Made by a program: the position numbers and the translations under genes. Source: Jiangella asiatica (GTDB taxonomy: Bacteria > Actinomycetota > Actinomycetes > Jiangellales > Jiangellaceae). Taken from it: a DNA stretch of 64,000 bases. Under the pieces are notes generated by a model. It searched no databases, was not told where the DNA came from, and saw nothing but the letters and a program-made list of their open reading frames with translations. This document shows positions 1 through 64,000 of this stretch, one piece after another. The number at the start of each line of letters is the position of its first letter. Within the stretch, counting starts at the first letter, position 1. The DNA is taken from positions 1 to 64,000 of the forward strand of contig NZ_SMKZ01000011.1 of the NCBI RefSeq assembly GCF_004349065.1, read 5' to 3'.

Positions 1-281
1 GCCCCAGCAGAACGCCGCACCGTCCGTGGACACCCCGCAGGTGTGGTTGGCAGCGGCCGTGAGCGTGGACCAGCCCCCCACCCCCGCCGGGGTCACCACC
101 GGCGACGGCGACACCTGATTTTCCGTCACCCCTGGGCCGTTGCCCAGCTGACCGAAGTCGTCCTCGCCCCAGCAGAATGCCGCACCGTCTGTGGACACCC
201 CGCACGCATGAAACTGACCGGCCGTGAGCGTGGACCAGCCCTCCACCCCCGCCGGGGTCACCACCGGCCGCGGCGACACCC
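1..281 (-). repeat. near-identical ~167-bp tandem repeat encoding RCC1 blades
   Basis: Bases 1-113 and 168-281 are nearly the same sequence with a few substitutions and one divergent patch (about 40-52 against 207-219). The period of about 167 bp corresponds to one RCC1 blade (55-56 codons). The likeness at DNA level points to recent duplication or gene conversion between blades. The array continues beyond the left edge. Confidence 0.75.
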
Positions 282-561
282 GCCTGGCCCCTGTCTCGCC
301 GCCGTCACCCAGCTCACCGCTCGACCCGGTTCCCCAGCAGAACGCCGCGCTCTCGGCGCTGATCCCGCACGAGAACCCGGTTCCAACTGAGACCATCGCC
401 CACGACTGTCGCTGCGCGGCGTCCGCCGGGAGCGAAGTTCCACTGATGACAGCACCCGTCATCCCGGCCACGAGCAACCCGGCCATCATCAGCCGGACAG
501 CCCTGCCGAACCGACCACCACCGTTGCCCCCGCCGGCACCGGCCAACCTACGCCCAACCAT
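1..561 (-). CDS. RCC1-repeat secreted protein, 5' part (C-terminus outside window)
   Basis: Only the first 187 codons are inside the window; the frame stays open to base 1. The ATG at 559-561 is preceded in frame by a stop at 574-576, so the N-terminus is secure. A basic start is followed by a hydrophobic stretch (MMAGLLVAGMTGAVIS) and an alanine-rich cleavage region (SLPADAAQ), a signal peptide. The mature part is made of units ending in G-x-S-x-x-x-AAFCWG and containing GELGDG or GQLGNG, the hallmark of RCC1/BNR beta-propeller blades, here of the bacterial secreted type with a Cys pair per blade. Such proteins are extracellular; their ligands are mostly unknown. No substrate can be assigned. 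A hairpin at 617-659 separates it from the LPXTG gene upstream. Confidence 0.8.
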   Translation of the reverse strand, partial: MVGRRLAGAGGGNGGGRFGRAVRLMMAGLLVAGMTGAVISGTSLPADAAQRQSWAMVSVGTGFSCGISAESAAFCWGTGSSGELGDGGETGARRVSPRPVVTPAGVEGWSTLTAGQFHACGVSTDGAAFCWGEDDFGQLGNGPGVTENQVSPSPVVTPAGVGGWSTLTAAANHTCGVSTDGAAFCWG

Positions 562-616
562 CGCACTTGTCCCATCTCACCGGCCGCACCCGGACCGTTG
601 TGTTGTCATACGCCAT

Positions 617-659
617 CGCGGCGGGCGTGGCCGACACCCACCCGGCCACGCCCGCCGCG
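617..659 (-). terminator. strong GC hairpin between the LPXTG gene and the RCC1 gene
   Basis: Bases 617-633 and 643-659 are perfectly complementary (17 bp) around a 9-base loop. The hairpin begins 6 bases after the stop of the LPXTG gene (665) and lies ahead of the RCC1 start (561). There is no T-tract, which is common for actinobacterial intrinsic terminators. Function is inferred from position and stem strength. Confidence 0.65.
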
Positions 660-664
660 TCACA

Positions 665-3262
665 TCAGACCGATTCACCCGAGCCCAGCAACCAACGACG
701 CCTGAAGACCCAGGCAAGGCTGCCGAGCATGAGTAGCGCGACCATCAGCACGACCGTGCCGCCGACGCCGGCGCCGGTGTCGGGCAGCTCGCCGTCACCG
801 TCGTCCGTGCCGCCCTCGGTGCCGCCGTCCTCGGCCCCGCCGTCCTCGGCCCCGCCGTCCTCGGTCCCGCCGTCGTCGGTCCCGCCGTCGGTGCCGTCCT
901 CGTCACCATCGTCGGTGCCGTCCTCGTCACCGTCGTCGGAGGCCGGTATCACCGCGTGGTCCTCGACCTCACCGCCGGCCGCGGACCCGGTGGGCAGCAC
1001 GTCAGCCTCCTCGACCTCGCCGGCGAACAGGCGGAACCGGGCGTACGAGTCCGACGCCAGCTCCCCTGTGCCGTCCCAGGCCAGCTCGTACGTCGCGGTG
1101 CCGGACTCCGCCGGCACGGCAGCGGTACGCAGCTCGTCCGAGCCGAAGGTGCCGTCGCCGTCGAGATCGACCCAACCGGCCAGGGTCGCCGGTTCGGTCG
1201 TGGTGTTCGTCACCGTGACCGGGACGCTGGTGCTGCTGCGAGCAGCGGAGCTGAGCTCGATCGGTCCGGCCACGGCGTCCTCGTCGGCGTCACCGCGTGC
1301 GTCGTCGTTGGCACCATCCAGAGCTGCCGGGTCGTCGGCCGCATCAGTCTCCGCGTCCCAGATCGAGCCGAGGGTCAGCCCGTCGAGCTGGGAATGCCGG
1401 GCTCCGTCGGAGGCCACCGTCGTTCCGTACGAGTCCGGCGCGTCGCCGAAGTCGACCGGCAACCCGGACTCGGCGCACCGCGCGCCGTCGTTGGTCGAGA
1501 CCTCACCCGGGCCGTGAGCGAAGAACTCCGCCGTACCGCCGCTGAGGTCGAGTCGCCAGATCTCGCCGGTGCTGTTGTGCGAGGCGTAGGCGAAGCCGTC
1601 GGCGTCGGCATAGATGGCGCCTACCGAGTCGCCGGTCAACGGCCCGTCGCCGTCGTCGAGCTGACCGAGCTCCGCGGTCACCGCGAGGGTGTGCTGCGTG
1701 GTGTCGAACCGCATGAGCGCCCACTCGGTCGCCTCGTCGGTGCCGTGACCCAGCGTGTAGAGGTTGCCGTCACCGACGTCGATCGCCCAGTCCGAGCCGG
1801 GCAACCACCCCTCCGGGTGGTCGACGACACCGTCGTCGACCACCGTGAAGTAGGTGTCGGAGTCCGGATTCAGGTCGATCTCGACCCATGAGCTGGACGT
1901 CTCTCCGCGCAGCATCCCCCAGTAGTGACCGTCATCGGTGAACTCCCCGACGATCACCTGGTTCGAGGTGTTCCACGTCTCCGGCCACCCGTCGGGGAGC
2001 CCGAGCAGTTCGACCGAGAAGTCCGCGCCCACGCGGCCGAACTCCCATCCGTCGCCGTCACCGACGCGGAACGAGCCGTAGAGGTAGTCGTCCAGAGGGT
2101 TGTAGCCGAACCCGTTCGTACGCTCGGGCCAGAAGTCCTCGGCCACCTCCTGTGACTCGCCCGTCACCAGGTCGACGGAGGAGACGCGTGCCGGAGATCC
2201 CTGGAACAGGTAGCCGGGCGCTCCGGGACCGCAGGCGAACGGCTGCGCCGGCTCCTCGGGCTCGGGCGTGGTGCAGCGCGCGCCGTCGGTGTTGGTGACG
2301 TCGCCGGCGGCACGGCCGTGGAACACGGCCTCGCCGCTGGCCATGTCGACCCGCCAGATCTGGCCGGTCGCGCTGTGCGCGGCGTAGATGTAGCCGTCGG
2401 CGTCGGAGTACATCGCGCCGAACAGCGTGGTGTTGGTTCCGCCCGAGAGAGGACCGTTCTCACCCACCAACTGGCCGATCTCGGCCGCCACCGACATCGT
2501 GTGCGCGGCCGGGTCGAAGGCAAGCAGGCCCCACTCGGTGTGCTCGTCGGTGCGATTCGCGACCATGTAGAACTTGCCGTCGTCGACGTTGTACGCCCAG
2601 TCCGCGCCAGGGTCCCAGCCGTCCGGGACATCGAAGTCGCCCGAACTGGCCACGGACATGTGGTCCGGCGAGGCGGGGTCCAGGTCCACCTCGGCCCACG
2701 ACGCCCCGGAGTCCAGCCGCAGCATCGCCCAGTAGTGCCCGTCCGGGGTGAAGTCGGCGACCACCCGGTCGAACGACTCGTCCCACGGTTCGCCCGGGCC
2801 TTCGGCCCAGCCCTCGGGCAGGCCAAGCAGCTCGACGGAGAAGTCCGAGCCCACGCGGCCGAACTCCCAGGACCCGTCCTCGTCGGTGTCGAACGAACCG
2901 TAGATGTAGTTGTCGACCGGGTTGTAGCCGAGCGCGTTGGTGCGGTGTTCCCAGATGTCTTCGGCGACGACCTCGGACTCGCCAGTGGCGACGTCGACCG
3001 CCCGTACATCCGCGGGACGCCGCTCGAACACATAACCGTCCGCCGCCGCGCTGCAGATGAATGCCGGCTGGCCTGCAGCGGTCAGATTCTCTGATAAGTC
3101 AAGTGTTTCCGGAGCGGCAGCCGCTCCGGCGACCGGTGCCATCAGCCCTGCGGTGAGCGTACCGATGGCTAAGACAGCGGATGTTACAGCAGGCCGTGCC
3201 CTCCTGGTCGGCCGCCGGCGCACGGAGAGCCGACGGCGTGGACGTCGCGCCATATCGGACAT
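665..3262 (-). CDS. LPXTG-anchored surface protein with two beta-propeller-like repeats and a GEVED-like domain
   Basis: 865 aa. A highly basic, arginine-rich N-terminus and hydrophobic segment (residues ~1-50) form the export signal. Two related ~270-residue halves follow (about 66-335 and 340-605), each with repeated G-Y-N-P-x-D-x-Y-x-Y-G-S and WAMLRL/WGMLRG-type motifs, like the DUF6923 beta-propeller-like family. Next come the FGDAPDSYGT motif (~604) and a GEVED-type domain ending GGEVEDHAVIP, then a low-complexity Asp/Gly/Glu/Thr linker. LPDTG lies at 826-830, followed by a membrane segment and an RRR tail: a sortase signal. The start ATG has GGAG 7 nt upstream. It is presumably attached to peptidoglycan; a role in adhesion or glycan capture is a guess. 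A palindrome like those of the fucosidase operon lies just before the ribosome site. Confidence 0.85.
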   Translation of the reverse strand: MSDMARRPRRRLSVRRRPTRRARPAVTSAVLAIGTLTAGLMAPVAGAAAAPETLDLSENLTAAGQPAFICSAAADGYVFERRPADVRAVDVATGESEVVAEDIWEHRTNALGYNPVDNYIYGSFDTDEDGSWEFGRVGSDFSVELLGLPEGWAEGPGEPWDESFDRVVADFTPDGHYWAMLRLDSGASWAEVDLDPASPDHMSVASSGDFDVPDGWDPGADWAYNVDDGKFYMVANRTDEHTEWGLLAFDPAAHTMSVAAEIGQLVGENGPLSGGTNTTLFGAMYSDADGYIYAAHSATGQIWRVDMASGEAVFHGRAAGDVTNTDGARCTTPEPEEPAQPFACGPGAPGYLFQGSPARVSSVDLVTGESQEVAEDFWPERTNGFGYNPLDDYLYGSFRVGDGDGWEFGRVGADFSVELLGLPDGWPETWNTSNQVIVGEFTDDGHYWGMLRGETSSSWVEIDLNPDSDTYFTVVDDGVVDHPEGWLPGSDWAIDVGDGNLYTLGHGTDEATEWALMRFDTTQHTLAVTAELGQLDDGDGPLTGDSVGAIYADADGFAYASHNSTGEIWRLDLSGGTAEFFAHGPGEVSTNDGARCAESGLPVDFGDAPDSYGTTVASDGARHSQLDGLTLGSIWDAETDAADDPAALDGANDDARGDADEDAVAGPIELSSAARSSTSVPVTVTNTTTEPATLAGWVDLDGDGTFGSDELRTAAVPAESGTATYELAWDGTGELASDSYARFRLFAGEVEEADVLPTGSAAGGEVEDHAVIPASDDGDEDGTDDGDEDGTDGGTDDGGTEDGGAEDGGAEDGGTEGGTDDGDGELPDTGAGVGGTVVLMVALLMLGSLAWVFRRRWLLGSGESV
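795..945. repeat. low-complexity tandem repeats coding the Asp/Gly-rich stalk
   Basis: Short reiterated units (for example tcggccccgccgtcc in tandem and gtgccgtcctcgtcacc blocks) encode repeated DGDEDGTD, GGTDD and EDGGA peptides between the GEVED-like domain and the LPDTG anchor. Such stretches act as flexible wall-spanning stalks and tend to vary in length by replication slippage. Confidence 0.7.
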
Positions 3263-3270
3263 TAGGAAGC

Positions 3271-3287
3271 TCCAAATAGGATTTGAT
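3271..3287. promoter_or_regulatory. candidate operator: CAAAT-AGG-ATTTG palindrome upstream of the LPXTG gene
   Basis: The 13 bases CAAATAGGATTTG (3273-3285) are identical to the core of the palindrome at 37290-37306 in the control region of the fucosidase operon. The site lies between a TATAAA -10-like box (minus strand, 3307-3302) and the GGAG ribosome site of the surface-protein gene, a position suited to repression. Operator function is inferred. Confidence 0.45.
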
Positions 3288-3507
3288 TAGCGTCGCCGGC
3301 GTTTATATCACACTTGAGCGACCGCTGGATGGCGCGTCGAGGGTGGCGCAAAGCTGTGATTCTCGGCGCCGAGGCCAACAGCGCGAGCTGGCGCCGAGAC
3401 TCACCTGCTCACCAAGCAGTCATGGTTGGGCTCACGCTCAGCAGCCCATGCCTGGTGACCGTCACGGGATCGACGAACACGGGCCACACGTCAATCGGTC
3501 ACGGTGA
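3288..3507. other. intergenic stretch without a recognised gene
   Basis: Between the surface-protein leader and the MazF-like remnant. It holds the probable surface-gene promoter near 3302-3307. The frame that later codes the MazF-like tail reads through 3421-3504 without recognisable family sequence and ends in a stop at 3505. No other coding or structural signal was seen. Confidence 0.5.
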
Positions 3508-3717
3508 ACCCGCACGTCCACGATCCGGGGCCTGTCCACCGAGGTAAGCGTCGATGGGCGTAACGGCCTTGATCGAGCGTCGGTGATCTCACTCGACAAC
3601 GTCGTCACGATCCCCGCACGCGGCCTGGGCCGTCTCGTGGGGTACCTCACCCCGGCGCAGGAACAGGCCATGGCAGCGGCGATCGTGGCCGCTTTCGATC
3701 TCGACATGCAGCAGTGA
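3508..3717 (+). pseudogene. decayed MazF/PemK-type toxin, C-terminal fragment
   Basis: From 3508 the frame reads TIRGLSTEVSVDGRNGLDRA, then SVISLDNVVTIP, LGRLVGYL and a helical AAIVAAFDLD tail before TGA at 3715-3717. These are the conserved second-half motifs of MazF/PemK mRNA-interferase toxins (TIRGLxTEV, GLDRxSVxxLDNxxTIP). The first half is missing: an in-frame stop lies at 3505-3507, the upstream frame shows no MazF N-terminus, and no antitoxin gene is seen. It is therefore a toxin-antitoxin relic. It ends 26 bp before the end of the convergent beta-helix gene. Confidence 0.7.
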
Positions 3718-3723
3718 ACCTCA

Positions 3724-3739
3724 CGGGCGATCTCGCCCG
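3724..3739 (-). terminator. small inverted repeat at the end of the 18-gene operon
   Basis: CGGGCGA (3724-3730) pairs with TCGCCCG (3733-3739). It lies 4 bases past the stop of the last operon gene and 6 bases past the MazF-remnant stop, so it could end transcription from either side. The loop is short and there is no T-tract, so confidence is low. Confidence 0.35.
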
Positions 3740-3743
3740 GCTG

Positions 3744-6700
3744 CTACGGAGCCAGCGCCAGCGCGAAGACGTGCATGCCGTGGCTGCCGGGCGCGCTGAT
3801 GGCCGGCAGCTCGACCGCCGTCACCTCCTTCGCCGGGTCGATCGGCACCGACTGGGCGTAGAGGCCAACCGGCCGGTCCTCGCGACCGACCCCGGCCCGG
3901 TTGATGTAGGGCATGACGACCACCGGATCGGGCTCCAGGTCCGGGTACGCCCAGTGCTGGAAGCGCAGGTCGAACGAGCTGCTGGTGCCGTCGCTGTAGT
4001 GGACCGTACCGGTACCCTCGTGCTCGCGCCCGTCAGAGGTGCCGAGAACCGCGAGCCGGCTGCCCGCACCCGCCATGGCGATGAGCTGACCGTTGGCCTG
4101 TACGTTGTCCGGCACTCCGGGCGGCACGTCCGGCCAGGTGAAGACGGCCTCGTCCACGATGACGGGTCCGCCCGGCACTATGCCCGCGTCGGCCAGCGCC
4201 TGGGCCGAGTAGCTACGGCCGTTCCGCCCCCACGACCCGGCGTCCGGGTTGGCGTCGTCGGTGATTCCGACGTTGTCGAAAGCGCCGGCCAGCGAGCCGT
4301 ACGCGACGTTGACCGGCACGCTGACCGCGGCGACGTCGGCGGGCACGCCGTCCGCGGTCCGAGCGGTCAGGCCGATGTCGACGACGGCGGGTCCGGGGCG
4401 CTCGCCGACCAGCCCGACCGTCATGGCGCGACTGCCACCTGCCGGTAGCGGGAACTCCGCCGACGACGGCTCCAACCGCACGCCGTCGGGCTCGCTGGCG
4501 CCCGACAGTCCGACGGTGAGCGGTGTGTCGACGTGACTGGTGATCCGCACGCTCAAGTCGGCCCGGCCGCCCGCGCCGATCACGACGTCAGCGGGCTCTG
4601 CCGTCAGAGTGACCGCCGGCAGGACCGACGTCGCCGCAATCGCCGCGGCTTCGCCCCAGTGCCGGTCGAGTGTGGTGTAGGAGACCCGGGCGAGCAGGTC
4701 GTACTCGCCCGCGGTGGTACCCAGCGGCACGTCGAAGCGCCACCGCAGAGTGCGGGTCTCCCCCGCCGCCAGTGGCCGGTGCCGGTTCGCCGCCGGCTCC
4801 ACCAGCTGACCGGTGACCTGGGTGAGGTTCACCTGGTCGTATGCGACGACCTCCACACCGAGGTCCCGCAACGGCCGGTCGCCGGGGTTCGTGACGGTGA
4901 CCGTGGCCATGCCGTCGCCGAGCTGGCGTAGCTCGACCGGCGCGACCGTCGAGGCCTCGGCGACCGTCACCGACCCTGGCCCTCCGGTGCCGCCGACGCT
5001 GTCGGTGTCCGGGTCCAGAGTCGGCAGGTCGAGATACGCGGGCTCCAGCCCAGCGGCACGGATGACGTCCTGGTTGCCCACGCCGTTGTCGACCAGGTCG
5101 TTGTTCAGCCCGCCGGTCGTGTGCAGCCGGATCGGCTCGTCGACGTTGTGCCACTCGTTGTTCGACACCAGCAGGTTGCTCGTGTGGTCGTCGGCGTAGA
5201 TGCCGCGGACCCTGGACTCGCCGGGCTGGGCGGGGTTCTCGTTGACGTTCGTGATGTAGTTCCCGTCGATGGTCGACCGCGGGACGGGGTTCGGCCCGGA
5301 CAGGTCGTAGTAGTAGTTGTTCTTGCTGTGGATCGCGCCGCAGTCCGCGGAGATCGTGCAGCTCGCGTCGATGCGGTTGCCGGTGATCTGCACGTTCCGC
5401 AGCGACAGCACGTCGTCGCCGATGTTGAAGACCGAACCGACGTTGATGGCGATGTTCTTGACGTCGCGGATGAGGTTGTTGGACACGGTGAGGCCGTTCG
5501 GGAACGTCGCGGTCACCGCGCTGTCGGTGGCGTAGTCCTCCCCCATGTGGGCGAAGTAGTTGTTGGAGACGGTCTCGTTCCGGTTCTCCTGGTCCGGCTC
5601 GGCAATCGGGTCGTGCTGAGAGCCGATGAAGACCGCGGTGTCGGCGACGTGGGTGAACATGTTGCCGACGATCTCGTCGTCGTGCGTGGCCGGGCCGAAG
5701 ACGATGCCGTTCGCGCCGAGGAAGCGGAAGGCGTTGCGGCGGAAGCTGATGTGCGAGGCGTTTCGCACGTTCACCGCGCCCGGGTTGACGTACCACACCG
5801 GGAATCCGTCCGCGTAGCCCAGCGGCTCGTGCTCCAGGTGAAAGCCGCCCTGGCGCTGCAGGTTGCCCTGCTGGTCCGGCAGCAACCAGGTGCTGTGCGC
5901 GAACTGCAGCCCGTAGAACTGCAGGTGCGACGCGCCGTCGATGTCGAGCAGCTGCTCGGTGACAGGAGCGACCACGCCGAGCGTGTTCGGGTTGGCGCCG
6001 TCCGGCGGCTTGAGGTAGACGGTGTCGGCCGTGGTGTCCAGGTACCACTCGCCGGCCTGGTCGAGGAACTCGCGGGCGTTCTCGAAGTAGACCGGCGACA
6101 CCGAGCCCCGCCGTGTCGTGGTGGTCGCGACCGGTATCTCCCCGCCCGTGGCACCGGTGGAACCTTCCGGCTGCCGCGCCACCACCCAGCGGTTGCCCGT
6201 GTCGTCCGCCGAGGTCGACTCGATCCGGTAACGCCACTGCCTCCAGGCGAAGTGCACGATCACCTGGGCTCGTTCCAGCTGCTGGAGATCCCAGTCGGCC
6301 AGCGTGTCGGCCGGGACCCGCACCTGGGTGGTGTTGGTGCCCTCGAGCGTGAACGGCTGCCCCTGGACGAAGCTGCCCAGGTTCGGAGTGCGGGCGCGGG
6401 TGAACCGCTGCCCGGTCGCATACAGCTGGAGGAAGTTCAGTCCGCCCGCGTCGGCGCTCCAGACGCCGTCGGGCCCCGGCGTCCAGCCGGTGATCGGTGT
6501 GCCGCCGCTCAGCACGGGCGACTCACCCGGATAGTTCCGCCATACGACACTGTGCTCACTCGTACCGGAGTCCCGTGCGTCGAACGTCAACGGCTCGGCG
6601 ATGCGATAGGTGCCGCCGTGCAGGTACACGATGACGTCGCGCCCGGCGCCGGCATCGGCTGCGGTGTGGCGGCGTTGCTCCTGCTGCGCCCGTTCCAGAG

Positions 6701-6926
6701 AGCACGGCAGGGATCCGCTGCAGTCGGCGCCGTCCACCAGGTTGGGTGTGACGTACAACTCTACCGGCTCGGACTCGCCGACGCCCCGGGCGGCGGTCGC
6801 TGGATCGGCGCCACCTCCCGCGACGACGGCCGCACCGGCTGTGGTCACGGCCGCGACCGCAAGCGCCGACCGCCGGAGCAGGTTCATTCGGCCGCGCCGA
6901 GGTGATCGGCAGAACATCGAGTGCAT
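3744..6926 (-). CDS. secreted right-handed beta-helix protein, GH141-like, with NEW3-type and C-terminal domains
   Basis: 1060 aa from the ATG at 6926 (AAGAAGG 8 nt upstream; another ATG 6 nt earlier is possible). The frame is open further upstream, but that part lacks family sequence and would overlap the fucosidase gene. A signal peptide with twin arginines (NLLRRSALAVAAV) is followed by ELYVTP, VYLHGGTYRI, DARDSGTSEHSV and NYPGESPVLSGG, the N-terminal signature of GH141-type beta-helix enzymes (known activities: alpha-L-fucosidase on rhamnogalacturonan II, and xylanase). Parallel beta-helix coils (NASHISFRRNAF, GIVFG, DTAVFIGSQ) follow, then a NEW3/CARDB-like beta-sandwich and a C-terminal jelly-roll-like domain ending HVFALALAP. 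It is the last gene of the operon, 71 nt after a fucosidase. Catalytic residues were not assigned; the enzymatic role is inferred from family and neighbours. Confidence 0.75.
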   Translation of the reverse strand: MHSMFCRSPRRGRMNLLRRSALAVAAVTTAGAAVVAGGGADPATAARGVGESEPVELYVTPNLVDGADCSGSLPCSLERAQQEQRRHTAADAGAGRDVIVYLHGGTYRIAEPLTFDARDSGTSEHSVVWRNYPGESPVLSGGTPITGWTPGPDGVWSADAGGLNFLQLYATGQRFTRARTPNLGSFVQGQPFTLEGTNTTQVRVPADTLADWDLQQLERAQVIVHFAWRQWRYRIESTSADDTGNRWVVARQPEGSTGATGGEIPVATTTTRRGSVSPVYFENAREFLDQAGEWYLDTTADTVYLKPPDGANPNTLGVVAPVTEQLLDIDGASHLQFYGLQFAHSTWLLPDQQGNLQRQGGFHLEHEPLGYADGFPVWYVNPGAVNVRNASHISFRRNAFRFLGANGIVFGPATHDDEIVGNMFTHVADTAVFIGSQHDPIAEPDQENRNETVSNNYFAHMGEDYATDSAVTATFPNGLTVSNNLIRDVKNIAINVGSVFNIGDDVLSLRNVQITGNRIDASCTISADCGAIHSKNNYYYDLSGPNPVPRSTIDGNYITNVNENPAQPGESRVRGIYADDHTSNLLVSNNEWHNVDEPIRLHTTGGLNNDLVDNGVGNQDVIRAAGLEPAYLDLPTLDPDTDSVGGTGGPGSVTVAEASTVAPVELRQLGDGMATVTVTNPGDRPLRDLGVEVVAYDQVNLTQVTGQLVEPAANRHRPLAAGETRTLRWRFDVPLGTTAGEYDLLARVSYTTLDRHWGEAAAIAATSVLPAVTLTAEPADVVIGAGGRADLSVRITSHVDTPLTVGLSGASEPDGVRLEPSSAEFPLPAGGSRAMTVGLVGERPGPAVVDIGLTARTADGVPADVAAVSVPVNVAYGSLAGAFDNVGITDDANPDAGSWGRNGRSYSAQALADAGIVPGGPVIVDEAVFTWPDVPPGVPDNVQANGQLIAMAGAGSRLAVLGTSDGREHEGTGTVHYSDGTSSSFDLRFQHWAYPDLEPDPVVVMPYINRAGVGREDRPVGLYAQSVPIDPAKEVTAVELPAISAPGSHGMHVFALALAP

Positions 6927-6997
6927 GGTCATGCCCTTCTTGACGTGTTCAGTGGCTGGCGGACCGGATCGATCTGCGGCGGATGGATGCCCGGCGG

Positions 6998-9214
6998 TCA
7001 TAGCCGCCGGGGCGCGAATACCTGGACCTCGGCCAGCGAGAGCGGGTTGGTCGGCGAGGCGAGCTGGACCCGCACGTATCGACCCGCACGGTCGACCGGG
7101 ATGTGTGTCGGAGTCCCCGCAGTCTGTGGCTGGTGGTGGGCCGTCACACCGGGCTGGGCCAGGATCTCGGCGACCGATTGGCTCGCAAACGGCTCGTCGG
7201 AGACGAACACGTAGTAGTCCGTCAGGCGGTTGGCACAACAATCGGTCCGATTCCAGACCGCGATCTCGCCGATGGTCCGGACGGACCCCAGGTCGACCTG
7301 CCACCAGGCTTGGGACTCCGGCTGGGCCGTGTGACTGACCGAGCCGTTGTACCAGCTGCCGTCTGTGTTGCCGTCCACCGCCAGTTCCGGCAGCCCCTGG
7401 CTACCCCGATACAGACTTTTCTGCGTCGCGGTTCTCCCGGCCGCGGCGTTCTCGTACCCGGCCAGGACCGAACCCTCCGCCGGGTAGGAAAGCCGTCCGA
7501 ATGACGCCACCGACCGCACCGAGTACCGTCCCGCAGCCACGTCCGGCGGCGGTGACACCGTGAACTCGACGTTGCGCGACTCCCCCGGCGAGATGGGCGT
7601 GACGATGGCCTGCTCCGGCACCGCCGACCAGCCGGTGGGTACGTCCAGGCCGATGCGGCCGGCGAGCGAGCGCGCCGATGCCGGGTTCGTCACGGTCACC
7701 TCGGCCGTGAACGACTCGTCCGCGACGACCGGAGGGATCGCCACTTCGGTCCGCAGCAAAGGACCCGTGCCGCGCGCGGCGATCTTGAACGTGTAGGCGT
7801 GCTCGCTCGCCGTTGCGGCCGCGCCCTCCATGGGCATCGGTACGGAGACCACGTCACCGTCCCGACGCCACGGCAGTGCGGCGCCGTCGGAGCCGAGCAG
7901 CGTGACGGTGCTGTTGCTCGCGAGTGGCAGGTCACCGGACAGCGTCAGCTGCTCTCCCGGCCATTCCAGCGCCGTGACGTAGAGGGCGTCGTCCTGCAGG
8001 GTGTAACGGACCGGGACGTTGCTGTTCTCGTCCTCGGCGTAACTCCAGTACGTGCTGCCGTAGATGGCCTCGCCGTTGATCTCCAGCCAGTCCCCGACGG
8101 CGCGGACCCGATCGGCTTGGATCTCGGGTATGGAGCCGTCCGCGCGCGGACCTAAGTTGATCATCAGGTTGCCGTTCTTGCTCACGACGTCGGCCAAGTC
8201 GTCGATCAGCTGGTTCGGTGTGGCCAGGTCCTCGGTCGCCTCCTCGGCGTTGTAGCCGTACGACGTGCCTAGCGTGCGCGGGCTCTCCCACTTGTCCTTT
8301 CTGATCCGCGGCTCTTGCAAGTTGTCTCTGGTGAAGTAGTCGTAGGTGCCGTTGCCGCAGCGGTTGTTGACCGTCACATCCTTCGGCTCGTCGCGGTTCT
8401 TCGCCTGGTTGAAGTAGTAGGCCATGAACTCGTTGCTGTTGTTCGGCCCGCCGATGTCGCACCAGAAGATGTCAGGGTCGAACCGGTCGACAAGCTCCAG
8501 CATCTGCGGATACTGGTGGTTCATGACGTAGTCGTCCAACGGCGTGTAGCCGGTGTATGGGATCTCCTTACCGGTGTAGGGATGGCGCGGCGGCCCGCCC
8601 GGCCAGTACAAATAGGGCGGCTGCTGCGGGTGGAACCACTCCGGCAGCGAGTAGTACAGCCCCTTCTTCAGCGGGTAGTCCCGCGCCGCCGCGATCAGCT
8701 CGGAAATCAAATCCCGGTGCGGCCCCAGCGCCACCGTGTCGCGGTCGGTGGTGTCGGTGTCCCACAACGCCACGCCGTCGTGGTGCTTGCTGGTGACGAC
8801 GAAGTACTTCCCGCCGCCTTCGACGAACAGGCTCAGCCACTGCCGCGGGTCGAACTCGTCGGGGTCCCACTGCTCGATGAAGTCGTCGTAGGAGAAGTCC
8901 TCGCCGTAGAACTCGCGGTGGTGGTTGTACGTCGGTGTGCCGGCGTTGCCCAGCTGGTTCCAATACCACTCGGCGTAGTGACCCGCAGCCCCGAACGCGG
9001 GAACCGAGTACGGCCCCCAATGGATCATGTAGCCGATCTTCGCGTCGTCGAACCACTGCGGCGAATCGTGCCGAGACAGGGACTCCGGCGTCGGCGCGTA
9101 GTCCGGGACGGCCGGAGCATCGGCCGCATGGCCGGGCCCGGCCGCACCGGACGCGACGCCGATCACGGCCGCGCACAGCACGCCTCCGAGCGCGAAGCGG
9201 AAATGTCGTGCCAT
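6998..9214 (-). CDS. secreted GH29 alpha-L-fucosidase with NEW3-like and F5/8C (CBM32-type) domains
   Basis: 738 aa. Signal peptide 1-30 ending GPGHAADA. The catalytic (beta/alpha)8 barrel (~40-395) shows WFDDAKIGYMIHWGPYSVPA, FVVTSKHHDGVALWDT and DPDIFWCDIGG; Asp253 in the W-C-D motif is the expected GH29 nucleophile. A C-terminal beta-sandwich of the catalytic unit, a NEW3-like module (AEVTVTNPASARSLAG) and an F5/8 type C domain (AWWQVDLGSVRTIGEIAVWN) follow. It removes terminal alpha-L-fucose with retention of configuration, outside the cell. GGGAGG lies 5 nt before the start. It is 55 nt downstream of the GH-A hydrolase gene and is less like the other three secreted fucosidases, which share a different C-terminal architecture. 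Confidence 0.9.
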   Translation of the reverse strand: MARHFRFALGGVLCAAVIGVASGAAGPGHAADAPAVPDYAPTPESLSRHDSPQWFDDAKIGYMIHWGPYSVPAFGAAGHYAEWYWNQLGNAGTPTYNHHREFYGEDFSYDDFIEQWDPDEFDPRQWLSLFVEGGGKYFVVTSKHHDGVALWDTDTTDRDTVALGPHRDLISELIAAARDYPLKKGLYYSLPEWFHPQQPPYLYWPGGPPRHPYTGKEIPYTGYTPLDDYVMNHQYPQMLELVDRFDPDIFWCDIGGPNNSNEFMAYYFNQAKNRDEPKDVTVNNRCGNGTYDYFTRDNLQEPRIRKDKWESPRTLGTSYGYNAEEATEDLATPNQLIDDLADVVSKNGNLMINLGPRADGSIPEIQADRVRAVGDWLEINGEAIYGSTYWSYAEDENSNVPVRYTLQDDALYVTALEWPGEQLTLSGDLPLASNSTVTLLGSDGAALPWRRDGDVVSVPMPMEGAAATASEHAYTFKIAARGTGPLLRTEVAIPPVVADESFTAEVTVTNPASARSLAGRIGLDVPTGWSAVPEQAIVTPISPGESRNVEFTVSPPPDVAAGRYSVRSVASFGRLSYPAEGSVLAGYENAAAGRTATQKSLYRGSQGLPELAVDGNTDGSWYNGSVSHTAQPESQAWWQVDLGSVRTIGEIAVWNRTDCCANRLTDYYVFVSDEPFASQSVAEILAQPGVTAHHQPQTAGTPTHIPVDRAGRYVRVQLASPTNPLSLAEVQVFAPRRL

Positions 9215-9269
9215 GAGAACCTCCCGGGTTCGGTCAGCTCGGATGTGATGTGGCCGCGCGACCGGCCGG

Positions 9270-10910
9270 TCAGCGGGTGATCTCGATGCGGTCGACCCAC
9301 ATGATGTTGCCGTCGAGTAGCACCGTCACCGTGGCCTTGTTCGGGACCACCACGTTCCAGACGTCCTCGACATAGGCCGGTGGCCCGCCGGTATCGACGA
9401 GCTCGCGCGAGCCGACCGGCTCACCGTCGACGAGCAGGGTGTAGCGCAGTGGTCCGCGGTCGTCGACGGTGTCGACGGCGGCGTAGCGCACGGTCACGGT
9501 GGACGCCCGTCCGACACGCGGGAACTGGACCAACGGCGGCTCCCACCGCTGGTAGTTGGCCAGCATCACGTGCCGGTTGCGCGTCGGCGACGGCTCGGGC
9601 AGCGCGAACCCGCCATAGCCGGCCGCGTCGGACCAGCCGGCCGGCACCGGCTCGTACTCCGCTTCCAGCACCCCCGAGCGTGGTCGCATGTCCACGGTCG
9701 GGCCGGGCCGCCGGCGGGCCGGCGCCCACATCCGCTCCCGCAGCACCGTCCGGACCCTCGCCAGGATCTCCGGATTCGCCTGCAGCCGGCTGTCACCCCA
9801 GTACCCGTTCGGGCACCGCTGCGCCGTGCATTGCCAGTGCTGCTGGCTGTCCCAGTCGGTGTTGATGTACGACACGGCCCGGATGACGTCGCGGTTGTCC
9901 TGGATGTAGGCGAAGAATTCGGCGAACCACGTGCTCCAGATCGTGTCGACGCTGACGGGGACGCGCGAGTCCCACGGCTCACCGGAGGCGAAGATGCAGC
10001 CCGCCGTCGACTCGCCCAGGTCGTACGCTTGCGGCGCCGCTTCCGCGATCATCACCGGCTTGTTCCGCGCCCGGGCGAAGTCGAGAACGGAGTCCTGGAC
10101 CACCCGTGGTGCGGCGGCCAGCTGGGCGTCGGGCAGACAGGCCAGCTGGTACGCGTCGTAGCTCTCCCCGTAGAAGGTCGAGATGCCGACCCAGTCGACG
10201 GCGTCGTCACCGGGGTACCAGAGGTTCCAGTGCCCGGCCGCGGTCGGGTCGTAGGGCCCAGGCACCTGCACCGGCCACGCCGCGCTCTGCCACACCGTGG
10301 CGACCCGGCCGGCGCCCAGCGCGTCGATGCGCTCGGCGATGTGACGGAACGCCGCCTTGTACTCCGCCGGCTGGTAGCAGTTCCACTCGCCGTCGAACTC
10401 GTAACCGATGCGCAGGTAGACGTCGCGGTTGGTGTCGCGGAGCCACTCGATCAGCTCATCGGTCCAGGCCTGGTACTGCTGGATGACATCCGGCGGAACG
10501 TCCGGGTCGCCGGCGATCGCCTTCAGCGGCGTGAGCGAGCAGTCCTTCAGGTAGAGCCCGACCGCCAAGGCTCCGTCGTACTCCGCGAGGGTCTCCGGGA
10601 AGTAAGTGCGTCCGGTTCCGAAGTCGACCGGTTGGTAGATCCCGGCCAGCGGCGAGCCGACCAGGTTCGTGTAGAGCGTGACGCCGTCGGGCCGCGGATA
10701 CGTCTCGTCGACGTCGAGGACGTCGGCTTTGAAGTCCGACAGCGTCCCGCTGTCCTGTCCCATGAGGAACAGCACCTTCTCGTTGCTGGGCACGTTGACG
10801 GCGTCGAACCGGTCGCGCGGCGCCGCGTCGGCGGACTCTGGTGTGGGTGCGGGGATCAACAGCGCCGTGGCGACGATGCCGGTCGCCACGTAACGAATGC
10901 CACGATGCAT
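9270..10910 (-). CDS. secreted clan GH-A glycoside hydrolase, GH26-like, with C-terminal CBM
   Basis: 546 aa. Signal peptide about 1-30. The barrel shows DVYLRIGYEFDGEWNC with Glu171, placed like the acid/base residue of GH26 enzymes, and NKPVMIAEAAP with Glu290 as the expected nucleophile after strand 7. The residues after ~410 (VLEAEYEPVPAGW through TVTVLLDGNIMWVDRIEI) form a galactose-binding-like beta-sandwich resembling CBM35-type modules. GH26 members cut beta-mannans, beta-1,3-xylans or mixed beta-glucans, so this enzyme may cleave the backbone of the polysaccharide whose fucose branches the neighbours remove. AGGAGG precedes the ATG. Family assignment is from motifs only; a related unassigned clan GH-A family is possible. 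Confidence 0.7.
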   Translation of the reverse strand: MHRGIRYVATGIVATALLIPAPTPESADAAPRDRFDAVNVPSNEKVLFLMGQDSGTLSDFKADVLDVDETYPRPDGVTLYTNLVGSPLAGIYQPVDFGTGRTYFPETLAEYDGALAVGLYLKDCSLTPLKAIAGDPDVPPDVIQQYQAWTDELIEWLRDTNRDVYLRIGYEFDGEWNCYQPAEYKAAFRHIAERIDALGAGRVATVWQSAAWPVQVPGPYDPTAAGHWNLWYPGDDAVDWVGISTFYGESYDAYQLACLPDAQLAAAPRVVQDSVLDFARARNKPVMIAEAAPQAYDLGESTAGCIFASGEPWDSRVPVSVDTIWSTWFAEFFAYIQDNRDVIRAVSYINTDWDSQQHWQCTAQRCPNGYWGDSRLQANPEILARVRTVLRERMWAPARRRPGPTVDMRPRSGVLEAEYEPVPAGWSDAAGYGGFALPEPSPTRNRHVMLANYQRWEPPLVQFPRVGRASTVTVRYAAVDTVDDRGPLRYTLLVDGEPVGSRELVDTGGPPAYVEDVWNVVVPNKATVTVLLDGNIMWVDRIEITR

Positions 10911-10947
10911 GAGGGGCTCCTCCTCATCGTTGGACCGCGATAGGTGA

Positions 10948-11838
10948 TCACGACTTCAGAGCCCCCTCCATGATCCCGCCGACGATCTGCCGGCCGGGCA
11001 GGACGAAGACGAGCAGCAGCGGCACCGTCGCGATGACTATGCCGGCCATCTGGACCCCGTAGTCGGTGACGTAGGCCTGGCTCTGCAGCTGCCGCAGCGC
11101 GACCTGGACGGTGAAGCTCCGCGGCGAGTTCAAGACGATCAGCGGCCAGAAGAAGTCGTTCCAGGCGAACATGAACGCGAAGAGCCCGAGCACGGCCGCC
11201 GCCGGACGGATCGAAGGCAGCACGATGCTCCAGAACGTCCGGAACGTGCCCGCGCCGTCGACGGCGGCTGCCTGGACCAGCTCGTCGGGTACGGCATTGT
11301 CGATCGCCTGGCGCATCCAGAAGACGCCGAACGCCGTGACGATGCCGGGGACGATCAGCGCCCGCAGGTCGTTGACCCACCCCAGCTCGTTGATCAGCAG
11401 GAACTGCGGCACCACGCCCAGCTGGAGCGGCACCATCATGGTGCCGATCACCAGCACGAACAGTAGGTTGCGGCCGTGGAAGCGCAGCTTGGCGAACGCG
11501 TAGCCGGCCAGCGCGGAGAAGAACACCTGCCCGGTGGCGACGCAGGTCGCGACCATGAACGAGTTGGCCAGCGCCCGGCCGAACGGTACCCGGGCGAAAA
11601 CCTCGCTCATGTGGTCCAGGAAGTTCCCGCCGGGCACCAGGGCCGGTGGCACGTCGTTGACCGCGGACGAGTCGTTCGAGGCCACGACGAACATCCAGTA
11701 GAACGGGAAAACCGCCACCAGCACCGTTACCGCCAGCACCAGGTACGTGAACCAGGATGGCCGGCCGGCCCCGCGCGGCCGTCGCGGACCGGGTGGCGTC
11801 CCGGCCGCGGCGCGATCCTGCCGGAGAGTCGTCGTCAC
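10948..11838 (-). CDS. sugar ABC transporter permease, MalG type
   Basis: 296 aa with a GTG start at 11838, 7 nt after the upstream permease. Six membrane spans are expected; the first is FTYLVLAVTVLVAVFPFYWM. The cytoplasmic EAA loop reads DELVQAAAVDGAGTFRTFWSIVLPSIRP, typical of the second permease of carbohydrate uptake systems (CUT1). It works with the permease at 11846 and the lipoprotein at 12794. No ATPase is encoded nearby, so a shared MsiK-type ATPase elsewhere is expected. Confidence 0.9.
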   Translation of the reverse strand: MTTTLRQDRAAAGTPPGPRRPRGAGRPSWFTYLVLAVTVLVAVFPFYWMFVVASNDSSAVNDVPPALVPGGNFLDHMSEVFARVPFGRALANSFMVATCVATGQVFFSALAGYAFAKLRFHGRNLLFVLVIGTMMVPLQLGVVPQFLLINELGWVNDLRALIVPGIVTAFGVFWMRQAIDNAVPDELVQAAAVDGAGTFRTFWSIVLPSIRPAAAVLGLFAFMFAWNDFFWPLIVLNSPRSFTVQVALRQLQSQAYVTDYGVQMAGIVIATVPLLLVFVLPGRQIVGGIMEGALKS

Positions 11839-11845
11839 GGCCCGC

Positions 11846-12763
11846 TCACCCTGTGGAGATGCGACGGCTGAGGCGGTAGTTGACCACCGAGAGGACCAGG
11901 ATCATCACGAACAGCGCCCACGCGATCGCCGAGGCGTAGCCGAAGTCGAGGTCGCGGAAGCCCTGCTCGTACAGGAACAGTGTCAGCGTCTGAAACTGCC
12001 GTGACTGTCCCCCGTCGGTGCCGGCCTGCCCGCCGAACACCAGCGGCTCGGCGAAGACCTGCAGTCCGCCGATCGTCGACACGATGACCGTGAAGATGAT
12101 CGTCGGGCGCAGCTGCGGCACGGTGATGTGGAGGAACTGGCGCACCCGGCCGGCACCGTCGAGCTCGGCCACCTCGTAGAGGCTGCGCGGGATCGACTGC
12201 ATGGCGGCCAGGTAGATCAGCGCGTTGTAGCCCGTCCAGCGCCACATCACCATGGAGGCGATGGCCAGGTGACTGGAGAGCCGGCCGGCCGGCCAATCGA
12301 CCCGATCCAGCCCCACCGTGTCGAACAGCCAGTTGACCAGGCCGAAGTCCCGCCCGAACAGCTGGGTGAAGATGATCCCGACGGCGACGACGGAGGTGAT
12401 GTTCGGCACCAGCACCGCCATCCGGAACCCAGTGCGCAACCGCAGCATCGGGCCGTTGAGGACGGCCGCCAGAACCAGTGCCACCGCGAGCTGCGGCACC
12501 GTGGAGATGATCCAGATGGAGAAGGTGTTGACGGTGGCGTTCCAGAACCTGGGGTCGGCCATCAGGTCGGTGTAGTTCCGCAGACCGAGCCACGCGTGCG
12601 TGCCGATCGGGTTCCACTCGTGCAGCGACACCCACCCCGTGTAGACGATGGGGAACAGCCCGAAGACGCCGAACACGACGAAGAACGGTGCGATGTAGAG
12701 GTAGGGCACCGTGCGCCCGGGCAGCCGCCGGCGCAGCGCGCCCGCCCCGGTTCCGGTCGGCAT
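11846..12763 (-). CDS. sugar ABC transporter permease, MalF type
   Basis: 305 aa. The N-terminal span (VPYLYIAPFFVVFGVFGLFPIVYTGWVSLHEW) and the EAA loop (RSLYEVAELDGAGRVRQFLHITVPQLRP) are diagnostic of the first permease of CUT1 systems. GAGGAG lies 5 nt before the ATG. It sits between its binding protein (30 nt upstream) and the second permease (7 nt downstream), forming one uptake set for oligosaccharides released by the secreted hydrolases. Confidence 0.9.
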   Translation of the reverse strand: MPTGTGAGALRRRLPGRTVPYLYIAPFFVVFGVFGLFPIVYTGWVSLHEWNPIGTHAWLGLRNYTDLMADPRFWNATVNTFSIWIISTVPQLAVALVLAAVLNGPMLRLRTGFRMAVLVPNITSVVAVGIIFTQLFGRDFGLVNWLFDTVGLDRVDWPAGRLSSHLAIASMVMWRWTGYNALIYLAAMQSIPRSLYEVAELDGAGRVRQFLHITVPQLRPTIIFTVIVSTIGGLQVFAEPLVFGGQAGTDGGQSRQFQTLTLFLYEQGFRDLDFGYASAIAWALFVMILVLSVVNYRLSRRISTG

Positions 12764-12793
12764 GGTGGCTCCTCTCCATCTCCGGTGTGCCGC

Positions 12794-14080
12794 TCAGTCG
12801 ATCTCGAGCGCGATGGCATCGAGCGTGGACGCCCACGCCTCGCCGGGTTCCTCGTCGCCCTTCTCGACGCGGTCGACCCCATTGCCGAACTCGCGCAGGA
12901 TGAGCCGCTGGTCCTCACCCTCGACCACCGGTTCCAGCGCCTCCACCGACGCGGTGTAGATCTGCCCCAAGGGAGCGCCGGAGAAGAACTCGGACGTGAA
13001 CTCTCGCATCTCGGGCGTCCCGTAGAGGGACGGCGTCGACGGGAAGTTGCCGCTGGCTTGGAAGACCTCCAGCTGCGACTCCGGCGAGAGGACGGTCGTG
13101 ATCAAGTCGTAGGCGAGGTCGGGGTGTTCGGCGTTCGCCGGGATCGCCAGCTGCGAGCCGCCCCAGTTGCCGCCACCTTCGGGAAGCGTGGTGACGTTCC
13201 AGCGCCCGGCGGTGTCCGGCGCCTGACCCTGGATGTAGTTGAGCATCCACGCCGGCGCGAGCTGCACGGCGTACTTGCCTTGGGCCATGCCGGTGTTCCA
13301 CTCCGGTGAGAACGCAGCGAGATCGGCCGTCACACCGGCCCGAGCCGCCGCGGTCGCCACCTCCCAGGCCCGCTCGACCTGCGGGTTGGTGTCGTAGATC
13401 GGCTCGCCGTCGGTGTCGTAGAACACCTCACTGCCTTGTTTGGCGACGGTCTCGAACAGCACACCGCTGTCGTCGAGGAACGCCTGACCGGTGTCCGCGG
13501 TGTACTGCTCGGCCACCGCCAGGAACTCGTCCCATGACGGCCAGAGCGCGGCCACCTGCTCCGGCTCGGTGGGCAGGCCGGCTGCCTGGAACAGGTCCGT
13601 CCGGTAGGCCAGCGCCATCCCGCCGACGTCGGTCGGCAGGCCGATGACCGTGCCGTCGGCCGCCACGCCGTTCTGCCACCGCCAGTCCAGGTAGTCGTCG
13701 GCCAACTCGTCGGCGCCGTGGTCGCGCAGGTCGACGAAGCTGTCGGGACTGGCCTTGAACGTCGCGCTGTAGCCGATCTCGATGACGGCGACGTCCGGTA
13801 CCGACCCGGAAACCAGCGCGGTCAGCAGCTGCTCGTGGTGCGGATCCAGCTCGCCCGTCTTGAACTCCAGCTCCACGCCCCGGTCCGCGGCCCATGCCTC
13901 CATCTGCTCCTCCAGCCCGGTGGCGCCGAAGGTCCAGATGGAGAGGGTCGTCCCGGGTTCGGGAGACTCTCCGGCCAGGTCACCGGACGTGGCGCCGTCG
14001 TCCTCGCCGCCACAGCTGGTGACCAGGGCCGTGGCCGCGAGCAGCACGGTGAACCGCGCCGCCGTTCTCGAACTACGCAT
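12794..14080 (-). CDS. sugar-binding lipoprotein of ABC transporter (SBP family 1)
   Basis: 428 aa. Lipoprotein signal with lipobox LVTSC at residues ~19-23, followed by an acidic spacer (GGEDDGATSGD). The mature protein has the family 1 pattern: LSIWTFGA, a hinge region with DVAVIEIGYSATF, MALAYRTDLFQAAGLPTEPEQVAALWPSWDEF, and GGSQLAIPANAEHPDLAYDLI near the C-terminus. It is anchored on the outer face and delivers oligosaccharide to the permeases encoded just downstream. AAAGG lies ~7 nt before the start. It is not closely similar to the second binding protein of the operon at 32123, so the two may bind different products. Confidence 0.9.
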   Translation of the reverse strand: MRSSRTAARFTVLLAATALVTSCGGEDDGATSGDLAGESPEPGTTLSIWTFGATGLEEQMEAWAADRGVELEFKTGELDPHHEQLLTALVSGSVPDVAVIEIGYSATFKASPDSFVDLRDHGADELADDYLDWRWQNGVAADGTVIGLPTDVGGMALAYRTDLFQAAGLPTEPEQVAALWPSWDEFLAVAEQYTADTGQAFLDDSGVLFETVAKQGSEVFYDTDGEPIYDTNPQVERAWEVATAAARAGVTADLAAFSPEWNTGMAQGKYAVQLAPAWMLNYIQGQAPDTAGRWNVTTLPEGGGNWGGSQLAIPANAEHPDLAYDLITTVLSPESQLEVFQASGNFPSTPSLYGTPEMREFTSEFFSGAPLGQIYTASVEALEPVVEGEDQRLILREFGNGVDRVEKGDEEPGEAWASTLDAIALEID

Positions 14081-14137
14081 GGCGAACCTTTCGCTGTGGG
14101 CACACGCCGCGACGACGTGTGGCCGGGCTCGAGTGGG

Positions 14138-14590
14138 TCAGGGCGTGACGACGATGGCGTCGAGTCCGACCCAGCTGTTCGTCGCTGCCGGGTTGCGGTC
14201 GCCGGTGACGGTGACGCGGACGGTGTGCTGGCCGGGTTCCAACCCACTCGCCGCCCAGACGATCACCTGCTCCCGGGCGGTGGCGCTGTAGGTGTCGACC
14301 AGCTCGGCCGGTCCGCCGTCGACCGAGATCGCGGCGATGCCGTGACCGGGCCGCTGCTGCGCCATCACCGCCACCCCGGTGCCCTCGAACGTCAGCTCCG
14401 CGTAGGCGCCGGGCGTGCGCGAGTAGTGGCGGGTGTCGGCGTACGCGCCGGCCCACGTGCCGGCTTCCCAGGTGTCGACGTACTCGATCGGCAGGTCCGC
14501 GCCGCACCGGTCGCCGCCGTCGTCGTAGATCCGCCGGCCATCGGGCAGCTCGTCGTACGGCGGGCGGTCCTCGTCGTCGGCCACCGGCAG
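14138..14590 (-). repeat. representative copy of a ~130-residue C-terminal module repeated across the operon
   Basis: Pattern: TRHYSRTxGAxAELTFEGTG, then V-x-V-M-A-Q-x-R-P-G-H-G-I-A-A-I-S-V-D-G-G, then LEPGQHTVRVTVTG and WVGLDAIVVTP. Related copies lie at about 14590-14910, 19565-19990, 20010-20350, 34851-35250, 35300-35625, 21837-22245 and, strongly diverged, 25029-25420. Predicted beta-sandwich resembling galactose-binding-like folds. A carbohydrate-binding role is inferred from its presence on secreted fucosidases and a beta-helix protein. Confidence 0.65.
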
Positions 14591-16417
14591 CACCAGTGGG
14601 ACGAGCCGGTCCAGTGTCACCCAGGCGCCGGTGGAGTCCGGGTGCCGGTCGCCGGTCACGTCGATGGTGAGGGTGTGCTCGCCCGGAGCGAGGTCGCGCC
14701 GCTCGAGCACCGCCACGTCGCGGGCGGCCTCGGCGCGGTAGAGGTCGACGGTCTGCGGTTCGCCGCCGTCGATGCTGACCCGGGCGATGCCGTGGTCCGG
14801 GCCGACGCCGGCGCGAAGCTCCGCGCCGGTGCCGCTGAACTCGATCGTCGCGGTGTCACCCGCCGTGCGGGAGCGGTGGATGCTGGTGTTGAACGCACCG
14901 GCGAAGGGCACACTCGATGGCAGCCTGGGCACCTGGGGCGCATCCGCGGGACGCGCCTGTGCCTGCCAGCCGGTGCCGTCGTAGCGGACGGCGTCAGCAG
15001 TGTCGTCCAAGCCGCCGTAAGCCTTGAACTCGATCACGCCGGCGCCGTCGGTCGCATCCGCCACGACCAGACGCAGACTGTCGGTGGTGACGGCGGGGAA
15101 CTCGTCTCGTTGGGTCGGATACGCCGGTGCGCCGCCGGTGTGTGCCGTGCGCCAGCTGCCGTCGGCGTCGCGGTACTCGATCCGGTAGCCGGCGACGGCG
15201 TCCGCCGCGGTGACCTGCAGCGCCGTTCGGTCGATCGTCAGCTCTTGGCCCAGGTTCACCTGGAGCCAGGCGGACTCGCCGTCCGCTGGTACCTGCCAAT
15301 GGGTCTTGGCCTGCAGGTCCGTGGCGTGTGCGGCCGGGTGGTCGCCGGTCTCGCCGCCGGCCGTGGTGGCGGCGCCGGCCAGCAGGTCGTCGCCGCGACG
15401 GCGGTCGCCGAGCGCTTCCAGCAGCCGGACCCCGCCGGCCGGGAGCTGACCGCTCGGACCGGGCGAGACGTTGAGCGAGAACGTCGCCCCGAGCGCGTTC
15501 GTCGACGAGAGCACGGCGTAGACGGCATCGGTGTCGCGCGTCGGCAGGGCGTCGTCGGAGACCTGCCACCACCCGGGGCCGGCGGCGACCGTGTATGCCT
15601 GCTCGGTCGGCTTGGGGTCGGCGTAGTCGCACGGCATCATCTCGTAGGGGCCCTCGAAGGTGCGGACGTCGGCGGCGTCGAACTCCACCTGGGCGTTGGG
15701 GAAGTTCGGCACGAACGCCGTGCCCGGGGACACCGAGTGGACGAAGTCGGACAGCTCGGGCAGCTGCACGTCGTCCATCGGCGCGATGTCCATCCAGATC
15801 CCGGCGATGGGCCCGTACTCGGTCAGCAGTTCGGTGAGCTGGTTCTTCACGTACTGCATGTACTCCGGCGAGTCCGTCGTGCGGTCGGAGTTCTCCGGCC
15901 GCACGTCGCCGCCCGGCTGGAGCCGGTCGTACCAGGAGTAGTACATGACGACCTCGAGGCCGCGCTCGCGGGCCGCATCGACAACTTCGCCCACCACATC
16001 CGTTCGCGGGTCGGAGCTGGTCTGCACTCCGTAGTCGGTGTAGTCGCTGGGCCACAGCGTGAAACCGTCGTGATGCTTCGCGGTGAAGATCACGTAGCTG
16101 GCGCCCGCGGCCGCGACCGCGTCCATCCACTGGTCCACGTCGAGGTTCGCGGGGTCGTACGTCGTCGCCGGTACATCCTCCGGCTGGTAGTTCCACGGCG
16201 TCTGGCCGACGAACGTCGCCAGACCGTAGTGCATGAAGACGCCGAACCCCATGGCCTCGTAGGCCTCGCCGGGTGTCTGCACCGTCGTGCTCGCGATTGG
16301 CTCGGCCACCGCCTGCGGCATCAGTCCGGCCGTCAGGGCACCGGCCGACAGCACGGCCAGGGCGCCGCGGCGGAGCCGGCGGGTGCGTGTGTCTCGATGG
16401 TGTCGTCCGTCGGTCAT
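14138..16417 (-). CDS. secreted GH29 alpha-L-fucosidase with F5/8C domain and two repeated C-terminal modules
   Basis: 759 aa from the ATG at 16417 (GAGGAG 5-6 nt upstream); the longer open frame upstream lacks family sequence and overlaps the beta-helix gene. Signal region RRLRRGALAVLSAGALTAGLMPQAVA. The barrel shows GFGVFMHYGLATFVGQTPW, TAKHHDGFTLWPSDYTDYGV and AGIWMDIAP; Asp210 is the expected nucleophile. An F5/8C-type domain (~355-490: ATDLQAKTHWQVPADGESAW, VIEFKAYGG) follows, then two copies (~500-625, ~629-759) of a module seen across this operon. Related to the fucosidases at 19565 and 34851 over the full length; the three are probably ancient duplicates tuned to different linkages. 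Confidence 0.88.
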   Translation of the reverse strand: MTDGRHHRDTRTRRLRRGALAVLSAGALTAGLMPQAVAEPIASTTVQTPGEAYEAMGFGVFMHYGLATFVGQTPWNYQPEDVPATTYDPANLDVDQWMDAVAAAGASYVIFTAKHHDGFTLWPSDYTDYGVQTSSDPRTDVVGEVVDAARERGLEVVMYYSWYDRLQPGGDVRPENSDRTTDSPEYMQYVKNQLTELLTEYGPIAGIWMDIAPMDDVQLPELSDFVHSVSPGTAFVPNFPNAQVEFDAADVRTFEGPYEMMPCDYADPKPTEQAYTVAAGPGWWQVSDDALPTRDTDAVYAVLSSTNALGATFSLNVSPGPSGQLPAGGVRLLEALGDRRRGDDLLAGAATTAGGETGDHPAAHATDLQAKTHWQVPADGESAWLQVNLGQELTIDRTALQVTAADAVAGYRIEYRDADGSWRTAHTGGAPAYPTQRDEFPAVTTDSLRLVVADATDGAGVIEFKAYGGLDDTADAVRYDGTGWQAQARPADAPQVPRLPSSVPFAGAFNTSIHRSRTAGDTATIEFSGTGAELRAGVGPDHGIARVSIDGGEPQTVDLYRAEAARDVAVLERRDLAPGEHTLTIDVTGDRHPDSTGAWVTLDRLVPLVLPVADDEDRPPYDELPDGRRIYDDGGDRCGADLPIEYVDTWEAGTWAGAYADTRHYSRTPGAYAELTFEGTGVAVMAQQRPGHGIAAISVDGGPAELVDTYSATAREQVIVWAASGLEPGQHTVRVTVTGDRNPAATNSWVGLDAIVVTP

Positions 16418-16467
16418 GTTTCTCCTCGTGATCGGGATGCGTCCTGGCACGTTGCCGCAGGTCACGT

Positions 16468-19400
16468 TCATCCCTGTCGGGCGTGCTGGATGGTGACGAA
16501 GTCGACGTGGTAGGTGCCGGTCTGGGAGCGGGCCGGCAGCACCAGCCGGTCGATCGACCCGACCGGGTTCATGAACGCGGCGTCGTCGACGACCTGAGCC
16601 CCGTCGACGAACAGGTCGTAACTCTGGTGGCCGACGTCCGCGTCGAGGGTGAAGGTGTACCAGCGGCCCGGCTCGAACGGACCGATGTCGGTGTAGGCGT
16701 TCGGGTCGCGCTGCCGCCAGTAGCGCAGTGCGCCGTTTCCGGCGAACCCGACCTCGGTCGCCAACACGCCCGCCGGGTCGGTGAGCCGCGGCAGGAACGC
16801 GCCGTCGGCCTGATCGGCCCGGGCACGGACGGTGTACCGGAACCTGCTGCTCGATGCCTCGAACCGGAGGGTCGCGCTCAGCCCGTCCACCCCGGTGACG
16901 TCGTCCACCAGGCGCAAGCTGTGACCGTCGCCGTCCGGCGTGAGCTCGACGCTGACCGATCCACCGGTCGCATCGACCTCCCACCCGGCGGGTGGCTGGC
17001 CGACCGGCTCGTCGTCGAAGTCCTCGTCCACCACGGTGTCCCAGCTCACCGGCGGTGGGACGGTCAGCACCGCCGAATGTCCGGCCGGCACACCGTCGAC
17101 CACCGCGGAGACCACGACGTAGAGCGGACGGCTCCGCTCGGCGGGTGTGGGCTGGTGGCGGAACTCGCCGTCGGAGGTTTCGCCGACGGTTCGGAAGGGG
17201 CCTTCGTACCTGGTGCTCACCGCCACCCGGTACGAAGCGGCGGCGTCGACCGGCTGCCATGCCAGGTCCACCCGGTCCGGATCATTGGCGGCCACCGCCA
17301 GGCCCTGGACCCGGCCGAAGTCGTCGGTGAGCCCGATCTTTTCGGTGTCGATCGGCTGGAAGCCGAGGTCGAGTGCGGGTGAGTTCGGCTGCAGCCGGTA
17401 GTCGTGGTTCTCCGGGTCGACGAACAGCGGGTCGGCGGTGACGGAGTTCTGGTCGTAGCGCCCGTCCAGCAGCGTCCGCCAGTTCGCCAACGTGTCGTCG
17501 CCGGGGATGTTGGTGACGACGTACTCGCCGGTCGGTGAGTAGAACAGGTTGTGATCCGACGCCTGCACCCACGGTGGGTCCGTGGCCGGGAACCAGCCGC
17601 CGGCGAACTGGTACAGGTTCAGCGGCCCATGTGCCGCGTAGATGATGTTGTGATCCCACTGGTGTTCCCGCACCGGGACGTTCAGCCACTGCCCGGAGAT
17701 GATGCCGACAGTGCTGGTGCCGGTGGTCGACGTCACGAGGACGTTGTTGGTGATCCGGTTGCCGAACCCTTTGGCGTAGATGGTCAGGTTGGAGCCGGGA
17801 CCGTTCACGTCGTGCACGATGTTGTTCTCGATCAGGGCGTAGCTCGTGTCGTCGTCGAGGTAGATCCCTTCGTACAGCAGCGAGGCGTGCACGCCCGGCA
17901 CGCCTTCCACGTGGTGGATGTAGTTGTTGTCCACAACCGTTCCCGTGCCGACGCCCTTGAACGAGATGGCGCCGCCGTCCTCGGTCTGCTGCAGCACGTT
18001 GTGGATGTGGTTGAAGGAGATGACGTTGTCGCGTGAGGTGAGCAGGTCGAAGTGGTTCTCCCACGTGATCTCCGGACCGTCGTAGGTGTCCGGGAGGTGG
18101 TCGGCCATCTCGCTGCCGATCAGGCCCTTCCCACCGATGCCGTAGCGGGCCTGGTCGTGCACGTGATTGTGGCTGATCAGGTTGTCGCCACTCTGGTTGA
18201 TGAAGATCCCGCTGCCGTGCCCGACCAACCGCCCGCCGTGGTGGATGTGGTTGTCGACGATGGTGTGGTCGCGGTTGTCGTAGACCTGGGCACCCTCGTC
18301 GTCGACGATCCCCGCTCGGACGCCGGTCAGGATGACCCCGTGGTAGCCGTACTCATGGATCTCGTTGCCGGTGACCGTGACACCACGCGAGTACTGGTCG
18401 ATGGAGATGCCGCTGAACCCAGCGTTCTTGATCTCCAGATCACGCAGGACGACGTTCTCGCTGTTCTCCAGCCGGACCGTCCCGTGCCGGTTCCGTTCGG
18501 CCGGCCGGTTCCAGACCCGCCCGCGCCCGGTCGCGGTCTCGTCCGACGACGCCTCCTCCGTCTCCATGAAGTAGTCGGTGAACCCGGAACCGTCGAAGCC
18601 GAGGCCCTCGACGACGACGTCGTGGACGCGCTGGTCCGGGCTCGTGCCACGCAGAACGAAGACATCCTGCACGGTCGGCGCCACGATGGTCTGCCGGTTC
18701 AGCGGGACACTGGTGTCGGCGGGCCAGTAGTAGACGTAGCCCTCGTCGCGGTCCAGGTACCATTCGCCGGGCTGGTCCAGCGCCTCGGCGAAGCCCTCCA
18801 GCCGGTAGTGGCTGCCCTGGTTGAGGGCCTGGAGCGCCTCGGAGGTCAGGGTGGCGACCCGATCGTCCCGGTCGATGGACTCCAGCCGGATCGTGTTGGA
18901 GAACCAGTCGCGGGTGCCGTAGACGTACACCTGCACCGACCGCGGATCGGCGATGCTGTCCACGACGCCGGCCTCTGCCTGCGTGTAGCGGAACCGCAGC
19001 TGCCGGTCCTCCGGGGCGATCACCGGATTGGGCGAGCCCGCCCGGTAGTAGCCGCTGTTGGGCGAGCGGGCCAGGGTCGCACGCTCGCCGCCGACGAACA
19101 ACTGATTGAACGTCCAGTCGCCGGCAGCTACCTCGGGCACGTGCGCCCGCCAGACGTCCCGCGTGTGTGGATGCCAGCCATTGATCGGGCGGCCGCCCAC
19201 GACGACGGGCCGCTCCCCCGGCTCGTTGGTGTAGACCACCTGGTGCCCGTCCCGGCCGGAGTCGCGCTCGTCCAGCCGCAACGGTTCGTCCAGGTAATAT
19301 GTGCCGCCGCCCAGCCGCACCACGACGTCACCGGTCATGCCGCCGGCGATCAGCTCCCGCACCGCGTCCCGGGCCCGTTCGAGGCTCTGGAACGGCTGAT

Positions 19401-19548
19401 CGGCCGAACCGGTGCCCGCGTCGTCGCCGTCGGGCGAGACGTAGACCTGGGTCGCCCCGTCCCCCTGGACGCCGCCGGCCGGCCCGGCCGAGCCCGCGCC
19501 CAGAGTTGCTGCCAGCACTGCGGCGAGTGCCAGTCTCAGAGTTCGCAT
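16468..19548 (-). CDS. secreted beta-helix protein, GH141-like, with Fn3-like and LamG-like domains
   Basis: 1026 aa from the ATG at 19548 (GGAGG 7 nt upstream). Signal peptide MRTLRLALAAVLAATLGAGS. The N-terminus has the GH141-type signature: QVYVSPDGDDAGTG, SLERARDAVREL, VVVRLGGGTYYLDEPL, DERDSGRDGHQ and NEPGERPVVVGGRPINGW. A long right-handed beta-helix follows (ENVVLRDLEIKNAGFSGISI, NHIHHGGRLVGHGSGIFINQ, NYIHHVEGVPG). C-terminal to it are an Fn3-like module (DAAASYRVAVSTRYEGPF) and a concanavalin/LamG-like sandwich (VDEDFDDEPVGQPPAGWEV to YHVDFVTI), which probably binds glycan. It lacks the Ig-like part of the paralogues at 21834 and 25026. It sits 16 nt after one fucosidase gene and 50 nt before another. 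Confidence 0.78.
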   Translation of the reverse strand: MRTLRLALAAVLAATLGAGSAGPAGGVQGDGATQVYVSPDGDDAGTGSADQPFQSLERARDAVRELIAGGMTGDVVVRLGGGTYYLDEPLRLDERDSGRDGHQVVYTNEPGERPVVVGGRPINGWHPHTRDVWRAHVPEVAAGDWTFNQLFVGGERATLARSPNSGYYRAGSPNPVIAPEDRQLRFRYTQAEAGVVDSIADPRSVQVYVYGTRDWFSNTIRLESIDRDDRVATLTSEALQALNQGSHYRLEGFAEALDQPGEWYLDRDEGYVYYWPADTSVPLNRQTIVAPTVQDVFVLRGTSPDQRVHDVVVEGLGFDGSGFTDYFMETEEASSDETATGRGRVWNRPAERNRHGTVRLENSENVVLRDLEIKNAGFSGISIDQYSRGVTVTGNEIHEYGYHGVILTGVRAGIVDDEGAQVYDNRDHTIVDNHIHHGGRLVGHGSGIFINQSGDNLISHNHVHDQARYGIGGKGLIGSEMADHLPDTYDGPEITWENHFDLLTSRDNVISFNHIHNVLQQTEDGGAISFKGVGTGTVVDNNYIHHVEGVPGVHASLLYEGIYLDDDTSYALIENNIVHDVNGPGSNLTIYAKGFGNRITNNVLVTSTTGTSTVGIISGQWLNVPVREHQWDHNIIYAAHGPLNLYQFAGGWFPATDPPWVQASDHNLFYSPTGEYVVTNIPGDDTLANWRTLLDGRYDQNSVTADPLFVDPENHDYRLQPNSPALDLGFQPIDTEKIGLTDDFGRVQGLAVAANDPDRVDLAWQPVDAAASYRVAVSTRYEGPFRTVGETSDGEFRHQPTPAERSRPLYVVVSAVVDGVPAGHSAVLTVPPPVSWDTVVDEDFDDEPVGQPPAGWEVDATGGSVSVELTPDGDGHSLRLVDDVTGVDGLSATLRFEASSSRFRYTVRARADQADGAFLPRLTDPAGVLATEVGFAGNGALRYWRQRDPNAYTDIGPFEPGRWYTFTLDADVGHQSYDLFVDGAQVVDDAAFMNPVGSIDRLVLPARSQTGTYHVDFVTIQHARQG

Positions 19549-19564
19549 GTCCCTACCTCCGCGG

Positions 19565-21799
19565 TCATAGGGCTGGCTCGGGGGTGACGATGAAGGCGTC
19601 CAGGCCGATCCAGGTGTTCGTGGCGGCCGGGTTCTTCGTTCCGGTGACCTCGATCCGGACCGTGTGCGCGCCGGGCGCCAGGCCCGTGGTCTCCCAGACG
19701 ACGACCTGGTCCTGGCGCGTCGGACTGTAGGTGTCGACAAGGTGCGGTTCGCCGCCGTCGACGGAGATGGCGGCGATCCCGTGCCCCGGCCGGGTCTGCG
19801 CCAGCACCGCCACGCCGGTCCCCTCGAACGTCAGCTCAGCAGCGGAACCGGCCGTGCGGGAGACGTGCCGGGTGCCGTTGTAGCCATCGCTCGCGCCACC
19901 GGGCTCCCAGCTGCCGGTGTAAGTGATCGCGCTGTCGTTGCTGCACCGGTTGCCCGAGTCGTCGAAGACGAGGCGCCCGTCGGGGAGAACCTCGTACGGT
20001 CCACCGGGGTCGAACGGCGCAGGGACAGCCAACGGGACGAATCGGTCGAGACCGACCCAGGAGTCGGTCGCCTCGTCGTGATGCTGCCCGGTGACCTCGA
20101 CGGTCAGGGTGTGCTGCCCCGGGTCGAGGACGTCGCGCCGATAGACGATCTGATCGCGTCCGGCTTCTGGCCGGTACAGATCCACCAGCTCCGGTTCGCC
20201 GCCATCCACGCTGACCAGCGCCGTGCCTTGGTCAGGCCCGGTGCTGGCATGGACCTGGACACCAGTCCCGGAGAAGGCGATGGTCGCGACGTCGCCGGCG
20301 TACCGGGACCGATGGATGCTGTCGTTGAACGCGCCGGCGAACGGCACGCTCGGCGGCAGCCGGGGTACCGCCTGCAGGTGGGCCGGACGAGCCAGGGCCT
20401 GCCAGCTGCCGTCATAACGGACCGTGTCAGCTGTGTCGTCTACGCCCCCGTACGCCTTGAACTCCACCACTCCGGCGTCGTCGGCCGCCCCCTCGAGCAC
20501 CAGCCGCAGGCTCGCCGTCGTGACGGCGCGGAATTCGTCGGTCTGAGTCGGGTACGAGGGCATGCCGCCAGTCCAGGCCGTCCGCCACGATCCGTCCGCG
20601 TCCTGGTATTGGATCTCGTAACCGGACACCGCGGTCCCGGCGGTGAACTGGACGGCCGTGTGGTCGATTGTCATGGGTTCGGCGAGGTCGACCTGCAGCC
20701 ATGCGTCACCGGTGGCCGGAGCCTGCCAGTGCGTCTGGGCCAGCAGATCCGTGGCATGGCTGGCGGGATGGGCGTCGGTCTCACCGCTGGCCGTGGTGGC
20801 CGCGTCGGCGAGGATGTCGTCCCCCCGCAGCCGGTCCCCGATCGCCTCCAGCAGCCGGACACTGGCCGATGGCAGCTGACCGGTCGGGCCGGGCGAGACG
20901 TTCAAGGACAGGGTGGCACCCAGGAACCGGGTGTAGGACACCATGGAGACGACCTCGTCCGTGTCGGCCCGCGGGGGTCGGTCGGACGCCTGCCACCACT
21001 CCGGGCCACCGGACACGTTGTAGGCCTGCTCCGCCGGCTCCTGGTACCCGCAGGGCACGATCTCGTCCGGTCCGAGGAACGGGCGGACGTCCGCGGCTTC
21101 CGGCGTGGCCAGGTTGTTCGGGAAGTTGGGAAGGAAGGCGGTGTCCGGGGAGACCGTGTGCACGTGGTCGGCCAGCTCGGGAAGCTGTTCGTCATCGATG
21201 GGCGCGATGTCGAGCCACAGCGCCTCGATCGGGCCGTAGCCGGTGAGCAGTTCGGTGATCTGGTTCTTGGCGTAGGCCAGGTACTCCGGGGACTCGGTGA
21301 TGCGGTCCGGATTCTGGGTGACGAACCCACCGGGTTCCATCTTGTCCAGCCACGAGTAGTAGAGCGCCACCTTCAGACCATGGTCACGCGCGGCGTCGAC
21401 GACCTCTCCGACGACGTCGGTCTCAGGGTCGGAACTGTGGTGGACGCCGTAGTCGGTGTACTCACTTGGCCACATCACGAAGCCGTCGTGGTGCTTGGTG
21501 GTGAGCAGGACGTAGGTCGCGCCGGACGCCGCGATGGCGTCCATCCACTGGTCAGGGTCGAAGTCCGGCGGGTCGTACACGGTCGGCGGAACGTCCTGCG
21601 GGTCGTAGTCCCACGGAGTGCGGCCGACGAAGGTCGCGAGCCCGTAATGCATGAATACGCCGTAGCCCATGGACACGTACGCCGCGCCCGGCGAATCGCC
21701 GCCGGGATCGGCCGCTGCAGCCGGTGGCAGTGCCGCAGCAGCCAGCACCGCGGCGAGACCCAGCCGCCACCTCGTTCGTGGACTCCGTTGTCTGGCCAT
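19565..21799 (-). CDS. secreted GH29 alpha-L-fucosidase with F5/8C domain and two repeated C-terminal modules
   Basis: 744 aa. Signal peptide WRLGLAAVLAAAALPPAAAA. Barrel motifs: GYGVFMHYGLATFVGRTPWD, TTKHHDGFVMWPSEYTDYGV and EALWLDIAP with Asp197 as expected nucleophile. An F5/8C-type domain (DLLAQTHWQAPATGDAWLQV, VVEFKAYGG) and two copies of the operon's C-terminal module follow, the second ending TNTWIGLDAFIVTP. Architecture matches the enzymes at 14138 and 34851. AGGAGGAG precedes the ATG. The order beta-helix gene, fucosidase, beta-helix gene, fucosidase (25026 back to 14138) suggests amplification of beta-helix/fucosidase pairs. Confidence 0.88.
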   Translation of the reverse strand: MARQRSPRTRWRLGLAAVLAAAALPPAAAADPGGDSPGAAYVSMGYGVFMHYGLATFVGRTPWDYDPQDVPPTVYDPPDFDPDQWMDAIAASGATYVLLTTKHHDGFVMWPSEYTDYGVHHSSDPETDVVGEVVDAARDHGLKVALYYSWLDKMEPGGFVTQNPDRITESPEYLAYAKNQITELLTGYGPIEALWLDIAPIDDEQLPELADHVHTVSPDTAFLPNFPNNLATPEAADVRPFLGPDEIVPCGYQEPAEQAYNVSGGPEWWQASDRPPRADTDEVVSMVSYTRFLGATLSLNVSPGPTGQLPSASVRLLEAIGDRLRGDDILADAATTASGETDAHPASHATDLLAQTHWQAPATGDAWLQVDLAEPMTIDHTAVQFTAGTAVSGYEIQYQDADGSWRTAWTGGMPSYPTQTDEFRAVTTASLRLVLEGAADDAGVVEFKAYGGVDDTADTVRYDGSWQALARPAHLQAVPRLPPSVPFAGAFNDSIHRSRYAGDVATIAFSGTGVQVHASTGPDQGTALVSVDGGEPELVDLYRPEAGRDQIVYRRDVLDPGQHTLTVEVTGQHHDEATDSWVGLDRFVPLAVPAPFDPGGPYEVLPDGRLVFDDSGNRCSNDSAITYTGSWEPGGASDGYNGTRHVSRTAGSAAELTFEGTGVAVLAQTRPGHGIAAISVDGGEPHLVDTYSPTRQDQVVVWETTGLAPGAHTVRIEVTGTKNPAATNTWIGLDAFIVTPEPAL

Positions 21800-21833
21800 G
21801 TCTCCTCCTGCATGTCGGGGAAACCGGGGCGGT

Positions 21834-24800
21834 TCAGGGGGTGACGACGACGGCGTCGATCACCACCCAGGCGTTCGACGCCGCCGGGTCGGCGTCCCCG
21901 CTGACCTCGACCCGCACCGTGTGCTCCCCCGCCGGCAGCTCGGACCGCTCCCACGCCAGCACCCGCTCCTGCGCCGTGGCGCTGTAGGTGTCGACCTCCT
22001 CGGCCGGACCGCCGTCCACCGACACCAACGCGATGCCATGCCCGGGACGCAGCTGGGTCATCAACGCGACTCCGGTGCCCTGGAACGTCAACTCAGCGGC
22101 CGCGCCCCGTGCGTTCGAGTAGTGCCGCGTGCCGCCGTACGCCCCGTCCCAGGCACCCGACGCCCACGCCCCGGAGTAGGTGATCCGGGCGCCCTCGGGG
22201 CATTGGCCGCCGCTGTCGTCGTAGACGATTCGGCCGTCGGGCAGGACGTTCTCGCAGCCGGTCGCGGCCCGCTCCTTGAACGCCTCGAGGTCGCGGTTCA
22301 GCTTGCGTGCCTCGGCGTCGATCCGAGACTGGGCGGCATCGGCGTCGTCGAGCAGGCTGCGGGCGCTCGCCACTCGGCTCGCCAGTGTGTCGATGGCCTG
22401 CTGCGGGTACTCACCCGGTCCGGTTCCGGGTTCGGCGGCGGCCAGCAGTGCCTCGCCGTGGTCGGCCAGGGCCCGTAGCGCCGCGTTGTCCACGCCGACG
22501 GTCACGACGATGCTCGTGGCCGCGTCCGCACCGTCGAGCGTGGCGGAGACGGCGATCTCGGCGCTGCCCGCGGCGACCGCGTGCACCACACCGTCGTCGT
22601 CCACCGTGGCGACGTCCGGGTCACTGGAGCTGTAGTTCACCGGCGCCCTCGCGAGGTCGGCGACGTAGCCGTTCTCGGTGCGCCCGCTGACCTGGAGCGG
22701 GACGCTGCCGCTGTGGCCCAGCCGGATCGCGCTGAACTGCTCACCGGCTCGGACGAACAGCCGCTCCAGCGGGTCGGTGGCCGGTGCGTGCGGGAAGTCG
22801 GCCGTCAGCCCGGGAGCTGCGGGGTCGAGCTGGGTGAAGCCCGTCGCCGCGACCAGCGACCCGGGCCGCATGCGGAAGTCGTCCTGCGCGGGGTCGTAGA
22901 ACATCGGGTCGGCGGACAGGCTGTTCAGCTCGAAGCCGGCCGACTGGTAGGGCCGCAGGAAGTCCGGCCCCCAGCTGGCGTCGGCCGTGGAGTAGTACGT
23001 GTTGAAGTCGCTGTCGGTGTCGGTCAGCCGCGGCACGGGCGGGCGGTACGACGGCCCTTCCTGCAGGATCCGCTGGCCGGCCTGGGTGGAGTAGTAGACG
23101 TTGTGCCGCAGCTTCGACCCGGTTGCCGGCGGCAGGATGAGCCGCAGGTACGCGGGTGGGTCGGCGAGCTCGGCGATGACGTTGTTCGTCATGTCGTTGC
23201 GCTGCTTGTGTGCCAGCCCGCCGCCGTGCGCGAGGCCGGCGATGACGTTCTCGGTGAACAGCGTGCCGTACTGGTGGTCGTCGGTGCGGTAGGCGTATTC
23301 GATGTTCGGCGAGTCGATGTCGTGGATGTAGTTGCGCCGCACGACGTTACCGAGCGCCGCGCCGGACACGTAGATGGCGTTGCCGTCGTGGAAGGTGGTC
23401 ATGACCTGCGAGATGTCGTTGTACTCGACGACGTTGTCGCGTCCGTACAGGAACGGCTCGTAGGAGAAGTAGTCGGTGACCTCCCAGCCGGTGGGTGGCA
23501 CGTCGGTGACCGCCCCGATCTCGTCCCACCGGATGGTGCCGGCTGCCTCGGCGGTCGGCTGGGTGGGGTCGAACCGGATCCGGCCGCTGACGGCGATGCC
23601 GGTGTAGGGCACGTGGTGGACCAGGTTGTGGGCGATGCGGTTGCTCCCGCTCTGCCAGGCCCAGATCGCGATGCCGTGCGGGTAGAGGCGACCCACGTCG
23701 CGGACCTCGTTGTTCTCGACCAGGTTGTGGTGGTTGGCGTCCTTGGTACCGCCGCCGTAGCCGGCCAGGATGATCCCGGACGCGCCGACGTCGTGCACGA
23801 GGTTCCCGGAGAACCGGTTGTGGTGACAGGTGAGGTCGCACCGGATCGCGTTCTGTCCACTCTGGGTGAAGATCGAGTCCTCGACCGCGCTGTGTGCCAC
23901 GCCGCGGAACCGGATCAGCGCGTTGCCGCGGTCCTGCAGATCCCAGGCATGCTGCAGGTCACGGCCGAGGTAGTGCGCGGGGTAGGTGTCGCGGTCGGCC
24001 TGGGTGAACGTCAGGCCGCGGAACACCAGGTGGGTCACCGGCGTGTCCTCGGGGCCGTCGTAGTCGATGTCGCCCTCGACCAGCACCAGCTCGGTCAGCA
24101 GCGGCGCGCGCACATCGCCGGGCCTGCCGTCGGCCGGCCAGTAGTAGACCGTGCCGGTCTGCGAGTTCAGCACCCATTCGCCGGGAGTGTCGAGCACGTC
24201 GATCACGTTCTCGATCGAGGCCGACCGGGCCTGCCGGTTCGCGCCCAACTGATAGCGTCCCGGCACCGCGGTGGTCGCCACGTTGCCCACCTCGTCGACC
24301 GACGCCAGCGGCAGGATGTTGACCATCCAGTGGCGTGGTGAGATGACCAGCTCGACGTCGCTCAGATTCGGCCAGTTCCGCAGCGCGCCGGCGGGGAAGC
24401 GCAGCTCCTGCGGCGTCCCCTCCGCCGTCGGTGCGAACGACGCGCCCCGAGCCCGGGGCACCATCGTCCCGCCATCGTAGAGGGACTTGAACGACCGTCC
24501 TGGCGGCAGGTCCGCCACCCAGACGTGGTCGGCGGCGGCGGCCGGGAGCTCTGCGGGTGGCTCCGCCAGCCGACGCCACCCGTCGATCGCTTGGCCGGAC
24601 GAGATGACCGGCCGCTCCCCGGGGTAGGCGGCGTAGGTGATGGTCTGCTCGGCGCCGCCGGAGTCCGCGGTCCCGAACACCACCGTCTCGTCGAGGGTGT
24701 AGGTGCCGCCGCGCAGATACACGAGGATGTCGCCGACCGGGTTGGCGGCCTTGAACGCCCGCACCGCGTCGCGCGCGCCGGCGAGGCTGCCGAGCGGGTT

Positions 24801-24992
24801 GTCGACGGTGCCGTCGTTCGCGTCGCTGCCGCCGGGCGCGACGTAGAAGGTGCGCACCGGCTCCTCCGCCGGCCCGGCACCCGCCGGCCCGGCACCCGCC
24901 GGCCCGGCACCCGCCGGCCCAGCACCCGCGGGGCCGGCGCTCGGCAGCGCGACGGCAAGGCCGATCAGCAGGATCGTCACGAAGCGGGACAT
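21834..24992 (-). CDS. secreted GH141-like beta-helix protein with Big2-like, helical and C-terminal modules
   Basis: 1052 aa. A signal peptide (SRFVTILLIGLAVALPSAG) is followed at once by a repeated A-G-P-A-G linker. The catalytic-type region has FYVAPGGSDANDGT, SLAGARDAVRAFKAA, DILVYLRGGTYTLDETVVFG and AYPGERPVISSGQAIDGW, then beta-helix coils (HNLVENNEVRDVG, DNVVEYNDISQVM, GNVVRRNYIHDI). After ~764 come a bacterial Ig-like (Big2) domain (PVNYSSSDPDVATVDDDGVV), a FIVAR-like helical segment (~840-905) and one copy of the module shared with the fucosidases (from ~910). It is a full-length paralogue of the next upstream gene and has a nearly identical ribosome-site leader. GH141 membership is by motif; no catalytic residue was assigned. 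Confidence 0.78.
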   Translation of the reverse strand: MSRFVTILLIGLAVALPSAGPAGAGPAGAGPAGAGPAGAGPAEEPVRTFYVAPGGSDANDGTVDNPLGSLAGARDAVRAFKAANPVGDILVYLRGGTYTLDETVVFGTADSGGAEQTITYAAYPGERPVISSGQAIDGWRRLAEPPAELPAAAADHVWVADLPPGRSFKSLYDGGTMVPRARGASFAPTAEGTPQELRFPAGALRNWPNLSDVELVISPRHWMVNILPLASVDEVGNVATTAVPGRYQLGANRQARSASIENVIDVLDTPGEWVLNSQTGTVYYWPADGRPGDVRAPLLTELVLVEGDIDYDGPEDTPVTHLVFRGLTFTQADRDTYPAHYLGRDLQHAWDLQDRGNALIRFRGVAHSAVEDSIFTQSGQNAIRCDLTCHHNRFSGNLVHDVGASGIILAGYGGGTKDANHHNLVENNEVRDVGRLYPHGIAIWAWQSGSNRIAHNLVHHVPYTGIAVSGRIRFDPTQPTAEAAGTIRWDEIGAVTDVPPTGWEVTDYFSYEPFLYGRDNVVEYNDISQVMTTFHDGNAIYVSGAALGNVVRRNYIHDIDSPNIEYAYRTDDHQYGTLFTENVIAGLAHGGGLAHKQRNDMTNNVIAELADPPAYLRLILPPATGSKLRHNVYYSTQAGQRILQEGPSYRPPVPRLTDTDSDFNTYYSTADASWGPDFLRPYQSAGFELNSLSADPMFYDPAQDDFRMRPGSLVAATGFTQLDPAAPGLTADFPHAPATDPLERLFVRAGEQFSAIRLGHSGSVPLQVSGRTENGYVADLARAPVNYSSSDPDVATVDDDGVVHAVAAGSAEIAVSATLDGADAATSIVVTVGVDNAALRALADHGEALLAAAEPGTGPGEYPQQAIDTLASRVASARSLLDDADAAQSRIDAEARKLNRDLEAFKERAATGCENVLPDGRIVYDDSGGQCPEGARITYSGAWASGAWDGAYGGTRHYSNARGAAAELTFQGTGVALMTQLRPGHGIALVSVDGGPAEEVDTYSATAQERVLAWERSELPAGEHTVRVEVSGDADPAASNAWVVIDAVVVTP
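24868..24927 (-). repeat. 15-bp tandem repeat coding an Ala-Gly-Pro linker
   Basis: Four tandem copies of gccggcccggcaccc (the fourth with one change), followed by a degenerate fifth, encode repeated AGPAG just after the signal peptide of the 21834 beta-helix protein. The paralogue at 25026 lacks it, so it expanded after the duplication, probably by slippage. Confidence 0.85.
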
Positions 24993-25025
24993 CGAGCCAC
25001 CTCCGGGGACTGAGGGACGTGCGGG

Positions 25026-28000
25026 TCAGGTGCCAGAGCCGGGCGACGTCGCCGGCGCGTAGTGGCGGAAGGCGTCGAGCTGCAGATACGTCCCGTCGGC
25101 CTTCGTGATGGTGACGGTGTGCTGGCCAGGACCCAGCTCTGCCGCTGTGAAGATCACCTGCTGGGCAAGGTAGGTCTCAGCCACCGGCTGGATGGTGTCG
25201 ACGAGCGCGCCGTCGAGGTAGACCTCCGCGCGGCCGTTGTTCGGTGTCTTCGGGCCGATGATCTCCACCTGTGGACCGGTGAAGGTGAACTGTGCCGAGG
25301 CGCCGTCCTGGGTGCTGACGTGGATGTCCTGGTTGTAGTCGGGGCTGCGGTTCTGCAGGTGGTTCCAGGCACCGGTGTAGGCGATCGTCGGGTCATCGTC
25401 GTTGACCGTGACGACCTCGGCGATCACCACCGACTCTTCGAAGGTGCGGATGCCTTGCCGGAGCTGCCGGGATTCGTCGTCGACCCGCCTCTGGCCGGCA
25501 TCGTCGGCGATGACGGCGCGGGCGGAGTCGATGAGCTCGGCGAGAGCGTCCTTGGCCTGTTGCGGGTACTGACCGATGTCGGCGCCGGCGGTCGTGCTGG
25601 CCTGCAGCGCCTCGGCGTGGTCCAGCAGCGTCTCGAGGGTGGTGGTGTCCACGCCGACGATCACGGCGATGCTGGTCTTCTGGACGCCATCCGTGGTCGC
25701 GGTGACCGTGACCTCAGCCGTGCCGTCGGCGACCGCGGTCACGACACCCCTGTCGTCGACGGTCGCGACCGTCGGGTCGCTGCTGGTGAACGCGAGTGTC
25801 GTGTCGGTGAGGTCCGCAACGTAGCCGGTTCTGGTTCGCCCGCTGACGCGCAGTACGGCACGCTCTCGATCACGCATGCGCACCGACGCGAACTGGTCCC
25901 CTGTCCGGACGAACAGCCGATCCAGCTCGTCGCTCTCCCTGAACGGGTACGCGGCGGTCAGGCCCATCCGCGACATGTCGATCTGGTCGAATCCCATTGC
26001 CGCGGTGAGCGACCCTGGGCGCATTCGGAAGTCACCCTCGTCGGCGTCGTAGAACCGCGGATCCGTGGTGAGGCTGGTCAGCTCGTAGCCCAGCTGCCGA
26101 TACCCGTCGACGAAGTCCGGACCCCAGTTCGGGTCTGCCGTGGAGTAGTACGTGTTGAACTCGCTGACGGTCTCGGTCAGGTGGGGCTCCGGCCCTCGAT
26201 AGGAGGGTCCTTCTCGCAGGATGTTCTGGCCGGACTCGGTGGAGAAGTAGACGTTGTGCCGCAGCCGGGACCCGGCGACGGGCCCGAGGGCGACAGCCAG
26301 GTAGGCCTCGGGCTGCCCGAGGCCCGCGACGATGTTGTTGACGATGTCGTTCTGGCCTTTGAGAACAATGCCACCCATGTGCGCGAGGGTGTCGATGACG
26401 TTCTCCGTGAACAGCGTCCCGAACTGCGCATCGTCGGCGCGCAGGGCGTAGCCCTGGTTCGGCGATTCGATGTCGTGAAGATAGTTCCGCCGGACGACGT
26501 TGCCGCGGGCCTGTCCGGTGACGTAGATGGCGTTGCCGTCGTGCAGGGTGGTCATCACCGTGGATATGTCGTTGTACTCCACGACGTTGTCGCGACCGTA
26601 CAAGAACGGCTCGTAGGAGTCGTAGTCGCCCACGGTCCAGCCTTCGTCCGGCGCGTCGGTCACGGCCTCGATCTCGTCCCATCGGACGGTGGCGGTCGCC
26701 TCGGCGATGGGCCGGTCGCGCGCGAAGCTGATACGGCCGCTCACCGTGAGGCCCGTATAGGGCGTGTCGTGGATGAGATTGTGCGCGAGGCGGTTGTGAC
26801 CGCTCTGCCAGGCCCACAGTCCCATTCCGTGCGGGTAGAGCAGGCCGACGTGATGGATATGGTTGTTCTCCACGACATTGTCGCGGTTGACGTCCTTGGT
26901 GCCCGCGCCGTAGCCGGCGAGGATGATTCCCGATGCGCCGACATGGTGAACGAGGTTGTCCGAGAACGTGTTGTGCCGGCAATGCAGATCGCAGCGGATG
27001 GCATTATGGCCGGTGTTGTAGAACTCCGAGCTCTCCACCACGCTGTCCTCAACACCGCGGAGCCGGACCAGAGCGTTGCCACGGTCCTGCAGGTCCCAGG
27101 CATGCTGCATCTCGTAGCCGCGGTAACCGGCCGGATAGGTGTCACGCTCGCCCTGGGTGAATGTCAGGCCGCGGAACGCCAGGTCGGTCACCGGCGTATC
27201 GGCCGGCCCGTCATAGTCGATGTCGCCTTCGACCAGCACCAGTTCTGTCAACCGGGGCGCGCGCACCTCGCCCGGCGTGCCGCTGACGGGCCAGTAGTAG
27301 ACCTTCCCCGTGTGCGAGTTCACCGCCCACTCGCCCGGCTCGTCCAGCACGTCGACCACGTTCTCCACCCACACCGACTCGCTGGTGTTCCAGACCTGTC
27401 CCAACGGGTAACGCCCGGGCACCTGCATCGTGGCGACGTTCTTCTCCTCGTCCACCGACGCCAGCGGCAGGATGTTCCGCATCCACGTCACGGTCGGGAT
27501 GATCTCGATCTCGACATCGGTGACGTTCGGCCAGTTCTTCATCGCGCCTTCGGGATACGGCAGCTGCCAGTAGCTGGACTCCGGCGCTTGTCCCACCGGT
27601 ATCCGGACGGTCGGGGCGAAGGCCGGACCCTTCGCGCGCGGCACCATTCGCTCGCCGTCGAACAACGTCTTGAACAGCCACCCCGTGGGCACATCCGCCA
27701 CCCAGACGTGCTCGGCCGCCGCCGCCGACAGCCCGGCCGGTGGATCCGCCACCGGCCGCCACCCGTCGATCAGCTCACCGGAGCTGAACACCGGCCGCTC
27801 TCCCGGATACGCGGCGTAGGTGATGGTCTGCTCGGCGTTGCCCGAGTCCTCCGGCCCGAACACGACCGTCTGGTCCAGCTGATACCGGCCACCGCGGAGA
27901 TAGACGGTGATGTCCCCCTTCGGGTGACGCTGTTTGAACTCGCTGACCGCATCACGGGCGCCGGCCAACGTCCGCAACGGCCGCGTCACACTGCCGGCGT

Positions 28001-28163
28001 CGCGATCGTCGCCATCGGGCGAGACGTAGAAGGTGTACGCCGGCTCCCGCGGTGCGCCGGCCTCCTGCCGGGAAGGGTCGGTGACCGCGGCGTCGGCAGG
28101 GACATGCATGCTCGCCAGCGTGATCGCGATGCCGGCCAGCAGGGTCGTCGTCAAGCGGGACAT
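25026..28163 (-). CDS. secreted GH141-like beta-helix protein, paralogue of 21834
   Basis: 1045 aa. Signal peptide SRLTTTLLAGIAITLASMHV. Catalytic-type region: FYVSPDGDDRDAGSV, TLAGARDAVSEFKQR, DITVYLRGGRYQLDQTVVFG and AYPGERPVFSSGELIDGW. Beta-helix coils (DNVVENNHIHHVGLLYPHGM, DNVVEYNDISTVM, GNVVRRNYLHDI) match the paralogue closely. Big2-like domain ~768-845 (LAFTSSDPTVATVDDRGVV), helical FIVAR-like segment ~850-910, then a C-terminal sandwich that is strongly diverged from the paralogue's (PDYNQDIHVS, GRAEVYLDGALVDTI, LQLDAFRHYAP), suggesting a different ligand. GGAGG 7 nt before the ATG. It begins 35 nt after the dehydratase gene at 28199. Confidence 0.78.
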   Translation of the reverse strand: MSRLTTTLLAGIAITLASMHVPADAAVTDPSRQEAGAPREPAYTFYVSPDGDDRDAGSVTRPLRTLAGARDAVSEFKQRHPKGDITVYLRGGRYQLDQTVVFGPEDSGNAEQTITYAAYPGERPVFSSGELIDGWRPVADPPAGLSAAAAEHVWVADVPTGWLFKTLFDGERMVPRAKGPAFAPTVRIPVGQAPESSYWQLPYPEGAMKNWPNVTDVEIEIIPTVTWMRNILPLASVDEEKNVATMQVPGRYPLGQVWNTSESVWVENVVDVLDEPGEWAVNSHTGKVYYWPVSGTPGEVRAPRLTELVLVEGDIDYDGPADTPVTDLAFRGLTFTQGERDTYPAGYRGYEMQHAWDLQDRGNALVRLRGVEDSVVESSEFYNTGHNAIRCDLHCRHNTFSDNLVHHVGASGIILAGYGAGTKDVNRDNVVENNHIHHVGLLYPHGMGLWAWQSGHNRLAHNLIHDTPYTGLTVSGRISFARDRPIAEATATVRWDEIEAVTDAPDEGWTVGDYDSYEPFLYGRDNVVEYNDISTVMTTLHDGNAIYVTGQARGNVVRRNYLHDIESPNQGYALRADDAQFGTLFTENVIDTLAHMGGIVLKGQNDIVNNIVAGLGQPEAYLAVALGPVAGSRLRHNVYFSTESGQNILREGPSYRGPEPHLTETVSEFNTYYSTADPNWGPDFVDGYRQLGYELTSLTTDPRFYDADEGDFRMRPGSLTAAMGFDQIDMSRMGLTAAYPFRESDELDRLFVRTGDQFASVRMRDRERAVLRVSGRTRTGYVADLTDTTLAFTSSDPTVATVDDRGVVTAVADGTAEVTVTATTDGVQKTSIAVIVGVDTTTLETLLDHAEALQASTTAGADIGQYPQQAKDALAELIDSARAVIADDAGQRRVDDESRQLRQGIRTFEESVVIAEVVTVNDDDPTIAYTGAWNHLQNRSPDYNQDIHVSTQDGASAQFTFTGPQVEIIGPKTPNNGRAEVYLDGALVDTIQPVAETYLAQQVIFTAAELGPGQHTVTITKADGTYLQLDAFRHYAPATSPGSGT

Positions 28164-28198
28164 CGAGCCAACCTCCGGGAGATCGAGGAACGTGCAGA

Positions 28199-29233
28199 TC
28201 AGGTGCCGGCGCCAGGCGCCGTCGGTGCCGCGACGGTGCCGTCCGGGCGGACCAGCGGATCAGGAATCACCGGGTTGCCGTGTACGAAGGCCTCGTACAT
28301 CGTGGTGTTGGAGATCGCCATGCACAGGTGGGCGTTCACCGGTCCCCCGCCGTGCACCTCAGCGCGCAGGCGGAACGCGTCGGCCAGGTGCGCGGTGCGC
28401 ATCGCACCGGTGATCCCACCACGCAGCCGGGCCGACGTGCGCACGAACTGCGCGGCACCGGCGGCGATGAAGTCGGCGGTGTTCATGTGCGCGCCGTCGC
28501 TGGTCTCGGCCACCATCAACGGCACGTCAACGGCCTCGGCCAGACGCCGGTACGCGGTGACCGAGAACTCCCGCATCGGCTCCTCGTACCAGAGGTAATC
28601 CAGCTCGGACAGCGCCCGGCCAAGGCGCACGGCGTCGGGCAGGTCGAAGCCGGCCGACCCGTCGTACATGAGCTCCACCCCGGCGCCCACGTGATCGCGC
28701 AGCCGGGTGCACAGCTCGACGTCGCGGTGGACGTCGCCCCAGGCGTGCAACTTGATCGCTCGGTAGCCCAACTCCAGGCACTGGTCGGCCACGTCGAGGT
28801 ACTCCGCCACGTCACCATAGGTCGCCGTGGAGGCGTAGGCGGGGATGGAGTCGCGGAAGGCACCCAACAGCCGGTACAGCGGCAGGTCGGCCAGCTTCGC
28901 GGCGATGTCCCACAGAGCGACGTCGGCCAGGCCCAGCAGGTACAGCGGCAGCTCCTCGATCCGGTCGATCTCCCACATCCGGTGCCACAGCCACTCGCGC
29001 GCGAGCGGATCGTGGCCGAGGAGCTCGGCGGCGATGCGTCGCTCCACCACGTCCGCCGCGATGACCCCCTGCCGAATCGTGGCGACGCCCTCGACGCCGT
29101 CGTCGGTCACCACGACCAGGCGGCCGGACACACCCGCGGGCGGCGGCGATCCGGGCAGCCCGTCGCGCCACCGGAAGCACGGCGCGACCGGCTCCTGGAC
29201 CAGCTCCACACGAACATCGACGATCTTCGTCAT
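28199..29233 (-). CDS. enolase-superfamily acid-sugar dehydratase (mandelate racemase subgroup)
   Basis: 344 aa from the ATG at 29233 (GGGAG 5-6 nt upstream). N-terminal cap (~1-120) and C-terminal barrel. Barrel motifs: AIKLHAWGD gives the strand-2 Lys-x-His pair; metal ligands are Asp in LMYDGSAGF, Glu in YEEPMREF and Glu in VAETSDGAH; a His lies in RAEVHGGGP. The family includes dehydratases of L-fuconate, L-rhamnonate, galactonate and related acids. In this operon an L-fuconate (6-deoxy-sugar acid) dehydratase is the natural inference, but the substrate cannot be read from sequence. It is the paralogue of the gene at 38240. It ends the tightly coupled sulfatase-transporter-fucosidase block. 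Confidence 0.8.
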   Translation of the reverse strand: MTKIVDVRVELVQEPVAPCFRWRDGLPGSPPPAGVSGRLVVVTDDGVEGVATIRQGVIAADVVERRIAAELLGHDPLAREWLWHRMWEIDRIEELPLYLLGLADVALWDIAAKLADLPLYRLLGAFRDSIPAYASTATYGDVAEYLDVADQCLELGYRAIKLHAWGDVHRDVELCTRLRDHVGAGVELMYDGSAGFDLPDAVRLGRALSELDYLWYEEPMREFSVTAYRRLAEAVDVPLMVAETSDGAHMNTADFIAAGAAQFVRTSARLRGGITGAMRTAHLADAFRLRAEVHGGGPVNAHLCMAISNTTMYEAFVHGNPVIPDPLVRPDGTVAAPTAPGAGT

Positions 29234-29241
29234 CTGTCTCC

Positions 29242-30264
29242 CTATCCCCGTTGCACCGCGGTGGCGGAGTCGGTGCCGTCCGCGCCGGCCGGGTGCTCGG
29301 CGAGCCAACGGCCCACCTCGTCCAACCGCCGCGCCGACGGCTCCGGGATGCGGCCGTCGCCGTCAGGCCCGACGTTGAGCAGCACGTTCCCGCCTCGGCT
29401 GGCGGCCATCGCCAGCGTGCTGATGAGCTGGGCCGCGGACTTCCAGTCGTGGTCGTCGGACCGGTAACCCCACGTGTTGTTGATCGAGACGGGGGTCTCC
29501 CAGTCGCCGTCGACGACATCGTCGGGCAGGTGGTTGTCGGTGGCGGTGGCGTAGTCGCCGAGGCCGTTGCCGATGCGCCCGTTCACCAGACATCCGGGCT
29601 GCAGTTCGTGGACGAGGTCGACCAGTTCCTGGCTCTGCCGGCGGGTGATGCGCCGCGGAGTGTCGAACCACACCACGCACAGCGGCCCGTACCCCGTCAG
29701 CAGTTCGCGGACCTGCGGCTTGACGTAGTGCTCGACATACCCGTCGAAGTCCTTGCCGGCTTCGGCGTAGTCCCAGTCGTTGCCGTCGCCGTCGGGGTGG
29801 TGCCAGTCCTGGGTCTGGGAGTAGTACACCCCGAACGGCATGCCCTGCCGCCGGCACTCGTCGGCCACCTCCGCGACGACGTCGCGGCCGAACGGCGTGG
29901 CATCGACCGTGTTGTACCCGGTCAGCTTGGTGTGCCAGAGGCAGAACCCGTCGTGGTGCTTGGCCGTCAGGACGACATACCGCTGGCCGGCCCGCTTCGC
30001 CAGCGCGACCCAGGCCTGCGGGTCGAAGTGCTTCGGGTCGAACCGGGCGGCCAAGGTGGCGTACTCCGTCGCCGGGATCCGGGCATGGCACATGATCCAC
30101 TCGCCGATGCCGGGCACCGTCGTCCCGCGCCAACGACCGGCTGCAAGCGCGTAGAGGCCCCAGTGCACGAACATGCCGAACCTGGCGAGGCGGAACCACG
30201 GCAGGCTCGGATGAGTCCTGGCCCCGGGACGCTGCGCCTGCTCCGGTCGCATCTCGCCCGTCAT
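29242..30264 (-). CDS. cytoplasmic GH29 alpha-L-fucosidase, single domain
   Basis: 340 aa from the ATG at 30264, which overlaps the permease stop as ATGA; GGAGGG lies 9 nt upstream. There is no signal peptide and no accessory domain. Motifs: WFRLARFGMFVHWGLYALAA, VVLTAKHHDGFCLWHTKLTG, and LCVVWFDTPRR with Asp201 as expected nucleophile; SRGGNVLLNVGPDGDGRIPE closes the barrel. The intracellular location and coupling to the transporter indicate that it trims fucosylated oligosaccharides after import. The dehydratase gene follows 8 nt later, so freed fucose could pass directly to sugar-acid metabolism. Confidence 0.9.
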   Translation of the reverse strand: MTGEMRPEQAQRPGARTHPSLPWFRLARFGMFVHWGLYALAAGRWRGTTVPGIGEWIMCHARIPATEYATLAARFDPKHFDPQAWVALAKRAGQRYVVLTAKHHDGFCLWHTKLTGYNTVDATPFGRDVVAEVADECRRQGMPFGVYYSQTQDWHHPDGDGNDWDYAEAGKDFDGYVEHYVKPQVRELLTGYGPLCVVWFDTPRRITRRQSQELVDLVHELQPGCLVNGRIGNGLGDYATATDNHLPDDVVDGDWETPVSINNTWGYRSDDHDWKSAAQLISTLAMAASRGGNVLLNVGPDGDGRIPEPSARRLDEVGRWLAEHPAGADGTDSATAVQRG

Positions 30265-31214
30265 CCGCGCAGCCCTCCGCCGAGCAGGCTCGCGCCTTTG
30301 AGGATCGTGCGCTGGGCGACGATCACGGCGACCAGCACCGGGACCATGGTGATGATCGTGGCGAGGATCAGCTCCGGGACGCCGACGGACGAGACGGCGT
30401 CGCTGGTACCGGGGTTCAGCACCCGCGACACCTCGGCCAGGGTGGCCAGCCCCACCGGGAGCGGGTACTTGTCGCTGCCGAGCATGATGAACGGCAGGAA
30501 GAAGTCGTTCCAGTTGCGGAAGAAGGCGAAGAACGTCACCAGCGCGGTGATCGGCCACGACAACGGCAGCGCGATCCGCCAGAACACCTGCCATTCCGAG
30601 CAGCCGTCCATCCGCGCCGCGTCGTACGTGTCGCGGCTGATGGTGGTGCTGAAGTAGATGAACGCCAGATAGACACCGAACGGGAAGACCGACATGGGCA
30701 GGATGACCGCCAGCCGGTCGCCCACCAGACCCAGCGCGCTCATCTGGAGGAACAACGGCAGCGCCAGCGCCGCCGTCGGCATGAGCATGAGCACCAGGCT
30801 CAGCACCAGCAGTGGCTTGCGCAGCCGGAAGTTGCAGGCGCCGAGCGCGTAGCCGGCCGGAATGGTCGCCGCGACGGTCAGCGCCACGCCACCGGCCGTC
30901 AAGATGACGGTGTTCCAGATCCAGTCGACGATCGCGCCGTCGTTGAACTGGCGCAGGTCCTGCCACGAGGACGTCAGCGTCTGCCAGGACCCGAACGAGA
31001 ACGGCGGATCGGTGGCCAGCTGGGTGCGGTCCTTGGTGGCCGCCAGCAGCAGCCAGGCGATCGGCATGACGGCGAACACCGCCCAGCCGATCAGCGCGAG
31101 CCAGGCGAACGCCCGCGCCAGCTCTGGGCCGGCCGCACGGCGATGCCGGCGCGGCGACGCGTCCGGGTCCGCCGGCGCGCTCGAGCGCGGTCGCGTACGG
31201 AGCACGGTCGGCAT
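30261..31214 (-). CDS. sugar ABC transporter permease, MalG type (second set)
   Basis: 317 aa from the ATG at 31214 (GGAG 8 nt upstream), 2 nt after the stop of the partner permease. First span ARAFAWLALIGWAVFAVMPI; EAA-type loop RDTYDAARMDGCSEWQVFWRI followed by ALPLSW. CUT1 carbohydrate uptake. The stop overlaps the next fucosidase start (ATGA). Confidence 0.9.
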   Translation of the reverse strand: MPTVLRTRPRSSAPADPDASPRRHRRAAGPELARAFAWLALIGWAVFAVMPIAWLLLAATKDRTQLATDPPFSFGSWQTLTSSWQDLRQFNDGAIVDWIWNTVILTAGGVALTVAATIPAGYALGACNFRLRKPLLVLSLVLMLMPTAALALPLFLQMSALGLVGDRLAVILPMSVFPFGVYLAFIYFSTTISRDTYDAARMDGCSEWQVFWRIALPLSWPITALVTFFAFFRNWNDFFLPFIMLGSDKYPLPVGLATLAEVSRVLNPGTSDAVSSVGVPELILATIITMVPVLVAVIVAQRTILKGASLLGGGLRG

Positions 31215-31216
31215 GG

Positions 31217-32113
31217 TCAGATCTCCATCCGGAACAGGCTCGTCCGCTTGATGATCAACACGGCCGCCAGCACGGAGATCACCAGCAGCTGCAGCGACAG
31301 CGCCGCCGCCGAGGCGAAGTCGGCGTAGGTGTAGGCGAAGGTGTACGCCAGCTGCAGCGGAGACCAGTTCTCGCCCACCCCGCCGCCGGTGGCGCCGGCG
31401 ATCAGCTGCGGCTCCACGAACAGCTGGGTGCTCGCCGCGACGTTGAGGATCACGGTGTAGGCGACCCACTTGCGGATCATGGGCAGCTTGACGTGTATCG
31501 CCGTCTGCCAGCTGTTCGCGCCGTCGAGCCGTGCCGCCTCGGTGACCTCGACCGGGATCGACGACAGAGCCGCGTACATGAGCAGGATGCCGTTGGCCGA
31601 CGTCCAGACGGCGATGATCGCCAGAACCACCGGCAGGTTCGCCGGCGACAGGACCTCGAACAGGTTGTCGTAGCCGGCGGCGGTCAGCAGCGGCCGGACC
31701 GGGCTGACCGCCGGGGTGAGCATGAAGACCCAGACGATCACGCCCGCCGCGCCCGTGAGGGCCTGCGGCAGGTAATAGAGGAACCGGAACCACGAGGCGA
31801 CCGCCGCCCGGCGCGGCTGCAACAGCAGCGCGAAACCGATGGAGATGACCAGCGACGGAACCAAGAAGGCGACGGTGTACGTGGCGACGTGCTGGAAGGT
31901 CTCGACGTAGCGGAAGTCCTGCGCCACCTGCACGAAGTGATCGAGCGTGAAGCCGCCGGTCTCGCCCTTGAAGGCCAGGTACACCGCGTAGCCGGCAGGA
32001 ACGAGCCCGAAGCCGACCAGCAGCACGGTGTACAACCCGGAGAACAGGTAACCGGCGCGGGCCTGGGCGCGGGCACCACCCGTGCGGCCGGCCGCCACCG
32101 TCATGGCCGCCAT
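31217..32113 (-). CDS. sugar ABC transporter permease, MalF type (second set)
   Basis: 298 aa. Membrane spans include GYLFSGLYTVLLVGFGLVPAGYAVYLAFKG; EAA loop SSIPVEVTEAARLDGANSWQTAIHVKLPMIR. The ATG at 32113 follows the binding-protein stop by 9 nt; an ATG three codons later is an alternative. Partner of the permease at 30261. No ATPase is encoded in the operon. Confidence 0.9.
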   Translation of the reverse strand: MAAMTVAAGRTGGARAQARAGYLFSGLYTVLLVGFGLVPAGYAVYLAFKGETGGFTLDHFVQVAQDFRYVETFQHVATYTVAFLVPSLVISIGFALLLQPRRAAVASWFRFLYYLPQALTGAAGVIVWVFMLTPAVSPVRPLLTAAGYDNLFEVLSPANLPVVLAIIAVWTSANGILLMYAALSSIPVEVTEAARLDGANSWQTAIHVKLPMIRKWVAYTVILNVAASTQLFVEPQLIAGATGGGVGENWSPLQLAYTFAYTYADFASAAALSLQLLVISVLAAVLIIKRTSLFRMEI

Positions 32114-32122
32114 GCCGGTCCC

Positions 32123-33469
32123 CTACTCGCCCTGCTCGACATCCCACCCGGCGGCCTGCGCCTCCTGGGTGATCGTCTGCTGCCACTCGGGCAGCGTCTC
32201 CAGGATCGTCCGGCCGGTCCCGAGAGCCGGCGCGACCGTCGTGCCGTAGCCGATACCAGGGATGCGGACCAGCCCGTAGTCGGGCCAGATCGTGGCGACC
32301 GCCTCGTCGAGGACGGCGGCCACGTCACCCCCGGCGGCCGAGAACAGGCGCGTGTTGCGCTGGATCCAGCCGGCCTGGTGCGGCTGGTAGGCCGGGAACG
32401 TGACCGTCTCGGCTTGCTCCTGATATGGGCCGGTCGCCATCCATTCGACCAGGTCGGCAGCGGCCTCGAGGTGGCTGCTGTGGCGCGAGACGATGTACGT
32501 GCCGCCGCCGACGTTGCCGTTCCAAACCTGGCCGTCTTCCTCCCATTGCAGCGGCGCCGCGACGGCGAACCTGCCCTCAGGGGCGCCGTAGAGGTCCTTG
32601 AAGACGTTGAGCCCGTACCAGATCGGCCCGTAGGCCATGACGAGCTTTCCGGGCTTCCCGTACTCGCGGACGAACTCCGGATCGGTGGCGTTCAGCGGGC
32701 TCATGCTGCCAGCGGCGATGAGCCTGTCGAGCATCTCGGCGACCCTCGTGCAGGTCGGCGCCCCGAGGTCAGTGCGGATGGTGTGGTCGTCCACGATCTG
32801 CGTCACCGGGCAGCGGGAGGGCCAGAAGTACACCAGGTCACCCGGTCCGGCTGCGGACCCGACGGAGTAGCCGGGGTGCTCCTGGGCGATTTGCAGGCCG
32901 AGCTGCTCGAACTCCTGCCAGGTGGTCGGAATCTCGTACCCGAACTCGGCCATGAGGTCCTGGTCGTACCAGAGCACGCTGGGTGCGATGTCGTTGCGCA
33001 GGCAGATGATCCGGTCGCCGTCCGTGCACGGCTCCATCGAGCCCGGCGCGAAGTTGTCGATCACGTCGCTGGGGATGTGGTCGGACAGGTCGGCGGCGAA
33101 GTCGTACGGCTCCGCGGACAGAGCTGCGGCCAGCTCCGGGATGCCGGCCCACATGATGTCCGGCCACCCTTCGCCGGCCCGGTTGGCCAGCTGCAACTTC
33201 GCGGCCATGTCGTCGGGGTTGCCCACCTCCTGGATGTCCAGCCTCACCTCCGGGTGCGCCTCCTGGTAGGACTCGAAGCCGGCCTTCCGCACGGTGTCGG
33301 TCCATACCACGAGGGTCGCCGGGCCGTCGTCCTGCTCCGGCGTTTCCGAGGTGCCGCTCGAGCCGCAGCCGGCGGCGAGGAGGGCCACGCCGGCCGCCGC
33401 GGCCGCTGCCGTCCGGCGGCGCCGCGCGCCGAGTCGCTCGGCGCGGACGTTCGTGAGGATGGTGGTCAT
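32123..33469 (-). CDS. sugar-binding lipoprotein of ABC transporter (second set)
   Basis: 448 aa from the ATG at 33469, which overlaps the sulfatase stop as ATGA; AGGAG lies 9 nt upstream inside the sulfatase gene. Lipobox LLAAGC after an alanine-rich signal. Family 1 binding-protein features: TLVVWTDTVRKAGFESYQEA, WPDIMWAGIPELAAAL, DIAPSVLWYDQDLMAEFGYE and GNVGGGTYIVSRHSSHLEAA. It feeds the permeases at 31217 and 30261. Coupling to a sulfatase and a cytoplasmic fucosidase suggests that its ligand is a fucosylated, perhaps once-sulfated, oligosaccharide. Confidence 0.9.
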   Translation of the reverse strand: MTTILTNVRAERLGARRRRTAAAAAAGVALLAAGCGSSGTSETPEQDDGPATLVVWTDTVRKAGFESYQEAHPEVRLDIQEVGNPDDMAAKLQLANRAGEGWPDIMWAGIPELAAALSAEPYDFAADLSDHIPSDVIDNFAPGSMEPCTDGDRIICLRNDIAPSVLWYDQDLMAEFGYEIPTTWQEFEQLGLQIAQEHPGYSVGSAAGPGDLVYFWPSRCPVTQIVDDHTIRTDLGAPTCTRVAEMLDRLIAAGSMSPLNATDPEFVREYGKPGKLVMAYGPIWYGLNVFKDLYGAPEGRFAVAAPLQWEEDGQVWNGNVGGGTYIVSRHSSHLEAAADLVEWMATGPYQEQAETVTFPAYQPHQAGWIQRNTRLFSAAGGDVAAVLDEAVATIWPDYGLVRIPGIGYGTTVAPALGTGRTILETLPEWQQTITQEAQAAGWDVEQGE

Positions 33470-34812
33470 CGATCCAGCTCCTGTAAGACGGGGTCGGCCT
33501 CGGGTCGCTGCGGGCTCATGGGGCAGCCGGTTCCGGTCCAGTGCCGGGTCCAGTGGCCGTCCTGGTCGCCGTGCTCGTCCTGAAGCTGCCGAAGCAGCGC
33601 CAGCAGCAGGGTTCGCACGGTGGTATGGGCCGGGTCGGCGGCCAGGTCGCGGGTCTGCCACGGGTCGTGTCGGACGTCGAACAGCTGGAGGCGGCGGGCC
33701 GGCCGGTAGGCGGCCAGGGCCCACTGCCGGGTCCGGACCAGGCGCTGCAGGTCGCGGTAGGCGCCGAAGATCGCCCGCTGCCCGACCGGGCGGCCCTGGA
33801 AAGCCGGCGCCAGACTCTGGAAGTCCACGGAGTCCGGGACCGAGATCCCCGCGAGGTGGCACAGCGTCGGGAAGATGCTCGCCTGGTAGACGAGGTCGTC
33901 GACGCATAGTCCCTGGGGGATGCCCGGGCCGGCGACCAGCAGCGGCACCCGGACGCTGTGGTCGTACATCGACTGCTTGCCCATCAGGCCGTGCTCCCCC
34001 AGCGCCAGCCCGTGGTCGCCGGAGAACACGACGACGGTGTCGCCGGCCAGCCCACGCCGGTCCAGGTCGTCCAGCAGCCTGCCGATCTGCTCGTCGGCGT
34101 GCGACACGATCGCGTAGTACTGGCGCCGGTGCTCCCGCACTTCGGCGGGAGTGCGCGGGAACCCCGCCAGGAGCTCGTCGCGCACGAGGCGGTCGCCCTG
34201 GTCGAAGGGGTGGGCCGGCAGCAGGTTCGGCGGCAACCGGACGTCGTCGGCTGGATACCGCCGCAGCCAGCGCTCCGGTGCCTGGCGCGGGTCGTGCGGC
34301 GCGTGCATCGCCAGGTGCAGGAAGAAGGGTTCGGGCCGGCCGTCGTGCCCGGCGAGGAAGTCAAGCGCCGCGTCGACCCACCGCTCGCTGCTGTGCACCG
34401 CACCGCCGGCGGTGCTGAACCAGTGGCTGGTCAGCATGCCGCCGGTCGCGTGCGGTCCCACCACCTGGTAGCCGCGGCGCAGCCAGTCGTCCGGGCTGTG
34501 CCACTTGCCGGTGAAGAACGTGCGGTAGCCCGCGGCGGCCAGGACCTCGCCGAGCAGCATCGGGCAGTCCTCGGCGTCCACCGCCGCGCGAGCGTGGAAC
34601 AGGCTCCGCCCGGTCAGGAGCATCGCCCGGGCGGGCATGCACACCGCCGGGCTCCACGACCCCTGGTTCACGGCATGGCTGAACGCGCAGCCGCGTTCCA
34701 CCAGGCGATCGAGGTTCGGGGTCAGCACCTGGCTGTTGCCCAGTGCCCCGATCGCCCAGTGCGTCATGTCGTCCATGAAGATCAGGACGATGTTCGGACG
34801 GCCTGTCGGCAC
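33466..34812 (-). CDS. type I sulfatase (formylglycine family), probably cytoplasmic
   Basis: 448 aa from the GTG at 34812 (GGGAG 7 nt upstream); family homology begins at once with RPNIVLIFMDDMTHWAIGAL. The maturation motif is VCMPARAMLLTGR: Cys-x-Pro-x-Arg, with the Cys converted to formylglycine. Metal-site residues lie in MDDM and VVVFSGDHGLALGEHGLMGK. There is no signal peptide, although upstream sequence in the same frame is open. It hydrolyses sulfate esters, here presumably on sugars of imported or cell-surface oligosaccharides; a phosphonate or phosphodiester substrate is less likely in this context. Translationally coupled to the binding protein (ATGA). Confidence 0.85.
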   Translation of the reverse strand: MPTGRPNIVLIFMDDMTHWAIGALGNSQVLTPNLDRLVERGCAFSHAVNQGSWSPAVCMPARAMLLTGRSLFHARAAVDAEDCPMLLGEVLAAAGYRTFFTGKWHSPDDWLRRGYQVVGPHATGGMLTSHWFSTAGGAVHSSERWVDAALDFLAGHDGRPEPFFLHLAMHAPHDPRQAPERWLRRYPADDVRLPPNLLPAHPFDQGDRLVRDELLAGFPRTPAEVREHRRQYYAIVSHADEQIGRLLDDLDRRGLAGDTVVVFSGDHGLALGEHGLMGKQSMYDHSVRVPLLVAGPGIPQGLCVDDLVYQASIFPTLCHLAGISVPDSVDFQSLAPAFQGRPVGQRAIFGAYRDLQRLVRTRQWALAAYRPARRLQLFDVRHDPWQTRDLAADPAHTTVRTLLLALLRQLQDEHGDQDGHWTRHWTGTGCPMSPQRPEADPVLQELDR

Positions 34813-34850
34813 GCTGTGTCTCCCTGTCTCGGTCGTTGGTCTGGAGTGAG

Positions 34851-37097
34851 TCAGGGGGTGACGATGATCGCGTCGAGGCCGACCCACGTGTTGGTCGCAG
34901 GCGGGTCGTTGGTGCCGGTGACCCGCAGGGTGACGGTGTGCGGCCCTGGCTCGAGCCCGTCCCTCTCCCAGACCACGACCTGTTCCTGCGCCGGGTCGCT
35001 GTAGGTGTCGACCAGTTCCTCCTCGCCGCCGTCGACCGAGATGGCCGCGATGCCGTGCCCGGGACGGGTCTGCACCATGACCGCGACACCGGTGCCCTCG
35101 AATGCGAGCTCGGCGGTGGCCGGCTGGTAGGCGAAGTGCCGGGTCGCGTTCCACGCGCCGTTCCACGCTCCGTGCTGCCACGGACCGCTGTACTCGATCG
35201 GCGAGTTGGCGGTGCACCGGTCACCGGTGTCGTCGTAGATGCGCCGGCCGTCCGGGAGGACCTCGAACGGCGCACCGGGCGTGAACGGTGCCAACGCGGC
35301 GAGCGGGATGAGCCCGTCGAGCGTGACCCAGGAGCCGGTCGAGGCGGCGTTACGTTCTCCGGTGACCTCCACCGTCAGCGTGTGCGGGCCGGGCTCGAGA
35401 GCGTCCTGCTCGAACACGGTCTGGTTCCGCCCGGCCTCCGCCCGGTAGAGGTCGACGGCCTGTGGCTCTGCGCCGTCGATGCCAACCGTGGCGATCCCCT
35501 GGTCGGGGCCGACGCTGGCGCGCAGCTCGACCGCGTTCCCGGTGAACGTGAACGTCGCGGTGTCGCCGGCCTCACGGGAACGGTGCACACTCTGGTTGAA
35601 CGCGCCGGCGAAGGGCACGCTCGGCGGCAGCCGTGGCACCTCCGGCGCGGTGGCTGGGCGGTCCATGGCCTGCCAACTGCCGTCGTATTCGACGGTGTCG
35701 GCGGTGTCGTCGATGCCGCCGTAGGCCTTGAACTCCGCGACGCCGACACCGTCGGAGGCACCGTCGACCACCAGTCGCAGGCTGTCGGTCGTCACACCGG
35801 TGAACTGGTCGTGCTGTGTCGGAATCGACGGCGTGCCGGCCTCCCGTGCGGTCCGCCAGCTCCCGTCGGCGGCGCGGTACTCGATCCGGTAACCGGCCAC
35901 GTCGTCGCTGGTGAACTGCACCGCCGTCTGGTCGATGGTCATGACCTCGGGCAGGTCGACCCGCAGCCAGGCGGACTCGCCGTCCGCCGGAACCGCCCAG
36001 TAGGTCTTCGCCTCCAGGTCGGTGGCATCCCCGGCCGGATGACCGTCGGCGGCGCTGCCCGCCGTGGTGGTGGCGCCGGCCAGCAGATCGCCGCCGCGCA
36101 GCCGGTCGCCGATTCCCTCCAGCAGCCGGACGTTGGCCGGGGAGAACTGGCCGGTCGGCCCGGGCGAGACGTTCAGCGACAGTGTCGCGCCGAGGTACCG
36201 GACGTAGGCGAGGGTCGACACCGCCTCGTCGACGTCGCCGCTGGGCTGCGCGTCCGCGGTCATCTCCCACCAGCCGGGTCCGCCGGCGACGTTGTAGGCC
36301 TGTTCCGCCGGCAGGCCGGTGTAGTCGCACGGCATCATCTCGATGCCGGGTCCTTCGAAGGACGTCACGTCTTCGGCGTCGCTGACCTCGCGCAGGTTCG
36401 GGATGAACGCCGTCTCGGGCGACACGCCGTGGATGAAGTCGGCCAGGTCGTTCAGGTCGGCGCCGGTCGGGATGTCCAGCCAGAGCCCGACCACCGGCCC
36501 GTACTCCGTCAGCAGCTCCCGCATCTGGTTCTTGGCGAACTCGACGTACTCAGGTGACGGAGGCGCACCGGACAGGACGTTGCCGCCCGGCTCCATCTTG
36601 TCCCACCACGAGTAGTAGAACGCCACCTCGAGACCACGCTCCCGGGCTGCGCTCACCACCTCGCCGACCACATCGGTCTCGGGGTCGGAGCTGTTCGCGA
36701 CGTCGTACTCGGTGTACGCGCTGTCCCACATGGCGAAGCCGTCATGGTGCTTCGTGGTGAGGATGATGTACTTCGCGCCGGCCGCGACGATGGCGTCCAT
36801 CCACTGGTCAGGGTCGAAGTCCTCGGGGGCGTACGTCGTTGCCGGGTAGTCCCGCGGGTCGTAGCTCCAGGGCGTCTGGCCCACGAACGTCGCCAGCCCG
36901 TAATGCATGAACACCCCGAAGCCGAGCGCCTGGTACGCCTCTCCTGGGCTCACCTGACCGGGGTCCGCACCCCCGGTCCCCTGCGCCGACGCCGACGCGG
37001 ACAGGAACGATCCCGCAAGGACCGCCATGGCCACGACGCTCGCTCCGGTCCCGAGTAGACGTCTGGCGATGGACCGATGGTGCGTACTGCTTCTCAT
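34851..37097 (-). CDS. secreted GH29 alpha-L-fucosidase with F5/8C domain and two repeated C-terminal modules; first gene of the operon
   Basis: 748 aa. Signal peptide ARRLLGTGASVVAMAVLAGSFLSASASAQ. Barrel: GFGVFMHYGLATFVGQTPWS, TTKHHDGFAMWDSAYTEYDV and VGLWLDIPTGAD with Asp208 as expected nucleophile. F5/8C-type domain (LEAKTYWAVPADGESAWLRV, VAEFKAYGG), then two module copies starting near residues 490 and 617 and ending TNTWVGLDAIIVTP. GGAGGGG lies 6 nt before the ATG. It is the promoter-proximal gene, facing the FadR-type regulator across a 318-bp gap. Confidence 0.88.
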   Translation of the reverse strand: MRSSTHHRSIARRLLGTGASVVAMAVLAGSFLSASASAQGTGGADPGQVSPGEAYQALGFGVFMHYGLATFVGQTPWSYDPRDYPATTYAPEDFDPDQWMDAIVAAGAKYIILTTKHHDGFAMWDSAYTEYDVANSSDPETDVVGEVVSAARERGLEVAFYYSWWDKMEPGGNVLSGAPPSPEYVEFAKNQMRELLTEYGPVVGLWLDIPTGADLNDLADFIHGVSPETAFIPNLREVSDAEDVTSFEGPGIEMMPCDYTGLPAEQAYNVAGGPGWWEMTADAQPSGDVDEAVSTLAYVRYLGATLSLNVSPGPTGQFSPANVRLLEGIGDRLRGGDLLAGATTTAGSAADGHPAGDATDLEAKTYWAVPADGESAWLRVDLPEVMTIDQTAVQFTSDDVAGYRIEYRAADGSWRTAREAGTPSIPTQHDQFTGVTTDSLRLVVDGASDGVGVAEFKAYGGIDDTADTVEYDGSWQAMDRPATAPEVPRLPPSVPFAGAFNQSVHRSREAGDTATFTFTGNAVELRASVGPDQGIATVGIDGAEPQAVDLYRAEAGRNQTVFEQDALEPGPHTLTVEVTGERNAASTGSWVTLDGLIPLAALAPFTPGAPFEVLPDGRRIYDDTGDRCTANSPIEYSGPWQHGAWNGAWNATRHFAYQPATAELAFEGTGVAVMVQTRPGHGIAAISVDGGEEELVDTYSDPAQEQVVVWERDGLEPGPHTVTLRVTGTNDPPATNTWVGLDAIIVTP

Positions 37098-37172
37098 GCG
37101 CTACCCCTCCGGTGGTGGCACGACGGCAGCCCGCACGCTTCGGCGGGCGGCGTCAACGCAGGCCAGCTGACA

Positions 37173-37189
37173 AACAAATACCAGTTGTT
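37173..37189. promoter_or_regulatory. candidate FadR-type operator 1
   Basis: AACAAAT-ACC-AGTTGTT: a 17-bp imperfect palindrome, one mismatch from the perfect form at 37290. It lies downstream of the proposed start of the leftward operon, where a bound repressor would block elongation. Spacing and dimensions fit FCD-type GntR regulators. Confidence 0.55.
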
Positions 37190-37253
37190 CAGCACAGGAG
37201 ACACCATCAGTACCACTTAATTGAGCGTGGCGATCGCATCTCATATGGCCAGA

Positions 37254-37283
37254 AGTGTGCAGTCGTAGTTGGCATTCTGTCAA
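37254..37283 (-). promoter_or_regulatory. candidate promoter of the 18-gene operon
   Basis: A perfect -35 box TTGACA (minus strand, 37283-37278) with a weak -10 (CACACT, 37259-37254) after 18 nt. It is flanked by the two operator-like palindromes. The -10 is poor, as is frequent in high-GC actinobacteria, so the exact start is uncertain. Confidence 0.4.
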
Positions 37284-37289
37284 CTGCCC

Positions 37290-37306
37290 AACAAATAGGA
37301 TTTGTT
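37290..37306. promoter_or_regulatory. candidate FadR-type operator 2 (perfect palindrome)
   Basis: AACAAAT-AGG-ATTTGTT is a perfect 7-bp inverted repeat with a 3-bp centre. It abuts the TTGACA box of the leftward operon and overlaps the -35 region of the regulator gene, so one bound dimer could control both directions. Its 13-bp core recurs exactly at 3273-3285. Confidence 0.65.
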
Positions 37307-37415
37307 CGCGTGAAGCCCGCAGGTCTTATATGATGGTTGTCCACGTTCAGTGGGCTGGGTGCCAACAGGCTCGCCGCCGCTTCGATGGTGGCAGGAGCCG
37401 GGACGAGAGGTAACG

Positions 37416-38243
37416 ATGCACGACGAGCGCGGCCCTTCCGGCCGGGGCGGCCATCCACTCGGCGACGACCCCGCCGAAACTGGCACCACCTACCGGCCCG
37501 GCTACGAGATCGCGGCGGAACGGATCCTGGAGCACATCGCCAGTCAGCAGCTGCGCCCCGGCGACCGGGTCGGCACCGAGCGCGACATCGCGCTCACCCT
37601 CGACATCAGTCGCACGGTCACTCGTGAAGCCGTGAAGATCCTGTCGGCGCTGGGCAGGCTGACCGTTCGCAAGGGATCCGGCGTCCATGTCGCCGAGCCA
37701 ACGGGCCGATTCGCGCCGGACTCCTGGAGTCTGTTCCTGCCCGCCGATCCGGATCAAGTACGCATGCTTTTCGAGCTGCGCCGGACGCTCGAGGTGGCTG
37801 CCAGCGAGTTCGCCGCCTCCCGGGCCACGCCGCACCAGGTGCGGGCCGTCCGCGGGGCGGCCCGCCGGTCCGCCGATGCCGCCGAGGACGACGACTTCGA
37901 CCGGTTCCGGCAAGCAGACGAGGAGTTCCACCGCGCGGTCGCGGCCGCCACCAACAACACCTTCTTCGAGTCGACGGTCGGTGTGATCACCCAGCTCAAG
38001 CGGCAGGTGCTGACCATCGGCCTGCGCGGCGGCCAGAGTGGCTCCCTCGTGGTGGCAGCGAAGGAACACACCGACATCGCCGATGCCGTCGCCAGTGGCG
38101 ACGCCGAACGTGCTGGAGCCGCCATGGCTCAGCACATCGACGGCGCGCTGGTGCAGTTCCAGCACGAGATTCGGCGGCGAGTGCTCGGCGTCGATCTACC
38201 CCCCGGCGACCTGCCGGAGAGCCCGTACGCCGAGGACCGGTGA
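37416..38243 (+). CDS. FadR-type (GntR/FCD) transcriptional regulator
   Basis: 275 aa from the ATG at 37416 (GAGAGG 5 nt upstream). The winged helix-turn-helix (~25-95) includes LEHIASQQLRPGDRVGTERD and ISRTVTREAVKILSALGRLT with KGSGVHV as the wing. The C-terminal all-helical FCD domain (~115-245) has ELRRTLEVAASEFAA, the metal-site residues D and H in RQADEEFHRAVAAATNN, and a later H in AAKEHTDIADAVASGD. FCD regulators usually bind an organic or sugar acid. Divergent from the fucosidase operon and coupled (GTGA) to a dehydratase, it is the obvious sensor of a pathway intermediate such as a deoxy-aldonate. Confidence 0.88.
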   Translation: MHDERGPSGRGGHPLGDDPAETGTTYRPGYEIAAERILEHIASQQLRPGDRVGTERDIALTLDISRTVTREAVKILSALGRLTVRKGSGVHVAEPTGRFAPDSWSLFLPADPDQVRMLFELRRTLEVAASEFAASRATPHQVRAVRGAARRSADAAEDDDFDRFRQADEEFHRAVAAATNNTFFESTVGVITQLKRQVLTIGLRGGQSGSLVVAAKEHTDIADAVASGDAERAGAAMAQHIDGALVQFQHEIRRRVLGVDLPPGDLPESPYAEDR

Positions 38244-39328
38244 CGCCCGTGCGCATCGTCGATGCGACTGTCGACCTCGTGGAGCTCCCGGCGCAACCGG
38301 TCTTTCGCTGGCGTGACGGCCTGCCCGGTTCCGAGCCGCCGGTCACCGGCGGGGTCTTACGCCTACGCACCGACGACGGCCTGATCGGTGAGGCGCACAC
38401 GCGACGGGGGGTCATCGTCGCCGACCTGGTGAACCGGGTCATCCGCGACGAGATCGTCGGCGCCGACCCGCTCTCCCGCGAATACCTCTGGCAGCGGATG
38501 TGGGAGCTGGACCGGCGCGAGGAGTTTCCGATCTACGCGTTGGGACTGGTGGACATCGCGCTCTGGGACATTGCCGGCAAGGCGGCCGGCCTGCCGGTGC
38601 ACCGGCTCGCCGGCGGCTTCCGTGAGGCGATCCCGGCGTATGCGAGCACCGTCACCTACGGATCGGTGGAGGAGTATCTCGACGTCGTCGACCAATGCCT
38701 CGACCTCGGCTACCAGGCCGTCAAGGTGCACGCGTGGGGTGATGCCCGCCGCGACGGCGACCTGGTCGCGCGGCTTCGTGCACATGTAGGCGACGATCTG
38801 CCGCTCATGTACGACGGCTCCGCGGCGTTCAATCTTGGTGACGCCGTCCATGTCGGGCGCGCCTTGGCCGACGCCGGCTTCCTCTGGTACGAGGAGCCGA
38901 TGCGGGAGTTCAACGTCACCGCCCACCGCTGGTTGGCCGAGAACATCGGGGTGCCGCTGCTCGTTGGCGAGACCGCCGACGGCGCACACATGAACACAGC
39001 GGACTTCATCGCGTCCGGCAGCGCCACCTACGTGCGCACCAGCCCGCATCTCAAGGGTGGCTTCACCGGCGCCATACGCATCGCCCACCTGGCCGAGGCG
39101 TACCTGATGAACGCAGAGGTCCACGGGTCCGGCCTGCTGCAGCGGCAGCTGTGCATGGCGGTGCCGAACACCACGTATTACGAGAGCCAGATCATGGGCA
39201 ACCCGATCATCCCGGACGCCGCTGTCGGCGCTGACGGCATGGTCCGGGCACCATCCGCGCCGGGCATTGGGTACGACGCCAACGTCGCAGCCGGCAGGCA
39301 CAGTGACACGACGTTGTCACCGGCCTGA
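38240..39328 (+). CDS. enolase-superfamily acid-sugar dehydratase, paralogue of 28199
   Basis: 362 aa from a GTG at 38240 that overlaps the regulator stop (GTGA); GAGGA lies 4 nt upstream. The same catalytic set as the paralogue: AVKVHAWGD (Lys-x-His), LMYDGSAAF, LWYEEPMREF, LVGETADGAH and a His in NAEVHGSG. Related over the full length to 28199 but clearly diverged, with a longer C-terminus. Likely dehydrates a 6-deoxy or other aldonate from the glycan pathway. Followed by a strong hairpin (39337). Confidence 0.82.
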   Translation: MTPVRIVDATVDLVELPAQPVFRWRDGLPGSEPPVTGGVLRLRTDDGLIGEAHTRRGVIVADLVNRVIRDEIVGADPLSREYLWQRMWELDRREEFPIYALGLVDIALWDIAGKAAGLPVHRLAGGFREAIPAYASTVTYGSVEEYLDVVDQCLDLGYQAVKVHAWGDARRDGDLVARLRAHVGDDLPLMYDGSAAFNLGDAVHVGRALADAGFLWYEEPMREFNVTAHRWLAENIGVPLLVGETADGAHMNTADFIASGSATYVRTSPHLKGGFTGAIRIAHLAEAYLMNAEVHGSGLLQRQLCMAVPNTTYYESQIMGNPIIPDAAVGADGMVRAPSAPGIGYDANVAAGRHSDTTLSPA

Positions 39329-39336
39329 TCTCACTC

Positions 39337-39370
39337 GTGCCGCAGCCCGCTGAGTGCGCGGGCCCGGCAC
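39337..39370 (+). terminator. two-tier GC hairpin after the dehydratase gene
   Basis: GTGCCG (39337-39342) pairs with CGGCAC (39365-39370), and inside it GCCCGC (39345-39350) pairs with GCGGGC (39358-39363) around a 7-base loop. It starts 9 bases past the stop at 39328. There is no T-tract; termination is inferred from position and structure. Confidence 0.6.
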
Positions 39371-39451
39371 CAGCCTGCGTGCACAGCCTTGGTGTCGTCG
39401 CCGCGGCGGGTGGACCGTCAGGCGCCCACCTGCCACCCCCGGCCGCCGGGT

Positions 39452-40030
39452 TCAGGTCGAAGCGCCGACGATGCTGAGCGCGAATGCGCTGTACTGCCAG
39501 ACCACTGCATCCTCGGTGAGCTCGCCGTCCTCTCGATACCAGGACGACAGGCCGATCCCAAGGTCAAGGATGGCGTATGAGGCCAGGCGTGCCGAGGCCA
39601 CCTGAAAGTGCCCAACTCTGATGCCGGCGTCGACAACATCACGAAAGCAGCTCTCATACTCCGCGCGCAGGCCCAGCACCGTGCCCCGATGGGGCTCCAC
39701 CAGGTTGCGGATCTCGCGGTTTCCGACGAAGGCCTCCAGCCGGTGTCTGGCGTGGTAGCGCACGTGCGCCTCAGTGGCTCTGCGCAGCCGCTCCGTGGGG
39801 TCGCCGGTGGTGGCGACGGCGGCGCGGTGCGCGGACAGCAGGTCCGTCATGGTGCCGGTCATGATCTGTACGAGCAGGTCCTGCTTGGATGCCACATGCT
39901 TGTACAGGCTCGGCCCGCGGATTCCCACCGCGGCACCGATGTCCGCCATCGTCGTCGCCTGGTATCCGAGCCTGGTGAACAACTCCAGCGCGGCAGCTTT
40001 GATGTCATCCGCTCGGGACGAGTCCGCCAT
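39452..40030 (-). CDS. TetR/AcrR-family transcriptional regulator
   Basis: 192 aa. N-terminal helix-turn-helix: IKAAALELFTRLGYQATTMA, DIGAAVGIRGPSLYKHVASK. The C-terminal ligand domain is of the type often found in regulators of acyl-CoA catabolism (HARHRLEAFVGNREIRNLVE). Divergent from the acyl-CoA dehydrogenase gene, with a perfect palindrome between them, so it most likely represses that gene and itself. Ligand unknown; an acyl-CoA is a fair guess. Confidence 0.88.
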   Translation of the reverse strand: MADSSRADDIKAAALELFTRLGYQATTMADIGAAVGIRGPSLYKHVASKQDLLVQIMTGTMTDLLSAHRAAVATTGDPTERLRRATEAHVRYHARHRLEAFVGNREIRNLVEPHRGTVLGLRAEYESCFRDVVDAGIRVGHFQVASARLASYAILDLGIGLSSWYREDGELTEDAVVWQYSAFALSIVGAST

Positions 40031-40050
40031 GGTCCTCCCTGCCGAGTTGC

Positions 40051-40070
40051 CGGCTAATTCCGTCTAGCTC
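40051..40070. promoter_or_regulatory. candidate TetR operator, imperfect copy
   Basis: CGGCTAATT at 40051-40059 repeats the left half-site of the palindrome at 40128 exactly; the right half is degenerate. It lies 20 bp before the TetR start codon, suitable for autoregulation. Confidence 0.4.
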
Positions 40071-40127
40071 TCTGCTACACCATAGTGGACGGCACATTTG
40101 CCATCGCTGGCCAGCTCCCGTACGGTG

Positions 40128-40147
40128 CGGCTAATTACAATTAGCCG
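40128..40147. promoter_or_regulatory. candidate TetR operator, perfect palindrome
   Basis: CGGCTAATT-AC-AATTAGCCG is a perfect 9-bp inverted repeat, ending just before the ribosome site (GGAG) of the acyl-CoA dehydrogenase gene. Its location between divergent genes and exact symmetry support an operator for the adjacent TetR protein. Confidence 0.65.
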
Positions 40148-40159
40148 AATGGAGATGAC

Positions 40160-41350
40160 ATGGCCGTCGACTTCAGTCCGGAGCCGGTCGTCGCCGACCT
40201 GGCCCAGCGCACCGCGATGTTCGTCCGTGACGTGGTCATCCCCATCGAGGAGCGGTACCAGGGCGTTGTCCGGTCCGAGGAGACCCGGGCCGCACTCCAA
40301 CGCGAGGCGAAGGATGCCGGCGTCTTCGCCCCGCACGCCGGCACCGAGTTCGGCGGCCACGGACTGGACATGCGGGGCCGTGCCGCGGTGTTCGAGGAGG
40401 CGGGCTACTCGCTGCTGGGTCCCTTGGCGCTGAACATCGCCGCACCGGACGAGGGCAACATGCACCTTCTCGACGCCGTCGCGAACACGAGCCAGAAGGA
40501 ACGATACCTACGGCCGCTGGCGGCCGGTGAGATCCGCTCCTGCTTCGCGATGACCGAGCCGACGCCGGGCGCCGGATCCGATCCGAGCGCGCTGACCACC
40601 CGTGCCGAGCGCGTCGCCGGTGGCTGGCGCATCGACGGACGGAAGTGGTTCATCACCGGCGCGGACGGCGCGGGATTCACCATCTGCATGGCCAGGACAT
40701 CAGGCGAGCCAGGAGATCCCGGCGGTGCCACCATGTTCCTCGTCGATGCCGGCACTCCCGGCATGACGATGATCCGGCACATCGACACGCTGGACGAAAG
40801 CCTCTTCGGCGGCCACATCGAGTTGCTCTTCGACGCTTGCGTCGTACCGGACGACGCCGTGCTCGGCGAGGTCGACGAGGGCTTCCGCTACGCGCAGGTC
40901 CGCCTCGGACCCGCCCGCATGACGCACTGCATGCGGTGGCTCGGCATCGCCCGCCGCGCCCAGGACGTCGCGGTGGACCGGGCCGGCGAGCGGCGGCTGT
41001 TCGGGTCGCGCCAGGCCGAGCTGGGCATGGTCCAGCAGATGATCGCCGACAACGAGATCGACATCGCCGCGTCGCGTGGACTGATCATGCGCGCGTGCTG
41101 GGAGTTGGACGACGGCCACGCCGCCGCACAGTCCACAGCCATCGCCAAGACGTTCTGTGCCGAGGCCGTCTGGCGGGTGGTCGACCGCTCGGTGCAGATC
41201 TGCGGCTCGCTCGGCATCTCCGGGGACCTGCCGCTCAGCCGGTTCCTGCGGGAGGTGCGGCCATTCCGGATCTACGACGGCCCGTCAGAGGCGCATCGGT
41301 GGGCCATCGCCCGGCGTGTCGTACACCGGAACGACAAGGCGAACGGGTGA
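40160..41350 (+). CDS. acyl-CoA dehydrogenase (ACAD10/11-like)
   Basis: 396 aa; GGAG lies 6-7 nt before the ATG. N-terminal helical domain, FAD-binding segment CFAMTEPTPGAGSDPSALTT, middle beta-domain IDGRKWFITGADGAGFTICM, and C-terminal helices ending RPFRIYDGPSEAHRWAIARR, the active-site region in ACAD11-like enzymes. A flavoprotein of the cytoplasm. The next gene, overlapping by GTGA, encodes an APH-like kinase. That pair corresponds to the two halves of ACAD10/11, which handle 4-hydroxyacyl-CoA through a phosphorylated intermediate. Confidence 0.88.
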   Translation: MAVDFSPEPVVADLAQRTAMFVRDVVIPIEERYQGVVRSEETRAALQREAKDAGVFAPHAGTEFGGHGLDMRGRAAVFEEAGYSLLGPLALNIAAPDEGNMHLLDAVANTSQKERYLRPLAAGEIRSCFAMTEPTPGAGSDPSALTTRAERVAGGWRIDGRKWFITGADGAGFTICMARTSGEPGDPGGATMFLVDAGTPGMTMIRHIDTLDESLFGGHIELLFDACVVPDDAVLGEVDEGFRYAQVRLGPARMTHCMRWLGIARRAQDVAVDRAGERRLFGSRQAELGMVQQMIADNEIDIAASRGLIMRACWELDDGHAAAQSTAIAKTFCAEAVWRVVDRSVQICGSLGISGDLPLSRFLREVRPFRIYDGPSEAHRWAIARRVVHRNDKANG

Positions 41351-42387
41351 GCGGCACCCCGTCCGGCGGCGTCGACGGCCTCGACTCGCGGGCCTTGGAA
41401 CGGTACTTCACCGAATGCGTCCCTGGCTTCCGGGGCCGGCTCACGGCCAGACTGCTCCAAGGCGGCCGGTCCAATCTGACGTACCGGCTGACCGATGGGC
41501 GGACGGCCTGGGTGTTGCGCCGCCCCCCGCTTGGTGGCCTCACTCCGTCCGCACACGACATGTACCGCGAGTACCGGGTCGTGTCCGCGCTGGGCGATAG
41601 CCCTGTGCCGGTTGCCCGGGCGGTCGCATTCGCCGACGCAGGCGTGCTGGGTGTGCCGTTCTCCGTGGTGGAGTACGTGGACGGCCCGGTCCTGCGCACT
41701 CAGGCGCAGCTGCACGCGCTGCCATCGGCCGACATTCACCGCTGCGCTTTCGGACTCGTCGACGTTCTGGCGCGTCTGCACGCCGTGGAGCCCGCGAGCG
41801 TCGAGCTGGCCGATTTCGGTCGCCCGCAGGGATACCTCGGCCGCCAGGTGCGGCGCTGGAACGATCAGTGGCACCGGGTCAGCACCGGCCGGCTCGACGA
41901 CGTCGACACTCTCCACGCGCGGCTGGCCGACGCCTGCCCCACGGAATGCGCCGTGTCGATCGTGCACGGCGACTTCCGTATCGACAACGCGATCCTGGAC
42001 CCGAGGGATCCGGCCGTCGTGCGGGCCATCGTCGACTGGGAGATGGCCACGCTCGGCGATCCGCTTGCCGACCTCGGCCTGCACCTGGTCTACTCCGACC
42101 CGGCGTTCGAACCGGTCCTGGCCGGCTCGGCAGCCTCCACCAGCCGGCGGCTCCCAGCCGCGGCAGACCTCGCCCAGCGCTACGCCGACTCGACCGGCCG
42201 GGATCTGGCCGGGCTGGCGTTCTACGTCGCGCTCGGCTATTTCAAGATCGCTGTCATCGCCGAGGGCATTCACGCCCGCTACCGCCAGGGTCTGACGCGC
42301 GGCACGGGATTCGACACGGTCGGCGACGCGGTGGCTCCGCTGGCCGCGGCCGGCCTGCGCGCGCTGGGGCGATCCTGGCCGTGGTAG
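41347..42387 (+). CDS. APH-family phosphotransferase (ACAD10/11 kinase-domain-like)
   Basis: 346 aa from the GTG at 41347 overlapping the dehydrogenase stop; upstream open sequence lacks family similarity. Features: LLQGGRSNLTYRLTDG (nucleotide loop), AWVLRRPPLG (lysine-equivalent strand), Brenner motif VHGDFRIDNAILD with catalytic Asp and Asn, and IVDWEMATLGDPLADLG with the metal-binding Asp. This subgroup phosphorylates the 4-hydroxyl of 4-hydroxyacyl-CoA in levulinate-type catabolism. An aminoglycoside kinase role is unlikely given the coupling to an acyl-CoA dehydrogenase. Confidence 0.85.
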   Translation: MSGTPSGGVDGLDSRALERYFTECVPGFRGRLTARLLQGGRSNLTYRLTDGRTAWVLRRPPLGGLTPSAHDMYREYRVVSALGDSPVPVARAVAFADAGVLGVPFSVVEYVDGPVLRTQAQLHALPSADIHRCAFGLVDVLARLHAVEPASVELADFGRPQGYLGRQVRRWNDQWHRVSTGRLDDVDTLHARLADACPTECAVSIVHGDFRIDNAILDPRDPAVVRAIVDWEMATLGDPLADLGLHLVYSDPAFEPVLAGSAASTSRRLPAAADLAQRYADSTGRDLAGLAFYVALGYFKIAVIAEGIHARYRQGLTRGTGFDTVGDAVAPLAAAGLRALGRSWPW

Positions 42388-42417
42388 GGGTACGCGTCGG
42401 CTGGCGGCAGCGGCCGG

Positions 42418-43992
42418 TCAGTGCCCGGCATCCGGAAGCACGTCGGCCACCAGCCGCTGGCGCAGCAGGTTCTTGCGGGTCTTGCCGGTGGACGTCTTCG
42501 GCAGGGGACCGAACACGACGCGCTTGGGCGCCTTGAACGCGGCGATCCGGCCGCGGACGTGACGGATCAGGTCCTCCTCGTCAGCCGCCCGGTCGGGCTT
42601 GAGGTCGACGAACGCGACCGGCACCTCCCCCCACCTGTCATGAGCCACGCCGACCACCGCGCTCTCCAGCACGGCCGGGTGGCTGTCCAGAACGCGTTCC
42701 ACCTCGACGGATGAGATGTTCTCCCCTCCGGAGATGATGATGTCCTTGCGGCGGTCCCGGATCTCGAGGTAGCCGTCCGGGTGCCGGACGGCCAGATCGC
42801 CGGTGCGCAGCCAGCCGTCCACCGTGGCCTCGCGGGTCGCGGTGTCGTCGCGGTAGTAGCCCAGCATGACGTCGTTGCCGCGCACGGCCACTTCCCCGAG
42901 CGTCGTCGCGTCCGCGGTCACGTCCGCGCCGTGCTCGTCCACCACCCGCAACGGGCTCGCGATCACGTTCGGCACGCCCTGCCGAGCCCGCAGCACCGCT
43001 TGCTGATCCGGTGACGCCGCATCCCAGTCCGGGTTCCACTGGTTGACGGCGATGGGCCCGAAGGTCTCGGTGAGCCCGTACAGGTGCGTCACGTCCATGT
43101 TCAGCTCGCGCATCCGCGCCAGCAACGTGGGCGACGGCGGTGCGCCGCCCGTGGTCACCGCCACCGCCGATTCCAGCGCCGGGCCGGCGGCCTCCGGCGC
43201 GTTCGCGATCATGGACAGCACCGTCGGTGCGGCACTGAAGTGCGTGATGCGGTGCCGGCGAAGGAGCCCCCAGATGGCGTCGGGATCGATCGAGCGCAGG
43301 CACACATGCGTGGCACCGGCCGCGGTGACGGCCCATGGGAAGCTCCAGCCGTGGCAGTGGAACATCGGCAACGTCCACAGGTAGCGGCTGGCCGGGTCGA
43401 GGCCGTTGTGCAACGCCATCGCCAGCGCTTGCAGGTAGGCGCCCCGGTGGTGGTACATCACGCCCTTCGGCGGCCCGGTGGTGCCGCTGGTGTAGTTGAC
43501 GGCCAGGAGCGTCGTCTCGTCGGCGATGGGGATCGGCGCGGGCGTCGCCACGGCCAGCCGCCGCTCGTACTCGTCGTCGGGACCGCCGGCGATCACCGCG
43601 CGAACGCCGGCGGCATCCACGATCCGGCGGGCGGCCTCGGCGAACTCGGCGGTGGCCACGATCACCGCGGCGCCGCAGTGCCGGATGATGTAGCACAGTT
43701 CGTCCACGGCCAGCCGTGTGTTGAGTGGTACGAGTACCGCTCCGCGGAGCGGAACGCCCTCATGGAGCTCCAGCATCACGTGGCTGTTGGCGCACAGCGC
43801 CGCGACTCGATCGCCTTCGCCCACCCCGAGACTGTCCAGTAGCCCGGTCAGCGCCCTCGACCGTTCGGCGAGCTCCCCGTAGGTGAAGACGCGGTCGCCG
43901 TCGACGACCGCGGTACGGCCCGCGAAGACGACCGCTGACCGGCGCAGGAACGCCGTCGGGGTCAGTGGCTCGAACGTGAACTCAGCCACCAC
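42418..43992 (-). CDS. acyl-CoA synthetase (AMP-forming, ANL superfamily)
   Basis: 524 aa; GTG at 43992 or, better spaced from GAGG, the next GTG at 43989. Motifs: [20 protein letters not shown] (A3/P-loop), [11 protein letters not shown] (A5), [11 protein letters not shown] (A7), [19 protein letters not shown] (A8 hinge) and [11 protein letters not shown] with the C-terminal catalytic Lys (A10). Activates a carboxylic acid to its CoA thioester. It is the last gene of the rhamnosidase operon, overlapping the MBL-like gene by 11 bp, and faces the kinase/dehydrogenase pair 30 bp away. It might supply the CoA ester for that pair. Confidence 0.9.
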
Positions 43993-44782
43993 TGACCTCG
44001 GCGGTGCTCCCGCCGATCAGCCGGCCCGGATACCGCGTCAGCTGATCCGGGTCGTACAGGGTCAGCGCGTGGTCGGCGACCTCGCTCACCCGGTCGAACA
44101 CGTCCAACGCCTCGTAGATGTTCTCGCAGATGCCGATGGGATGCCGCTGGTCCAGGTTGCGGCGGGTGAAGTAGGCGTCGGTGATGGTGACGAGTCCGGA
44201 CTCCGTGTCCGCCTCGACGACGATGCTCGCGCGGTGATGCGCTCCGGCCCACCAGGTCCGCAGCCCGGGGACGATCTCGTCTTCGTCCGCGAGCAGCCGT
44301 ACCCGGTCCCACGCGTCGTGGGTCAGATACGTGAGGACGTCGGGCGGAATGGAGCTCCAGCGGTCGTCGTGTGGGTGCCGCTTGGTCCGGTGGAAATGCG
44401 TCCATCCCCGCTCGGCCAGAAAGATCTCCGCGTTCGGGAAGTGTGCGACGTTGGACGTGGTGTAGAGCTGGAGTGGAGTGAGGATCACTTGGGTGATCTC
44501 CTCCGGTTCCACGGACAACGCGCGCAGCTGGTCGGGCAGCCATTGGCCGGGCTCACGCCGCATGGCCGCCCGCTCCCCGAGGAACGACGCCCACTGGCTG
44601 TTCATGGGCGTGAGATCCTCCGCCGGACCGGTGCTCACCAGCGCGTTGACGCCGCCGCCCTGAATGAGGAAGGCCTGGAAAGCCAGCCGGCACCACTGGT
44701 CCCAGTCCGACATCCAGTACACCTCGGGGCCCGGAACCTCTCCGTCACCCACATGCAGCAGCCTGATCTCGAAACCCATCAT
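43982..44782 (-). CDS. MBL-fold protein lacking the metal-binding motif
   Basis: 266 aa (an ATG one codon later is equally possible). The fold is recognisable as metallo-beta-lactamase-like of the lactonase type: AFLIQGGGVNALVSTGP, then SVEPEEITQVILTPLQLYTT with NVAHFPNAEIFLAERGW, and GAHHRASIVVEADTESG before TITDAYF. Where active members have H-x-H-x-D-H after the VILT strand, this protein has P-L-Q-L-Y-T, so none of those ligands remains; a later His and the Asp of TDA survive. It is probably not a zinc hydrolase of the usual kind. Between an alcohol dehydrogenase and an acyl-CoA synthetase gene, a sugar-lactone handling or metal-independent role can be imagined but not shown. Confidence 0.65.
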   Translation of the reverse strand: MMGFEIRLLHVGDGEVPGPEVYWMSDWDQWCRLAFQAFLIQGGGVNALVSTGPAEDLTPMNSQWASFLGERAAMRREPGQWLPDQLRALSVEPEEITQVILTPLQLYTTSNVAHFPNAEIFLAERGWTHFHRTKRHPHDDRWSSIPPDVLTYLTHDAWDRVRLLADEDEIVPGLRTWWAGAHHRASIVVEADTESGLVTITDAYFTRRNLDQRHPIGICENIYEALDVFDRVSEVADHALTLYDPDQLTRYPGRLIGGSTAEVSGG

Positions 44783-44822
44783 CGCCCTTTCGTTGGCATC
44801 TTCGTCGTGGCGGCCAGTCGCC

Positions 44823-45752
44823 TCAGCGGACGAGCACCGCCTTGACCGCGCCGGCGGTGCCGGCCATGAGCTTGGTGAAGATGTCGACCCCCTCGCCGAG
44901 AGGGAACGGGGTGTACCAGTCCAGCGGCAGCTCGGCCGCCAGTTTCACGGCCGCGGCGAAATCGGCCCGCGTGTAGCAGTAGGAACCCAGGACCCGCTTC
45001 TCCTCACGGACGATGTCCTGCCCGTCGAAGCCGGGCTCACGGCTCTGCAGTCCGATCCACACCGCCGTGCCACCTGGACGAAGCACGTCGAGCGAGGCGC
45101 GGTGGGTGGCCTCGGCACCGACGGCGTCGATCACGACGTCGTACTCGCCCTGCAGTGCCGTTGCGGTGCTCGACGCCCCGAGCCGCCGCGCCGTCTCCAG
45201 CCGGTGGGCGTCGAGATCGCACACGTCGACCCGGGCGAAGCGGCGCCGGGCGATGAGAAGGCACATGAGGCCGACGGCGCCGGCACCGATGACCGCGATT
45301 CGGTCGGACGGGTCGGGGTTGGCGAGGCCAAGGGCATGGACGGCGTTCGCCAGCGGTTCGACCATCGCCGCCGTTTCGAACGTCATCGCAGGGTCGATCT
45401 CGTGGATCGCCCGTTCCGGGACCGCGACGGCCTCGGCGAAGGCGCCTGGCCGATCGATGCCGACGATGGCGCGGTCACGGCACAGGTTGTCCTCACCCGC
45501 GACGCACCTGTCACACTCGCCGCAGCTGAGCAGCGGGTTGACCGTCACCCGCCGGTTTCCCACCAGGCCGCCGAGCTCATGCCCCATGATCAGGGGCGGC
45601 CTGCGCAGGGTCTGCGGACCGATACCGTGGAGCTCGCTCCCGCAGATGCCAACGGCCCGGACGTCGACGATGACGTCACCGGGTGCCGCCTCGGGCGGTG
45701 GAACGTCCAGCATCTCGACGGTCTCCGGGCGGGTGAACACCATGGCCTTCAT
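44823..45752 (-). CDS. zinc-dependent alcohol/polyol dehydrogenase (MDR family)
   Basis: 309 aa. Catalytic zinc site: VGICGSELHG and GHELGG. Structural zinc site: CGECDRCVAGEDNLC. Rossmann domain: IAVIGAGAVGLMCLL and an NAD-type acidic loop (VDVCDLD). Shorter than the usual 340-350 residues, but with all key motifs. Likely oxidises a sugar, polyol or keto-deoxy sugar acid in the rhamnose pathway. ATGA overlap with the 2-hydroxyacid dehydrogenase; 40 nt before the MBL-like gene. Confidence 0.87.
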   Translation of the reverse strand: MKAMVFTRPETVEMLDVPPPEAAPGDVIVDVRAVGICGSELHGIGPQTLRRPPLIMGHELGGLVGNRRVTVNPLLSCGECDRCVAGEDNLCRDRAIVGIDRPGAFAEAVAVPERAIHEIDPAMTFETAAMVEPLANAVHALGLANPDPSDRIAVIGAGAVGLMCLLIARRRFARVDVCDLDAHRLETARRLGASSTATALQGEYDVVIDAVGAEATHRASLDVLRPGGTAVWIGLQSREPGFDGQDIVREEKRVLGSYCYTRADFAAAVKLAAELPLDWYTPFPLGEGVDIFTKLMAGTAGAVKAVLVR

Positions 45753-46699
45753 GCCGTCACCCCTTGGTCGTCGGCGCCGAGTAGTTCCCGCACCTTGTGC
45801 GCCGCCCGGATCCGTAGTTGTGGGAGCGAGCCCGTCGAGAGGTAGGCGACATGCGGTGTGACGAGAACCCGAGGATGGGCTGCGAGCCGGGCCGATACAC
45901 CCGTCGGCGGCTCGCTGGCCAGCACATCGAGGGAGGCGAAACCGACCTGGCCGGCCTCCAGAGCGGCCAGCAGGGCGGCCTCGTCGACCAAACCCCCGCG
46001 CGCGGTGTTGACCAGGTGTCCTGACGGACCCAGGGCATCGAGGACGGCGCCGGTGACCACGTGCTCGGTCTCGCGGGTCAGTGCGAGATGCAGACTCAGG
46101 TGGTTCGCCGCGTTGGCCAGCTCCTCAAGTGACTCGGCCACGGTGATGCCGGCGGGCACGTCGGTGACGAACGGATCCCACATCTGAACCGGGAACCCCA
46201 GCCCACGCAGCCTGGTGGCAACTCCGCGGCCGATCCGGCCGAAACCGGCCAGACCGACCACGTCCTCGCGCAACGGCACCGGCTCCGCGATGCCCTCGGT
46301 GGTCCAGCCACGCTCGGCGAATGACCGAGCGGCGCTGACCAGCCGCCTGCTGTGCGCGTGGATGGCGGCGGCCGCGTGGTCGGCGACCTCGTCGATGCAG
46401 TAGTCATCGACATTGCCGACCTTGATGCCGAGCCGCCGGGCGGCTTCGAGGTCGACGTTGTCGAGGCCGATGCCGTAGCGGACCACTGCCCGCAGTCCGG
46501 GCAGGCTCTCCAGAACGCGGCCGGTGATAGGCGCCCATTGGACCATGAGCGCGTCGGCGCCCCGGCCGACCTCGATGACCTCATCCTCCGTGGTGACGTG
46601 GTGGCGTGTCACGGTGAACGCGTCGCCGAGTTCGGCACGTTCATGGGAGCCGTCGCCGAGGTTGGTGTCGGTGATGACCACCCAGTGGCCGTCGGTCAT
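45749..46699 (-). CDS. D-isomer-specific 2-hydroxyacid dehydrogenase (CtBP-like)
   Basis: 316 aa. NAD site VGLAGFGRIGRGVATRLRGLGF; catalytic Arg in NTARGGLVDEAALL; Glu in LDVLASEPP and His in LVTPHVAYLS. Reduces or oxidises 2-keto/2-hydroxy acids. Linked by ATGA overlaps to genes on both sides. In this setting a role on the keto-deoxy acid or its aldol product (pyruvate, lactaldehyde-derived lactate) is plausible. Confidence 0.88.
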   Translation of the reverse strand: MTDGHWVVITDTNLGDGSHERAELGDAFTVTRHHVTTEDEVIEVGRGADALMVQWAPITGRVLESLPGLRAVVRYGIGLDNVDLEAARRLGIKVGNVDDYCIDEVADHAAAAIHAHSRRLVSAARSFAERGWTTEGIAEPVPLREDVVGLAGFGRIGRGVATRLRGLGFPVQMWDPFVTDVPAGITVAESLEELANAANHLSLHLALTRETEHVVTGAVLDALGPSGHLVNTARGGLVDEAALLAALEAGQVGFASLDVLASEPPTGVSARLAAHPRVLVTPHVAYLSTGSLPQLRIRAAHKVRELLGADDQGVTA

Positions 46700-47523
46700 G
46701 CCCCGCTCCCGTCTGCCGTCACCTGCGCGGCATTGCCGGCGAACGTCGACGTCTCGCCCAGACCCTCGGGCCCCATGGCGGAGTAGCCGCCATCCACCAT
46801 GAGCTCGGTTCCGGTGATGAAGCTGGCTTCGGACGAGCAGAGGAACACGATGGCCTTCGCCACCTCCTCTGGTTCACCCAGACGGCGCAGCAGGTGATAC
46901 CTGCCCCATACCGGCTCCCAGCGTTCCCGGTCGCCGTCGGCGGCCTTGCTCACCTCGGCTGTCCAGATCCACCCTGGGCTGACCACGTTGACCCGGATAC
47001 CGTCCGGTGCGAGATCCATCGCCATGCACCGGGTGAGCCCCACGATCGCCGCCTTCGAGGTGTTGTAGGTCCACCGCCGTGGCTGGGCGATGTGGGCGGA
47101 GATGCTCGCCGTGTTCACCACCGCCGCGCCCTCGGTGCCGGCCAGGTACGGCCGTGCCTCCTGCACCACGTTGCTGATGCCGCCGACGTTCACCCGCAGC
47201 ACCCGGTCCCACTCGTCGGGCGTGACGTCGACGCCGCGGGCCAGGAAGTTGACGGCACAGTTGACGACGGTGTCGAGGCGTCCGTGGCGCTGGGCCACCG
47301 ACGCCAGGGCGGCACCGACGGCCGGCCGGTCGCTGACATCGAGTGCCACCGTCGTGACGTCGTAGCCGCTGTCACGGATGACCGCCCCGGCTTCCTCAAG
47401 AGCGGCCTGATCGACATCGATCATCGCCACATGAGCTCCACGCGACGCCAGCTCGTGAGCCGTGGCTCGTCCGATCCCGGATGCGGCGCCGCTGACGACA
47501 CCGACGCGACCGCGCCATTCCAT
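46696..47523 (-). CDS. short-chain dehydrogenase/reductase
   Basis: 275 aa. Classical SDR: nucleotide motif VVSGAASGIGRATAHELASR, NNAG equivalent changed to VVNCAVNFLA, catalytic Ser in NTASISAH, YNTSK with Tyr and Lys, and VSPGWIWT. The C-terminus is longer than usual, by about 25 residues after ELMVDGGYSAMG. Likely an NAD(P)-dependent sugar or sugar-acid dehydrogenase, for example L-rhamnose or L-fucose 1-dehydrogenase type; substrate not certain. AAGGAGG lies ~11 nt before the ATG; 42 nt after the binding-protein gene. Confidence 0.87.
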   Translation of the reverse strand: MEWRGRVGVVSGAASGIGRATAHELASRGAHVAMIDVDQAALEEAGAVIRDSGYDVTTVALDVSDRPAVGAALASVAQRHGRLDTVVNCAVNFLARGVDVTPDEWDRVLRVNVGGISNVVQEARPYLAGTEGAAVVNTASISAHIAQPRRWTYNTSKAAIVGLTRCMAMDLAPDGIRVNVVSPGWIWTAEVSKAADGDRERWEPVWGRYHLLRRLGEPEEVAKAIVFLCSSEASFITGTELMVDGGYSAMGPEGLGETSTFAGNAAQVTADGSGA

Positions 47524-47565
47524 CAGTCTCTGACCTCCTTGCGCCGGTCCTCGCCGGCTGGACCG

Positions 47566-49161
47566 TCATCTGTTCAGCGAGATGTTCTCGAAGATCGGGA
47601 TCTTGTACCGCAGCCGTTCCGGCTCGTCGAAGTCGACGCTCTCGATGTCCGGCGAGTAGATCCATCCGATCGGTGTGGACGTCGTCCACACCCAGGGCAT
47701 CTCGGCGGCGAGGATCTCGTCGGCGGCGGACCACAGCTCATTCCGCCTCGCCGGGTCGGCCACCTGCCGCGCCTGGTCGACGTACGAGTCGAACTCGGCG
47801 TTGTCGAAACCCATCGAGTTGAGGTCACCGGAGGAGTGGAAGAACCGGTACGGCAGAGCGTCGGGCATCAGGAAGCCGGCCATCGTCCAGCACACGGCCT
47901 GGTAGTCACCGGCGAGGTACGCCGCGAGCCGATCCGCCCCGCTGACGTTCTGCACGCTCACCTTCATCCCGGCCGCGCTGAGCTGGCGCTCGATCACCGA
48001 CGTCGCGCGGATGTCCGGCCGGCAGTCGTAGGTGAACTCGAGCGGTCGTCCGGTGTCGGCCTCGTACTCTGCGACCAGCGCCTTGGCGGCCTCGAGGTCG
48101 AATGGCGGGTTCGACGCGTCGTTGTGGAAGGGGTCGGACTCCGGGAAGAGGTTGTACGCCTCCTCGGCCAATCCCTCCATCACCAGGTCGACGATCTCCT
48201 CGCGGTTGATCGCCATGGACACCGCCTGCCGGGCGCGGGGGTCGTCGAACGGCGGGGCCGTCATGTTGAGCGCGATGCTTTCCTGGTCGCTCCCGACGCC
48301 CATGGTGTACTTCACGCGGTCGTTCGTGGTGGCGTCCTTGAGAATGCTGGGCTCGGCGAACCACCCGAGATCGATGTCGCCGGCTTGGATGGCCTGGTAG
48401 AGGGACTGCTCGTCCTGGATGTTCTTCAGCACCACCTGGTCGAGCTGGATCTCCTTCTCGTCCCGGTTCCAGTACTCGGGGTTGCGCACGAGAACGACGT
48501 CGGCACCGGGGGCCCAGGACTCGAGCTTGAAGGGCCCAACACCCGCGGCATGGGCGGTGTAGTCGTCACCGTGCTCCTCCAGCGCGGTGGGGGACGCGAC
48601 GTAGCCGGCGGTGCCCGATCCGTCGAACGCCAACACCGTGGGGAAGTTCGAGAACGGATACTTCAGGGTGAACACCACGGTGGTCTCGTCCGGCGCCGTC
48701 ACCGATTCGACCGACGACAGCAGCGCGGCGGCCGTGGATCCGGCGTCCGGGTCGAGGTGCCGGTCCATGTTGAACTTCACCGCCGCGGCGTCGAAGTCCG
48801 TGCCGTCGCTGAACTTCAGCCCGGCGGGCAGCGTCATCGTCCACACGGTGAAGTCGTCGTTCGGCTCCAGCGATTCGGCGATGTTCGGCGTGGGTTCGTC
48901 GCCCAGACTCTCCACCTTCATCAAGGTGTCGTAGATCGCATACCCCACGGTGGCCATGCCGTTGGCCGAGCCCCGCGCCGGGTCGAGGGTGGTCACGGCC
49001 TCGGCGATGTTCGCCACCAGGACGTTCTCACCAGAGCCCTGGTCGTCCGGCGCCGGACCGCCGGAGCCAGGACTGGGCGACCCACAGGCCGAAGCGGCCA
49101 AGGCCGCGGTGATGACGAGCGCGGCGAGCCTCACCGATGTCGACCGAATGCGTCGTCTCAT
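47566..49161 (-). CDS. oligopeptide/oligosaccharide-binding lipoprotein (SBP family 5)
   Basis: 531 aa from the ATG at 49161 (AAGGAG 9 nt upstream; ATGA overlap with the ATPase gene). Lipobox LAASAC. Family 5 features: TTLDPARGSANGMATVGYAI, PNIAESLEPNDDFTVWTMTL, LKFSDGTDFDAAAVKFNMDR, and FDDPRARQAVSMAINREEIV. The family binds peptides, but many actinobacterial and archaeal members bind oligosaccharides. Encoded with an alpha-L-rhamnosidase, so rhamnosylated oligosaccharides or glycosides are the likely ligand. Confidence 0.9.
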   Translation of the reverse strand: MRRRIRSTSVRLAALVITAALAASACGSPSPGSGGPAPDDQGSGENVLVANIAEAVTTLDPARGSANGMATVGYAIYDTLMKVESLGDEPTPNIAESLEPNDDFTVWTMTLPAGLKFSDGTDFDAAAVKFNMDRHLDPDAGSTAAALLSSVESVTAPDETTVVFTLKYPFSNFPTVLAFDGSGTAGYVASPTALEEHGDDYTAHAAGVGPFKLESWAPGADVVLVRNPEYWNRDEKEIQLDQVVLKNIQDEQSLYQAIQAGDIDLGWFAEPSILKDATTNDRVKYTMGVGSDQESIALNMTAPPFDDPRARQAVSMAINREEIVDLVMEGLAEEAYNLFPESDPFHNDASNPPFDLEAAKALVAEYEADTGRPLEFTYDCRPDIRATSVIERQLSAAGMKVSVQNVSGADRLAAYLAGDYQAVCWTMAGFLMPDALPYRFFHSSGDLNSMGFDNAEFDSYVDQARQVADPARRNELWSAADEILAAEMPWVWTTSTPIGWIYSPDIESVDFDEPERLRYKIPIFENISLNR

Positions 49162-50201
49162 GGCCTTGCACTCCTTTGTGTCGTTCCTTCCGCGGATCCG
49201 GACGGATGCGAGCGGACGTACACGTCGTTCTCTGCCGGAGCGACGGGTATGGGGTGGTGACACGCCACCGCGTGCTCGTCCCCGGTGAGCTCCGGATGGT
49301 CGGTCACACACAGCTGAGTGGCGCGGGGGCAGACCTCCTCGAAACGGCACCCGGCCAGATGTCGCCCGTCGACGGTTGCCGCGCCTCGCGGGACAAGGGG
49401 CTCGCCGACAGCCGCTCCTGGGGTGACCGCCGCGGCGGCATCATGGAGGATCGCCGCATACGGGTGCGTCGGCGCGTTGGCGATGGTGAGCGTCGGCGCC
49501 TCTTCGACGATCTCCCCCGCGTACATGACCGCGGTCCGGTCACACAGCGCGGACACCACGGACAGGTCGTGGGAGATGAACAACATCGCCAGGTTCCGCT
49601 CGGCGCGAAGCCTGGCCAGCAGCTCGAGGATCTGCGCCTGGATCGACACGTCGAGGGCGGAGACCGGCTCGTCGCAGATCAGGACCTCGGGTTCGAGGAC
49701 GATCGCCCGGGCGATCGCGGCGCGCTGGCACTGACCGCCGGAAACCCGGTTCGGCCGGCGGGCGGCCACCTCGGGCGGGATTCCGACCTGGCCCAAGGCG
49801 TCGAGAGCCGTCTTCCGGCGCTGCTCCTTGGTGCCGCGCTTCCAGACCCGAAGCGGTTCGGCCACGGAGTCCAGCAGGGACCGCTTGGGGTTGAACGATC
49901 CGGCGGGGTTCTGGAAGATCGCCTGCACCCGGGACCGGAACCGCCGGTCCGCCCAGGTCACGGCCTGCCCGCGATAGGTCAGGCTGCCCGACGTCAGGTG
50001 GGTGAGGCCGAGCATCGCCCGAGCGGTGGTCGACTTCCCGGATCCGGACTCTCCGACGAGGCCGAGGATCTCACCGGCGTGCAGCGTCACCGACACATCC
50101 CGGATCGCCTCGAACCCCGAGCCGGCCGGCCCCGGATAGACCACGCGGCCGTGGTGGAGAGCGAGCACCGGGTCGTGGTCCGCGCTGTGGGGCTGGTTCA
50201 T
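49158..50201 (-). CDS. ABC transporter ATPase, DppF/OppF type
   Basis: 347 aa from the ATG at 50201 (ATGA overlap with the other ATPase). Walker A GESGSGKST, signature RVSGGQCQRAAIARA, Walker B VLICDEPVSALD and switch His in FISHDLS. The OppD/F C-terminal extension (oligo_HPY) ends with a Cys cluster (CRFEEVCPRATQLC), often an Fe-S site in this family. Confidence 0.92.
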   Translation of the reverse strand: MNQPHSADHDPVLALHHGRVVYPGPAGSGFEAIRDVSVTLHAGEILGLVGESGSGKSTTARAMLGLTHLTSGSLTYRGQAVTWADRRFRSRVQAIFQNPAGSFNPKRSLLDSVAEPLRVWKRGTKEQRRKTALDALGQVGIPPEVAARRPNRVSGGQCQRAAIARAIVLEPEVLICDEPVSALDVSIQAQILELLARLRAERNLAMLFISHDLSVVSALCDRTAVMYAGEIVEEAPTLTIANAPTHPYAAILHDAAAAVTPGAAVGEPLVPRGAATVDGRHLAGCRFEEVCPRATQLCVTDHPELTGDEHAVACHHPIPVAPAENDVYVRSHPSGSAEGTTQRSARP

Positions 50202-51223
50202 CGCACGGTCACCTCCCGTTCGGCCGGGTCGGGCGCATCGATCGGGTGCCAGCAGGCCGCGCGGTGCTCCGGCTGGCCGGGCACGGCGACGAGCGCGGGC
50301 CGCGCCTCCCGGCACCGGTCGGTGGCGCCCGGGCAGCGTGGCGCGAAGTGGCATCCAGGCCCGAGAGTCAGCAGGTTCGGTGGCTGGCCACCGATCGGCG
50401 TCGGCAGCACCTGATGGTCGCGGCCCCAGCGCGGCGCGGCGTCCAGGAGCGCGCCGGTGTAGCGCATGGTGGGCCGCTCGAGCACCTGCCGCACCGACCC
50501 GGTCTCCCCCACCTGGCCGGCATACATCACGGCGACCCGGTCGGTGTGCCGGCCCACGACACCGAGATCGTGACTGACCAGGATCAGCCCTATCCCGAAC
50601 TCCCCGCACAGCGAGTCGAAGAGCTCCAGGATGCGGGCCTGCACGGTGACGTCGAGCGCCGTCGTCGGCTCGTCGGCGAGCAGCAGTTTCGGTTCGCACG
50701 CCATCGCCATGGCGATCATCACTCGCTGCCGCATGCCACCGGACAGCTCATGCGCGCGCTGGCGGCTACGCCGCCGCGGATCAGCGATCTTCACCAGGTC
50801 GAGCAGCTCGACCGCCCGTTCGGCCGCCTCCTTGCGGGTCATGCCGCGGTGCAGCCGCAACGCTTCGGCGATCTGGGCTCCGACCGGCGTGATCGGATGC
50901 AGGGAGTTCATCGGGTCTTGGAAGATCATGCCGATCTCGCTGCCCCAGATCCGCCGTCGTTCCCGTGGCGTCATCGTGAGGACGCGACGTCCGTCGAAGA
51001 CGACGTCGCCCTCGATGGACGCATCGCCGGGCCGGTACAGGCCCATGATGGTGCGGATGAGCACGCTCTTCCCGGATCCGGACTCACCGACGATGCCGAG
51101 CCGTTCACCGTGCCCCAGCTGAAGGTCGACGCCGTCGACGGCGGTGACCAGCCCTTCCGGGGTGGCGAAACGGACCTTCAGGTTCTCGACGCTGAGCAGC
51201 GGAACGGTCACAGTGTCCGTCAT
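50198..51223 (-). CDS. ABC transporter ATPase, DppD/OppD type
   Basis: 341 aa from the ATG at 51223 (GGGAGG 6 nt upstream; TGATG overlap with the permease stop). Walker A GESGSGKS, signature ELSGGMRQRVMIAMA, Walker B LLLADEPTTALD and LVSHDLG. C-terminal Cys cluster CHFAPRCPGATDRC. Partner of the DppF-type ATPase. Confidence 0.92.
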   Translation of the reverse strand: MTDTVTVPLLSVENLKVRFATPEGLVTAVDGVDLQLGHGERLGIVGESGSGKSVLIRTIMGLYRPGDASIEGDVVFDGRRVLTMTPRERRRIWGSEIGMIFQDPMNSLHPITPVGAQIAEALRLHRGMTRKEAAERAVELLDLVKIADPRRRSRQRAHELSGGMRQRVMIAMAMACEPKLLLADEPTTALDVTVQARILELFDSLCGEFGIGLILVSHDLGVVGRHTDRVAVMYAGQVGETGSVRQVLERPTMRYTGALLDAAPRWGRDHQVLPTPIGGQPPNLLTLGPGCHFAPRCPGATDRCREARPALVAVPGQPEHRAACWHPIDAPDPAEREVTVR

Positions 51224-52101
51224 CACGAACCTCCCGCCACGGTCGTGCGGTCGAGGAGGTACCGGTCGGCGAGCAGGTTGATGCTGAGGATGGTCAGCAT
51301 CATGAACACCGACGGCGCGAGGATGATCGCCGGACTCTGGGTCAGGTAGACGCGGCCCTCGTTGATCATCGTTCCCCACGTCGGCTGGGGCAGCGGCACG
51401 CCGATCCCGAGGAAGCTCAGGCCGCCTTCGATCAGGATCGCCCGTCCGACGTTGACCAGTGCGAAGGCGAGGACGGGCTCGGTGATGTTGGGCACGATGT
51501 CTCGTCTCATGATCGACAGCGTTGGTGTGCCGATCACCCGGCTGGCCTCAATGAACTCGCGCGTGAGCAGCGACATGGTCTGTGCCCGCGCGAGCCGGGC
51601 GAACGCCGGGACCAGCGGCACCGCGATGGCGATCATCACGTTCGGCACCGACGGTCCCAGGAACGCGGCCAAGCCCAGGGCAAGAACCAGGCCGGGGAAG
51701 CCCAGCAAGACGTCCACCAGGAACGACACCACCGCGTCGGCGAGCCGGCCCCGATAACCGGCGAGCATCCCCAACGGGACCCCGACGAGCGCGGCGATGG
51801 CCGTCGAGCCAAGCCCCACGAGCAAGGAGACCTGGGCTCCGTCCAAGGCCCGGGCCAGCAGATCACGGCCGAGGTCGTCCGTTCCGAGCCAGTGCTCGCC
51901 GGAAGGTCCCGAGAAACGCGCCGTGGAGTCCAGCGCCAGCGGGTCGAGGCCCAGGATCGGCGGCAGCGCGATCATCGCCACGATCAGGACGCCCAGCCAG
52001 GCCAGGGCCACGACGTGGGTCCAGTCGCCGCCGGCGCGCCGCTTCCGGACTCGTGGGGTGCCGGCCGGACGGCCACCAGTCGCCGTCGTCGTGGTCGTCA
52101 T
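51223..52101 (-). CDS. ABC transporter permease, DppC/OppC type
   Basis: 292 aa. N-terminal OppC-type segment (DWTHVVALAWLGVLIVAMIA), then HWLGTDDLGRDLLARALDGA, the diagnostic DppC motif, and the EAA loop FIEASRVIGTPTLSIMRRDI. Second membrane subunit of the transporter; ATGA overlap with DppB. Confidence 0.92.
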   Translation of the reverse strand: MTTTTTATGGRPAGTPRVRKRRAGGDWTHVVALAWLGVLIVAMIALPPILGLDPLALDSTARFSGPSGEHWLGTDDLGRDLLARALDGAQVSLLVGLGSTAIAALVGVPLGMLAGYRGRLADAVVSFLVDVLLGFPGLVLALGLAAFLGPSVPNVMIAIAVPLVPAFARLARAQTMSLLTREFIEASRVIGTPTLSIMRRDIVPNITEPVLAFALVNVGRAILIEGGLSFLGIGVPLPQPTWGTMINEGRVYLTQSPAIILAPSVFMMLTILSINLLADRYLLDRTTVAGGS

Positions 52102-53165
52102 GTCAGCGCCTCCCGTCGAGTCCGGCGGCGTTGCCGCAGCCGCGGGTCGATCACGGAGTACAGGACATCGACGATGGCGTTGACCACCACGAACGCGGCC
52201 GCGACCACGAGCACGATGCCCTGCACTTCCGGGTAGTCGCGGGCCTGCACGGCACTGACCAGCTCCGCGCCGAGCCCCGGCAGGCCGAACAAGGTCTCCA
52301 CCACCACCGACGAACCGATCGAGGTGCCGATGGTGATGCCCACGACGGTGCTCAGGCCGAGCAGGCTCGGGCGCAGCGCATGTCGGAAGGAGGTGCGCAG
52401 CGGGGAAACCCCCTTGGCCCGGGCCACCAGCATGAACTCGCGATTGTTCGTCTCGATCAGGTCGGCCCGCAGAACCCGCTGGTATTGCGCGAACGGCGCC
52501 GCGGCGAGCGCGACGGCGGGCATGATCATCCCGGAGAGATACGTTCCGACGCCCGCGGAGATCGGCATGTAGCCGGTGGCGGGCAGCCAGCCGAGGTTCA
52601 CCGACAGCAGCCAGATGAGGACGACACCGATGACGAAGTGCGGCGTCGAGAGAACGGAGAACACGAAGAGGCCGACGCCGCGGTCGAGCACGCTGCCACG
52701 CCGGTTCGCCGAGATCATGGCCAGGGGCAGCGCCATGAGCAGGGCGATGAGCTGGCCGGCGACAACCAGCTCAATCGTGACGGACAGCCGGTCCGCCACG
52801 ATGGTCGAGACGTCCTGTCCGTTGCGGAAGGACTGCCCGAGATCGCCGCGCAGCACGCCGCCCAGCCAGCTCAGGTAGCGGTCGAGGAGCCGCTGGTCCA
52901 GGCCGAGCTGCCGTTCGAGGGCGGCTATCGAGTCCGGCGTCGCGGAAACGCCCAGCATGGCTTCCGCGGGGCCACCGGGGAGCAGTTCCATGCTCAGGAA
53001 CACCAGGGTGCCGACGACGACCAGGACCGCGACCAGCCGGAGCAGTTTCAGAACGATCTGGACCAGAGCGCCGGGACGTGGGCTGGCGGTGGTGACCGGA
53101 GCGCGTCTGCCGGCGGGCTTACCGGCTCCACGCCCGGGCGCAGCCTCAGTTCCGCGGCGCGTCAC
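52098..53165 (-). CDS. ABC transporter permease, DppB/OppB type
   Basis: 355 aa. The GTG at 53165 overlaps the rhamnosidase stop as GTGA, continuing the coupling seen in the whole operon; the first ~35 residues are basic and Gly/Pro-rich before the family start (VQIVLKLLRLVAVLVVVGTL). DppB features: a long periplasmic loop with ERQLGLDQRLLDRYLSWLGG and LRGDLGQSFRNGQ, EAA loop FMLVARAKGVSPLRTSFRHA and VVETLFGLPGLG. Confidence 0.9.
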   Translation of the reverse strand: MTRRGTEAAPGRGAGKPAGRRAPVTTASPRPGALVQIVLKLLRLVAVLVVVGTLVFLSMELLPGGPAEAMLGVSATPDSIAALERQLGLDQRLLDRYLSWLGGVLRGDLGQSFRNGQDVSTIVADRLSVTIELVVAGQLIALLMALPLAMISANRRGSVLDRGVGLFVFSVLSTPHFVIGVVLIWLLSVNLGWLPATGYMPISAGVGTYLSGMIMPAVALAAAPFAQYQRVLRADLIETNNREFMLVARAKGVSPLRTSFRHALRPSLLGLSTVVGITIGTSIGSSVVVETLFGLPGLGAELVSAVQARDYPEVQGIVLVVAAAFVVVNAIVDVLYSVIDPRLRQRRRTRREALT

Positions 53166-55924
53166 CGGACGGCTCCCGGGACGACGACCAGCTGGTGGCG
53201 GCCCGCGCCCAACTCGGTCCCGCTCGCCGCGGCGGCCGCCCCGTCTGCGGCCGGGGTGGGTGTGACGGTCAGCGCGTCGGGCACCTGGACGACAGCCGTA
53301 GCCGTCGCGGGGACGACGATCCGGTGGTGGATCGTCGCGCCGTCCCGCCGCCACTCGCTCTCGATCGTCCCGACTGGGCTCCGGTACGACGCCCGTGCCC
53401 AGTCCAGGTGAGGTGCGTAGACGGGGCGGACGTCCACCCGCCCGTCCCAGGTGACGGCGGAGGCGTCCAGCCCGGCCAGGCATTCGTACAGGAACGTGCC
53501 GATGCCGCCAAGGGCGCAGTGGTTGAACGAGTTCATCTCCGAGGTTGCCACCGACCCGTCGGAGCGAATGCCGTCCCAGCGCTCCCAGATGGTGGTTGCG
53601 CCGTTGGCCAGCATGTGCAGCCAGCCGGGGTACTCCGCACGCGTCAGCAGGTCGACGGCGAGATCGGCTCGGCCGTGCCGCGCCAGCACGCCGAGCACGT
53701 GGCCCGTGCCGTGGATGCCGGTGGTGAGGTGCCCCACCTGCCGGATCCGCCGGCACAGGTGCTCGACCGCGGCCTCGGCCTCCTTGTCCCGCAGCAGGCC
53801 GTAGCCGACGGCCTGGGCATACACCGCCTGGGTGTCGCCCTCGATCGTCCCGTCCGCCGCGACGAACCTCGAGCGGTACGCTTCTCGGATTTCCTCGGCG
53901 CGGGCGGCATATCGTGCCGCGTCGGTATCCCGATCGAGCCGGCTGGCGATCTCCGCTGCCTCGACGAACGTCCGATAGCTGTGGGCCGTGCCGACCACGC
54001 GCCTGGGGCTGGTCGAGTAAGCACCGGTGTACTCGTACCCCGGATGTATGGTGTGCCCGTCGTGCTCAGGCAGCGACAGCCAGTCCCCGAAGTCGGCTCC
54101 GACCGCGTTGACCCTGATGCCGTCCGGATTGTGCCGGTCGACGTGGTCGACGAACCGGCGGACGTGGTCATACAGCCGGCCGGCGGACGCGATGTCCGCG
54201 TAGCGCTCGACGAGCAGGTGCACCAGGCGGACGAAACCGTCGGACCACCCCGGCGCGCCGGGAATGTGCTCAGCCGGAGGCACCGGTGGCACGTACGACG
54301 GGATGGCCCCGTCACTGGTCTGCGCGTCGGCCGCGTCCTGGGCGAACTTGGCCAGGAACGCCCCGATGTCGAACATGTACGCCGCGGTGGGCGCGATGAC
54401 CCCGGCGTCGCCCAGCCAACCCATGCGTTCGTCGCGCTGCGGGCAGTCGGTGGCGACCTCGAGGAAGTTGTCCCGGACTGTCCATTCGATGCTGCGTGCC
54501 AGCGCGTTCAGCCGCTCGTCGGAACATTCGAACGTGCCAACGGCGTCGTGCCCGGTCTCCACCGAGACGGCGACGACTCGCGTATCCGGATGCAGGCGGA
54601 AGCCGACGCGCTGAGGCTCCGCCGGATCGACGGGCGCGGCCGGCGCCGGAGCCTCGGGAAGCCCCCACACCTCGGCGTACCGGAAGCCGTGCAGCGCGAA
54701 CGACGGCTCCAGGCGGTGCGGGCCGGGGTGGCCCACGGCGTATCGGTCCTCTTGGAACGCACCCCGCAGGTTCTCGCTGTACACCCTGCGGTGCGGGCTG
54801 AGGATCTCGCCATGCCGGACGATCAGCTCGACCGACGGCTCCAGCGGGGAGTCGACGCGTGTCCAGCCGACGACGTTCTGGCCGAAGTCGAACACCGCCG
54901 GTCCGCGACCGTGCTCGTGCACGAGCCGGCCTTCGTGGATTCGACAGGCCCGGATGGAGTCGTGTGGCTGGGGTTCGAGGACCACGTCCTCGGGGTGCTC
55001 GCGCTCATCCGGCGCATTCCAGTCGCCGTCGTCGAAGCCGGCGTCGTGCCAGCCCTCGGGCTCTTGCCGGCGGTCCTGGAGCTCACCGCGGATCAGGTCG
55101 GTGGCGAGCACCGCACCGTATCCGACCCGCCAGGTCCGATCGGTGGCGACCACGGTCTCGGCGTCGTCCGGGCCGTGGGCCTCCAGCTGGGCCCGGAAGG
55201 CCGGCCGGTCACCGTAGAAGCCGGGCTCACGGTGTAGGCCTACCCGCCCCGCGTACCAGCCGTTCGCGACGACGACGCAGATGACGTTGTCCCCGGCATG
55301 GAGAAGGTGTGTGCAGTCGAAGGTCTGGTGGTACAGCCGCCTGCGGTAGTCGGTCCAACCGGGCCGGAAAAAGGCGTCGGAGGTGAGCTCGGCGCCGTTG
55401 ACCCACATCCGGTAGAGCCCGAGCGCGGTGGCGTAGAGCCGAGCCCGTTCGGGCCTGCCGTCGAGGGTGAACGCCCGGCGCAGGTACGGGCAGGGGTCCC
55501 AGCTCTCCCGCCGGAAGCGGTGCGGCACGGCCGAGATCCAGCTGCCCCGCCAGTCCCCCACGCCGGCCAGGCCCACCTCGAATGAGGCGGGCTCGGTCGC
55601 GGCGACCGCGCCGTCGGCGTCCCGTGCGAGGACCTGCCAGTACAGCCGGTCCCGCGAGCACAGCGCCGGCCCGTCGTAGACGACCCAAGGCCGCGTGACT
55701 CGAGCTGACCACACGAGACGGTCAGAGTCGGCCAGCGCCGCTTCGGACTCGGCGACGCGTATCTCGAAGGCACCGGCGACCCCGGCCTCACCTTCCTGGC
55801 CCACCGACCAGGAAAGCAACGGGTTACCCGCCGGGATGCCCAGTGGGTCATGCCGGTGCCCGGCGACGGGCCGGTGAAGAGAGATGCTGACGGACGAGTC
55901 GCGATCCGGGTGAGCTGAACGCAT
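53162..55924 (-). CDS. GH78 alpha-L-rhamnosidase, cytoplasmic
   Basis: 920 aa from the ATG at 55924, overlapping the regulator stop (TGATG). Domain order typical of GH78: N-terminal Fn3-like domain, jelly-roll domain (ATALGLYRMWVNGAELTSDA), concanavalin-like domain, (alpha/alpha)6 barrel and C-terminal beta-sandwich. Catalytic-region motifs: CPQRDERMGWLGDAGV (general acid Glu in DERMGW) and ATTIWERWDG (second Glu). It hydrolyses terminal alpha-L-rhamnose with inversion. No signal peptide, so it acts on imported oligosaccharides or glycosides. A fused upstream open frame is not supported by homology. Confidence 0.92.
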   Translation of the reverse strand: MRSAHPDRDSSVSISLHRPVAGHRHDPLGIPAGNPLLSWSVGQEGEAGVAGAFEIRVAESEAALADSDRLVWSARVTRPWVVYDGPALCSRDRLYWQVLARDADGAVAATEPASFEVGLAGVGDWRGSWISAVPHRFRRESWDPCPYLRRAFTLDGRPERARLYATALGLYRMWVNGAELTSDAFFRPGWTDYRRRLYHQTFDCTHLLHAGDNVICVVVANGWYAGRVGLHREPGFYGDRPAFRAQLEAHGPDDAETVVATDRTWRVGYGAVLATDLIRGELQDRRQEPEGWHDAGFDDGDWNAPDEREHPEDVVLEPQPHDSIRACRIHEGRLVHEHGRGPAVFDFGQNVVGWTRVDSPLEPSVELIVRHGEILSPHRRVYSENLRGAFQEDRYAVGHPGPHRLEPSFALHGFRYAEVWGLPEAPAPAAPVDPAEPQRVGFRLHPDTRVVAVSVETGHDAVGTFECSDERLNALARSIEWTVRDNFLEVATDCPQRDERMGWLGDAGVIAPTAAYMFDIGAFLAKFAQDAADAQTSDGAIPSYVPPVPPAEHIPGAPGWSDGFVRLVHLLVERYADIASAGRLYDHVRRFVDHVDRHNPDGIRVNAVGADFGDWLSLPEHDGHTIHPGYEYTGAYSTSPRRVVGTAHSYRTFVEAAEIASRLDRDTDAARYAARAEEIREAYRSRFVAADGTIEGDTQAVYAQAVGYGLLRDKEAEAAVEHLCRRIRQVGHLTTGIHGTGHVLGVLARHGRADLAVDLLTRAEYPGWLHMLANGATTIWERWDGIRSDGSVATSEMNSFNHCALGGIGTFLYECLAGLDASAVTWDGRVDVRPVYAPHLDWARASYRSPVGTIESEWRRDGATIHHRIVVPATATAVVQVPDALTVTPTPAADGAAAAASGTELGAGRHQLVVVPGAVR

Positions 55925-56661
55925 CAGGCGTCCTCTCCTTCCGCGCCGTCCACACTGCGTGCGAGAAGGCGCTCGGGGATGTGCTCTATCTCGGACCTGA
56001 CCTGACGCAGGTGCATGCGCATGGCGTCCGCGGCCGCGCCCGGGTCCCGGGCTTCGATCGCCTCCAGGATGTGCCGGTGCCACATGACGGCCCGTTCGAC
56101 GGCTCCGGGTACCTGAACCGAGGACCGCCGGTACCGCAGGCCGAGCTGAGTGATGAGATCGTGCATGGCGGTCAGAACCGGGTTGCCGCTGGCCGCGGCG
56201 AGTGTGGCGTGAAAGGCGATGTCGACCCGCGCATGCACTTCCGGGTCGCCCTCGCCGACGTTCGCCAGCTCCTCGACGAGTTGTCGCAGCCGGGCCAGGT
56301 CCTCGTCGGTGGCACGCTTCGCCGCCAGTGGAGCGATCATCGGCTCGAGGGCTTCCCGCGCCTCGACGACGAACTCGGCCAGATCCTGGCCGTGCCCCTT
56401 GACCCTGAGGTAATCCGGGTCGAGCTGGTGGTGCCTCCACCGGGGAGCCACGACCGTCCCACTTCCGTGCCGTACGGTCACCAATCCCTTTGCCGCAAGC
56501 GCCTGGATGGCCTCCCGCGCCGTACCGCGACCGACGCCGAACCGCTCACACAACTCGGGCTCGGTCGGCAGTGCGGCCGCTTCGACCAGCTCGCCAGTAG
56601 CGATCAGGCGCATGAACTCGTCGACGATCGCCTGGCTCCGCTTGAGCTTGTTGTCCCTCAT
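55924..56661 (-). CDS. FadR-type (GntR/FCD) transcriptional regulator
   Basis: 245 aa from the ATG at 56661 (GAGGA about 9 nt upstream; a TTG six codons earlier is less likely). Winged helix: IATGELVEAAALPTEPELCE, RFGVGRGTAREAIQALAAKG with HGSGTVV as wing. FCD domain: VEAREALEPMIAPLAAKR, ARVDIAFHATLAAASGNPVL (metal-type D and H), WHRHILEAIEARDP. First gene of the rhamnosidase operon, so probably autoregulatory through the palindrome at 56731. Confidence 0.88.
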   Translation of the reverse strand: MRDNKLKRSQAIVDEFMRLIATGELVEAAALPTEPELCERFGVGRGTAREAIQALAAKGLVTVRHGSGTVVAPRWRHHQLDPDYLRVKGHGQDLAEFVVEAREALEPMIAPLAAKRATDEDLARLRQLVEELANVGEGDPEVHARVDIAFHATLAAASGNPVLTAMHDLITQLGLRYRRSSVQVPGAVERAVMWHRHILEAIEARDPGAAADAMRMHLRQVRSEIEHIPERLLARSVDGAEGEDA

Positions 56662-56692
56662 CGCGGCCGATCCTCGCAAGTCGTATGATGAG

Positions 56693-56698
56693 TGTCAA
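56693..56698 (-). promoter_or_regulatory. candidate -35 box of the rhamnosidase operon
   Basis: TTGACA on the minus strand, about 32 nt before the ATG of the regulator. A GAGGAT stretch at suitable spacing overlaps the ribosome site, so a leaderless-like or closely spaced start, or another -10 such as CATACG, must be considered. Weak evidence. Confidence 0.3.
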
Positions 56699-56730
56699 GG
56701 ATTTGATGTAGAACGAGCCTCTACCCAGCG

Positions 56731-56745
56731 AGTCATGTGATGACT
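56731..56745. promoter_or_regulatory. candidate operator of the rhamnosidase-operon regulator
   Basis: AGTCAT-GTG-ATGACT is a perfect 6-bp inverted repeat with a 3-bp centre, 69 bp upstream of the FadR-type gene. The layout (two arms, N3 centre) parallels the palindromes of the fucosidase control region, as expected for a second FCD-type regulator with its own sequence preference. It could also be a small hairpin after the exporter gene, but the 3-base loop argues against this. Confidence 0.5.
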
Positions 56746-56772
56746 TCTGGTACCGCCTGCCGGAGGGCTGGC

Positions 56773-58038
56773 TCAGCGCCTCGCACGCCGTAGGTCGCGC
56801 ACGGCCGGGATCGCCAGCAGCAGGGCGCAGGTGACGAGGGCCATGGCCGCTGACACGAACAGCAGTGGCACCGTGCCGGCGATGATCGCGAGCGGCCCCG
56901 CCACGGCTTGCCCAACCGGTTTCATCACCAGTGAGCCGGCGGCGTCGTACGCGTGCACCCGGCCGAGAACGTCCTGCGGGATGTGCGTCTGCACGCTGGT
57001 GTGGAACATGACGATCCAGAACGCCATGCCCACGCCGCTCACCGCGTAGCAGCCGGCGACGAGGGGCGGTGGAAGGCCGAGCGCGACACTCAACGGCATG
57101 AGCGTCCACAGGATCACGGCGAAGGCGCCGGCCCGGAGCGGATATCGCGGGCGGAGCCTGATCGCGACGATCCCTCCAAGGACGCTGCCCGCCCCGAGGG
57201 CCGACATGACCAGGCCGAACGTCGGTGATCCGTGGTCGGTGACGATCGTGCTGTAGCCGAGCGTCGTGGCCGGGCCGGCGCCGGCCAGCTGCCAGAGCAT
57301 GTAGACGACGATGACGCTCCACAGCCAGGTCCTGGCTCGGAACTCCCGCCACCCTTCGACGAGATCGGCTCGGAACGACGACACGCCATACCGCCCGGCC
57401 GGACCCATCGGAACCGAGCGGATTCGGAGCAGGCAGGCGCCGCTCAACGCGTAGGTCAACGCGTCGAGTGCGACTACCACCGCGGGTGAGGAGACCACCA
57501 GTAGCAGACCAGCCAGCGACGGGCCGATCACGGCGGTCACGGACTCCGAGATGCGGAGGGTGGCGTTCGCCTTCTGCACGTCGCGAGCTATGCGCGCGGT
57601 GATGCTGGCGACGCCCGGCTGGAACAAGGCGCTGCCGGCCCCGACTAGTGCCAGCAGGACCAGGATCTGCCACAGGTGTGGCGTACCCAGCAGGAACAGC
57701 AGCGCGAGAACCGCCTGGAAGCACAGCCGGGACGTGTCCGAGACGATCATCATCCGCCGGGCGCCGAAGCGGTCGGACAGCACCCCGCCGAAGATGATCA
57801 GCACTGCGAACGGCCCGATCAGCGCGGCCAGCGCATAGCCGACGCCACTCGCCCCGTACCCCGCCACGATCACGGCGGCCGTGATCGCGACGGGGAGCAT
57901 CGTGTCCCCCAGCAGCGACGTGGTACGGGCAGCGAAGAACAGCCGGAAGTCCGCCGTCCACAGCGGCGTGTCAGATGAGTCGTCGTCGACGCGCTGGTCA
58001 CGTGCCATGTCCGAGCCAGCCAATGCTCTCCGTCCCAT
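56773..58038 (-). CDS. MFS transporter (EntS/MFS_3-like exporter)
   Basis: 421 aa with about twelve hydrophobic spans. The loop 2-3 signature reads GGVLSDRFGARRMMIVSDTS, and DVLGRVHAYDAAGSL resembles the equivalent loop of the second half. This group (EntS, macrolide and related efflux proteins) exports small molecules by proton antiport. An ATG at 58008 is an alternative start. It is downstream of nothing obvious in its direction and may be a stand-alone gene; its substrate is unknown. Confidence 0.85.
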   Translation of the reverse strand: MGRRALAGSDMARDQRVDDDSSDTPLWTADFRLFFAARTTSLLGDTMLPVAITAAVIVAGYGASGVGYALAALIGPFAVLIIFGGVLSDRFGARRMMIVSDTSRLCFQAVLALLFLLGTPHLWQILVLLALVGAGSALFQPGVASITARIARDVQKANATLRISESVTAVIGPSLAGLLLVVSSPAVVVALDALTYALSGACLLRIRSVPMGPAGRYGVSSFRADLVEGWREFRARTWLWSVIVVYMLWQLAGAGPATTLGYSTIVTDHGSPTFGLVMSALGAGSVLGGIVAIRLRPRYPLRAGAFAVILWTLMPLSVALGLPPPLVAGCYAVSGVGMAFWIVMFHTSVQTHIPQDVLGRVHAYDAAGSLVMKPVGQAVAGPLAIIAGTVPLLFVSAAMALVTCALLLAIPAVRDLRRARR

Positions 58039-58321
58039 CTGCCCTTGATCACGATCACGGCGGTACTCCCCGCGCGGCGGTCCCCAAGACCACCTGGAGC
58101 GCGGTGGCCAGTATCCTTCGCCGCGGTCCCCTCGCAGTCGGCGGCGCCTCGAGCGGCGACGGCCCCGCCGATCTTCGGCCCGGGCATGCGCCTGCCGGGC
58201 AGGCTGCCCGGCTGGACCCTGCTCGATTCCTTCAAGAACTGGTCAGTTCGTCGGCTGTAGCGTCGAGCTCGTTGCCGACCTGTCTTTCCCCGAGCCATCT
58301 GATCAAGAGCAAAGGACAGAC
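58039..58321. other. intergenic region between divergent MFS and DHFR-like genes
   Basis: About 280 bp. Short open frames exist on both strands, but none resembles a known family or has a ribosome site. It should contain both promoters; no box is clear enough to mark. Confidence 0.5.
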
Positions 58322-58924
58322 ATGAGCAAGGTGATCAGCGCACACTCCGTCTCGGTCGACGGCTACATCACCGGCCGGGACCCCCGCCCCGGGCACGGAC
58401 TCGGCGACGGCACGATGCTCTTCGACTGGTATACCGACGGGGACACACCGAGTCAGGTGTTCGACGGCTTCAGGCTCAGCGAGCCCAGCGCCCTCGTCTT
58501 CGACTCCCTCGCCGCACGCGTGGGTGCGGCCGTGGCTGGGCGCAACACCTACGAGGATTCCGAACGCTTCGGCGATGACGGCAGCCCACACCCGAGCGCC
58601 CCGCTGTTCGTGCTCAGCCACCGGCCCGCGCCGCGGATGGGCGGACTCCAGACCCTGGTCACTGCCGGCATCGAGGATGCGGTCGCGGCGGCCCGCGAGG
58701 CAGCGGGAGGCAAGGATGTCGCGCTCATGGGCGGCGGTGTTCTGAAGTGCGCGCTGGAGGCCGGACTCGTCGACGAGCTGATCCTCCATCAGGTGCCGGT
58801 CCTGCTCGGCGGCGGCCGACCCTTCTTCCGATCACTGCCCGGACACGTGCACCTTCGCCTCGTCGAAGCCGTGCCGGCGCCAGGAGTCATCCACCTCCGC
58901 TACGAGATCGAGGAGACATCATGA
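58322..58924 (+). CDS. dihydrofolate-reductase-like protein (RibD C-terminal domain family)
   Basis: 200 aa; AAAGGA lies before the ATG. Motifs of the family: VISAHSVSVDGYITGRD, VGAAVAGRNTYED, LFVLSHRPAP, and KDVALMGGGVLKCALEAGLV with ELILHQVPVLLGGGRPFF. An NADPH-dependent reductase fold; actual substrates of these stand-alone actinobacterial proteins are mostly unknown. ATGA overlap with the YCII gene. Confidence 0.88.
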   Translation: MSKVISAHSVSVDGYITGRDPRPGHGLGDGTMLFDWYTDGDTPSQVFDGFRLSEPSALVFDSLAARVGAAVAGRNTYEDSERFGDDGSPHPSAPLFVLSHRPAPRMGGLQTLVTAGIEDAVAAAREAAGGKDVALMGGGVLKCALEAGLVDELILHQVPVLLGGGRPFFRSLPGHVHLRLVEAVPAPGVIHLRYEIEETS

Positions 58925-59259
58925 ACACGACCGTGACCGATGAACAGATTCGAGATTTGGCGGAAACGGCGAAGCCCTACAGTCTGGCGGTCCTTCGGTG
59001 GGGTCCGCAGAGACACATGGACCGTGCCGAGGCAACGGAACTGGAACACCAACGACGCATGGTGTCGCTGCGCGCCGACGGGGTGATCGCGATCCTGTGT
59101 CCGATCGCCTCCGCCACCCTGGCCGGCGTGGCCGTCATGAACGTACCGATCGAGGAAGCCGAGGAGATCATGGACGCCGACCCCTGCGTCCGGACCAGGA
59201 TGATTCTCTGCGAGGTCTACTCGTGCCACAGCTTCCCAGGAGACACCCTGCCCGCGTGA
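58921..59259 (+). CDS. YCII-related domain protein
   Basis: 112 aa from the ATG at 58921 (overlapping the previous stop). Small alpha/beta-barrel of the dimeric ferredoxin-like type: YSLAVLRWGPQRHMDRAEAT, EHQRRMVSLRADGVIAILCP, VAVMNVPIEEAEEIMDADPC. YCII proteins may act as small enzymes (dehydrochlorinase-like) or ligand-binding partners. Function unknown; coupled to the DHFR-like protein. Confidence 0.75.
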   Translation: MNTTVTDEQIRDLAETAKPYSLAVLRWGPQRHMDRAEATELEHQRRMVSLRADGVIAILCPIASATLAGVAVMNVPIEEAEEIMDADPCVRTRMILCEVYSCHSFPGDTLPA

Positions 59260-59352
59260 CGGGGTGCTGCTGCACCGATCGTCGGGCGATCAACGAGCGG
59301 TGGCAGGCATCTGGTTCGCGCCAGCACGAGTAGCGGAGGCGGCACGGTCGCA

Positions 59353-59820
59353 TCACGCGACGGCGGTCCCCTCGAGCTCGACCATCTGGCCAGGGACAGC
59401 CAGCCGCGTCACCCCGAGCATGGTGGTGGTCGGCGCCACCCCGGCGGCACTCAACCGCGACGCCAGCACGCCGTAGTGCGGGAACAGCAGATCCACGTCG
59501 ATGGTGTAGACGTTGAGCCGGACGAGGTTCGCGAGGGACATGCCGGCCCCGCCGAGCACGGCCTCCAGGTTGTCCAGGCTCAGCGCCAACTGTGCCGCCA
59601 TGTCACCGTCATGTTGGGGCTTGCCGTCGCCGCTCATCGCGGTCTGCCCGGAGCAGTACAGGGTCCGGGTGTGCCCGGAGACGATCTCCCCCTGGTTGAA
59701 CCCCATCTCCACCGACCACGTCACCGGGTTGACCGCGGTTCGTTCCATCGCCACATCAGCTCCATTCGGTTGATCGAGAGTGCGGACGTCCATCGGCTCG
59801 GTAGTCGCCGTCTTCGACAT
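59353..59820 (-). CDS. RidA-family protein
   Basis: 155 aa; the family core starts near MERTAVNPVTWSVEMGFNQG (~residue 26), so a shorter start is possible. Motifs: GHTRTLYCSGQTAMSGDGKP, LALSLDNLEAVLGGAGMSLA, LVRLNVYTIDVDLLFPHYGV and VAPTTTMLGVTRLAVPGQMVE. The usual catalytic Arg position of RidA (RvKvtvY-like) is occupied by VRLNVYTID. RidA proteins deaminate reactive enamines/imines; subgroup members differ. Divergent from a WYL regulator that may control it. Confidence 0.85.
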   Translation of the reverse strand: MSKTATTEPMDVRTLDQPNGADVAMERTAVNPVTWSVEMGFNQGEIVSGHTRTLYCSGQTAMSGDGKPQHDGDMAAQLALSLDNLEAVLGGAGMSLANLVRLNVYTIDVDLLFPHYGVLASRLSAAGVAPTTTMLGVTRLAVPGQMVELEGTAVA

Positions 59821-59884
59821 CGTGCCGACGAGCCTGGCAACAAATCACGACATCCCTGGTCATGTATTCCTGTAGCGTTTTCGT

Positions 59885-60856
59885 ATGCGCGCCGACCGGT
59901 TGGTCTCGCTGGTGCTGCTGCTGCGTCAGCGAGGTCGGTTGACTGCGGACACGCTGGCCAGCGAGCTGGAGGTATCCACTCGTACCGTCCTGCGCGACAT
60001 CGAGGCGCTGTCCGCGGCGGGCGTTCCGGTCTACGCCGAACGCGGCCGGCATGGCGGTTTCACGTTGTTGCCCGGTTTCCGGACCGAGCTCAGCGGACTG
60101 AACCACGACGAGGCCCTTGCCTTGTTGACCGCCGGATCGGGGCGTGGCGAGCAGGTGTTCGGCCTCGGCTCGGCGCTCGCGTCGGCCATGCGCAAGGTGG
60201 TCGACGCGCTGCCCGACAGCCATCGGACCACCGCGAGTGACGCGGCCCAGCGATTTCTCGTCGAGCCGGAGACCGACCTGCTCTCACGCCGGCTGGTCAC
60301 CGAGGAGGTGCCCGACACAACGATGATCGAGGTCCGGCGCGCGGTGCTCGCCGGACACAAGCTCCGCATCCACTACGCGGCCACGGGCCAGGCACCACAG
60401 TGGCGCACGGTGGACCCGATCGGCCTGGTCACCGTACGCGACCGGCGCTACTTGCTGGCCACGAGATCTGGCGCGGACCGCACCTACCGGTTGTCGCGGA
60501 TGTTGGCCGCCGAGGAACTCCCCGAACCGGCACAGCGACCGAACCAGGTCGATCTGGAACGGCTCTGGCAGGAACGCTGCGCGCAGTTCCTGTCCGACGG
60601 CCATATCACCGTGCTGGTGCGCGTGAACCCGGCGCGGCGGGAAGACCTGCTGAACACCGCGGTGGCCGTCCGCGCCGAAGTGCCCGACGCAGACGGCTGG
60701 CTGCGGCTGGACGTGACCTACCAGGACACTCGACACGCCGAATGGGCGCTGTGGCAGCTCAGCACGGACGCGGAAGCCCTCGCTCCGCAGTCGTTGCGCA
60801 CCTCACTGCGCAACCGCGCCGCCGCGATCGCCACCCGCTACCGAGCGTCATCCTGA
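59885..60856 (+). CDS. WYL-domain transcriptional regulator
   Basis: 323 aa. N-terminal helix-turn-helix: LLRQRGRLTADTLASELEVS, TRTVLRDIEALSAAGVPVYA with wing ERGRHGGFTLL. The WYL domain (~145-215) includes LRIHYAATGQAPQWRTVDPI and RRYLLATRSGADRTYRLSRM; the C-terminal WCX extension follows. Ligands are often nucleotides or small metabolites. Divergent (64 bp) from the RidA gene, the likely target. Confidence 0.88.
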   Translation: MRADRLVSLVLLLRQRGRLTADTLASELEVSTRTVLRDIEALSAAGVPVYAERGRHGGFTLLPGFRTELSGLNHDEALALLTAGSGRGEQVFGLGSALASAMRKVVDALPDSHRTTASDAAQRFLVEPETDLLSRRLVTEEVPDTTMIEVRRAVLAGHKLRIHYAATGQAPQWRTVDPIGLVTVRDRRYLLATRSGADRTYRLSRMLAAEELPEPAQRPNQVDLERLWQERCAQFLSDGHITVLVRVNPARREDLLNTAVAVRAEVPDADGWLRLDVTYQDTRHAEWALWQLSTDAEALAPQSLRTSLRNRAAAIATRYRASS

Positions 60857-61103
60857 GCGTCGTCACCTTCTGCGGACGCCGCCGCGGCGATTCGGGCCGC
60901 TCCATCCTGATAGACGCCAAGCTCTCCGAACGACGCATGCGCAAGCCGCAGCGCTGCCTTGTGTCCGGCAGCATGTGCTGAGCGACCGGTGCAGTGCCCA
61001 CCGGGCCCCGGACTCCTCGGCTTCCGAACCTCGGCGTGGCGCGGCTCGCGGCAGGCCGGGGTGACACTCCCACCCGCGCCCGGGCGGATACGCTCGGCGT
61101 TCG
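60857..61103. other. intergenic region, possible coding relic on the minus strand
   Basis: 247 bp without a recognised gene. On the minus strand a frame reads LRLAHASFGELGVYQDGAAR and ends inside the WYL gene; it looks protein-like but matches no family I can name and has no ribosome site. Confidence 0.35.
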
Positions 61104-61883
61104 ATGAACACGTACGAGATCCGGATCGACGGCCACGCGGACGCACTCGTGGCGGTTCAGCTCGGCGGCCTGTGCCTGGAGCACCAGGCCGACGGCACCA
61201 CCACCTTCACCGGCCCGGTCGCCGACCAAGCCCAGCTGCACGCACTGCTGGCCCGGATACGTGACCTCGGCACCACACTGCTGTCGGTCCGGACCATGGC
61301 CACGCCGAGTCCAGGCGTCTTCGATCGGCTCGACTGGCCCGTGCACACCGACCGGCTCACCCTCCGCCCCGCCCGCGCGGCCGATGCCGACGCCGTCTGG
61401 CAGTACCGCCGCCTCGAGTCGGTGGCCCAGTGGATCACCGAACTGCCAGCGGATCCGGGCGCCTTCCGCGCCCGTTTCACCGCACCTGGTCGGCTTGCGA
61501 CGAGCCTCATGGTCGAACGCGACGGGAGCATCATCGGCGACCTCATGGTCCGGGTCGAGGACGGCTGGGCCCAGACCGAGGTGGCCGACACCGCCCGCGC
61601 CGTTCACGCCGAGCTTGGCTGGGTGTTCGACCCAACCCACCACGGCGACGGCTACGCGACCGAGGCCGTACGCGAACTGCTGAGGCTCTGCTTCACCGAA
61701 CTCGGCCTGCGCCGGATCACCGCCTTGTGCTTCGCCGACAACGAGCCCTCCTGGCGGCTCATGGAGCGCATCGGCCTGCGGCGCGAGTCACACACCGTCC
61801 GCGACTCCCTGCACCGCTCAGGCCGGTGGCTCGACAGCCTCGGCTACGCCCTCCTGGCCGAGGAGTGGAACACCCGAGCATGA
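61104..61883 (+). CDS. GNAT N-acetyltransferase fused to a small N-terminal domain
   Basis: 259 aa. Residues 1-~65 (YEIRIDGHADALVAVQLGGL to LARIRDLGTTLLSVR) match a small domain usually found alone in actinobacteria. The rest is a RimJ/RimL-type acetyltransferase: DRLTLRPARAADADAVWQYR, ELGWVFDPTHHGDGYATEAV (the acetyl-CoA loop, here H-H-G-D-G-Y-A in place of R/Q-x-x-G-x-G/A), and ALCFADNEPSWRLMERIGLR. It transfers acetyl groups to an unknown amine. The fusion suggests that the N-terminal domain regulates the enzyme or directs it to a target. Confidence 0.82.
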   Translation: MNTYEIRIDGHADALVAVQLGGLCLEHQADGTTTFTGPVADQAQLHALLARIRDLGTTLLSVRTMATPSPGVFDRLDWPVHTDRLTLRPARAADADAVWQYRRLESVAQWITELPADPGAFRARFTAPGRLATSLMVERDGSIIGDLMVRVEDGWAQTEVADTARAVHAELGWVFDPTHHGDGYATEAVRELLRLCFTELGLRRITALCFADNEPSWRLMERIGLRRESHTVRDSLHRSGRWLDSLGYALLAEEWNTRA

Positions 61884-61885
61884 AG

Positions 61886-61990
61886 GCTTGTCGTAGTAGC
61901 CCGTGAGGAGTTCGAGCGCCGCCGCCTAAGCCGGGCGCGGTAGTGAACAGCACGAGGTCGTACCCGAGCTCCTGGACCGACGTCCATGAT
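61886..61990 (-). pseudogene. decayed coding remnant, family not identified
   Basis: On the minus strand the reading SWTSVQELGYDLVLFTTAPG follows an in-frame TGA and then, after a one-base frame change, continues LELLTGYYDKPS. This looks like the broken C-terminal end of a real protein between two convergent genes. I cannot name the family. Confidence 0.35.
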
Positions 61991-62019
61991 CATCAACCGG
62001 TGGCGACACCACGACGTCG

Positions 62020-63051
62020 CTAACCGTTGACGATCAACGGAAGCCCTACGCGGCGGCCCTCGGCGGCGGACCGGCGCACCGCGTCGGTGAACTCCATGTA
62101 GCGCACGGCGGTGTCGACGTCGGTGAGCCGGACGTCTTCGGTGCCACGGATGGCGCCGATGAACTCCGCCTCGACCCGCCAGGCACCCCGTTCGCCAGGG
62201 CCGGGGGTGACGTCCTCCTCGAGTCCGTCGTCGTGGCGCAGGGTGAGCCGCCGGCCGGTGACGTCGACGACGAGCGTGCCCGCGCTGCCGAACAGATAGG
62301 CGCCGTTCGGCCCGCCGAACCGGGCGTGCGGACTCAGGTCCACGGTCAGCGCGGCACCGCCTGGCAAGCCGGCCAGCACCGACACGTGGTCGGGCACGTC
62401 GGCCGGGCCGAGCGGGCTGGCCGGATCGAACAGGTGCTCGCTGGCCTGGACCCACGTCGCGTGCCCGACCCAGCGGGCCAGTGCCTCGTAGACGATGCCC
62501 AGCTCGAGCACGTTGTTGCCCGAGTAGCGACGCTGCTGGCGCCAGGCGGGCGGAGTGCGCCGGCCGCCGTCGCCGCCGCCCCAGAACGCCCGGACCAGCC
62601 GCAGGTCGCCGATGGCACCGCGAGCCAGCAGCCGCTGGACGGTCGCGTCGGCCCACAGCGTGTGCGGGGCCGGCGACACCATGGCCACGAGGTCGGGCCG
62701 GCGCATCGCCGCCGCCCGGATCGCCCGGGCCTCCCCCGCGTCCATGGCGAAGCGGGCCTGCACCAGCACGTGCTTGCCGGCGTCCAGTGCGGCGATGGCC
62801 ACCGGCGCGTGCAGGTAGGGCCAGGTGGCGACGACGACGGCGTCCAGGTCGTCGTCGTGCACCAGATCGCGCCAGTGCTCGCACACTCGGGGGATGCCGA
62901 GCTCCTCGGCCGCCCGCTCGCTCGACTCGCGGGTGCGGTTGACAACGGCCTCCACTTTCACGCCTGGCACCGCCCGGAAGCCTGGCAGGTGGTGGCTCCG
63001 GACGATCGCCCCGGCACCCACGATTCCCAGTCTCAGGACCTCGCCGCTCAT
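62020..63051 (-). CDS. Gfo/Idh/MocA-family oxidoreductase
   Basis: 343 aa from the ATG at 63051, overlapping the sulfatase stop (ATGA). N-terminal Rossmann fold: LRLGIVGAGAIVRSHHLPGF. Family motif DAVVVATWPYLHAPVAIAAL with GKHVLVQARFAMDAGEARAI, where the usual E-K-P is replaced by Q-A-R, so the conserved catalytic Lys is missing. The C-terminal alpha/beta domain contains the substrate site. Members oxidise, reduce or epimerise sugars and sugar derivatives, or cleave glycosides by redox chemistry. Coupled to a sulfatase, a sugar substrate is likely. The missing Lys makes ordinary dehydrogenase activity doubtful. Confidence 0.82.
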   Translation of the reverse strand: MSGEVLRLGIVGAGAIVRSHHLPGFRAVPGVKVEAVVNRTRESSERAAEELGIPRVCEHWRDLVHDDDLDAVVVATWPYLHAPVAIAALDAGKHVLVQARFAMDAGEARAIRAAAMRRPDLVAMVSPAPHTLWADATVQRLLARGAIGDLRLVRAFWGGGDGGRRTPPAWRQQRRYSGNNVLELGIVYEALARWVGHATWVQASEHLFDPASPLGPADVPDHVSVLAGLPGGAALTVDLSPHARFGGPNGAYLFGSAGTLVVDVTGRRLTLRHDDGLEEDVTPGPGERGAWRVEAEFIGAIRGTEDVRLTDVDTAVRYMEFTDAVRRSAAEGRRVGLPLIVNG

Positions 63052-64000
63052 CGTGGTGCGAGCCCAGGCGCCGGGACGTGGCGGACGAAGACGTCGCCGA
63101 TGGCGCGGCAATGCTCCACCAGCCTGCTCCGGTGGTCGGCGAGGATGCCTTGGTGTGCGCCGCTGGTGGCCAGGTTGGTCAGCTCGCCCGGATCCCGGTC
63201 CAGGTCGAAGAGCTGTTCCCGGTGGAGCCCCCACGAGTGACACAGGTACTTGTACCGCGCCGTCCGGACCATGCGGGCTACCAGCGCGCCCTTCGCCGGT
63301 GCGGGCGCCGGCCCCGGAAACGACCACTCCGTCTCGGCGACGACATGCTCTCGCCACGGCTGTCCGGCCGGTGCCGCCTCCACCAGCGACCGCACACTGC
63401 GCCCGGCCCACCGCGGGTCCGGCTCGATGCCCGCGTAGTCACACAGGGTGGGCAGCAGGTCGAGGCCGACGGAGACCAGGTCGTCGCGGGTGTGGCCGGC
63501 ACGGGCGCCGGCCGGCGGCACGACGACGAACGGAACCCCCGCTGATTCCTCGTACAGGTTCTTCTTCTGGTTCCAGCGATGGGCCCCTTGCATGTCGCCG
63601 TGGTCGGAGGTGAACACGATCAGAGTGTCCTCGCGTCGGCCAGCCGCCGCGAGCGCCGACAGCAGGGTCGCGATCTCCGTGTCGGCACGCTCGCACAGCC
63701 GGAAGTAGGCGTACCGGTACCGGCGCCACTTCTCCTCGTCCCAGCTCTGTGTGGGGTAGATCAACCAGGCGAACCGCTGCACCAGCCGCAGCGCCTCGGG
63801 CTCCTCCGATCCGGCGGCGAAGTTCGGCGGCAGCAGCGGCAGCTCGCGCCAGTCGGCGTCGGGGACCTCCCCCGACGGCGGCTTCTGGCCCCTCGCCCAT
63901 TGGCAGATGCCGTGCGGCTCGTTGAAGGAGGCGACGAGGAGGAACGGTCTTCTCCCCCGCTCGTCGGAGGCGAGGTACCGGCCGCAGGCTTCGGCCAGCC
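63048..64000 (-). CDS. type I sulfatase, C-terminal part (N-terminus outside window)
   Basis: 317 codons up to the right edge; the frame is open to base 64000. The sequence contains VASFNEPHGICQWARGQKPP, EIATLLSALAAAGRREDTLI, VFTSDHGDMQGAHRW (metal-binding Asp-His), GVPFVVVPPAG and VSVGLDLLPTLCDYAGIEPD, then RYKYLCHSWG and LFDLDRDPGELTNLA: all typical of the sulfatase fold's second half. The formylglycine motif would lie beyond the edge. Translationally coupled to the Gfo/Idh/MocA gene. Distinct from the sulfatase at 33466. Confidence 0.87.
   Translation of the reverse strand, partial: LAEACGRYLASDERGRRPFLLVASFNEPHGICQWARGQKPPSGEVPDADWRELPLLPPNFAAGSEEPEALRLVQRFAWLIYPTQSWDEEKWRRYRYAYFRLCERADTEIATLLSALAAAGRREDTLIVFTSDHGDMQGAHRWNQKKNLYEESAGVPFVVVPPAGARAGHTRDDLVSVGLDLLPTLCDYAGIEPDPRWAGRSVRSLVEAAPAGQPWREHVVAETEWSFPGPAPAPAKGALVARMVRTARYKYLCHSWGLHREQLFDLDRDPGELTNLATSGAHQGILADHRSRLVEHCRAIGDVFVRHVPAPGLAPR

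Follow-up and report, generated by a model that had tools for sequence, protein, structure and literature searches.

Most accounts of fucoidan degradation concern Verrucomicrobiota, Bacteroidota and Planctomycetota. Fucoidans are slow to degrade and are linked to long-term carbon storage, and the fucoidan cluster of Wenyingzhuangia fucanilytica CZ1127T combines several GH141 enzymes with other fucoidan-active enzymes (PMC12786026, in the excerpts available). In marine Verrucomicrobiota, where fucoidan breakdown is also described, PUL-like loci co-locate GH29 enzymes and sulfatases, with GH141 in one type and a xylosidase in one; their authors propose a sulfated fucose/xylose polysaccharide as the substrate (excerpts of PMC8857213). 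β-1,3-Xylan loci are reported from 47 strains, one named for Actinomycetota (PMC12125979, in part), and Actinospongicola halichondriae combines a non-phosphorylated L-fucose pathway with three GH29 genes (PMC12263773, in part).

The window considered here, a stretch of 64,000 nucleotides from Jiangella asiatica, holds eighteen minus-strand genes running from 37097 down to 3744. We regard them, with a probability of about 0.55, as a single regulated catabolic operon for a polysaccharide that is rich in fucose, probably sulfated, and either has β-1,3-linked xylose as a constituent or occurs together with it; the leading candidate is a fucose-containing sulfated polysaccharide of algae. The features are listed below; families come from profile and PDB matches, and secretion, cellular location and substrates are predictions from the sequences.

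g01, 34851-37097, minus: putatively secreted GH29 with an F5/8 type C domain and two copies of a shared module (34854-35270 and 35307-35609); Pfam 143 bits; nearest PDB chains 3ues (124 bits) and 3mo4
g02, 33466-34812, minus: sulfatase; Pfam Sulfatase profile 152 bits; CMPAR motif; no strongly hydrophobic N-terminal stretch
g03, 32123-33469, minus: sugar-binding protein of ABC set 1 (Pfam SBP_bac_1)
g04, 31217-32113, minus: permease of ABC set 1 (Pfam BPD_transp_1)
g05, 30261-31214, minus: permease of ABC set 1 (Pfam BPD_transp_1)
g06, 29242-30264, minus: predicted intracellular GH29 of 340 aa, AlfC-like; Pfam 283 bits; PDB 9s0x 286 bits, AlfC 274 bits; no strongly hydrophobic N-terminus
g07, 28199-29233, minus: MR/MLE acid-sugar dehydratase, predicted L-fuconate dehydratase
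g08, 25026-28163, minus: putatively secreted GH141-type protein with Big_2 and the shared module
g09, 21834-24992, minus: putatively secreted GH141-type protein with Big_2 and the shared module; 57% identical to g08
g10, 19565-21799, minus: putatively secreted GH29 with F5/8C and two shared-module copies; 64% identical to g12
g11, 16468-19548, minus: putatively secreted GH141; PDB 9rx2, 217 bits; a 78-79% identical copy lies on another contig of this genome (C62)
g12, 14138-16417, minus: putatively secreted GH29 with F5/8C and two shared-module copies
g13, 12794-14080, minus: ABC set 2 sugar-binding protein of the lipoprotein type; lipobox VTSC
g14, 11846-12763, minus: permease of ABC set 2; a 56-58% relative lies beside GH26 in genome G268
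g15, 10948-11838, minus: permease of ABC set 2; a 52% relative lies beside GH26 in G268
g16, 9270-10910, minus: putatively secreted β-1,3-xylanase-type GH26 carrying an additional C-terminal domain
g17, 6998-9214, minus: putatively secreted, TmFuc-like GH29 with NPCBM_assoc and an F-type-lectin-like domain; Pfam 318 bits; PDB 1hl8, 3cqo, 1k12
g18, 3744-7001, minus: putatively secreted GH141; nearest PDB structure BT_1002 (5mqp, 131 bits); start at 7001, 6932 or 6926
g19, 665-3262, minus: surface protein with an LPDTG tail (DUF6923, GEVED), predicted to belong to the same regulon through operator 3
r01, 37350-38243, plus: divergent GntR/FCD regulator (Pfam FCD and GntR), predicted repressor; 84% identical relative in genome G011
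r02, 38240-39328, plus: second dehydratase, 63% identical to g07, overlapping r01
Operator 1, 37174-37188: predicted GntR operator, 0 mismatches
Operator 2, 37291-37305: predicted GntR operator, 0 mismatches on both strands
Operator 3, 3272-3286: predicted GntR operator just upstream of the g19 start; 1 mismatch to the 14-mer, 2 to the 15-mer

Like the CZ1127T cluster, the operon contains several GH141-type proteins with the same Asp pair, but these lack the HQxWxxxD motif, there is one sulfatase, and a GH26 is added (PMC12786026). Its genes form one directional run, unlike the Verrucomicrobiota loci, and its dehydratase points to an oxidative route for fucose, whereas those populations express a fucose isomerase and have microcompartments (PMC8857213). 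With the β-1,3-xylan loci it shares a predicted secreted GH26 and a predicted ABC importer of xylo-oligosaccharides; unlike them, it has no β-xylosidase, in particular no GH43/GH3 xylosidase, and no xylose isomerase or xylulokinase, and the GH26 is embedded among fucosidases (PMC12125979). Relatives of g07 sit with genes that follow the logic of the A. halichondriae pathway (aldose dehydrogenase, fuconolactonase, fuconate dehydratase), whereas the operon locus itself holds the dehydratase step only (PMC12263773).

All eighteen reading frames show coding-type codon-position GC. The sequence-only reading had described them as closely spaced minus-strand genes, and the gap list bears this out: from g01 to g18 the gaps are 38, -4, 9, 2, -4, 8, 35, 33, 34, 16, 50, 57, 30, 7, 37, 55 and -4 nt with the tabulated starts, the largest being 57-71 nt depending on the start of g18 (that at 7001 is without a ribosome site, and 6932 or 6926 would give a gap of 65 or 71 nt). 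Several ATGA junctions had been proposed; the ATG/TGA overlaps are clear at g02/g03 and g05/g06, but at g11/g12 and g17/g18 they are optional, the overlapping start being without a ribosome site. The start positions of g12 and g18 are uncertain.

No terminator-like or promoter-like sites are found in 19900-38500. The region 3200-20000 contains six terminator-like sites, one of them on the coding strand (7260-7243, within g17), and a single promoter-like site, on the opposite strand; these counts do not exceed those of shuffled sequence. A crude gene caller applied to 356 kb of this genome gave no other same-strand run of more than 11 genes; this is an undercount, since the caller divided the 18-gene operon itself into a run of 12 and one of 4. 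The operator-like palindrome has two copies ahead of g01, one past the end of g18 and none between, which supports one operon at the level of sequence, with all 18 genes predicted to be co-transcribed. A chance run of genes was considered and rejected, the families, gaps and operator positions being coherent.

The proposed family census (five GH29, four GH141-like proteins, a GH26-like enzyme, a sulfatase, two sugar ABC sets and a dehydratase) agrees with the profile and PDB matches. All five GH29 proteins exceed the Alpha_L_fucos Pfam cut-off of 25.2 bits (133.9-318 bits), and the conserved Asp of their WLDI/WMDI motif is presumably the nucleophile. g10 and g12 are 63-64% identical to g01; an AlphaFold model of g10, with a pLDDT of 50.7, was set aside. 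In g17, His628 is followed after 27 residues by RTDCCANR, which we take to be the F-type lectin (CBM47) signature, H-x(about 26)-RxDx4(R/K), with a spacing one residue longer; the domain matches PDB entries 3cqo and 1k12. The shared module occurs in eight copies in five enzymes (g01, g08, g09, g10 and g12), and genome-wide eight of its nine copies lie in the operon, the ninth being weak.

Scored as whole proteins, g18 (41.7 bits) and g11 (34.3 bits) lie above the GH141_M cut-off of 27 bits and g08 (22.5 bits) and g09 (23.6 bits) below it; in the genome search g08 and g09 exceeded it together with neighbouring stretches. The catalytic Asp pair of BT_1002 (D523 and D564, numbered as in the excerpts of PMC12786026 and placed on the BT_1002 chain through their spacing of 41) falls in the alignment on residues that all four GH141-type proteins share. 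The HQxWxxxD signature reported for endo-fucanases of the GH141*6 branch is present in none of the four, so fucoidan itself is not established as the substrate. The DG..NxxxxN signature is seen in g18 only, with relaxed spacing, and RxD, present somewhere in all four, is uninformative. No other endo-fucanase family was recognised in the 18 proteins with Pfam, which may not model GH107, GH168, GH174 and GH187. Literature searches with the PDB codes 9RX2, 9RZX, 9RZY, 9S0X and 9S03 gave unrelated matches only.

The CMPAR of g02 fits C-x-P-x-R, which we take as the sulfatase signature. g02 is the sole sulfatase of the operon, is without a signal peptide and is predicted to be cytoplasmic. The genome as a whole has 68 sulfatases, the highest number among 22 family genomes (5-29 in 11 congeners and 0-47 in the 10 others). 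g11-type GH141 proteins lie near sulfatases both on C62 and in genome G020. A fucoidan utilization locus is recognised by an endo-fucanase together with several sulfatases; here there is one sulfatase and no endo-fucanase signature. The sequence-only reading had suggested a sulfated or heavily fucosylated, fucoidan-like glycan: the fucose-rich, probably sulfated part is retained, because of the five GH29, the four GH141-type proteins, the lectin signature of g17 and the sulfatases of the genome, but fucoidan as such is not. Nor does the locus look like the complete system once proposed, given the single sulfatase without a signal peptide and an oxidative fucose pathway represented by its dehydratase only.

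A fucosylated, sulfated glycan of animal origin, such as fucosylated chondroitin sulfate, an echinoderm sulfated fucan or mucin, is quite unlikely as the target. In the paralogous C62 locus a PL8 lyase adjoins GH141, sulfatase and GntR genes. A second PL8 is encoded outside the window, some 10 kb away, in a region that also has two sulfatases; a GH20-GH29 fusion is encoded on contig C82, and the PDB structure nearest to g01, which shares 63-64% identity with g10 and g12, is the α-1,3/4-fucosidase 3ues. However, the operon has no PL8, GH20 or other recognised glycosaminoglycan or mucin enzyme, and a β-1,3-xylanase-type GH26 does not fit such a glycan.

g16 has no Pfam match. It matches the GH26 β-1,3-xylanases Xyl4 and AlXyn26A, with both conserved Glu residues, presumably the catalytic pair, aligned (2ddx, 133 bits); the earlier label "GH26-like" is thereby kept and refined to the β-1,3-xylanase type. 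The enzyme type makes xylose a likely part of the substrate and counts against rhamnogalacturonan II (RG-II) or xyloglucan.

A plant glycan, RG-II or fucosylated xyloglucan, is very improbable as the target. The closest PDB match of g18 is BT_1002, which acts as an α-L-fucosidase on RG-II (PMC12786026, in part), and a GH78 rhamnosidase gene lies about 16 kb away, but that gene adjoins a GntR of its own. The operon also encodes a sulfatase and a GH26 of the marine xylanase type. None of the other RG-II or xyloglucanase families known to us is present among the 18 proteins. RG-II was judged unlikely, its other families being missing and the GH26 being of the β-1,3-xylanase type.

Importers of the SusC/D type are usual in the phylum of W. 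fucanilytica. The operon has ABC importers and a GntR regulator instead, and a SusC/SusD pair as in Bacteroidota-type PULs is not found among the 18 proteins, only the two ABC sets, with two sugar-binding proteins, four permeases and no ATPase in either. Relatives of ABC set 2 stand alone in G268 together with GH26, GH43 and LacI genes, the eight fetched loci with ABC-set-1 relatives have no g16 match, and published β-1,3-xylan loci are self-contained (PMC12125979, in part). These observations would suit two stacked systems, one for a fucan or fucoside (g01-g12, g17 and g18) and a separate one for β-1,3-xylan (g13-g16), sharing a promoter since the same algae supply both glycans, with no composite polysaccharide. 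This arrangement is unlikely, since g16 and ABC set 2 lie between the fucan-type g12 and g17 and have neither a regulator nor a β-xylosidase of their own.

The reading as one operon for a fucose-rich polysaccharide is further suggested by the neighbours of g07 and ABC-set-1 relatives, which sit with oxidative L-fucose genes. In two loci (L122 and L123), ABC-set-1 relatives accompany a dehydratase 65% identical to g07, an aldo-keto reductase (AKR) gene and a fuconolactonase-like gene; the only NCBIfam match of the latter is L-fucono-1,5-lactonase, at 228 bits against a cut-off of 400. L122 also has a mutarotase, and GH141 relatives occur at four of the eight fetched ABC-set-1 loci. g07 is predicted to be an L-fuconate dehydratase, with a dehydratase NCBIfam score under the curated cut-off. 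Of the enzymes that make up the oxidative pathway (fucose dehydrogenase, lactonase, fuconate dehydratase, KDF dehydrogenase and a hydrolase), the operon has the dehydratase only. Relatives of the mutarotase, AKR and lactonase genes were not found in about 0.53 Mb of the J. asiatica genome (~8%).

The operator motif was derived from the very regions in which its sites are scored. Both perfect places in the genome, and a third with one mismatch, fall at the operon locus. Genome-wide the motif gives 11 match rows and its reversed pattern gives 16 (4 and 9 in G011), and four of the 11 lie elsewhere; since the total is not raised, the case for the operator rests on position. In G011, all four near-match rows (three places) are at the orthologous locus, where two sites keep the same 117-bp spacing. 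Three congeners without an r01 match have 2, 1 and 4 rows, elsewhere. No site at two mismatches is present at the C62 paralogue (GntR about 58% identical) or at locus L127 (GntR 47%). Relatives of r01 occur in two of 22 family genomes, J. asiatica included.

In the proposed mechanism, the GH141-type proteins g08, g09, g11 and g18, the GH29 enzymes g01, g10, g12 and g17 and the GH26 g16 would cut the glycan outside the cell, several of them held on it by the shared module and the lectin-like domain of g17. Fucose or fuco-oligosaccharides would enter through ABC set 1 (g03-g05) and xylo-oligosaccharides through ABC set 2 (g13-g15). Inside, g02 may remove sulfate and g06 release fucose, which would be oxidised to L-fuconate, dehydrated by g07 or r02 and directed toward pyruvate and lactate. 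r01 would repress the operon, its own gene and g19 until an acid-sugar intermediate appears.

A more ambitious reading is that of a Gram-positive, ABC-importing system for one composite sulfated fuco-xylan. In it, the GH141 proteins would form an uncharacterised branch with endo-fucanase activity, the shared module would be a new family of carbohydrate-binding modules that has been shuffled among the GH29 and GH141 proteins of one operon, and the GntR regulon would have the only perfect operators of the genome at this locus. This combination is tentative and rather doubtful. An actinomycete with many sulfatases and such a locus under a single promoter would extend the range of known degraders, supply secreted enzymes for testing and a defined GntR operator, and link uncharacterised GH141 proteins and a recurring module to a target of fucose type.

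The same operon was not found elsewhere among the genomes and plasmid records searched. Among the literature matches listed (titles and abstract openings, most subscription journals lying outside the scope), none describes an actinobacterial locus of this kind. g10, representing the GH29 trio, has matches in two of 99 relatives' genomes at 1e-60, J. asiatica included, in J. asiatica only among 396 genomes sampled in the phylum at 1e-70, and, at 1e-40, in no plasmid record out of 72,556; 30 matches to two peptide patterns in genome_contigs included one relative, 29% identical. Relatives of g16 are present in two of 396 sampled genomes and those of g11, at 1e-100, in two out of 393 from a sample of the class, J. 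asiatica included in both counts; on plasmids, g11 matches four records, all at <33% identity.

The minus-strand open reading frames from 37097 to 3744 have the codon-position GC typical of real genes and form a run of 18 genes (g01–g18) whose intergenic gaps range from -4 to 57 nt, with 71 nt as the maximum if g18 starts at 6926; 481 nt separate the end of the run from the next minus-strand gene. The sequence-only reading, a single 18-gene minus-strand run with no gap above 71 nt, is thus borne out by the reading frames, the codon-position GC and the gap measurement, and all the gene families it named are present:

Within 37097–3744, minus strand: five GH29 proteins (g01, g06, g10, g12, g17; Pfam)
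Minus strand: four GH141-type proteins (g08, g09, g11, g18; Pfam and PDB matches)
Minus strand: one sulfatase (g02; Pfam)
Minus strand: one MR/MLE dehydratase (g07; Pfam)
Minus strand: two ABC sets, each of one binding protein and two permeases without ATPase (set 1, g03–g05; set 2, g13–g15; Pfam)
Minus strand: one GH26 protein of β-1,3-xylanase type (g16; no Pfam match, assigned through PDB 2ddx and 7xjr)

Neither terminator-like nor promoter-like sites were found in 19900–38500, while 3200–20000 holds six terminator-like sites, versus 4.0 (sd 2.1) in shuffles, one of the six on the coding strand. From its sequence, the locus is predicted to have a one-promoter build.

A repeated palindrome, AACAAAT-N3-A(G/T)TTGTT, lies between g01 and the divergent GntR/FCD regulator gene r01 (37350–38243, plus strand). 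As a 15-mer with at most two mismatches it occurs in the window only at 37174, 37291 and 3272, giving six rows versus 0.32 expected; three places yield six rows because the 15-mer is near-palindromic, and the count is not independent since the motif was drawn from the same regions. The 14-mer with at most one mismatch gives 11 rows in the whole 7.03-Mb genome, seven of them at these three places, and its only perfect matches are 37174 and 37291. The genome-wide total is not raised (11 rows versus 16 for the reversed pattern); what counts for the operator case is the position of the sites, not their genome-wide number. The third place, 3272, is directly upstream of g19. This gene (665–3262, minus strand) encodes a surface protein that has an LPDTG tail and contains the domains DUF6923 and GEVED; the predicted operator stands right before the start of g19.

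In another genome of the genus (G011), whose GntR is 84% identical to r01, the palindrome gives four rows, versus nine for the reversed pattern. They come from three places, each of them at the orthologous locus (contig C164, 2686, 2803 and 9060); the first two are spaced 117 bp, like 37174 and 37291, and 2803 was not among the sites used to derive the motif. In three congeners where r01 has no match, the counts are 2, 1 and 4 rows. No site at two or fewer mismatches was found in the paralogous locus on contig C62 or in L127, a locus with a g03 relative, which counts against the operator reading. In G011 (L031, 2581–3146), a 14-base stretch with the g01 ribosome site is conserved before an ATG, and the GH29 frame listed there begins about 250 bp past it.

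Relatives of the g03 binding protein occur in 24 of 393 sampled genomes of the class, this one included, and eight of their loci were fetched for neighbourhood analysis, with crude gene calling. In L122 and L123, a dehydratase 65% identical to g07 adjoins the transporter. After it come a gene for an aldo-keto reductase and one for an amidohydrolase; NCBIfam matches the amidohydrolase to L-fucono-1,5-lactonase alone, at 228 bits where the cut-off is 400. In addition, L122 carries a rhaM mutarotase, and L123 a lactate-oxidation Fe-S type gene scoring below cut-off. Matches in L124 are weaker (lactonase 157 bits, mutarotase 49.5 bits), and the dehydratase there is only 28% identical to g07. GH141 relatives (26–29% identical to g18) stand in four of the eight loci (L123, L124, L128, L129); by this crude calling neither dehydratase nor GH141 was found in L125, L126 and L127. 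Among five GH141 loci of other family members, three (L034, L035, L042) hold an aldo-keto reductase 47–64% identical to that of L123, directly adjoining in two and about 5 kb off in L042; none was found in L036 and L043. The layout of the relatives' loci is the one described, in an excerpt of PMC12263773, for the non-phosphorylated L-fucose route of Actinospongicola. Given this oxidative fucose layout, ABC set 1 is most simply read as a putative fucose or fucoside importer, and g07 and r02 (38240–39328, plus strand, 63% identical to g07) as putative L-fuconate dehydratases. A scan of about 0.53 Mb of the J. asiatica genome found no relatives of the mutarotase, aldo-keto reductase or lactonase.

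Among the GH141-type proteins, g18 is nearest in the PDB search to BT_1002, an RG-II α-L-fucosidase, and g11 to 9rx2 (217 bits). Scored as whole proteins, g08 and g09, 57% identical to each other, do not reach the GH141_M cut-off. The catalytic Asp pair of BT_1002, its residues numbered as in a passage of PMC12786026 and placed on the chain by their spacing, lines up with positions that do not vary among the four proteins, and with 9rx2, while the HQxWxxxD signature is found in none of the four. The GH29 proteins g01, g10 and g12 are paralogues (63–64% identical). Each contains two copies of a module of about 100–140 residues, which g08 and g09 contain once; at 1e-8 it has nine matches genome-wide, eight in the operon and one weak match elsewhere (38.5 bits), and among 22 genomes four others have one copy apiece. 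The C-terminal end of g17 is an F-type-lectin-like domain with RTDCCANR, and no signal peptide was found in the g06 and g02 sequences. Relatives of g11, 28–29% identical, lie on Halomontanus rarus plasmids (NZ_CP135523.1, 198561–200678; NZ_CP119799.1, 205005–207122).

The GH26 protein g16 matches the β-1,3-xylanase Xyl4 (2ddx, 133 bits) and AlXyn26A (7xjr, 65 bits), and in each case the two conserved Glu line up. According to the part of PMC12706835 that treats them, Xyl4 acts on continuous β-3-xylan and AlXyn26A on mixed-linkage and β-3 xylan. At 1e-30, g16 relatives occur in two of 396 sampled genomes of the phylum, this one included. In the other, G268, the GH26 gene is adjoined by relatives of g13–g15, one binding protein (35%) and two permeases (56–58% and 52%), with GH43 and LacI genes beside it; the known β-1,3-xylan layout, as an excerpt of PMC12125979 gives it, is GH26, importer and xylosidase.

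The J. asiatica genome has 68 sulfatase matches, versus 5–29 in 11 congeners and 0–47 in 10 other family members, as well as nine GH29 and five GH141_M matches. A second locus on contig C62 (L044, 480–11539) encodes a GH141 protein 78–79% identical to g11 with a sulfatase adjoining, an ABC set like set 1 (38–44%), an r01-like GntR and a PL8 lyase. In G020, second to J. asiatica within the family in its number of sulfatases (47), three sulfatase matches lie no more than about 10 kb from the g11 relative. The g11-type GH141 (1e-100) is therefore accompanied by a sulfatase, in the operon or the neighbourhood, in three of three places. The small paralogous C62 locus is a natural second copy for comparison.

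Gene content, regulator sites, relatives' neighbours and the number of sulfatases agree with a glycan that is sulfated, rich in fucose and contains xylose as the probable target, and the same reading has been given to some GH29 neighbourhoods of marine Verrucomicrobiota in the portion of PMC8857213 concerned. Animal glycans are a possible target as well, because PL8 and a GH20-GH29 fusion are present elsewhere in the genome. Systems of this kind are known; this one differs in its probable host, an actinomycete, in a build predicted to use one promoter, in the xylan part joined to it and in a module that recurs in several enzymes. Every function assigned to these genes is putative, being drawn from sequence.

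On contig C22 at 63–77 kb (window 63048–64000 and L041 3048–17275), two sulfatase relatives are followed by two permease relatives and then a PL8 lyase that includes a Golvesin_C domain, and contig C82 (L037, 903–5321) encodes a GH20-GH29 fusion of 1472 residues with laminin-G-like and F5/8C domains. A separate minus-strand cluster in the window (42418–56679) comprises an AMP ligase, a lactonase-like hydrolase, dehydrogenases, an oligopeptide-type ABC transporter, a GH78 rhamnosidase and a GntR gene.
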